DNA from: a virus
DNA: 29,208 bases
Reading direction: 5' to 3' (one strand)
IMG/VR virus record: IMGVR_UViG_3300018416_000080
Coordinates: 1 to 29,208 of that record
Shown here: positions 1 through 29,208 of the stretch, piece after piece
Layout of the letters: each line of letters opens with the position of its first letter
Numbering within the stretch: position 1 is the stretch's first letter
Program-made: the position numbers and the translations under genes
Notes under the pieces: model-generated
Told to the model about the DNA's origin: nothing
The model's input: only the letters and a program-made list of their open reading frames with translations
The model's database searches: none

Positions 1-161
1 AACAAAAGAGAACAAATGAACTCTTGGAAAAGAACAATAGACTCTTGCAAAAAATAATTGATTTGCTAGAATCAAAAAACAAAAATGAACAACCAGTCAA
101 ACTTGAATCTAAAGTCCGAGGATTTCAAAATATTCCTCAAAAGTCTATCGAAGATAAGTGA
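1..161 (+). CDS. C-terminal end of an unknown coiled-coil protein (partial)
   Basis: Frame 3 is open from the window edge to a TGA at 159-161 and encodes about 52 residues. The visible part has a leucine-heptad stretch (NELLEKNNRLLQKIIDLLES) followed by a Lys/Glu/Asn-rich tail, which looks like the end of a real coiled-coil protein rather than random reading. It overlaps the start of the sliding clamp gene by about 77 bases in another frame, consistent with the compact overlaps that follow. No function can be assigned from the fragment. The alternative is chance open frame; the heptad pattern and open edge argue mildly against that. Confidence 0.45.
   Translation, partial: QKRTNELLEKNNRLLQKIIDLLESKNKNEQPVKLESKVRGFQNIPQKSIEDK
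45..72 (+). promoter_or_regulatory. Possible sigma70-like promoter for the sliding clamp gene
   Basis: TTGCAA at 45-50 and TAGAAT at 67-72 are separated by 16 bases, an acceptable match to a bacterial sigma70 promoter. Transcription would start near position 79, only about 6 bases before the clamp ATG at 85. The site lies inside the probable upstream coding region, and AT-rich DNA gives such matches by chance, so this is tentative. Confidence 0.3.
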
Positions 162-807
162 TACCTCAATTTTGGAGGTTAGTTCAGATGAAATATACTC
201 TATCGCCGCATCTGAGGATAGAGCAATGTTTCTTTGGGCAACATTGTCTGGAGAGTTTGATTTAGAGACTTCACTCAATTTACCATCAATTTCTAAAATG
301 TGTAAATTGATAGATTTGTCTTCGACAAGTGATATCAAATTCAATTTGAATGGTAATCGTTTAGAATATAAATCAAAAACAATAAAATTCAAATATCATC
401 TATACGATGATGGTATTTTGACAAAACCGAAGGTCACATTGTCAAAAATAAAAGCACTTAAATTTGACTATGAGTTTGATGTGAGTAGGTCTTTCATAAA
501 GACCTTATTAGCTAATTGTAGTGTTTTTAAAGATACCAACAAATTATACATTTACACTGAAGATGGTCACTTAGTTTGGTCCCTTGCTGACAAAACAATA
601 AAAAATACAGACACCTTGACCATTATTGGTGAAGATGTTGATTTCGAAATGGATGATTTTATTTTGAATCTGGACAATGTCAGGTTGATTGATTTCGGAG
701 ATTCTGATTTCGCAACATTCGAAGTGTCGAAAAACGGAATGGGTAAAATATCCATCGATTCAAATAATATTCAATTAAACTATATAGTTAGTTCGCTGAC
801 AAAATGA
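85..807 (+). CDS. 45: DNA polymerase sliding clamp (T4 gp45-like)
   Basis: At 240 residues the protein is close to T4 gp45 (228), and its layout matches that family: an N-terminal helix (DFKIFLKSLSKI), a short strand pair, an acidic repeat and a second similar half starting near residue 130 (SRSFIKTLLANCSVFKDTNKL). It would form a trimeric ring that tethers the replicative polymerase to DNA. In T4 the same ring, loaded by gp44/62, also activates late transcription, which matters here because T4-late-like boxes are abundant downstream. The ATG at 85 adds only a few residues before the first helix and overlaps the preceding open frame. The next gene starts in an ATGA overlap. The assignment rests on fold pattern, length and neighbouring primase; sequence similarity to gp45 is low, so it is probable rather than certain. 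Confidence 0.72.
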   Translation: MNNQSNLNLKSEDFKIFLKSLSKISDTSILEVSSDEIYSIAASEDRAMFLWATLSGEFDLETSLNLPSISKMCKLIDLSSTSDIKFNLNGNRLEYKSKTIKFKYHLYDDGILTKPKVTLSKIKALKFDYEFDVSRSFIKTLLANCSVFKDTNKLYIYTEDGHLVWSLADKTIKNTDTLTIIGEDVDFEMDDFILNLDNVRLIDFGDSDFATFEVSKNGMGKISIDSNNIQLNYIVSSLTK

Positions 808-1148
808 GAGATATGACATATAAAAATAAAATCACAACACTTAGTTATTTCATTAAAAGATTAAGAGATTCTGGCTTTGTAACAATAAAACTTTTCAAGG
901 ATTATGGAATCCTTGATCCCAGAAAGTGGACCGTCATGGTAGATCCGGGTGGTGGTTCTGTGATAATCACTTGCTATGAAAATAAGGAGGATAAGGGTGA
1001 TGTTGTCTTTGAATTCAATGACGGGGGTAATAAATTCCTTAAAACGTTCAACCTCAAAACCAAATCCATGGAAGTCATCATAACCAATTTAATAGAACGA
1101 GGTATATCACAAAAAACAGATGATTGCTCTTTTGAGAAGAAAGAGTAA
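804..1148 (+). CDS. Unknown 114-residue protein between clamp and primase
   Basis: The ATG at 804 overlaps the clamp stop codon (ATGA), so translation is probably coupled. The protein has a helical N-terminus (TTLSYFIKRLRDSGFVTIKLF), then a beta-rich middle with WTVMVDPGGGSVIITCY and VVFEFNDGGNKF. The layout suggests a small mixed alpha/beta protein of the replication cluster. I do not recognise the family. Its TAA stop forms the first half of the TAAATA box in front of the next gene. Confidence 0.75.
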   Translation: MRDMTYKNKITTLSYFIKRLRDSGFVTIKLFKDYGILDPRKWTVMVDPGGGSVIITCYENKEDKGDVVFEFNDGGNKFLKTFNLKTKSMEVIITNLIERGISQKTDDCSFEKKE

Positions 1149-1151
1149 ATA
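1146..1151 (+). promoter_or_regulatory. TAAATA late-promoter-like box, 5 bases before ATG
   Basis: TAAATA lies 5 bases (TTTGT) before the ATG at 1157. Its first three bases are the stop codon of the preceding gene. By T4 late-promoter geometry transcription would start on the A of the ATG. Confidence 0.5.
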
Positions 1152-1156
1152 TTTGT

Positions 1157-1450
1157 ATGGACAATGAGGAAATCCCTGACGACTTCACCGAAGAAGAAAT
1201 TACAAATATTCTTAGGGATGCATTGACCACAAGATTAAAAGAAAAAAGAAAAATACCGAACAAGGTTCAGATAAATAAAGCGATGATCTCAACTTTGGGA
1301 GAGTTTCTGACTTGTTTCAAATTGATTGGTTATGATTTGGATGGGAATCCTGTGAATTTTACTGTTTACAAAGAGAAAATAGAAAAATCAGCGTTGGATA
1401 ATCTTTTCATGGAGCAGGTTCAAAATTTCATGAATGATAGATTGGGATGA
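1157..1450 (+). CDS. Unknown 97-residue acidic helical protein
   Basis: The protein is short and mostly helical. It has an acidic N-terminus (MDNEEIPDDFTEEEITNILRDAL), a basic stretch (RLKEKRKIPNKVQINKA), and a central GYDLDGNPVNF turn. No Shine-Dalgarno sequence precedes the start; instead a TAAATA box sits 5 bases upstream. It overlaps the next gene by 4 bases (ATGA at 1447). Its place between clamp and primase suggests a replication or regulatory accessory, but I do not recognise it. Confidence 0.72.
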   Translation: MDNEEIPDDFTEEEITNILRDALTTRLKEKRKIPNKVQINKAMISTLGEFLTCFKLIGYDLDGNPVNFTVYKEKIEKSALDNLFMEQVQNFMNDRLG

Positions 1451-1734
1451 TTAAATTTTCAAAAAAATCTGTAGAGTTCGGAAATACTTATGGTGTTCTT
1501 GATGGACAATATAAGGGACATACTCTAATGTTTATAAAAAAGATCGGGGATCTTTATGGTTTTTGTGATATTTTTGACGGGAAGATGGATGCGAGATGGA
1601 TCTCAAAAAAGGACTTTGATTTCGGAGTTAAACATGGTATAATCGAATTGGTAAATCCACAACCATCGAAAGCTGAAAAAAATGAAATTGAAAAAATTAC
1701 CAAAGCTAAATTCAACAAACAAAAGGAGCTTTGA
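1447..1734 (+). CDS. Unknown 95-residue beta-rich protein upstream of primase
   Basis: It starts in an ATGA overlap with the preceding gene. Short strands separated by glycine turns (GNTYGVLDGQYKGHTLMFIKKIGDLYGF is one long such region, residues 12-39) suggest a small beta-barrel of SH3 or KOW type, followed by a charged Lys/Glu tail. That fold guess is inference. Its last 53 bases overlap the start of the primase gene in another frame. Confidence 0.7.
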   Translation: MIKFSKKSVEFGNTYGVLDGQYKGHTLMFIKKIGDLYGFCDIFDGKMDARWISKKDFDFGVKHGIIELVNPQPSKAEKNEIEKITKAKFNKQKEL

Positions 1735-2764
1735 TTTCGACTTACCGAGAGATTATGTAATTTCGAAATTTTATGAATTTGGTCATAGAGTAACCCACAA
1801 CAAATCCACAGGAAAATACAACTCATGTTGCCCAATTTGTAGAGAAGGCACGTCTTGGGGGAGAAAAAAAAGATGTTGGTATGATCCGGATGGTAGTAAT
1901 ATATGCTGCTATAATTGTGGAAGTAGTCTATCCACATATAACTGGATAAGAGAAGTGTCGGGGATGTCGCATAAGGAATTGTGCGATGATATGGGTAAGG
2001 GAGACTTCGGATATACTCCAATTTTATTGGAAGAAGATGCTCCACAATTGAAGGTTGAAACGTTACCTATCGATTCTATAAATTTATTTGACCCAACACA
2101 AGTCAAATATTATGAAAACAATTCGAAGGTAAAATACGCCTTGGATTATATAAAGAGACGCAGGCTGGACGTTGCTGTTAATCGCCCTCATGCCCTCTAC
2201 ATCAGCTTGAAGGACAAGTTTCAGGGTGATCGCTTAGTGATACCTTTCAAGGACGAGGAGGGGGATATTGTGTTCTACCAAACCCGCACTCTATTCAACA
2301 CAGACGAAAGGCCCAGTTATCTATCCAAGGTGAATTCTGATAAGACATTATACGGAATCGATAATATAGATCCCAATTTAGACACTGTGTTTTTATTCGA
2401 GGGTCCGATAGATTCGTTCTTTATAAAAAACGGATTGGGTGTGGCAGGGATTAACGCTGCCAAAGAGTTTACATTGACAAAAACACAGAAGAGTCAAATG
2501 GATTCTTTGGGACTGTTTAATAAGATATGGTTTTTAGATTCTCAATGGGTTGATAAAACAGCCAGAGAGAAAACGTTAAGCCTGTTGGAGTCTGGTGAAT
2601 GTGTATTCATATGGCCAGAAAAATGGGGAAAGTATTACAAGGATCTCAATGAGCTTTGTGTGGATAAGGATCTCAATCAGGTGTCTCCCGAATGGGCAAA
2701 GAAAAACAGCACCTGTGGTAAGGGTGCTGTTTTAAAGTTTAAGATGTTGTTTGCGAATCTCTGA
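1682..2764 (+). CDS. 61: DNA primase (T4 gp61-like, zinc finger plus TOPRIM)
   Basis: This 360-residue protein has the architecture of a phage primase that makes RNA primers for lagging-strand synthesis with the replicative helicase. Residues 49-79 carry the zinc-binding domain, with C50-x2-C53 and C76-x2-C79 as likely ligands plus C65 and C75. Residues 183-204 (GDRLVIPF...VFYQTRTL) match the basal part of the catalytic domain. The TOPRIM domain follows, with FLFEGPIDS (E240, D244) and a second acidic site at KIWFLDSQ (D286). T4 gp61 has 342 residues, so the length fits. The start overlaps the upstream gene by 53 bases; no better ATG lies between it and the conserved N-terminal region. The 3' end carries a symmetric terminator hairpin. 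Confidence 0.88.
   Translation: MKLKKLPKLNSTNKRSFDFDLPRDYVISKFYEFGHRVTHNKSTGKYNSCCPICREGTSWGRKKRCWYDPDGSNICCYNCGSSLSTYNWIREVSGMSHKELCDDMGKGDFGYTPILLEEDAPQLKVETLPIDSINLFDPTQVKYYENNSKVKYALDYIKRRRLDVAVNRPHALYISLKDKFQGDRLVIPFKDEEGDIVFYQTRTLFNTDERPSYLSKVNSDKTLYGIDNIDPNLDTVFLFEGPIDSFFIKNGLGVAGINAAKEFTLTKTQKSQMDSLGLFNKIWFLDSQWVDKTAREKTLSLLESGECVFIWPEKWGKYYKDLNELCVDKDLNQVSPEWAKKNSTCGKGAVLKFKMLFANL
2702..2733. terminator. Bidirectional intrinsic terminator inside the primase 3' end
   Basis: AAACAGCACC (2704-2713) and GGTGCTGTTT (2723-2732) form a perfect 10-bp stem around a 9-base loop. The stem is flanked by an A run on the left and a T run on the right, so it reads as a rho-independent terminator on both strands. 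It lies at the junction of two convergent genes, but about 30 bases inside the primase coding region, which must encode the stem as amino acids. Confidence 0.75.
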
Positions 2765-2772
2765 TTCCAATT

Positions 2773-3216
2773 TCAAACATATTTATATCTAGCATTTGAT
2801 GTCTGTGCCATGAATCCTAAGAAGTTCTGATGTAGAGATGCTAAATCTGAAGCAACGCGACTGATTTTTGTTTGTTGCGATTGTTTCATTTTATCCATCA
2901 CAGTGTCCGGTTCAGCAGCAGCAAGACGTGATTGAATGGAATTAGGATCTTCACTGTTAAGAAATGATAAAAATGATTCAATTTCTGTAATCCAAGATTG
3001 TAGTTCATCGATTGTTTGTTGATTTTTTTGTGACATTGCATCTGCAACTTGTTTCGATGTCTTATCAACCACGGTATTGGTATCCGGGGTGAGATCAACG
3101 CCGAAGTCTTCTGGATCGGTTCCATCATCCAAAGATGCTTCCATGGCTTTTCTTTCCAAATCGCGGGTGTCCTCGCGTAAGAGTCTTATAAATTCCTTGG
3201 CAAATAGGTTGCTCAT
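2773..3216 (-). CDS. Unknown 147-residue helical protein, possible virion/scaffold component
   Basis: The protein is acidic and helical. Its N-terminus (MSNLFAKEFIRLLREDTRDLE) resembles the short amphipathic leaders of T4 internal head proteins, followed by an acidic linker (DDGTDPEDFGVDLTPDTN), then Gln/Ser-rich helices. It stands alone on the minus strand, converging with primase and diverging from the gene at 3251. A TAAATA box lies 6 bases before its ATG, as for the virion genes, which suggests late expression. A scaffold or internal head role is only an inference. Confidence 0.75.
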   Translation of the reverse strand: MSNLFAKEFIRLLREDTRDLERKAMEASLDDGTDPEDFGVDLTPDTNTVVDKTSKQVADAMSQKNQQTIDELQSWITEIESFLSFLNSEDPNSIQSRLAAAEPDTVMDKMKQSQQTKISRVASDLASLHQNFLGFMAQTSNARYKYV

Positions 3217-3222
3217 ATAGTA

Positions 3223-3228
3223 TATTTA
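3223..3228 (-). promoter_or_regulatory. TAAATA late-promoter-like box, 6 bases before ATG
   Basis: On the minus strand CTAAATA is followed by TACTAT and the ATG at 3216. It is one half of a back-to-back pair with the box at 3240-3245. Confidence 0.55.
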
Positions 3229-3239
3229 GCTATTCGGGT

Positions 3240-3245
3240 TAAATA
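3240..3245 (+). promoter_or_regulatory. TAAATA late-promoter-like box, 5 bases before ATG
   Basis: TAAATA is followed by ATTCT and the ATG at 3251. Only 11 bases separate it from the opposing box at 3223-3228, so two polymerases could hardly occupy both at once. Confidence 0.55.
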
Positions 3246-3250
3246 ATTCT

Positions 3251-3646
3251 ATGCCAGCTAAAGGAGAAAGCCCCTATTCGACCAAATTCGCGTCCCCAGA
3301 TATCGACCACGATTTAGATCCATCCTCACAAATGAAGAAGTATAAAAAAGAGGAGAGGGAGACCCATGCTGGTCCAAATGCATTACCATATGAAATGCAA
3401 AATCTTCCAACCTATTTTGGTCAGATGGTGGATTCTGGTATGCAGGCAGCGAAAACAATAGAAGATATCCTAAAAACCAAAGACGTTAAGAATAAGAAGG
3501 AACTCCTCAAGCTTAAAAAGAACACAGAGAAGATGGTATTGTATCTTATGCAGAACGTTGACTATGTTTTAGAGAAATATACCATCGGAGCGAAGCATGT
3601 GATGGATGACATCGAGGATGAAAAGATGGAAGACGAGCTATATTGA
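3251..3646 (+). CDS. Unknown 131-residue charged protein
   Basis: The N-terminal third is polar and probably disordered (MPAKGESPYSTKFASPDIDH). It is followed by a Lys-rich helical region (residues 75-100, ILKTKDVKNKKELLKLKKNT) and an acidic tail ending MEDELY. It has no Shine-Dalgarno sequence but a TAAATA box 5 bases upstream, so it is probably expressed late. It could be a minor virion or assembly protein. I do not recognise the family. Confidence 0.75.
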   Translation: MPAKGESPYSTKFASPDIDHDLDPSSQMKKYKKEERETHAGPNALPYEMQNLPTYFGQMVDSGMQAAKTIEDILKTKDVKNKKELLKLKKNTEKMVLYLMQNVDYVLEKYTIGAKHVMDDIEDEKMEDELY

Positions 3647-3684
3647 GCTTGATTTCTCCATTCTGGGGGTATATAATACATGAG

Positions 3685-4158
3685 ATGACTACAATTTGGA
3701 AAAAAAGAGCGATTCTTTTGGGTGTTTGGGTATTTTTGATCATATTGCTCACAATTATCGGATATTTCGCAATTGCACCTTGGTTTTTGGTAATTTTCCC
3801 CATATTGCTTTGCATACCAGCAGGTATATTCACATTTTTGTTCTTAAAGGATTCAAATCCAGAGGAGGATGAAGAAATCCAGAAGCTTTTGACCACTATT
3901 TTTGATCTTGAGACCATTAATGAAGAACAAACAAGGGTTATCAAGGATTATGAGGATATCTTTGATACCCAATTGGTGGAATTGCCATGTGTTTGCGGTG
4001 GAAATACCTTTAAGGGGCTATTTTCTCCAAATACCGAGAACGAAGTTCAGTGTGAAAAATGTAAAAATAACTATCGAGTGACAATAAATTACGACACTGT
4101 TCTACTTTCAGAACCCATGGACCAAAAAATAATTGATAAAACACTTGGAGACATTTAA
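3685..4158 (+). CDS. Membrane-anchored zinc-ribbon-like protein
   Basis: From the ATG at 3685 the product has 157 residues. Two hydrophobic segments (about 8-28 and 32-53) form a membrane hairpin preceded by basic residues (WKKR), so the bulk probably faces the cytoplasm. An acidic helical stretch (59-92) leads to a likely zinc ribbon, with C102 and C104 (PCVCGG) paired with C123 and C126 (CEKC). The reading frame also extends upstream to a TTG at 3643 that overlaps the previous stop; I prefer the ATG because the TTG start would add a short unconserved-looking stretch. Function is unknown; a membrane-associated host-interaction factor is possible. Confidence 0.75.
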   Translation: MTTIWKKRAILLGVWVFLIILLTIIGYFAIAPWFLVIFPILLCIPAGIFTFLFLKDSNPEEDEEIQKLLTTIFDLETINEEQTRVIKDYEDIFDTQLVELPCVCGGNTFKGLFSPNTENEVQCEKCKNNYRVTINYDTVLLSEPMDQKIIDKTLGDI

Positions 4159-4163
4159 GTTGT

Positions 4164-4451
4164 ATGAAAAATTATACAAAGGTTCAGAAAATGGAGATTG
4201 TCAAAGAATATGATCGTCTGGTGAGTGTAAAATGCGACATTTGTGGTGATATAACGAAAAATGATTGGAAAGAATCATGTTATGACGCTTTTGATTATTC
4301 CTTTTGGGCAAAAACCGGGTCTAATTATCCAGAAGGTGGGTCTGGTGAGGAAGTGTCTATAGATATTTGTCCAAAATGCATCATAGGTAAACTCATTCCT
4401 TGGGTGAAATCATTTGGTGGAGAACCAACTATTAAGGAATGGGATTGGTGA
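4164..4451 (+). CDS. Small zinc-binding protein with two CxxC pairs
   Basis: This 95-residue protein has CDIC near residue 24 and CPKC near residue 72, separated by an aromatic, acidic loop (DYSFWAKTGSNYPEGGSGEE). The two pairs would bind one structural zinc. It follows the membrane zinc-ribbon gene after 5 bases and overlaps nothing real downstream. Such small zinc proteins are common phage accessories; no function can be assigned. Confidence 0.72.
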   Translation: MKNYTKVQKMEIVKEYDRLVSVKCDICGDITKNDWKESCYDAFDYSFWAKTGSNYPEGGSGEEVSIDICPKCIIGKLIPWVKSFGGEPTIKEWDW

Positions 4452-4452
4452 T

Positions 4453-4641
4453 ATGTCTAAAAAGAAAAACAAGAAATTCGAACAATGGAACAATTGTTGT
4501 AAAAACGAACAATTAGTCTCTTGGGATTGTTTTTGTAGTTGGGGGTGCGATTGCTGCGATTTATCTTGGGAATGCCCGACATGTGGTTGGAAATATACGG
4601 ATAATCAAATCAAATCATGGATTAAAATGATTAAACACTAA
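4453..4641 (+). CDS. Cys/Trp-rich miniprotein
   Basis: From the ATG at 4453 the product has 62 residues with nine cysteines and six tryptophans (CCKNE, CFCSWGCDCC, ECPTCGW). The frame extends upstream to 4414 inside the previous gene, but the ATG at 4453 leaves a one-base gap after that gene's stop and is the natural start. The Cys pairs suggest one or two bound metals. It is the third Cys-pair protein in a row. I do not recognise it. Confidence 0.65.
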   Translation: MSKKKNKKFEQWNNCCKNEQLVSWDCFCSWGCDCCDLSWECPTCGWKYTDNQIKSWIKMIKH

Positions 4642-4659
4642 GATAAACTGATACAAATT

Positions 4660-4896
4660 ATGACAGTGAGCATAGAACGTGGGGATGGGTCTGTTGAGGA
4701 AATGAGTTCTACAGAATTTACTAGATGGGCATGTTTAATTGAGGCTTTTGATATTATTAAACAAAAGGCAGACGATTTGGGGGTGAATAATGTAGATTTA
4801 CTCATAAAACCAGCGGCCATAGAAAAATACATGGAGGAAAGATGGTTATCGATGAAACATGACGTAGAATGTGAGATTAAAATGGGATCGCTGTAA
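4660..4896 (+). CDS. Unknown 78-residue protein
   Basis: This is a small helical protein with the pattern MTVSIERGDGSVEEMSSTEF, then a helix (TRWACLIEAFDIIKQKADDL) and a second one near the end (KYMEERWLSMKHD). It is last in the plus-strand accessory group and converges with the glycosyltransferase gene, leaving a 17-base gap. No strong Shine-Dalgarno sequence or TAAATA box precedes it. Function is unknown. Confidence 0.65.
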   Translation: MTVSIERGDGSVEEMSSTEFTRWACLIEAFDIIKQKADDLGVNNVDLLIKPAAIEKYMEERWLSMKHDVECEIKMGSL

Positions 4897-4913
4897 AATC
4901 ACCCAGCCAAATT

Positions 4914-5699
4914 TCATCCCATAACTTCTTTAAAGTGTTCATCCAGTTCATCGGTATCTAAACCAAGCTCTGTGAACCCAATTAGGTAATTTTGATATCT
5001 TTCCTTTAAATCATTGGGATAAGAAATTCCATTAGGTCTATCGAATCTATGTAACCATCTTAAAAACGGCAAGCATAGGGTCTTCTTACCAATTTTACGA
5101 AATTTTTCGTGGATATAACCCTCTTCCCCACCAAATCCCCTAAACTCTTTATTGAAACCCACCCATGAATCTTTTCTACATGAAAAGAGACCCATACCCT
5201 GTGCTGGTATTTCAAAAGGGTCGGCGTTTTTATCCAATCCACGGGGATCTGTCCCCCATTGCCCCCACATATACCCAGACCATTTCAGATCGAAGTGAGT
5301 TGATATATTTTCTAAGTCATCGTAGACTAGTGGACCTTGTAAAAGATTACCAAAATCCTTTCCAGAATCGTAAAAATCTATTAGTTTTCGAATCGCCCCA
5401 GATTCTACAAGAACATGGCTATCTATACATAAGACATATGGGGTATCCGCTAATTCAAAGACTTTGTTTTTAATAGTCGTTGATTTGTATTTTGTAAATG
5501 GGAGATATTGTAGAGGTTCTTTGATACGAGTAGTGAAATTTTGCACACATTTCCCGTGATTGCTGGTTGGGTTATTGTCTATAATAACGAATTCGATATC
5601 ATCCAAAATCTCTGGATGATTCATACGAATATTTTGTATCGTGAAATACAATCCATCGTAATCATCGTGAGTTGCCATCCCAATGGTTAGTTTTCTCAT
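4914..5699 (-). CDS. GT-A fold glycosyltransferase (GT2-like) with a DxH motif
   Basis: The 261-residue protein starts like a GT2-type transferase (LTIGMATHDDYDGLYFTIQN) with the nucleotide-binding strand EFVIIDNNP at residues 36-44. The metal site reads CIDSH (D93-S94-H95). Residues 188-201 carry GFGGEEGYIHEKFR, and H217 sits in LRWLHRF. A DSH motif with a GGE acceptor-side motif is also the hallmark arrangement of polypeptide GalNAc-transferases, although the protein is short and lacks their lectin domain. It lies 11 bases after a Thr/Pro-rich mucin-like gene, so glycosylation of that protein is a natural hypothesis. The reading frame extends to a TTG at 5732 inside the upstream gene; the ATG at 5699 is preferred because it leaves no overlap and begins at the conserved strand. 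Confidence 0.88.
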   Translation of the reverse strand: MRKLTIGMATHDDYDGLYFTIQNIRMNHPEILDDIEFVIIDNNPTSNHGKCVQNFTTRIKEPLQYLPFTKYKSTTIKNKVFELADTPYVLCIDSHVLVESGAIRKLIDFYDSGKDFGNLLQGPLVYDDLENISTHFDLKWSGYMWGQWGTDPRGLDKNADPFEIPAQGMGLFSCRKDSWVGFNKEFRGFGGEEGYIHEKFRKIGKKTLCLPFLRWLHRFDRPNGISYPNDLKERYQNYLIGFTELGLDTDELDEHFKEVMG

Positions 5700-5710
5700 A
5701 AAACTAATTA

Positions 5711-6115
5711 TCAGAAATTTAAATAAAGGCAAGCATCATCACATTTTTTGTTCACAACTGTTGGGGTTGGAGTAGTTGTGGTTGTGGTTCTTGGTGGAGA
5801 TGTAGTTGTAGTTGTAGTTGTGGGTGCCTGTGTGGTGAGTATTGTCTCAATTTTCGTTAATGGAGAACTCGGAGGTGGCACCTTAGTTGTCACCACAACA
5901 ATCGCAGACGGGGGCAGCGTGTTGGGTGGTGGGATTATTATGATCGGAGGGTTTGGAGGGGTTGTGTCTGGTGGTGGAAGACACGGTGAGCATGTTGTGG
6001 AACCGTCCGGTGGCGTAGTGGTGGATGTGGTGCTTGTGGATGTAGTAGTCGATGTACTAGTAGATGTGCTACTAGTACTAGTATAAGTAGGAAAAGATGT
6101 TGTCCCTTCAATCAT
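5711..6115 (-). CDS. Mucin-like Thr/Ser/Pro-rich protein
   Basis: Of 134 residues about one third are Thr, with many Ser and Pro. The order is an N-terminal Ser/Thr block, a CSPC motif, a Pro-rich centre containing IIIIPPP and VVVTTKVPPP, a second block of T7 and T6 runs, and a C-terminal CDDAC. Such stalks are extended, unstructured and classic O-glycosylation substrates. The gene sits between a lectin-like protein and a glycosyltransferase in the fibre cassette, so a virion surface stalk or decoration is likely. The DNA is a set of short ACN repeats that should be prone to length change by slippage. The opposite strand is also open, but only as a Val/Gly-rich mirror of the repeats. Confidence 0.8.
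   Translation of the reverse strand: MIEGTTSFPTYTSTSSTSTSTSTTTSTSTTSTTTPPDGSTTCSPCLPPPDTTPPNPPIIIIPPPNTLPPSAIVVVTTKVPPPSSPLTKIETILTTQAPTTTTTTTSPPRTTTTTTPTPTVVNKKCDDACLYLNF
5795..6090. repeat. Imperfect trinucleotide/hexanucleotide repeats in the mucin-like gene
   Basis: The plus strand reads runs of GTTGTA and GTGGTT near 5795-5820, GTGGATGT units near 6020-6050, and an ACTAGT-rich segment near 6055-6082. They encode the Thr/Ser blocks on the minus strand. Variation in copy number between related genomes is expected. Confidence 0.6.
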
Positions 6116-6116
6116 A

Positions 6117-6944
6117 TTAAACAGGTATCGCTGTTATTCCAGATATCGTAGTATATGTGTTGCTATGTGGAGTGATTGGTTGATAATCCAAAGTCTCATA
6201 AGTAGGATCGCTCACACATCCTTGAGTGTGGAAATTTTTGAACCATAATGTGGACGGTGTTATGCTAACGGATGATATAGGGGATGAGAATGCGAATGCT
6301 GGGTATAAGGCGGTGTTGTTCGCGATATCCAGATTCGATAATTTGACGGTTGTTAAATTTTTATATTCTGTATTTGCGTTTCTATAGTCGATGTACAATT
6401 TATTTCCATTACTGAGCCTGAATCTCAATGTTTGGTAACTTTTAACGGAGGATGAAAGGAAAAATGAAGTATCTAACGCCGAAAGAGCTTCATTAAAAAT
6501 TAAATTTTTGCCCTGTCTAATGATTAGACTGTTTTTCTTCACACCATTTACTGATACCCCGTCGTTATACGAGTTCGAAAGAGCAAAATATCCAGTGGAA
6601 TCGAATGCTATCCCCAAGAATCCGGAATTTATATATGTAGAAGCGGAGAGGTCGTCGTATAATATGGATTCCCCACCTTCCGTTGATATAATTTCAGAAT
6701 CCTCACTTAAAAGATAGTCATATGTTCCATAAACGTTGTAAAGATATCCCAAATATTGGCCCGGTAATGAGGATAAGAGTATTTCGCTGTTGCTCAGGTA
6801 TGTGCAAAACCCATGCTGCGTCCCGGTTAACGCATATGTGAAGCTCCAAACAATATCCCAATGAGAATTGTAAGCTTTTTTTGGATCGAGAAAGCCGAAA
6901 AATTTAGCACTCGGAGCCAAATATATGTTTGATGGTGCGGACAT
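6117..6944 (-). CDS. Lectin-like (ConA-type jelly-roll) virion adhesin
   Basis: This 275-residue protein is beta-rich with features of an L-type lectin or ConA-like jelly roll. There is an early HWDIVWSFTYAL strand, GFCTYLSN, a central strand FLGIAFDSTGYFALS like the core strand of legume-lectin folds, and LRFRLSNGNKLYIDYRN followed by a C-terminal SSVSITPSTLWFKNF. It would bind carbohydrate at the virion tip. It overlaps the upstream fibre gene by one base (TAATG) and lies one base before the mucin-like gene, so the genes are co-expressed. The fold call is inference from strand pattern; the virion role is supported by context. Confidence 0.7.
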   Translation of the reverse strand: MSAPSNIYLAPSAKFFGFLDPKKAYNSHWDIVWSFTYALTGTQHGFCTYLSNSEILLSSLPGQYLGYLYNVYGTYDYLLSEDSEIISTEGGESILYDDLSASTYINSGFLGIAFDSTGYFALSNSYNDGVSVNGVKKNSLIIRQGKNLIFNEALSALDTSFFLSSSVKSYQTLRFRLSNGNKLYIDYRNANTEYKNLTTVKLSNLDIANNTALYPAFAFSSPISSVSITPSTLWFKNFHTQGCVSDPTYETLDYQPITPHSNTYTTISGITAIPV

Positions 6945-7801
6945 TAGTAATCAATTGTAAGTGTAACATTTGCGTCTCTAGTCACACCGTTACTACTTAA
7001 AACTTTTACTAAACAAGAAGAAACTGATACGGAATCGACCCTAGCGACACAATCCAAAGCATCCAACCCGAAAATTTGGACGTGTGGTATAATATTTGCG
7101 TTTTTAAGTGCTGGAAAATAAAAAATATAATCACCAGCAGATAGTTTAGTTACTGATGTAATCCCTCTCGAATAATTTAGCCCAGTTCCACTCAATCCAC
7201 TATATTTTGCGAATAGTTGATTTGACTGAATCACCAAATTCGATGACAATGGATTTATCGGTTTATCAAACACATCCACACCATCCACAAATCCCAACAA
7301 TCCACTTGATACTGTAATCGTTTTAGTGGATACTGACTTGAATGGTATATTTGCAGACAATGTGATTTTTCCAGAATCCAATATCACTGGACCTTCGACC
7401 AAATCTTCCGATAGCGAATAACTAGACAACGCATTTAGAGATATCTTATTATTTTCTATTTTGATGTAGGAATCGTTTGAAGAATAAATCCCACCAATAG
7501 GTTCCCAACTTGATAATTGATTAGCTGTCGTATATTTTAGACGATAGAGAGTGTCTTTATCGGTATCATACGCTAAATCTCCAATAACAGAACTCGTATA
7601 TGTTATTGGGGATGCGTTTGTAGAACCTTGAAATACATTACCAGCGACAACACCACCACTCAAAAATCCATTACCAACATAAAGTCTATACGTGTCAGTA
7701 GTGAATACGGGTTCTCCCAAGGAAGGGATTATATACCTCCTATCATTGTCAGATCCTTGTCGAAAGACAAGTTTCCATATGGTGTTCTGAAAAATTTCCA
7801 T
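6944..7801 (-). CDS. Tail fibre protein with the fibre-type N-terminal motif
   Basis: In this 285-residue protein residues 15-45 hold the motif LVFRQG...GEPVFTTDTYRLYVGNG, found at the start of many phage fibres and receptor-binding proteins (the Mtd/hyaluronidase-like N-terminal domain). The rest is beta-rich with Ser/Leu/Asn repeats (SSYSLSEDL, LSSNLVIQSNQLF), and the C-terminal part (GDYIFYFPALKNANIIPHVQ) looks like a globular tip. It shares the N-terminal motif with the next upstream gene, so the two are paralogues or successive fibre segments. The start follows the neighbouring stop by 8 bases. Confidence 0.85.
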   Translation of the reverse strand: MEIFQNTIWKLVFRQGSDNDRRYIIPSLGEPVFTTDTYRLYVGNGFLSGGVVAGNVFQGSTNASPITYTSSVIGDLAYDTDKDTLYRLKYTTANQLSSWEPIGGIYSSNDSYIKIENNKISLNALSSYSLSEDLVEGPVILDSGKITLSANIPFKSVSTKTITVSSGLLGFVDGVDVFDKPINPLSSNLVIQSNQLFAKYSGLSGTGLNYSRGITSVTKLSAGDYIFYFPALKNANIIPHVQIFGLDALDCVARVDSVSVSSCLVKVLSSNGVTRDANVTLTIDY

Positions 7802-7809
7802 GATATTAC

Positions 7810-9045
7810 TTAGTATTTAAAAATCGGGATAGCAAATCTAGAAGATATAACATCTCCATCTCTTGTAGTAGTATTTCCCTCAAAAGTAATAAACCCAGCG
7901 GATGATAAATTGATCACTGTGACCCCATCTGAGGAGATGGCGCTGAATTTGGTTATGTTTCCCGTTCCATCATAATAAGAAGTTGGGCTTCCGTTGAATA
8001 AGGTCGATAAAGTGTTTGTTATATTATAAGATCCTGATGGAGAATCCCCTTGTAGTATCCCTTGTATCCCAGATTCTACACTCGAAACTCTTCCATATTG
8101 GTCGACGTTGATCTTGTTCCATTCATTTGAAGATGGGGTGGTTATTGAGGAGAGTGATATAACACCATCATCAGTTTTTGTGATGGTTGAGTTATCAACA
8201 TCAACCAAAACAGAAGATAAGGATGCTGATAAAGAATTATATACTAAACCACTTCCAAAAACAGATGGTTTGAAAGATATTACACCGCTATTCTTTTGGA
8301 TCGTTTTATTATCGACATCTATCAATGTAGTTGTTATAATCTCGTCAACTATATTGATGTTTAGACCACTTCCAAACCAATAGGTTTGTAAATCGGAAAA
8401 ATTTAGGACTACTGGCGCTGCCGACAGACTCAATTTATTTCCGTCAAAAATAAAATAATCAGTGTTGATATCTATCGAGATTTTGTCGTTAGATCCACCT
8501 CTCAATCCTGATCCTAAAGCTGAATTTGAAATTTCCCTTTCGTCTATACCACTTTCTTTAATGGATAATTGGTTGGATGATAATTCCAGAGATTTGGAAT
8601 TAAAATCCAATTGCAGAATCCCGGAGTCTATCTTCACTCCATTCGAAATCGTTGAAGATTTTAAATAAGAAGATGATATGCTGTCGGGTATAACGCTGAG
8701 AGTGTTATACTGAGTATATGTAAAAATACTATTATCTATTTTTAGAGAAACATCGCTCCAAGAATTTATATTAGAATAATCCGTCGCCGTCAACTGATAA
8801 AATTTATTATTACAATAAACTGCGTCACCAATTTCACCCACGGTATTGGATAAGGAATAATAATTGGTCAAGGGGGGATGTATTTTAGATCCGATTACAG
8901 ATTCGGTGTTAGGTGTTCCGTTTCCAACATACAATCGATGAGTATCCGTCGTATAGACTGGTTCCCCTTGGTCATATGTTACAGATCCCCTAGAAGAGTT
9001 AGCACCTCTCCTAAACTTTACTTTTGAAATTTCGATATTAGGCAT
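7810..9045 (-). CDS. Tail fibre protein, long paralogue with the same N-terminal motif
   Basis: The 411-residue protein starts with VKFRRGANSSRGSVTYDQGEPVYTTDTHRLYVGNG (residues 8-42), the same fibre N-terminal motif as the gene at 6944-7801. The shaft is made of beta-repeats around the recurrent phrases GVISFKPSVFGSGLVYNSL and VDVDNSTITKTDDGVISLSS, each with VDN-type turns, typical of trimeric fibres. The C-terminus is short (TRDGDVISSRFAIPIFKY). It follows the gene at 9051 by 5 bases, so it is presumably co-expressed with it. Confidence 0.87.
   Translation of the reverse strand: MPNIEISKVKFRRGANSSRGSVTYDQGEPVYTTDTHRLYVGNGTPNTESVIGSKIHPPLTNYYSLSNTVGEIGDAVYCNNKFYQLTATDYSNINSWSDVSLKIDNSIFTYTQYNTLSVIPDSISSSYLKSSTISNGVKIDSGILQLDFNSKSLELSSNQLSIKESGIDEREISNSALGSGLRGGSNDKISIDINTDYFIFDGNKLSLSAAPVVLNFSDLQTYWFGSGLNINIVDEIITTTLIDVDNKTIQKNSGVISFKPSVFGSGLVYNSLSASLSSVLVDVDNSTITKTDDGVISLSSITTPSSNEWNKINVDQYGRVSSVESGIQGILQGDSPSGSYNITNTLSTLFNGSPTSYYDGTGNITKFSAISSDGVTVINLSSAGFITFEGNTTTRDGDVISSRFAIPIFKY
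7814..7819 (-). promoter_or_regulatory. Weak TAAATA box, 12 bases before ATG
   Basis: TAAATA lies 12 bases before the ATG at 7801, further than the usual 5-6. It sits inside the last codons of the upstream gene. It may or may not be used. Confidence 0.22.
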
Positions 9046-9050
9046 ATATA

Positions 9051-9896
9051 TTAGTATCCGTAAGCTTCAACTGAAATATCCCATTTGATTGGTAAATATG
9101 ACGCATTATTATCAATTATATCATCTTTAAGATAAACCAGTGGAGTCCCTGTTCCATCTTGGTTCAAATCACCTATTGCTACATTACATTGCACACCGAT
9201 CCTTGTTCCGTCTTTGGGATAATAAACACATCTATGCCCATAGGGATCGTATAATTTAGAACCATTATCTAATATTGGATTTCTCGAAGCTCTGATCCTA
9301 ACGGCACGAGCAGGGTTAGCATCTTCAATTGGTTCTAAAAATAATATTGCTGACTTTGCACCAATTGGAACCAATGGATCACCATTCAAATTATTTAACA
9401 ATGATAGCGGTAGCCAATCTTCAGTTATTTCCTTTCCGGAAGCAACTTTAGTAGCAGGGTTGTTTACCAGTTGAGTTTTTGTTATCAATTTTGGATCGTT
9501 AATATAATCAATTTCTTTGATCTTAGTGACAAGACCTTTAGAATTTACATCAATGTAGTCGATAGATTTGTAGCGATCAGCGGGGTTTGGACTCAAATCA
9601 GAAAGATATGATCCAGAAAGAGACGTGGTGTAACCCAATGATCCGCTTGTTTCTTGTATGACGATAGAACCCACAGAACCAGTTGTAGAAGGATATCCTT
9701 GCGTTCCAACCTTTAAATTAGATGCCGATAATTGACCAGATACAGTCGCACCATTCCCATTACGACCTATGGATAGGGATGACGTATTACCCAATCCATC
9801 ATAGACGGGAGTTTTTCCAGATGATGGTATCTCTCCCTCTGAGTGAAGAATGCCTGTGTATGAATCGGCTATTAACTTGCCCTGAAATGTACTCAT
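9051..9896 (-). CDS. Tail fibre/virion protein
   Basis: The 281-residue protein opens with MSTFQGKLIADSYTGILHSEGE, then TPVYDGLGNTSSLSIG and LSASNLKVGTQGYPSTTGSVGS. This Gly/Ser/Thr arrangement is typical of phage fibre shafts with repeated image-frame-like beta segments. The C-terminal half (PIGAKSAILFLEPIEDANPARAVRIRAS) looks globular and ends in Tyr. It has a TAAATA box exactly 5 bases before its ATG and leads the small operon that includes the next gene. Confidence 0.82.
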   Translation of the reverse strand: MSTFQGKLIADSYTGILHSEGEIPSSGKTPVYDGLGNTSSLSIGRNGNGATVSGQLSASNLKVGTQGYPSTTGSVGSIVIQETSGSLGYTTSLSGSYLSDLSPNPADRYKSIDYIDVNSKGLVTKIKEIDYINDPKLITKTQLVNNPATKVASGKEITEDWLPLSLLNNLNGDPLVPIGAKSAILFLEPIEDANPARAVRIRASRNPILDNGSKLYDPYGHRCVYYPKDGTRIGVQCNVAIGDLNQDGTGTPLVYLKDDIIDNNASYLPIKWDISVEAYGY

Positions 9897-9901
9897 AACA
9901 A

Positions 9902-9907
9902 TATTTA
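9902..9907 (-). promoter_or_regulatory. TAAATA late-promoter-like box, 5 bases before ATG
   Basis: GGGTAAATA is followed by TTGTT and the ATG at 9896 on the minus strand. Confidence 0.55.
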
Positions 9908-9924
9908 CCCGACCTGTATATTTT

Positions 9925-11694
9925 TCAAGTTTTTGGTAATAATTTTGACTGGATTTGTGTAATCAGAAGCAAAATCCTTTGCAACATTACAACATTGGCG
10001 GTTTCATTGCCATTCATATAAAGATTCTCTGTCTCCAACACAAAATCCTCAATTTTATCCAAAATAATCCCTCTTTCCTTTAACGTAAATGAACTGGAAG
10101 ATTGATTGAATAGATTGAGAGTGTCCTTCAATATATTAGAAATCATTAAATTGAAAGATAATCCTAATGAATGCTTTGCAGTATCGACACCAGAGTAATA
10201 TTTACTGAGACCCATCGGAACAAAGCTTAGGTATTGGTCAGACATACTTTGATTCAGGACATAAATTCTTCCAATATTATGTAATATTGCATACATTTTA
10301 TCATCTTTGAATAATGTTGAGACAGCTAGGTTATTGTATTGATTGGAGTCTCCGAATAACCCTTCCCATAGAACCATAAAGAAATTCCAAACCTGATCAG
10401 TTGTATCCCACACATATTTTGTGAAATCATAGTTGAGATCGTTTAAATCTAATCTACCGCAGGGATATTCAGGAGCAGAGATGCATCTGTATTGAAATTC
10501 TTTACCATTTCTTACGGATATTAGATTGGAGTCATTGTAAACGAAGCTTATGTTTTGTATATCAGACTTCTCCAAACCGTATAACGCATAATCTTCAGAC
10601 GACAAATCTTCCGAGTCTATAAACGATACCCGATAATCGCCGTTTTGCTTGTATAATATGGTAATGTAGTCATCAACATCGCGTATATCGAGATCTACTA
10701 CATTAGAAATGTTATAATTCGAGAGATCGATACTTTTTATTAAATCCAAAGAATATTTATTATATAATTTGAGTATGTTTTCTTCTAATATGGTTCTGTA
10801 ATTATATCCAAATTTGACATATTCCACATTATTGGGGTTTGTTGTTGTGTATTTTGTATCGAATGTTACGAAAAGTTCATCGAAAGCAATATCAGTCGTG
10901 TCCCATATATATTCCTTAGTGGTTGATTTATATGGTAAATTTATCAAATCTTCTAATATCAATTTATCACAATCGTAATAGTTGGATGCATCGTAAATGG
11001 ATATATCATCGTTCCTGACAATATAAAATTTGTTATTTTGTTGATCGTGAAATATTTTATGTATGACATTATAATATGGGGAGTTTTTGATATTTTGAGT
11101 GATTTCCAACCCTTCACTGCTTATAAAATTCCCGACAAATGTGTAAAGACCCTCATCGTCAGCACATATATATTTGAAATTGTCTGAAGAATCGACTAAA
11201 AATGTCGATGTATGTATCTTGTCTAAAAATTTGAAATTATTGGTTTGGGAAAACGGAATAATATTGCTTATATCATATTTCGGCACTATACTATTCAGAT
11301 TTTCTTCTGAAATCGAGGATAATCCGAAGAAGTGTCCTCCAGTCTCTTCAAATTTGAAGATGGTTGGTCTTTGGATTATCAAATTCCTGAAACATGTTAA
11401 ATTGTTTTTATCAACAGCACCCAACATATTAGACAAGCCTTGTTTATTGAGGATATCGAATGAATTTGAGTAATAATTTACTATGGGTGAGACATGACGA
11501 TATGTTGTGTCGAATTCAATTTTGTTTGAATAGATTTGAGACACATTGTTGTTTTTAGACGACAGGAGTTCGCTTTCGGTTGTTTTCTTGCGTCCAGTAT
11601 AAGGGAGATTGTCCGTTATATTGAAATATCCAACATAATCCACGCCATCTAGTGTAAAGGCGTCTCCTGATGTGTGTTTGAAATAGCTTTTCAT
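9925..11694 (-). CDS. Large virion structural protein, probably tail/baseplate-associated
   Basis: In this 589-residue protein the N-terminus has HTSGDAFTLDGVDYVGYFN followed by PYTGR, a short Tyr/Gly motif met in other T4-like tail and fibre-base proteins. The long middle is Asn/Tyr/Asp/Ser-rich with repeated KYIWDTTD phrases (about residues 260 and 425) and beta-propeller-like strand spacing. The C-terminus is helical (KERGIILDKIEDFVLETENL, then MLQRILLLITQIQSKLL). It overlaps the next upstream gene by ATGA, which implies fixed co-expression with it. The exact role is not determinable; the internal phrase repeat suggests duplicated domains. Confidence 0.75.
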   Translation of the reverse strand: MKSYFKHTSGDAFTLDGVDYVGYFNITDNLPYTGRKKTTESELLSSKNNNVSQIYSNKIEFDTTYRHVSPIVNYYSNSFDILNKQGLSNMLGAVDKNNLTCFRNLIIQRPTIFKFEETGGHFFGLSSISEENLNSIVPKYDISNIIPFSQTNNFKFLDKIHTSTFLVDSSDNFKYICADDEGLYTFVGNFISSEGLEITQNIKNSPYYNVIHKIFHDQQNNKFYIVRNDDISIYDASNYYDCDKLILEDLINLPYKSTTKEYIWDTTDIAFDELFVTFDTKYTTTNPNNVEYVKFGYNYRTILEENILKLYNKYSLDLIKSIDLSNYNISNVVDLDIRDVDDYITILYKQNGDYRVSFIDSEDLSSEDYALYGLEKSDIQNISFVYNDSNLISVRNGKEFQYRCISAPEYPCGRLDLNDLNYDFTKYVWDTTDQVWNFFMVLWEGLFGDSNQYNNLAVSTLFKDDKMYAILHNIGRIYVLNQSMSDQYLSFVPMGLSKYYSGVDTAKHSLGLSFNLMISNILKDTLNLFNQSSSSFTLKERGIILDKIEDFVLETENLYMNGNETANVVMLQRILLLITQIQSKLLPKT

Positions 11695-13991
11695 TTAAAA
11701 TTAACGAATTCTATGTTGTTGATATCCACATTTGCAGGGATATGAGATTTAATGTTATTTCTTATATGATTATCCAGATCATTCAAAATATCACCATTCG
11801 AAATATTTAAGTTTTTCACCAATACGTTCACACTGTTGGATTTAAACGAGGATGAATCGCATATACTTTGCAGTAAGTCAATGTCATCACAATTGTTTCT
11901 CATTCCAGATGGTAAAGTTATAACGATTGGATCTATAACCGTTTTATTATTTAAGAGATATGATGTAAACGCCAATGAAGGTTCTGTGTATTTATCTGAT
12001 ATATTTAAATTACTGATTTTAGTATTTGGTGTCAATAAATTACTCTCCTCATTACCGATTCTGAAGTAAAAATCACCAAATAGGATTTTTTTTATCAGAA
12101 ATTGGTAATTTGGTATGGTGAAATTATCGATTATTTTGTCATTTAAGAAAAAATAACCGGGATTCTTCTTGGTATCTACAGAAACACATATGAAATTGTT
12201 TTTTAATTTCGTGTATTTCGATGTAATGAGTCGATTATACCACTGACCACTTAAACCAAATGTCGTAGCATCATATAAGTTAAGTTCTATAGATATACCA
12301 TCCCCACTTTTGGTGATTTTCAAACCACCATTTATAGAATTTCTGTCACTTTCGATTATCCAGTCACTAGAATCTCCTAGAAAATTAAAGCTAAGTGTGA
12401 GTTCTCCTGATTGGTTTATGTTTTTGAAATAATTCGTCGTATCAGAGTTGGTAAGAGTTGTATAGCATGGTGATGTAACGGACTTTTCCAAAGTATTTGA
12501 ATAATTTTGGAGATTTATTCTTTCATATCTATATTTTTGATTAGGACGAAATGAAAGATCACTCACTTTATCAAAAATTTTCTTTTTTGATACATTATCA
12601 CGAATTCCATTGTAATTTTGATCAATTAATTTCTCGATATAATCCTCATATGTCGAATCGAATATTGGACTTGAGCTTAGGGCATCAGCTTTTTCGATTA
12701 AATCGGGATAATAGTATCTATCGATCCAGATTTTCTCATCTGAGAAGGGAGAACCGCTCAACCATGTACACAATAAATGTTGACCATTTTGATTTAAAGT
12801 CACATCATCCGATAAATGATATACCTTATCAGCATATTCTGGTGTCGTATAAGAAAATGATCCACTATCCACGAATTTGGTATCATTGATATTAATACAT
12901 TCAAATGGATTCATCGATGATGGTGATATGAAATCATTAAAACCGGGCAATATATTATAATATTGATTATAAAAAACGTAATTTAGGACCAAATCAGTGC
13001 TTTCCTCCTCCTTTACGTTCTCCGCAATAGAAGTATAATTTCTTAAATCGTTGGTATAACTCGAATAATCCTTGGAAGATATCAAATTATTCCCAGCAGA
13101 TGATACATCATTGGAGAGTAATTGGTTTTTGAGTATTAAAATATTGTCGATTTCGTTATTGCTCGAATAGTTTCTATATATTAGGTAGTTATTGTTTAAC
13201 CCAAACTCGCTTTTGTCCACATCAACATTATTCTCATCATTGTATGTGATGGAATTGAAATTTAGGGAGGTCTTGGGATCTATGTATAAACTTTTAGATA
13301 ATTTGAATGGATTGGATAGATAACTAGCGAAATCATCCTCCAATACTGGAATCGCTTTTAAACCGTTTCCAGATTTGGTTATCAGATAATTGCCCGTTTC
13401 TGTTTCTTTAATGAGAATAATGTAATTATTTCTCTCCGAATAGAGATATTTGAAGTCTTGGGCATCAATACTGGGACTAAAATCGAGTAATGTCTCTTTA
13501 ACAAAGACAATGTTCAATTCATTATCCATACACATATAATACTTGATGTAATTCTTGGTGTAAAAGATATTACAATAGTTGTTATCATCGACTTTAAACG
13601 TAAAATCGGTGAACTCGCTTTGCTCATTTGTGAAAATTCCAACACCATAATCCTTATGGTCGTTATATCTATTAATCAATGCGTAAGGTCTTGAAGATAT
13701 ATCAGAATATGATAAGAATTCTGAACCGTATTTGATGTATCCGAATACATCGATAGCTTTTAATCTAGCATTGTCATAATCCACTATATCAGACAACTTA
13801 CAATTGTTGGTTAAATAGAAATTTGTATAACTTTTCACCTTAAAGTCGTTTATACCCGACAGAGCAGACGAAAAGTTTATCGAGTAATTACCGGGGTAAT
13901 ATCTTTTGAATTGTTTGTATCCAAAATATGATGTACCAGAGGATAATTGTCGAGAACTGTAAGATGATAAGCTGTTTATATTATAAACCAC
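11691..13991 (-). CDS. Large virion protein with a LamG/ConA-like domain
   Basis: This 766-residue protein starts at a GTG (13991); the overlapping ATG two bases upstream in another frame stops after five codons. The first 450 residues are Tyr/Asn/Asp/Ser-rich beta material. Residues roughly 530-700 read like a LamG/ConA sandwich: ELTLSFNFLGDSSDWIIESD, GGLKITKSGDGISIELNLYD, NFICVSVDTKKNPGYFFLND and ILFGDFYFRIGNEESNL are the strand pattern of that fold. The C-terminal helix-strand region may be an assembly domain. It heads an operon with the overlapping gene at 9925 and carries a TAAATA box 6 bases upstream. Confidence 0.75.
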   Translation of the reverse strand: MVYNINSLSSYSSRQLSSGTSYFGYKQFKRYYPGNYSINFSSALSGINDFKVKSYTNFYLTNNCKLSDIVDYDNARLKAIDVFGYIKYGSEFLSYSDISSRPYALINRYNDHKDYGVGIFTNEQSEFTDFTFKVDDNNYCNIFYTKNYIKYYMCMDNELNIVFVKETLLDFSPSIDAQDFKYLYSERNNYIILIKETETGNYLITKSGNGLKAIPVLEDDFASYLSNPFKLSKSLYIDPKTSLNFNSITYNDENNVDVDKSEFGLNNNYLIYRNYSSNNEIDNILILKNQLLSNDVSSAGNNLISSKDYSSYTNDLRNYTSIAENVKEEESTDLVLNYVFYNQYYNILPGFNDFISPSSMNPFECININDTKFVDSGSFSYTTPEYADKVYHLSDDVTLNQNGQHLLCTWLSGSPFSDEKIWIDRYYYPDLIEKADALSSSPIFDSTYEDYIEKLIDQNYNGIRDNVSKKKIFDKVSDLSFRPNQKYRYERINLQNYSNTLEKSVTSPCYTTLTNSDTTNYFKNINQSGELTLSFNFLGDSSDWIIESDRNSINGGLKITKSGDGISIELNLYDATTFGLSGQWYNRLITSKYTKLKNNFICVSVDTKKNPGYFFLNDKIIDNFTIPNYQFLIKKILFGDFYFRIGNEESNLLTPNTKISNLNISDKYTEPSLAFTSYLLNNKTVIDPIVITLPSGMRNNCDDIDLLQSICDSSSFKSNSVNVLVKNLNISNGDILNDLDNHIRNNIKSHIPANVDINNIEFVNFK

Positions 13992-13997
13992 ATTATT

Positions 13998-14003
13998 TAT
14001 TTA
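13998..14003 (-). promoter_or_regulatory. TAAATA late-promoter-like box, 6 bases before the GTG
   Basis: TTAAATAAATAAT precedes the GTG start at 13991. The TAA of the box (14003-14001) is the stop codon of the upstream gene. Confidence 0.5.
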
Positions 14004-14495
14004 ATCGGAAAGCTCCACCACATATTTTCCAATATGGGTAATGAATTGATATTCGGAAGAATTTGCAGATATTGGTAATATGTTGCAGTTATAGGTTTTT
14101 AAATCGTAAATGGATTCAAAATAATCATATGATCTAATTGCTATAGGTATAATAAACCATCCAACATCACCGTTTGAATAATTTACTGAAATTTGCGCGG
14201 TTAAATTTTTGTAAAGTGCAGTAGATGAGGGGAAATAGTCCTTTTCATAAATTTTGGTCAAGAGTGGACTAACACGGAATATATTCACCTGATCTCTACT
14301 ATTCACGAATATATCATTATCATATAATTCGCTATTACCATCACCCCAATCAACCTTTAAATTGATCGGTATAATTTTTTCACTTAAATTGCTGATATCT
14401 ATACGTAGTTTCGTATAATCTTCAAAATTAAGAACATCAACGATGTGTGTATAGTCTGGTTTCGGAGAAGATAGTGTGAGTGTATAGCTATTCAT
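14001..14495 (-). CDS. Small PKD-like virion protein
   Basis: The 164-residue protein is beta-rich and contains LKVDWGDGNSELYDN (about residues 46-60), the DWGDG-type turn of PKD/Ig-like domains. It starts within the stop codon of the large gene upstream (ATGA) and is translated with it. It may cap or connect the large protein. It shares its PKD signature with the gene beginning at 27198. Confidence 0.72.
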   Translation of the reverse strand: MNSYTLTLSSPKPDYTHIVDVLNFEDYTKLRIDISNLSEKIIPINLKVDWGDGNSELYDNDIFVNSRDQVNIFRVSPLLTKIYEKDYFPSSTALYKNLTAQISVNYSNGDVGWFIIPIAIRSYDYFESIYDLKTYNCNILPISANSSEYQFITHIGKYVVELSD

Positions 14496-17170
14496 ATGAT
14501 CAATTCGCTTTCAAATGTTGGTGAGGTGGATGATAAAAATACTTGAAGAGTCTCAGTATTATAGAAATCGTTGGATACATTATCATCAGAAAATTTGGTC
14601 AGTTTGTGAGTATAAAACTGCACGTTTGGATAAATTTTGAATATGTATGTGTGTAATCTTGGATAATTGTTTTGATCTTTCAATAAAAATGAAAAATTAA
14701 ACAAATTATTTCTTGAATTGTAGGTAAAAACGGGACTGTCTAATGAAGTCGGTTTGACATTATTACCCGATACATTGAAAAAATCTGTAACATCAGATAA
14801 ATTAAGAGGAAATATTTTACTATTTTGGAAATTCACCAAGTCAAATTTCCAAATCTCTGGATATATTTGAAAATTATTTCCAGAAACCTCTTCCGTGATA
14901 GTTCTACTTTTTATGTAAAATACATCATTTCCTATTTTAAATCTATTAGATAATTTATCAAAATAGTCGTTGGAATGTTCAATAACAACGCTTTCGCTTT
15001 TTGGGTCCACGATATTTCCAGAACTCATTGAAATTTTATCCACGATAAAATAATTATCAGTTTCTATAAAAATCACATCATTAGCAATTTCAAATCTAAT
15101 CACATCATTATCTAATTGCTGCAATATATCATGTGAGTATTTTGACGAAAAATAAGGAAACGTATTTAGTAGACTATCTGTAGACTTTGTAATAGAATTT
15201 TTAACGAATATTGTCCCTGTTAGTGTGGGAACGATTGCAGAATTCGACTGAATTAAGGTCGTGGGGTTGTTTGTTGTTGGGATTAAGTCATAATTATCAC
15301 TTGATATAGCTATGTCGAAATCATATTCAATAAATTGCCCACCATCCACAAGACCTATTGTTGATAATTTTGGATAATTTACCAATCTTGCTGTTAAAGA
15401 TGGATTAGTATTGTCTAATAAGGCTCTTTGGAGAGGATTTGACGATGTGATGCCACTTTCGAGTAATTTGGTGTAATAGTATACACCATAATCTGTTTCG
15501 AAAGATGATAAGTCTGAGGAAATTGTTTCTATCAATGGATTTCCGGAATTGTCTAGAATATAGGCATTATCGTATATATTATAAACAGTTGGAAATTCTG
15601 ACGGGGTTATCAATTCATTATATGGTGTGAAAAAACCACCGAAGAATGTTATCTCTGGGTCTGCTCGGTGCAAAAAGTTTGATGTGTTTGTAGATAATCC
15701 CGTTCTTATGGTCTCATTATAAGTGGTATCGTCGTAAGTGGTCTCTGGAAGATACGAAAATGAATATCCTTCATTGTATAGGTCATCGTAAAATGTATAT
15801 CCATTGATTAATACATTATAAATCTTACTCTTGTCTATAAACTCCACATTTCCCCTGTAGTTGATGTCGTCTTTAAACAGTCCGAATAAATTACCATAAA
15901 TGTCGTATTTTATATCATCAACATAACCCAAGTCAAAGACGTTTTCTAAATACTTGACTCGGTTTTGGTCGATTTTTGATACATAACCATAATATTTGGT
16001 GTCATTTGGGGTTGAGATTGGTTTATTGACTGCATTTCCAGACGAATAGTTCTTTTTTATAAAGGATTCGTCGACTGTAAATGTAAGAATATCTCCATTT
16101 GTCCCATATAAATTTGGATCTGGAAAATAGTATACTTTATTCGTTTCCAAATTCTCTAAATTAAAAGAATATGAAGAATTTTTCCCATCTATTAAAATTA
16201 TAGAATTTTTTGAAGGGGTGAAGAACCCTTGTGATCTTGCACCTTTCAAATAGTCTAATTGAGACGTTGATGCTGTGGTTGGATACTCTCTATTTAAAAA
16301 ATTTAGAACCTTATTATCAGCATCAAACAATTTTCCAGATACTAATTTGGATAAATTGTCCCCTGTAGAAAGGTAGTAAAAGTCCGTGGCTATATATTTT
16401 TCAGTTAATCCCCTCTTATTGTCTAAAAGGTCATCAATCTCTTTAAGATTTATCAATTCTTTAGAAAAACCTGCAAAGACTTCAGTTATTATCTCAGAAT
16501 TGCTTTTTAAAAATATATCATACCCATAATCCAAATCCTTATTATCGTATAATTTCTCATCAGGGGATTGATTGTAATATAATTGATAGGAATCGTATAA
16601 TTCCTCAATTTCTATCTCCAAATTGTTTTTTATGGATTCATAATCATATATGATTTTCCCACCACCAACATTTTTTAAATAAGACAACGTCAACTCTGTG
16701 ATGGTCTTATTGGTCCCATAATTGGTACCCTTCAATTTGTTTCTGAGGGTGTTGTATTTTACGTCATTTCTCTTGTGATTATAGAATTTTGATAATTCTA
16801 TTAGCTTTCTTCCATAAAAATTCAAAACAATATCCAGATCCAACGGGTCATTGAAATCTATTTTTGATAAGAATTTTTTCTCCTCCAATGTAGTATAATT
16901 CAGACTCAATTCCTTCAAGAAATCTCGGTATTTGTTTATAATTATATTCGATTCATCGGATTCTTTATTGTTTTTTATATAATTCCAACTTTTTAAATAG
17001 TAATTGTAATAATTCTGCAAAGAATCAGGTTCGAAAGATACTGTGATTATTTTAATGAAGGTTAAAAACGACAATGGATCTAGACTATCTAAAGCGTCTT
17101 GTGCTTTGACATTCGGATTGGTGATAGATTTTGGTATGTCAGGATACCCTAGTTGCAATGAAAGAGCCAT
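14492..17170 (-). CDS. 892-residue virion structural protein
   Basis: This is one of the largest genes in the window. The N-terminal 250 residues are helical (SFLTFIKIITVSFEPDSLQN, then ELSKFYNHKRNDVKYNTLRN) with a GGGKIIYDYESIK linker, and look like an attachment domain. The remainder is rich in Asn, Asp, Tyr and Ser with beta turns. Length, composition and position at the core of the adhesion cassette indicate a tail, baseplate periphery or fibre-base protein. I recognise no catalytic motif. A TAAATA box is 6 bases before the ATG, and the gene at 14001 is coupled behind it. Confidence 0.75.
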   Translation of the reverse strand: MALSLQLGYPDIPKSITNPNVKAQDALDSLDPLSFLTFIKIITVSFEPDSLQNYYNYYLKSWNYIKNNKESDESNIIINKYRDFLKELSLNYTTLEEKKFLSKIDFNDPLDLDIVLNFYGRKLIELSKFYNHKRNDVKYNTLRNKLKGTNYGTNKTITELTLSYLKNVGGGKIIYDYESIKNNLEIEIEELYDSYQLYYNQSPDEKLYDNKDLDYGYDIFLKSNSEIITEVFAGFSKELINLKEIDDLLDNKRGLTEKYIATDFYYLSTGDNLSKLVSGKLFDADNKVLNFLNREYPTTASTSQLDYLKGARSQGFFTPSKNSIILIDGKNSSYSFNLENLETNKVYYFPDPNLYGTNGDILTFTVDESFIKKNYSSGNAVNKPISTPNDTKYYGYVSKIDQNRVKYLENVFDLGYVDDIKYDIYGNLFGLFKDDINYRGNVEFIDKSKIYNVLINGYTFYDDLYNEGYSFSYLPETTYDDTTYNETIRTGLSTNTSNFLHRADPEITFFGGFFTPYNELITPSEFPTVYNIYDNAYILDNSGNPLIETISSDLSSFETDYGVYYYTKLLESGITSSNPLQRALLDNTNPSLTARLVNYPKLSTIGLVDGGQFIEYDFDIAISSDNYDLIPTTNNPTTLIQSNSAIVPTLTGTIFVKNSITKSTDSLLNTFPYFSSKYSHDILQQLDNDVIRFEIANDVIFIETDNYFIVDKISMSSGNIVDPKSESVVIEHSNDYFDKLSNRFKIGNDVFYIKSRTITEEVSGNNFQIYPEIWKFDLVNFQNSKIFPLNLSDVTDFFNVSGNNVKPTSLDSPVFTYNSRNNLFNFSFLLKDQNNYPRLHTYIFKIYPNVQFYTHKLTKFSDDNVSNDFYNTETLQVFLSSTSPTFESELII

Positions 17171-17176
17171 TGCTAT

Positions 17177-17182
17177 TATTTA
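17177..17182 (-). promoter_or_regulatory. TAAATA late-promoter-like box, 6 bases before ATG
   Basis: AAGTAAATA is followed by ATAGCA and the ATG at 17170 on the minus strand. Confidence 0.55.
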
Positions 17183-17183
17183 C

Positions 17184-17543
17184 TTACGGGACGTAAGGTT
17201 GATCAGTGACAGTAATTTTTCCGTTCTTATCTATTGTAAATGCATTTGTAGGATATTTTAAATCGACGGAAACATTGTCAATCTGGGCAACTTTAGTTAT
17301 AAATTCTGTCAATGCCCCATGAAATTGAAAAATTTTTATTGCATCTGTTCCAAGACTGTCCACAATTTCTTGAGGATCAAATTTTCGATCATTCCATACC
17401 AAATCAATCCCATCTTTTTGAATTTTAACTAATTCGGAAAATGATCTTGAAGAAAAAATATTAATTTTTTTCTTAATATTTTCAAGTAATTGTTCTTTTG
17501 TTGGGGGGGATGTTGTAGGTTTGGTTATTTCTAAAATACTCAT
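17184..17543 (-). CDS. Unknown 119-residue protein, probably virion-associated
   Basis: The protein has an N-terminal Thr/Pro stretch (ITKPTTSPPTKEQ), then helices containing IFSSRSFSELVKIQKDGIDL and VDSLGTDAIKIFQFHGALTE, and a short beta end (AFTIDKNGKITVTDQPYVP). Its place between the solenoid fibre and the 892-residue protein, with its own TAAATA box, suggests a late virion or fibre-assembly role. The helical core and beta C-terminus could form an oligomeric adaptor. Confidence 0.75.
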   Translation of the reverse strand: MSILEITKPTTSPPTKEQLLENIKKKINIFSSRSFSELVKIQKDGIDLVWNDRKFDPQEIVDSLGTDAIKIFQFHGALTEFITKVAQIDNVSVDLKYPTNAFTIDKNGKITVTDQPYVP

Positions 17544-17548
17544 GTGTT

Positions 17549-17554
17549 TATTTA
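17549..17554 (-). promoter_or_regulatory. TAAATA late-promoter-like box, 5 bases before ATG
   Basis: TTAAATA is followed by AACAC and the ATG at 17543 on the minus strand. Confidence 0.55.
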
Positions 17555-17561
17555 ATAAAAA

Positions 17562-19211
17562 TTATGCCAATAGCGGAATGGTGTAGTAGACACCATTGAT
17601 CATTATTTTCAATCCGGATAGTGATGATGTGAGTGATTTACCGGGAACCACGCTGAGAGGAACTGTGGTAGAACCGATTGCGATGGTATTTTGAGCCGAT
17701 GGGGTAGCACCATAACCCAAAGCAATGCATCCACTAAGAGATGGTGTTGATGGTGATGACGTGTTGGTGTTGTGACCGACGAATGTATTCAGATTAGATT
17801 GTATTCCTGTCCCAGAATTACTACCAATAAAAATGGAATTTGATGTAGTCGCACTTTGAGCGGCTGTACTACCAATAGCTATAACATTTGAAGATGCGGC
17901 ACCACTACTAAAATTGGAGGCTGCACTAGACCCGATAACTATGATATCTGATATAGAACCATTAATACCAGCTTCTTCACATGCATAATCACCAATGGAT
18001 ATTATACTAGTCCCTAATCCACCATTTGAACATAAACTAAATCCTGAATTAGTTCCTATAGTTATTATATTGGACACGGTTCCACTTCCTGTTCCTACAC
18101 CAGAACCCGAATTAGACCCCAAAGCAACTACATTATTGACATTTGCGAAATTATTAATACCAGAACCACTATACGGTCCTATAAATACACAGTCAGCTAT
18201 GGTGCTTACACCGATGGTTCCTAAATTAATACCAGCACCGTAACCTATACCAACAACAGATTCGATAATCGAATCAACTCCATTCGATACGTCAGACCCG
18301 GCTGAATGACCAATAAATACAACCTCCGATACAGTAGAATCTCCATAACTACCCAGAGAATTACCAGCTTCTCTACCAATTAATACAGCGTTGTTTAAAG
18401 TTCCTATAGAGTTTGATGCCGCTATATTCTGGCCAGCCATATTACCGATAGAAATAACGTCTTGAAAATTAAGACCGGGTAATGTTAATTCGGCATTATT
18501 ATTTGCCGAATAACCGATAGATATGACGTTGGACGCATTTGTCATCCACTCATTTGCCCTTTCACCAATCGCTATTACTTGTTCCGCTGTTCCACCTTGT
18601 CCCCCGACCCAAGTTCCAGCATATTTCCCAATAGTGATTACACTATTGGCTAACCCATTGCTCCCGGCCACCGAATTTCCAGAAAATTCTCCTATAGAAA
18701 TAAGGTCGTTTACATATCCACCATAACTACCAGCTTCTGCCGCCGAATATGCACCGAGAGCAACGATGTTAGTAAAATTTCCATTACTATCTCCTATATA
18801 ATTCCCAACGTATTTACCAATTAACACCGCAGTATCACTGGTGTTGGGAGGTGTGAGAGAATATGCGCCAGCACCTCTACCAAAAGCAATAATATCAGTT
18901 CCGATAAAGTTGTTATGATCAATAATTCCAAATGATCCTGTCCCTTCTCCACGTTTTAAAGAATATGATAATGGGTCCGTTCCACCAGATAAGTTAATGT
19001 ATGTGCATGTAAGTGAACCCTGTATAGTTTGACCCGACGTAAAATTATTATTCGCGTTTTTAACTGCAAAATTTGACGAATCTGGTGAAGTATAGGTCTT
19101 AATATCACTTAACTCGGCGGTCACAGTTGAACCGTTTTGGTTCATAACGACCAATTCTCTACCCGATAATGGTTTTGTAGCAGAATTAAATTCAGAAATC
19201 TTTTTAGACAT
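17562..19211 (-). CDS. Tail fibre with about 20 YadA-like IG repeats (beta-solenoid)
   Basis: The 549-residue protein begins with a common fibre leader (KISEFNSATKPLSGRELVVM, then VTAELSDIKTY). From about residue 100 to 520 it consists of about 20 copies of a 16-24-residue unit whose core is two hydrophobics, x, IG/LG, then a small-residue pair, for example VISIGYSAN, VIAIGERAN, AVLIGREAG and VVFIGHSAG. This is the pattern of YadA-type trimeric adhesin heads, which form left-handed beta-rolls. The end (LSGLKIMINGVYYTIPLLA) is the hydrophobic tip typical of phage fibres. It would be a long trimeric receptor-binding fibre. A TAAATA box lies 5 bases before the ATG. Confidence 0.88.
   Translation of the reverse strand: MSKKISEFNSATKPLSGRELVVMNQNGSTVTAELSDIKTYTSPDSSNFAVKNANNNFTSGQTIQGSLTCTYINLSGGTDPLSYSLKRGEGTGSFGIIDHNNFIGTDIIAFGRGAGAYSLTPPNTSDTAVLIGKYVGNYIGDSNGNFTNIVALGAYSAAEAGSYGGYVNDLISIGEFSGNSVAGSNGLANSVITIGKYAGTWVGGQGGTAEQVIAIGERANEWMTNASNVISIGYSANNNAELTLPGLNFQDVISIGNMAGQNIAASNSIGTLNNAVLIGREAGNSLGSYGDSTVSEVVFIGHSAGSDVSNGVDSIIESVVGIGYGAGINLGTIGVSTIADCVFIGPYSGSGINNFANVNNVVALGSNSGSGVGTGSGTVSNIITIGTNSGFSLCSNGGLGTSIISIGDYACEEAGINGSISDIIVIGSSAASNFSSGAASSNVIAIGSTAAQSATTSNSIFIGSNSGTGIQSNLNTFVGHNTNTSSPSTPSLSGCIALGYGATPSAQNTIAIGSTTVPLSVVPGKSLTSSLSGLKIMINGVYYTIPLLA
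17600..18900 (-). repeat. Array of degenerate ~48-72-base coding repeats for the solenoid
   Basis: The array encodes the IG-repeat unit about 20 times, with GGTNNTAA-type motifs diverged at the DNA level but preserved at the protein level. This implies ancient duplication with selection on fold, not recent expansion. Confidence 0.7.
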
Positions 19212-19216
19212 GAAAC

Positions 19217-19222
19217 TATTTA
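19217..19222 (-). promoter_or_regulatory. TAAATA late-promoter-like box, 5 bases before ATG
   Basis: AACTAAATA is followed by GTTTC and the ATG at 19211 on the minus strand. It faces away from the box at 19245-19250. Confidence 0.55.
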
Positions 19223-19244
19223 GTTGATTTATTTCCCGAAAGAA

Positions 19245-19250
19245 TAAATA
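19245..19250 (+). promoter_or_regulatory. TAAATA late-promoter-like box, 7 bases before ATG
   Basis: GAATAAATA is followed by GGTTCAA and the ATG at 19258. It is the second half of a divergent pair. Confidence 0.45.
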
Positions 19251-19257
19251 GGTTCAA

Positions 19258-19470
19258 ATGAGTAAAAAATTACTTAAAAAATTGACAGATAAAGAGGAAA
19301 AGTTGATGGACATCATTTATGAGATTCAAGAAATTTTAGATTCTGTGGAAGATGCTGAATTGAGTTCAATGGGTGACATATTTGTGGAGACGACGCTTGA
19401 TTTCTTGACAGAGAATGATACAATGACTCTAAATGAGATTAAAAGATACATTAGCGAAGAACTCGAATGA
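19258..19470 (+). CDS. Unknown 70-residue acidic helical protein
   Basis: This is a short, highly helical, acidic protein (LTDKEEKLMDIIYEIQEILD, then a C-terminal helix) that leads the sugar-nucleotide/clamp-loader operon. The next gene begins inside it, 38 bases before its stop. It could be a small regulator or adaptor. No family is recognised. Confidence 0.65.
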   Translation: MSKKLLKKLTDKEEKLMDIIYEIQEILDSVEDAELSSMGDIFVETTLDFLTENDTMTLNEIKRYISEELE

Positions 19471-20353
19471 TAATCACCATATCCTAATCCTAGGTAAGGG
19501 TTATTTGGGAGGAGAAATAGAGAAATATCTCAAAAAATTACACTACACAGTATCAAATTTGAGTAGATCCGAACTGAATTATGGTAATCAGACGGATCTA
19601 TGGAAATTTATACTCAATAATAGTGTTGATTGTGTGATTAATTGCTCGGGCTTCACCGGGAGACCTAATGTTGACGAAGCTGAGTTCAAAAAAGAACTTT
19701 GCTGGGAATTGAATGTAACAATTCCCCAACAAATAGCGAAAACTTGCCATAATTTGGGTGTGAAATGTATCCATATTAGTAGCGGTTGTATTTACAGTGG
19801 GTATCATAAGAATTTTACAGAGGAGGATGTTCCAAATTTTGGATTATTTGATGATAGTAGCTTCTATAGCAAGAGCAAACATGCATTTGAGACAGTTACC
19901 AGAGATCTAAATGTCAAAATTCTTAGAATTCGTATGCCCATTTGTTATGATATCACATACCCAAGAAATTATCTGACAAAAATCATGAATTATCCAAATC
20001 TCATCGATATGCTCAACTCCAAAACATTTTTACCGGATTTGAATGGATTTTTGGATACAATTCTGAAAAATATGACATCCTCTTGGTGGAATCAAAAGCA
20101 AGACATATACAATATTGTGAATCCTGAACCATTGACTACATTTGATGTTATTAAAATGTTAAATTGGGGAAATGAGGGAAGGTGGAAAGATTTGGAACCC
20201 AATTGGATTACAATGAGTGAACTAGACACATTAGCTCCTAGGAGTAACTGTGTATTAGACAATACAAAGGCATCTAAAATATATAAGTTTAATACTGAAA
20301 CAGAATTTATGTGGATGATTATGGACAATATTAATGTAAACGCGGCAGTATGA
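19433..20353 (+). CDS. Nucleotide-rhamnose epimerase-reductase (NRS/ER-like SDR)
   Basis: The 306-residue extended short-chain dehydrogenase has GKGYLGG at 21-27 (NAD(P)-binding glycine motif) and YSKSK at 145-149 (YxxxK catalytic pair). Around these it carries the marks of the plant and mimivirus 4-keto-6-deoxyglucose 3,5-epimerase/4-reductase family: GFTGRPNVDEAE at 73-84, SSGCIYSG at 116-123, RIRMPI at 165-170 and PRNYLTKI at 177-184. That family converts UDP- or dTDP-4-keto-6-deoxyglucose to L-rhamnose in one protein, replacing bacterial RmlC and RmlD. It overlaps both neighbours and lies beside an RmlA homologue. A general NDP-sugar reductase remains the alternative. The first ten residues are uncertain because the ATG lies within the upstream gene. 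Confidence 0.85.
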   Translation: MRLKDTLAKNSNDNHHILILGKGYLGGEIEKYLKKLHYTVSNLSRSELNYGNQTDLWKFILNNSVDCVINCSGFTGRPNVDEAEFKKELCWELNVTIPQQIAKTCHNLGVKCIHISSGCIYSGYHKNFTEEDVPNFGLFDDSSFYSKSKHAFETVTRDLNVKILRIRMPICYDITYPRNYLTKIMNYPNLIDMLNSKTFLPDLNGFLDTILKNMTSSWWNQKQDIYNIVNPEPLTTFDVIKMLNWGNEGRWKDLEPNWITMSELDTLAPRSNCVLDNTKASKIYKFNTETEFMWMIMDNINVNAAV

Positions 20354-21099
20354 CAGCAGACCATATGAGAGGGATTATTTTGGCTGGGGGGAGGGGAAGT
20401 AGGTTATTCCCTCTTACGCTTGGTGTGAGTAAACAACTCATGCCTGTATATAAACAACCGATGATTTACTATCCTTTGAAGACTTTAATAGATATGGGTA
20501 TTAAAGACATTCTAATCATCGTTGCATCTGAATTACAAAGAACTTTATTTTATGAATATATAGGAAATGGATCGAGATTTGGAATAAAGATAGAATATAT
20601 CGTGCAGGAGAAGCCAAATGGTCTAGCCGAGGCTTTTATTTTAGGAGAAAATTTTATTGATAATAAGAATGTGACTCTAATTTTAGGAGATAATGTATTT
20701 TTAAATAATACACCAATAGAGGCTGAACCAAATTCGATATTTACGTATAAAGTTAAAGATCCTTCTGCTTATGGGGTGGTTTCTGTTGATGAATTTGGAT
20801 ATATCTCTAAAATTGTAGAGAAACCTTTTAGTTACATTAGTGATAATGCTGTCGTTGGGTTATATGTCTTCTCCAATATAGCGGTTGAATTATCGAAAAA
20901 ACTAATCCCCTCACATAGGGGTGAGTTAGAGATAGTGGATCTCATAAAAGCTATTGATTATGAGGAGGGTGTCCATGTTAAAAGCATCGATGGGGTGTGG
21001 TTTGATTGCGGAACACACGATGACCTATTAGAATGTGCCGAATACGTCCGCGCCCTTGACAAAAGAACAAAACGTGATATCTTTCTTAAACAATTATGA
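20350..21099 (+). CDS. rmlA: Glucose-1-phosphate thymidylyltransferase (RmlA-like)
   Basis: The enzyme joins glucose-1-phosphate to dTTP to give dTDP-glucose, the first step of dTDP-rhamnose synthesis. Family motifs are all present: GGRGSRLFPLT at 13-23, SKQLMPVYKQPMIYYPL after it, EKPNGLAEAF near 87-96, LGDN at 112-115, YGVV at 141-144, EKP near 157, RGELEI at 190-195 and WFDCGTHDDLLE at 217-228. At 249 residues it is of the short class without the C-terminal extension of bacterial RmlA (about 290). The ATG at 20350 forms an ATGA overlap with the preceding gene; a second ATG at 20365 immediately before the catalytic loop is possible. It overlaps the clamp loader gene in the same way. Confidence 0.93.
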   Translation: MTADHMRGIILAGGRGSRLFPLTLGVSKQLMPVYKQPMIYYPLKTLIDMGIKDILIIVASELQRTLFYEYIGNGSRFGIKIEYIVQEKPNGLAEAFILGENFIDNKNVTLILGDNVFLNNTPIEAEPNSIFTYKVKDPSAYGVVSVDEFGYISKIVEKPFSYISDNAVVGLYVFSNIAVELSKKLIPSHRGELEIVDLIKAIDYEEGVHVKSIDGVWFDCGTHDDLLECAEYVRALDKRTKRDIFLKQL

Positions 21100-22013
21100 G
21101 TATAAAATCGCTTTGGGTTGAAGCATATCGCCCACTTACCTTAGAAGATTTATCCATCCCAGACCAAACAAAGGAGATTATTCGCAGCTTCGGAGAAGAT
21201 ATACCGAATATATTACTATGCTCCGGGGCAGGGCAAGGAAAAACTACTTTAGCGAGGATTATTGTTTTAGACATATTAAAATGCGATTATCTATACATAA
21301 ACGCATCGGATGAAAATGGTATTGATACTGTTCGTGGCAAAATTTCGGGATTCGTACAAACTAAAAGTTTCGATGGTAAGATCAAGGTAGTTATTTTAGA
21401 CGAAATTGATAATTTTAGTAAGAATGGACAAGACGCATTGAGGAATATGATGGAATCGTATGCTGACAATGCTAGATTCATACTGACTGGCAACTATAAA
21501 CACAAGATATCCACCCCCTTACAATCAAGGTGTCAGGAATTGATTGTGAAACCTTCATTGCAACAGGCGTTGAGAAGATGTTTGGAGATATTGAAAACTG
21601 AAAATATCCAAGTCGACCTACAACAAAAGAAAAAATTGGCGAACTTGGTGAAGATGCATTACCCCGATTTGAGGAAGTGTATTAACGAAATGCAGAAATT
21701 CGTAATTGAGGGAGTATTACAGATACCGGATAAATTGAATACTGATGATATATGTGAGAAAATACAAAAACACATAGAATCCGGTGAAACTTTTGAGTTG
21801 AGAAAGTTTTTAATACAAAACGAAATTCTATTTGATGGAGACTGGGATCAATTGTTAGTGAATCTATTAAATTACTTGTATGGTCAAGAGATGAACGATT
21901 CAAAGAAAAAGGCAATGATTTTAACCATTGCCGATCATCTTGAAAAGTCTAGTAGGGTCACTGACAAAGAGATTAACTTCTTCGCGTGCGTCTTAAATCT
22001 GGAGCAAATTTAA
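21096..22013 (+). CDS. 44: Clamp loader AAA+ ATPase (T4 gp44/RFC-like)
   Basis: The 305-residue subunit opens and places the sliding clamp on primed DNA. It has the RFC N-terminal box (WVEAYRP), Walker A GAGQGKTT at 44-51, Walker B VVILDEID at 98-105, sensor-1 region FILTGNY near 128-134 and the SRC motif (QSRC) at 143-146, whose Arg acts on the neighbouring subunit's ATP. The C-terminal helical part is the oligomerisation domain. It starts in an ATGA overlap with rmlA, so a replication gene is translated with sugar-nucleotide genes. No gp62-like small subunit gene is visible in the window. The 3' end converges with the gene at 22010. Confidence 0.94.
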   Translation: MSIKSLWVEAYRPLTLEDLSIPDQTKEIIRSFGEDIPNILLCSGAGQGKTTLARIIVLDILKCDYLYINASDENGIDTVRGKISGFVQTKSFDGKIKVVILDEIDNFSKNGQDALRNMMESYADNARFILTGNYKHKISTPLQSRCQELIVKPSLQQALRRCLEILKTENIQVDLQQKKKLANLVKMHYPDLRKCINEMQKFVIEGVLQIPDKLNTDDICEKIQKHIESGETFELRKFLIQNEILFDGDWDQLLVNLLNYLYGQEMNDSKKKAMILTIADHLEKSSRVTDKEINFFACVLNLEQI

Positions 22014-22020
22014 GACTGCA
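21987..22020. terminator. Palindromic hairpin spanning both convergent stop codons
   Basis: GTCTTAAAT (21990-21998) and ATTTAAGAC (22008-22016) form a perfect 9-bp stem around a 9-base loop, extended by TGC/GCA with one bulged base. The right arm contains the stop codons of both converging genes. It lacks a clear U run, so it may act as a weak bidirectional terminator or as a 3'-end stabiliser. Confidence 0.55.
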
Positions 22021-22642
22021 TCCCCTGTTTAAACGCATCCTTCGCACCGCCAGTAAATCCCTTATCGATTGCTGCTTGTGCGAAATCCCCTGTGCTTTGT
22101 TTAACTGCATCAAGAGTATCAATAATGTCACTCAAAGACATATCGGTGACATTACCTTGAATGTTGCCCAGCAACCCAGATTCTTGAGCTTGGGTAATTA
22201 AATCTATCAATTGTTGTGTGGATGTTTTGGCTTGAACGAGTGCGTCTTGTGATTTTTTATCAGCAACACCTGTCTGATACATATCAGATACATTCGACCC
22301 GATTTGTTTGGCCCCTGCGACTAAGCCAGAGCCTACTTGTTTAGCTCCCTGAACAGCTTGACCGATCTTGCCACCAACAGCCTGCTTGACTCCCTGTGCC
22401 GCATTGGCAGCACTTTGCTTAATACCTTTACCAACCCCACTGACCCCGGCTTTAAGATTTCCAAAGAAGCCCTCTACAATTCTATCTGAAACTGTTGAGA
22501 CATAATCTAGTTCCGCTTCACACATTAAATCCAAGTTGGCATGCACCTGATTCAATGTCATTGAAGGGATGGATTCCTTTAGAAGCTGTAGAGTATATGC
22601 TTCTGTTAACATTATTTGATCTCTTTGAGAATAACTAGGCAT
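22010..22642 (-). CDS. Gly/Ala/Lys-rich probable virion protein
   Basis: The 210-residue protein opens with a helical leader containing LTEAYTLQLLKE and a Glu-rich helix. Residues about 64-118 are a glycine-, alanine- and lysine-rich repeat region (KGIKQSAANAAQGVKQAVGG, then VQGAKQVGSGLVAGAKQIGS) of likely amphipathic helices. The C-terminal part is helical and Gln/Ser-rich. The LTE/A sequence matches the LxE-type site cut by T4 prohead protease, so an internal capsid protein is possible; this is inference. A TAAATA box lies 5 bases before its ATG, the TAA being the stop codon of the gene at 22651. Confidence 0.75.
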   Translation of the reverse strand: MPSYSQRDQIMLTEAYTLQLLKESIPSMTLNQVHANLDLMCEAELDYVSTVSDRIVEGFFGNLKAGVSGVGKGIKQSAANAAQGVKQAVGGKIGQAVQGAKQVGSGLVAGAKQIGSNVSDMYQTGVADKKSQDALVQAKTSTQQLIDLITQAQESGLLGNIQGNVTDMSLSDIIDTLDAVKQSTGDFAQAAIDKGFTGGAKDAFKQGMQS

Positions 22643-22647
22643 AGTAT

Positions 22648-22653
22648 TATTTA
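22648..22653 (-). promoter_or_regulatory. TAAATA late-promoter-like box, 5 bases before ATG
   Basis: AACTAAATA is followed by ATACT and the ATG at 22642 on the minus strand. Its first three bases are the stop codon of the preceding gene. Confidence 0.55.
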
Positions 22654-23214
22654 GTTAGGATTGGATGAATACATTTCTTCTAAAAGATCCCCGAGTTTTT
22701 CTATATCTTTTGATTCCCCAGCAAGCTTCAAATTTGTTGGTGTATTCCTTTTGTTTCCTTTATCGGTCAGTCTAGTGATGTGTTTCATATCATCGACATA
22801 TTTTTCGGTCTTCCCATTTAGATATTTTTCATCATCTCTATAAAATTGATCTGGGACGGTCGGGTTTGGATTGTTTGTATCAACCACATCAATCATATCA
22901 GGTTTTACCGCAATTGAACCATAATGTCTCCCACCACCTTGATCGGCAGCGACAGTAATGACAACATTATCAGCAGTCTTGTGTTGATTTCCGGCAGATG
23001 CACCAGATAATTTATCACCAACCTGAATAACCTTAATATTCAGTCCAGATTTGACCAATTCATCCAATTCCTTTTTCATGGTCGAATGCATTGATTTATA
23101 ACAATCGCAAGATTTGTAATCTGGACGAAATTTCACGATATCTCCCGGAAGATACCCCCCGATCTGATAACGAGAGACAACCGATTCATAAATCTCATCA
23201 AATTTAATACCCAT
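22651..23214 (-). CDS. Unknown 187-residue protein, probable virion or assembly role
   Basis: The frame is open to 23451, but the upstream part lies across a plus-strand gene and is not credible. The two candidate ATGs are 23220 and 23214. I chose 23214 because it has the TAAATA box at the standard 5 bases, while for 23220 the box would run into the ATG. The protein begins MGIKFDEIYESVVSRYQIGG, then LPGDIVKFRPDYKSCDCYKS, a compact beta/helix region with GDKLSGASAGNQ and VVITVAADQGGGRHYG, and a helical end. The start resembles the leader of the coiled-coil gene on the other side of the divergent junction (KFEKLVEVI). No family recognised. Confidence 0.7.
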   Translation of the reverse strand: MGIKFDEIYESVVSRYQIGGYLPGDIVKFRPDYKSCDCYKSMHSTMKKELDELVKSGLNIKVIQVGDKLSGASAGNQHKTADNVVITVAADQGGGRHYGSIAVKPDMIDVVDTNNPNPTVPDQFYRDDEKYLNGKTEKYVDDMKHITRLTDKGNKRNTPTNLKLAGESKDIEKLGDLLEEMYSSNPN

Positions 23215-23219
23215 ACTCA

Positions 23220-23225
23220 TATTTA
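23220..23225 (-). promoter_or_regulatory. TAAATA late-promoter-like box, 5 bases before ATG 23214
   Basis: GGTTAAATA on the minus strand is followed by TGAGT and the ATG at 23214. With TTAAATAT on the other strand (23237-23244) it forms an 8-bp inverted repeat, 12 bases separating the boxes. Confidence 0.55.
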
Positions 23226-23237
23226 ACCGTTTATCAT

Positions 23238-23243
23238 TAAATA
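23238..23243 (+). promoter_or_regulatory. TAAATA late-promoter-like box, 5 bases before ATG
   Basis: ATTAAATA is followed by TTGAT and the ATG at 23249. It is the plus-strand half of a back-to-back pair. Confidence 0.55.
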
Positions 23244-23248
23244 TTGAT

Positions 23249-24880
23249 ATGAAGTTTGAAAAATTGGTAGAAGTTATCACCGAAGCTGGATTTAGACCAT
23301 CTGCCCCAAAGAATATGGGTGGAAATAGATTGAGTAGAGCCAAGGAATCGGAAGGACCAGCGGGATATGTCTCAGGTCCAGTTGGAAAATCTGATAATTT
23401 TGAAGTTCGAACACCTTTAAATAGGTGGGAATATGACCCAACCCAAAACACTGGGAAATCTGGATTCTCAGCCGAGTCAAAATTGTGGAAAAGTATGTTG
23501 ACATCTTTTCGATTACTGTTTAATGACCCTTATTTTGACAAACAGGCACAAAAAATTATCAAAAGATTCAATGATTCTAGAGATTCTTATAAAAACATTA
23601 AAGGAATCGATGAAGATGGTAAGGTTGAAAAGTATGATGAGGAGAATCAATTAGAAAAACTCGAAAGAAATCAATCCAAGTATCGAAGTGATTTGACTGG
23701 TATGAGAGATGATCTAGATAAAAAGAATAAGATCATCAATAGAACAAAATTACCACCATCTGAAAAGAATAAAATGGAAACAGACATAGCTATGATGGAG
23801 GCAAAGGTTGCTAAATTAAATGAGCAAATGAAAAGAGAGTCTGTTGAAAAAAGAAAACAGCTTTTTAGACAAAAAATTGATGAATTGGTCGTCCTTTTAG
23901 ATAAGAAAAGGATGAGATTCGACCAAGCCACCATGAAACCCGCTGATATAGAGAAATTGAAGGCTAATGTCTTTGATATTGAGGAGAAAATGGGTAAGTG
24001 GGAAGAGAAATTAGAAAAAACCACCGAAGAATTGGAAGAATTATACGATAGAATCAACCAAATTAATCAAAACAACGAAGACGCGAACGAAACTGCGATT
24101 TCAGGATTATTGGATCTGGTAAAATATACTGCATCTTCTCTAATTAAAGAATATCAGTCGAAATCAGGGAATCAGCAATTAAAATCATTAGATCAATTAA
24201 ATTGGGAGGACTCACCAAGCAATTTATCTGATGCGATTGAGCGTTTAAAGGCTTTAGAATCTACCGATCAAAACATAAATCCGATGCTTGGATATATCGA
24301 AAGGTTTAAAAGAGACTACGAAGGAAAGGAATTCGCCGCTGGAAGAGAATTGGACAAAAATGTGAACATTACTAGCATAAGAGACTTCAATAAATTACCA
24401 TTTATGATAATTTCTAGAATATATAGTTCTTTACGTGCATCGGACAAACATCCCATAGCATTAAACAAATTAAACACCACTCAAAATGATATAGGAAAGT
24501 CTGATTTGGTCTCTATGTTAGATAAACTCTCACAAAATAGTGTAGAAAATAAGGCAGAGTGGGAGAATGCAAATACCAAAACATATATTAAAGGATTGAT
24601 AGATCAATTGGGCATCACTCCATTCACTAAAGAACAGATGAAGAAGCGTGTAGATCGACCTTGGATGCTCGATAGGGGGAAAACACCACCAGCATTTCTA
24701 AAAATGAACATAGAAGACGAAACAAAGGTCAAAACAGAATCATTTGACGATTATTACACCAAAATATTGGTAGAATCGATATACGATGAGGATGATTATA
24801 AGACAGATATTATCGAAATTTTGGAAAAATGTAATGGATTGAGCAAAAAGTCAGTGGCGAATGTGAGGGGAAGCGTGTAA
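23249..24880 (+). CDS. Long coiled-coil protein upstream of gp25, probable virion/assembly protein
   Basis: The 543-residue protein has a leader (MKFEKLVEVITEAGFRPSAP) resembling capsid-targeting peptides of T4 internal proteins (MKTYQEFIAEA), with VITE/A as a possible prohead-protease site. A Gly/Pro-rich linker follows, then Lys/Glu-rich coiled coil from about 128 to 282. The C-terminal half is helical, and near residue 497 a phrase similar to the leader recurs (SFDDYYTKILVESIYDEDD). The gene sits directly upstream of the gp25-gp6 baseplate pair with a late box. Scaffold, internal head or tail-length protein are the options; the sequence does not decide. Confidence 0.78.
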   Translation: MKFEKLVEVITEAGFRPSAPKNMGGNRLSRAKESEGPAGYVSGPVGKSDNFEVRTPLNRWEYDPTQNTGKSGFSAESKLWKSMLTSFRLLFNDPYFDKQAQKIIKRFNDSRDSYKNIKGIDEDGKVEKYDEENQLEKLERNQSKYRSDLTGMRDDLDKKNKIINRTKLPPSEKNKMETDIAMMEAKVAKLNEQMKRESVEKRKQLFRQKIDELVVLLDKKRMRFDQATMKPADIEKLKANVFDIEEKMGKWEEKLEKTTEELEELYDRINQINQNNEDANETAISGLLDLVKYTASSLIKEYQSKSGNQQLKSLDQLNWEDSPSNLSDAIERLKALESTDQNINPMLGYIERFKRDYEGKEFAAGRELDKNVNITSIRDFNKLPFMIISRIYSSLRASDKHPIALNKLNTTQNDIGKSDLVSMLDKLSQNSVENKAEWENANTKTYIKGLIDQLGITPFTKEQMKKRVDRPWMLDRGKTPPAFLKMNIEDETKVKTESFDDYYTKILVESIYDEDDYKTDIIEILEKCNGLSKKSVANVRGSV

Positions 24881-24893
24881 GGACTGGTAATTG

Positions 24894-25379
24894 ATGAGTA
24901 TCAAAATAAATTCATTAAAAATAGATAGAATTTCAGAAAAAACTCTGAAAGACGATTATCTATATAAGGATCTGGCATTAGATTTAAGATCAGACGTGTC
25001 TTATAATAATCAATTGAATAAACAGGAGAATTTGAGAGATTTGGCGGCTATATATGATGTTGAGTCGGTCAAAAACAGTATATCGACAGCGTTCTTAACA
25101 TCTCCGGGGGATAAAATATTAAATCCAACGTATGGGGTAGATTTGAGACAGTATATATTCGAACCCATCGATGATTTCACCAGTGATATTATAAAAGATG
25201 ATATAGAAACTAAGCTACCCTTAATGGAACCAAGAGTGACAGTGAAAAACGTTCAAGTTACCCCAGATGAGGACAATAATCAATATGATATATCTTTCGA
25301 GATCGATGTACCGTCTTTAGATATAAAGGGGTTGTCCATAAAATCTCAGCTGAATAGCACTGGTTATACTGTTATATGA
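24894..25379 (+). CDS. 25: Baseplate wedge subunit (T4 gp25-like)
   Basis: The 161-residue protein belongs to the GPW/gp25 family, which joins the wedge to the sheath-initiating ring and the tail tube region. Residues 68-91 carry the family signature LTSPGDKILNPTYGVDLRQY followed by IFEP, and the C-terminus has VKNVQVTPDEDNNQYDISFE, the expected strand. T4 gp25 is 132 residues; here an N-terminal extension of about 25 residues contains DYLYKDLALDL. The frame also opens at a TTG (24891), but the ATG at 24894 is preferred; AAGGA at 24879-24883 could serve as a ribosome-binding site. The gp6 homologue follows after 23 bases. Confidence 0.93.
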   Translation: MSIKINSLKIDRISEKTLKDDYLYKDLALDLRSDVSYNNQLNKQENLRDLAAIYDVESVKNSISTAFLTSPGDKILNPTYGVDLRQYIFEPIDDFTSDIIKDDIETKLPLMEPRVTVKNVQVTPDEDNNQYDISFEIDVPSLDIKGLSIKSQLNSTGYTVI

Positions 25380-25388
25380 TTATTGGAA

Positions 25389-25394
25389 TAAATA
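25389..25394 (+). promoter_or_regulatory. TAAATA late-promoter-like box, 8 bases before ATG
   Basis: GAATAAATA is followed by ATTGAATA and the ATG at 25403. The spacing is slightly longer than elsewhere. Confidence 0.4.
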
Positions 25395-25402
25395 ATTGAA
25401 TA

Positions 25403-27205
25403 ATGGCTATTCCAGAATATAATTTACCTTCAAATTCGTATGTAAATTTTGATGCTGTCTCATTGAAATCTTTCATGATTGAAAGATTAAACGAAGGTGG
25501 TAAATTCACTGATCAAAACTACGAGGGATCGAATATATCGTCTATACTGGACATATTGGCGTATTATACCCACGTATTGCTCTTTTATTTGAATCAGACT
25601 TCCTCAGAGTCTTCGTTTTCGCAAGCAACCATTTACGAAAACATGAACAGAATCGTGAAGTTGATTGGATATAAGCCAACTGGAAAACAAACGTCCATGG
25701 TTCCGATAAATTGCACAGCGAACTCATTTTTAACAATCGGAAATTATACAATTCCCAAATATAGCTATTTTTTAATAGATAATATACAATATACCTTCAA
25801 AGATTCGGTTTCTTTTGAAAAAAGCTTATCTGGTAGTGAAATGATACAATCAGTTGACGATAATGTAGTATTATATCAAGGGACTATTGGAGAATACCCA
25901 CTTTATACCGCAGACGGAATCGATTATGAGACATTTCCGATAGTTGTTGATAATTTGGTGGATAAAAAAGACATCCGATTCATCTCCCACGGTACAATCA
26001 CTGTATATGTCAAAGAGTCTAACGGTGCATGGTATGAGTATGAAGAAGTGGATAGTCTATTTTTAACAACATCCACAGCGAGAGTTTGTGAGATCAGACT
26101 TAACGAAAATGGACATTATGAGGTCAAATTCGGTAATGGAATTTTCGGGAAAGCCTTGAATTCTGGCGATGAGGTGGCTGTTTTTTATATATTGAGTGAT
26201 GGGGAAAGGGGATTGATCTCCAAAAACGCGATAAATGCAAATAAACTCTTCAATTACAGAAGCTCTAGATTCAATGAAATTTATAATGCTTTAAATTCAT
26301 TAAATACATCATACGAAATTAATGAATCTAATAAATCATATCTAAGCTTTACAAATCCATCAAATTCCACCCCGATAAGAGAAGCTGAAACGGTTGAACA
26401 GATTAAAGAAAATAGCCCAGCGTTTTTATCAACTCAATTGAGATTGGTTACTGAGTCAGATTACGAAAAATTTTTGAAAAAGAGTATACCCAACGTATTA
26501 AACGATGTGAAAGTGGTAAACAACCAAAGTTTTATCAGTGGTTATATATCTTATTTTTATGATATCTGCGTAGATCCAAACAAGGTGAACCGAGTCATAT
26601 TAAATCAAGTCAATTTTGCAGATTCCTGCGATTTTAATAATATAAATATCTTTTGCGTTCCACAATTTAAAACTTTAGACGAGGAGTATCCGAACTTTTT
26701 GAGTAGTAGTTTCAAAAATCTTATTAAAAACTTAACTAATGACAAGAAAATTATTAGCCACGAGGTTGTTCCAAGAGATCCGATATACATGGGCATTGAT
26801 ATAGGATTCGGAAATGAGTCGCCTAATAAAAATGTTTATAAGAATTGTAGAGTCGTAATCACTAGAGAAAAAAACGATAAGACCAATAAAGAAACCATAA
26901 AGAGTAAAGTCTTGAAAGTGATTCAAGACTATTTCGATTCTTCGAATATAAAACTCGGACAAACTATTGATATGAGTTACCTAACATCCAACATCTTATC
27001 GATACCGGGAGTCAAATCAATAAAAACAAAAAACGATTCCGAGGATTTATATTTTAATGGATTATCATTTATAATATGGAACCCGTTGTATGAGGATTTA
27101 GATGTTGAATATTTAAATCAAACAACAACATTACCATATTTCAAATACCCATATTTATATAGACCGAATGCATTAATATCAAAAATAGATGTGATAGATG
27201 AGTAA
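25403..27205 (+). CDS. 6: Baseplate wedge subunit (T4 gp6-like, baseplate J family)
   Basis: The 600-residue protein shows the gp6/baseplate-J pattern. The N-terminal SSILDILAYYTHVLLFYLNQ is at 46-65, with NRIVKLIGYKPTGKQTSMVP at 82-101. The central VKFGNGIFGKALNSGDEVAV (241-260) is followed by FYILSDGERG, and LRLVTESDYEKFLKK comes near 340. The protein forms the ring that ties the wedges together in myovirus baseplates. T4 gp6 has 660 residues. It follows gp25 as in T4, and the next gene starts within its last codons, as gp7 follows gp6. This is one of the most certain calls in the window. Confidence 0.94.
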   Translation: MAIPEYNLPSNSYVNFDAVSLKSFMIERLNEGGKFTDQNYEGSNISSILDILAYYTHVLLFYLNQTSSESSFSQATIYENMNRIVKLIGYKPTGKQTSMVPINCTANSFLTIGNYTIPKYSYFLIDNIQYTFKDSVSFEKSLSGSEMIQSVDDNVVLYQGTIGEYPLYTADGIDYETFPIVVDNLVDKKDIRFISHGTITVYVKESNGAWYEYEEVDSLFLTTSTARVCEIRLNENGHYEVKFGNGIFGKALNSGDEVAVFYILSDGERGLISKNAINANKLFNYRSSRFNEIYNALNSLNTSYEINESNKSYLSFTNPSNSTPIREAETVEQIKENSPAFLSTQLRLVTESDYEKFLKKSIPNVLNDVKVVNNQSFISGYISYFYDICVDPNKVNRVILNQVNFADSCDFNNINIFCVPQFKTLDEEYPNFLSSSFKNLIKNLTNDKKIISHEVVPRDPIYMGIDIGFGNESPNKNVYKNCRVVITREKNDKTNKETIKSKVLKVIQDYFDSSNIKLGQTIDMSYLTSNILSIPGVKSIKTKNDSEDLYFNGLSFIIWNPLYEDLDVEYLNQTTTLPYFKYPYLYRPNALISKIDVIDE

Positions 27206-29208
27206 TACAACAGGATATATTAACTTCAGCGCATATGATTATAAGAACGAATTGTCCTTATCTTCCTATGCTTTGCCAAATACACCATTCAAATTCATAT
27301 CTGAAATATCTGGAATAAGCAATGGTAAAAGGGTGGTATGGGATTTTGGAGATGGCACGATTTCGAAAAAATTATCTGTCGAAAAATATTATAATTTCCC
27401 CGGAGAATATAAAGTAAATTTAGTTGTTTACGATTGCAACAATAATGCAACAATATCAACCGTAGAAAAAATATTAACGGTTCATGATTACACACCATTA
27501 ACTTTTGATATTGAAATACCTGAGCATTTAATAAACAACACTATTTTAGAATTTGAATGTGGAAAAATATGTGGACCCTTAACAGCCATCTCAAAATTTC
27601 CACCATATCAATCGATTGTAGATGTCTATTATACTGTAGATAATAGCAACAGTAAGAATTATTGGGATATTTGCGATAACAAATATGACCATCTAGAGTC
27701 TTTCCATACTATGTATGATAGGATTTATAACTATGCGATTTCATCATATCAATATAATGAAATTGATAAAATAGTGAACGACACATCTAATATATTTTGT
27801 AAAATATCAAACAATAATATAGTAGAATGTAATGAATCTGATATTGATTCGTTTTTGGTTGGGAAATACTCTAGAAAGGAAATATATTTCAGAGATGATA
27901 CTCCAAAAGACGAATTGTTAATATCATTCAATTTCGACAATACCAAATTGACCATTAAGAATGAAACATTGAATTATTTGAATAATCTATATGTTAGATT
28001 GTCGTGTAATGTTACAGATAATGTCGATATAGATAGGTTCTCGATAACATCAAATGGTTTGGACGGCGAAGGGTATCCCATAAGTAATTTTAATATCCAT
28101 AACATTAAATTCTTCAATAGCAGAATACCAATAACAATTAAAATTAAAGATTCGGAAAATTATAGTATTAAAAATTTCGAACCTTTAACATTCGATGATA
28201 TTGCAGTGTCACTTAGCGGTAAGTATTTGGAAAATATTGACGATACCGCACAATTATTAGAGATCAGTGTTGGAGACTATGAAATATATTCAATAAACTA
28301 TCTATTATCTTCGCGAGATAATGGTGGTTCTTTGGTAGGATATATAATTTTTCCATCGACATCGTCTTATAATATCTTGAGCGATGTGACTATTAATATT
28401 ACAGGGACTGTAATAAATGATCAACTGTCTTCGTATACCATCCAAGGTTCTTCTAATAATTTTAATGTTTATGATCAGAATTATTATGATTTGTATAAAA
28501 TGAATGAAAATTTTGATTCCTCTTATCAATTAAAGAATCTGATATTTCAAGAAACATTAATTGAAAAGACTAAGTTATTTGACGATTTCTTTGGATCGAT
28601 ATTGGGGGATTCTGATATTGATCATGAGGACATCGGTGTAAAGATTTATGAAAAAACAGCCAACTTTGTGGCAAATACTCAAGATGTTGATGTTTGTAAT
28701 ACAGATTACATCGAATCTTTAAGCGAGATGGTTGGATACAATGAGCAGAACGAAGAGAGATATTCTTATCCGAACAAAGTAAAAAGGGTGATGGATTTGG
28801 CGAGTTTAGATAAGTTTAAACTAATAGGTGAGAGAAATAAATTTTCTGAAAATTTCGATATCAAGGGTCGAAGCGATAAAACTGTATATGGGAGAAATAT
28901 AGGAAACGAAATTGATACCAATACATATGTTTGCAATCTATCAACTAATATAGTTGCCTTGGAAAAATTTGGAAATTCTTACACTTTATTAAACACTTAT
29001 CAACCACTGTCAGTGGTCAATTCCACACATTATCCACTATCTTCATATTCTCCGATGTGGGGATGGCCCCTAGTGTTGCCAAATGATTTTGTATTTTCCG
29101 ACATTGAGAAATATTATCTGTTTTTTGAAAGTGTGAGTGGTTACGATAATACAAATATCGGAGGAATCATCGACTTCGGCAACAACAAGACCACTATAGA
29201 TGAACAAT
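27198..29208 (+). CDS. Large baseplate-region protein with an N-terminal PKD domain (gp7 position), partial
   Basis: The frame opens at an ATG overlapping the gp6 stop region by 8 bases and stays open to the window edge, giving 670 residues with no stop. Residues 40-95 are a clear PKD domain: RVVWDFGDGT, then KYYNFPGEYKVNLVVYD. The following region is Asn/Asp/Tyr-rich beta material like the large virion genes of the cassette. Near residues 500-560 there is a helix-rich part with CNTDYIESLSEMVGY, then ERYSYPNKVKRVMDLASLDK. T4 gp7 (1,032 residues) lies in the same position after gp6, so a gp7-like wedge role is probable by synteny. Sequence similarity to T4 gp7 cannot be claimed. Confidence 0.8.
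   Translation, partial: MSNTTGYINFSAYDYKNELSLSSYALPNTPFKFISEISGISNGKRVVWDFGDGTISKKLSVEKYYNFPGEYKVNLVVYDCNNNATISTVEKILTVHDYTPLTFDIEIPEHLINNTILEFECGKICGPLTAISKFPPYQSIVDVYYTVDNSNSKNYWDICDNKYDHLESFHTMYDRIYNYAISSYQYNEIDKIVNDTSNIFCKISNNNIVECNESDIDSFLVGKYSRKEIYFRDDTPKDELLISFNFDNTKLTIKNETLNYLNNLYVRLSCNVTDNVDIDRFSITSNGLDGEGYPISNFNIHNIKFFNSRIPITIKIKDSENYSIKNFEPLTFDDIAVSLSGKYLENIDDTAQLLEISVGDYEIYSINYLLSSRDNGGSLVGYIIFPSTSSYNILSDVTINITGTVINDQLSSYTIQGSSNNFNVYDQNYYDLYKMNENFDSSYQLKNLIFQETLIEKTKLFDDFFGSILGDSDIDHEDIGVKIYEKTANFVANTQDVDVCNTDYIESLSEMVGYNEQNEERYSYPNKVKRVMDLASLDKFKLIGERNKFSENFDIKGRSDKTVYGRNIGNEIDTNTYVCNLSTNIVALEKFGNSYTLLNTYQPLSVVNSTHYPLSSYSPMWGWPLVLPNDFVFSDIEKYYLFFESVSGYDNTNIGGIIDFGNNKTTIDEQ

Follow-up and report, generated by a model that had tools for sequence, protein, structure and literature searches.

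Probable Late Promoter Boxes Locked to Start Codons Predict Leaderless Late mRNAs in an Uncultured Branch of T4-Like Phages

Introduction

T4-like late transcription is a textbook system with leadered mRNAs. The late box of T4 is 8 bp long, has its first base at -13 and thus covers -13 to -6, and is not accompanied by a -35 element (PMC2988020). The stretch of DNA analyzed here (the window; 29,208 nt) is a 29-kb virus fragment encoding homologues of gp6, gp25, gp44, and a primase, and it raises the question of whether late promoters can be placed so close to genes that transcription would begin at the start codon itself. An earlier note, made without database searches, had listed 13 TAAATA boxes at short, nearly constant distances from start codons, and had predicted leaderless late mRNAs, with a translation signal as the competing reading. 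We addressed this question by analyzing the spacing of the boxes, the genes behind them, and the bases at the predicted transcription start, both in the window and in its relatives.

Results and Discussion

Spacing of the TAAATA Boxes in the Window

All 13 boxes were present, each with the spacer that the earlier note had given (table 1). Among 33 curated window starts, a box was found at a spacer of five bases (N5) in eight and at N6 in three, against an expectation of 0.025 per spacing (Poisson P = 3.5e-18 for N5 and 1.1e-22 for N5 and N6 together). When gene calls were ignored and any ATG was accepted, 10 boxes were observed at N5 and 4 at N6, with 0–2 at each of the other spacings up to N30; in Markov-1 simulations of the window, which preserve dinucleotides and consequently over-produce the box, TAAATA-N5-ATG occurred 1.4 times on average and 7 times at most. 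The gp25 gene, which had been noted as an exception among the virion genes, indeed had no box in the window, yet it is boxed in some relatives. At three of the sites, the TAA of the box also terminated the upstream gene.

Table 1. Positions of late boxes and related features in the window
Feature	Positions	Strand	Remarks
Late box TAAATA	1146..1151	+	N5 to ATG 1157; box TAA is stop codon of upstream gene 804-1148
Late box TAAATA	3223..3228	-	N6 to ATG at 3216
Late box TAAATA	3240..3245	+	N5 to ATG 3251; divergent with box 3223-3228
Late box TAAATA	9902..9907	-	N5 to ATG at 9896
Late box TAAATA	13998..14003	-	N6 to GTG at 13991; box TAA is stop codon of upstream gene 14001-14495
Late box TAAATA	17177..17182	-	N6 to ATG at 17170
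Late box TAAATA	17549..17554	-	N5 to ATG at 17543
Late box TAAATA	19217..19222	-	N5 to ATG at 19211
Late box TAAATA	19245..19250	+	N7 to ATG 19258; divergent with box 19217-19222
Late box TAAATA	22648..22653	-	N5 to ATG at 22642; box TAA is stop codon of upstream gene 22651-23214
Late box TAAATA	23220..23225	-	N5 to ATG at 23214
Late box TAAATA	23238..23243	+	N5 to ATG 23249; divergent with box 23220-23225
Late box TAAATA	25389..25394	+	N8 to ATG 25403 (gp6, baseplate wedge)
gp6 baseplate wedge gene	25403..27205	+	Box-headed; phrog_219
gp25 baseplate wedge gene	24894..25379	+	No box in the window
gp44 clamp loader gene	21096..22013	+	Replication gene without box; phrog_168
Early-type promoter element AAACACTA	4633..4649	+	-10-like TAAACT, 10 nt before ATG 4660; same type in G001 and G002

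Conservation of the Spacing among Relatives

The same spacing prevailed among 157 loci of relatives from IMG/VR, in which gene starts were simple longest-ORF calls without protein data. Over all loci, the distance from TAAATA to the start codon was five bases in 347 cases, six in 224, and seven in 38, with no more than 25 at any other distance; after redundancy was removed, 197, 96, and 22 cases remained at N5, N6, and N7. In single records the pattern was equally clear, with 46 boxes at N5 and 20 at N6 versus about 6 at other spacings in G002, and 39 at N5 and 14 at N6 in G005. TAAATA-N5-ATG occurred 41–72 times per record of 150–236 kb versus 0–5 times in total for a reversed-pattern control, and TAAATA at N5 was a leading positional hexamer in seven long members (z 33–55). 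Thus, the spacing preference, which the earlier note had proposed to check against other spacings and controls, held genome-wide and clade-wide. No close isolate was found: the identity of gp44 to any phage record did not exceed about 38%, and the window gene at 23249 had no match among phage records.

Gene Classes behind the Box and the Late Sigma Factor

The box was carried by 45 of 66 recognisable virion genes and by none of 50 replication and regulatory genes (gp43, gp44, gp46, gp47, gp55, gp32, and uvsW; Fisher P = 2.7e-16). Although TAAATA is invariant here by selection, the flanks and the -35 region showed no strong conservation, and the first two bases (TA) of the T4 box were not conserved. 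Of the 10 long records with boxes, 8 encoded a homologue of the T4 late sigma factor gp55 (E <= 1e-16), which the earlier note had proposed to seek elsewhere in the genome; the remaining two, of 117 and 139 kb, are shorter than most members and may be incomplete. This finding concerns the relatives, as only a 29-kb fragment of the window genome itself is available.

A Start-Site Signal That Follows the Box

Relative to the ATG, the late box at N5 occupies -11 to -6. Because the T4 box covers -13 to -6, a spacer of five bases places the predicted +1 on the start codon. Bacterial RNA polymerases favour start sites at which a purine (+1) follows a pyrimidine (-1). Genes with an N5 box had a pyrimidine five bases after the box in 214 of 252 cases (background 63%, P = 3e-14), and N6 genes had a purine at the sixth base, directly before the ATG, in 72 of 115 (background 39%, P = 5e-7). 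In the N7 class, a pyrimidine stood at the fifth position in 21 of 30 genes (background 42%) and a purine at the sixth in 23 of 30 (background 57%), and the purine at the sixth position recurred in 11 of 13 N8 genes. No clear pyrimidine was observed at the fifth position in the N6 class, which suggests that its start sites are possibly mixed. The pyrimidine–purine step is thus tied to the box, and not to the start codon, when the spacer changes. Since the signal tracks the box, the predicted leader is absent at N5 and would be 0–1 nt at N6, 2 nt at N7, and 3 nt at N8; for N7–N10 boxes in general, we inferred leaders of 2–5 nt rather than none, in the absence of RNA 5'-end data. Start codons at N5 and N6 included no TTG and 48 GTG among 293, and the latter could serve only in a host able to initiate on leaderless GTG; 19% of the unboxed calls were TTG, many of them surely miscalled.

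A Second Promoter Element in Putative Early Regions

A positional motif search in unboxed genes exposed a second element, represented by TAATTAAAACCGAAnTATAAT in G005, ATAAAACACTAnnnTATAAT in G001 and G002, and TTAAAAACTAGAnTACAAT in G004, in which a lineage-specific sequence (AAAACCGAA, AAACACTA, or AAAAACTAGA) abuts a -10 hexamer. This hexamer occupies -12 to -7 and is one base farther from the ATG than the late box, the offset that sigma70 geometry demands for +1 to fall on the ATG. All 129 genes with the element at its main spacing started with ATG, 128 of them had a pyrimidine at -1, and none also bore a late box. They were clustered in regions largely separate from the late-box genes, and from this position and the absence of virion genes we inferred that they are early genes. 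In addition, G006 apparently uses another early motif (AACTGCCGATATATA) with real leaders, and therefore early leaderlessness is not universal. The scope of the earlier note, which had dealt only with late genes, was thus too narrow, as the early genes of several members share the design. The two promoter classes have different sequences and different geometries, yet each points to the start codon, and we regard this as the strongest argument that the position relative to +1, and not a translation motif, is conserved.

Two other candidates were rejected. In T4 middle promoters, the MotA box stands about 12 bp ahead of the -10 hexamer; this geometry was not shared by the early element, which stands directly against its hexamer. 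TTGACA-like peaks upstream of gp44 proved to be coding sequence of the upstream gene, and not promoters.

Translation Signals and the Unidentified Host

Shine-Dalgarno sequences preceded only 1.4% of boxed genes. In seven box-bearing genomes their frequency at unboxed starts was also close to that at a control position (0.061 vs. 0.066 in G002), and therefore their absence is not special to boxed genes; the earlier claim that they are largely missing before boxed genes held, but was too narrow, since they are absent clade-wide. Bacteria are known to translate mRNAs that begin with the AUG itself (PMC9031893), and leaderless (TA-led) genes of Actinobacteria and Deinococcus-Thermus have been identified by a -10-like signal about 10–12 bp ahead of the start codon (PMC3160421). 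Two marks of such genes, the position of the signal (late -11 to -6, early -12 to -7) and the missing Shine-Dalgarno sequence, were present here; the difference is that those are cellular sigma70-type promoters, whereas the present clade has a phage-specific late promoter and a separate early one. About half of the uncoupled starts had neither the late box nor the early element, indicating that other modes exist.

The host could not be deduced from these data. Scans of bacterial genomes revealed no gp6 relative, and the nucleotidyltransferase gave eight matches of 25–45% identity in Actinobacteria, candidate phyla, and others, which were uninformative on the host. WhiB, a mark of actinophages, was found in none of 10 records, and the Bacteroidota promoter (TTG-N17-23-TAnnTTTG) showed no consistent enrichment over a reversed control. 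T4-like and Far-T4-like environmental genomes have been linked to marine Bacteroidetes (PMC7198788), with no such host link for the present clade.

Comparison with Other T4-Like Phages

The late promoters of T4 (TATAAATA, served by the gp55/gp33/gp45 system) share with the present clade the core box, the lack of a -35 element, gp55, and the heading of virion genes on both strands; however, the clade lacks the conserved leading TA, and its box is fixed 5–6 nt before the start codon, compared with 12–46 nt in T4. We compared 49 kb each of T4, Syn9, P-SSM2, and Campylobacter PC5, in which boxes were mostly 12–48 nt upstream of starts, corresponding to leaders of ordinary length, with a single PC5 box at N5. 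Syn9, P-SSM2, and PC5 resemble the clade in having a TAAATA-type box ahead of virion genes, but in addition to the longer spacers they still partly possess Shine-Dalgarno sequences. The SAR11 T4-like Pelagibacter phage Mosig (L161, 49 kb) had four boxes at N5 and eleven farther off, so that only a minority of its boxed genes would be leaderless; it may represent a mixed or intermediate state. Among the cultured relatives of T4 that we examined, a box locked to the start codon is therefore almost never seen. Searches of open-access papers turned up no description of T4-like phages with leaderless late transcription, which is weak evidence of novelty. The middle and late transcripts of Thermus phage P23-45 are reported to be leaderless, with extended -10 promoters, but this is an unrelated siphovirus that uses the host sigmaA with gp39, and not a gp55 system.

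In a gp44 tree, the box-bearing loci grouped together with weak support (0.61), beside the box-less L153 and L156. Loci L153–L157, including G007 (the record of L154), form a sister T4-like lineage without boxes. Shine-Dalgarno sequences preceded 40% of starts in G007 versus 8% at the control position, gp55 had no match in this record, and a phage bS21 was encoded by it but was absent from box-bearing records. Membership in the Far-T4 phages, whose closest isolate is RM378 and whose capsid protein is about 15% longer than that of other T4 phages (PMC4360716), was not supported: gp17 of G002 and G005 scored higher with P-SSM2, HTVC008M, and T4 than with RM378, and gp23, of 489 aa, did not meet the criterion of a longer capsid protein.

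The Major Capsid Gene as an Exception

None of 73 gp23 (major capsid) genes was preceded by a late box. They had a conserved leader instead, of the form TTTCACCAAGAAC-ATGAGG-hairpin-CCTGAAC-AAATATAGAAAG (upstream regions L264–L330; e.g., the 100 bases before gp23 in L264). The 5-bp stem of the hairpin was paired in 99.1% of cells and showed 27 double changes, and its covariation was 0.632 versus 0.197 when shuffled. Nothing reached the gathering threshold of Rfam in four sources, and the gp23 leader had no Rfam match. This leader may be an RNA element that supports strong translation of the capsid gene or takes part in mRNA processing.

Proposed Mechanism and Alternative Explanations

We proposed that TAAATA forms the core of late promoters of the T4 type, which would be read by the phage gp55 together with the host RNA polymerase, and that its placement would cause transcription to begin at the start codon's first base (N5) or 1–3 bases ahead of it (N6–N8). 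Virion genes heading sub-operons would then be translated from mRNAs with no leader or almost none, and the genes behind them by coupling; in several members, the early genes would depend on the second promoter, with its lineage-specific element against the -10 hexamer, placed to the same effect. The positions, the enrichment, the gene classes, the presence of gp55, the pyrimidine–purine step, and the lack of Shine-Dalgarno sequences are observed directly, whereas the actual start sites, the binding of gp55 to the box, and translation from a 5'-terminal start codon are inferred. We consider this explanation very likely as a whole. The leaderless reading of the earlier note is thus supported, but without transcript 5' ends leaderlessness remains strongly inferred and not demonstrated.

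The alternative that survives best, although we consider it very unlikely, is that the box signals translation from within an mRNA leader, either as an A/U-rich site for the ribosome or S1 or as a Kozak-like context as in Flavobacterium, with transcription starting farther upstream. In its favor, the clade has no Shine-Dalgarno sequences, and initiation is tuned by upstream adenines in Flavobacterium johnsoniae (PMC6847099). However, the hexamer shifts as a unit from N5 to N8 and the pyrimidine–purine step shifts with it, the box is restricted to virion-type genes, the early genes give the same role to a different motif with a canonical -10 hexamer, and the box is identical to the core of the T4 late box. 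The translation-signal reading, which the earlier note had kept as its competitor, also fails to explain the presence of gp55.

Slightly less probable still is a late promoter with start sites that are scattered or lie inside the gene, the true start codon being downstream behind a normal leader. The called starts are indeed not proven by protein data, but conservation of gp6 extends to residue 7, which means that its start was not called much too far upstream, and the matches of gp44 relatives begin at residues 1–6, leaving no space for a leader; the lack of a Shine-Dalgarno signal and of TTG starts at N5 and N6 also argues against this view. It is likewise highly improbable that the box is an RNA processing site at which longer transcripts are cut. 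T4 5' ends from primer extension can be processing products (PMC2988020), but the identity of the box with the T4 late promoter, the encoded gp55, and the purine start signal oppose this explanation, and many boxes lie between divergent genes, where no upstream transcript of the same sense is expected. Although the window is rich in A and T (65%) and contains 44 TAAATA sites, chance or an artefact of gene calling is practically ruled out, since the excess persists when gene calls are dropped and every ATG is counted, and all long relatives show it as well.

Implications of Start-Codon-Locked Promoters

If the late-promoter explanation is correct, a large uncultured branch of T4-like phages has its late box, and often an early promoter, locked to the start codon, and the translation machinery, of the host or the phage, would have to be adapted to start codons at the 5' terminus. 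The box would give gene starts directly and would serve as a late-gene marker for metagenomes and as a clue to the unidentified host, and the clade offers a natural experiment on the joint evolution of promoters and translation signals. The prediction is testable to the single base. A bolder reading, toward which we lean only slightly, is that most of the program, early and late, depends on leaderless mRNAs: two unrelated promoter classes of different -10 geometry would each have been positioned to start transcription at the start codon, the Shine-Dalgarno sequences would have been lost, and a structured leader would be retained by only some genes, gp23 among them. Promoter position would then double as a translation signal.

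Additional Observations

Genes for tRNAs with the anticodon CTA, labeled tRNA-Pyl by ARAGORN, were observed in G002 (L181:13136-13210) and G005 (L191:16159-16232), and may be amber suppressors. TAG stops were rare (7 of 204 genes in G002 and 9 of 220 in G005); wholesale recoding of TAG was rejected, as open frames behind TAG stops were not in excess. The gp55 gene of G006 (L223:3528-5030) is a single 500-aa frame with an insert between the two gp55 halves, which matched Pfam Intein_splicing (E 7e-6) below the curated cut-off, and we tentatively read it as an intein in the late sigma factor. In the window, genes resembling a nucleotide-sugar epimerase (phrog_540) and a sugar-nucleotidyltransferase (19433-21099) are flanked by a small boxed gene and the gp44 gene. 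The protein encoded at 5711-6115 on the minus strand has a long Ser/Thr repeat near its N-terminus (TSTSSTSTSTSTTTSTSTTSTTTPP), possibly the flexible linker of a tail or surface protein.
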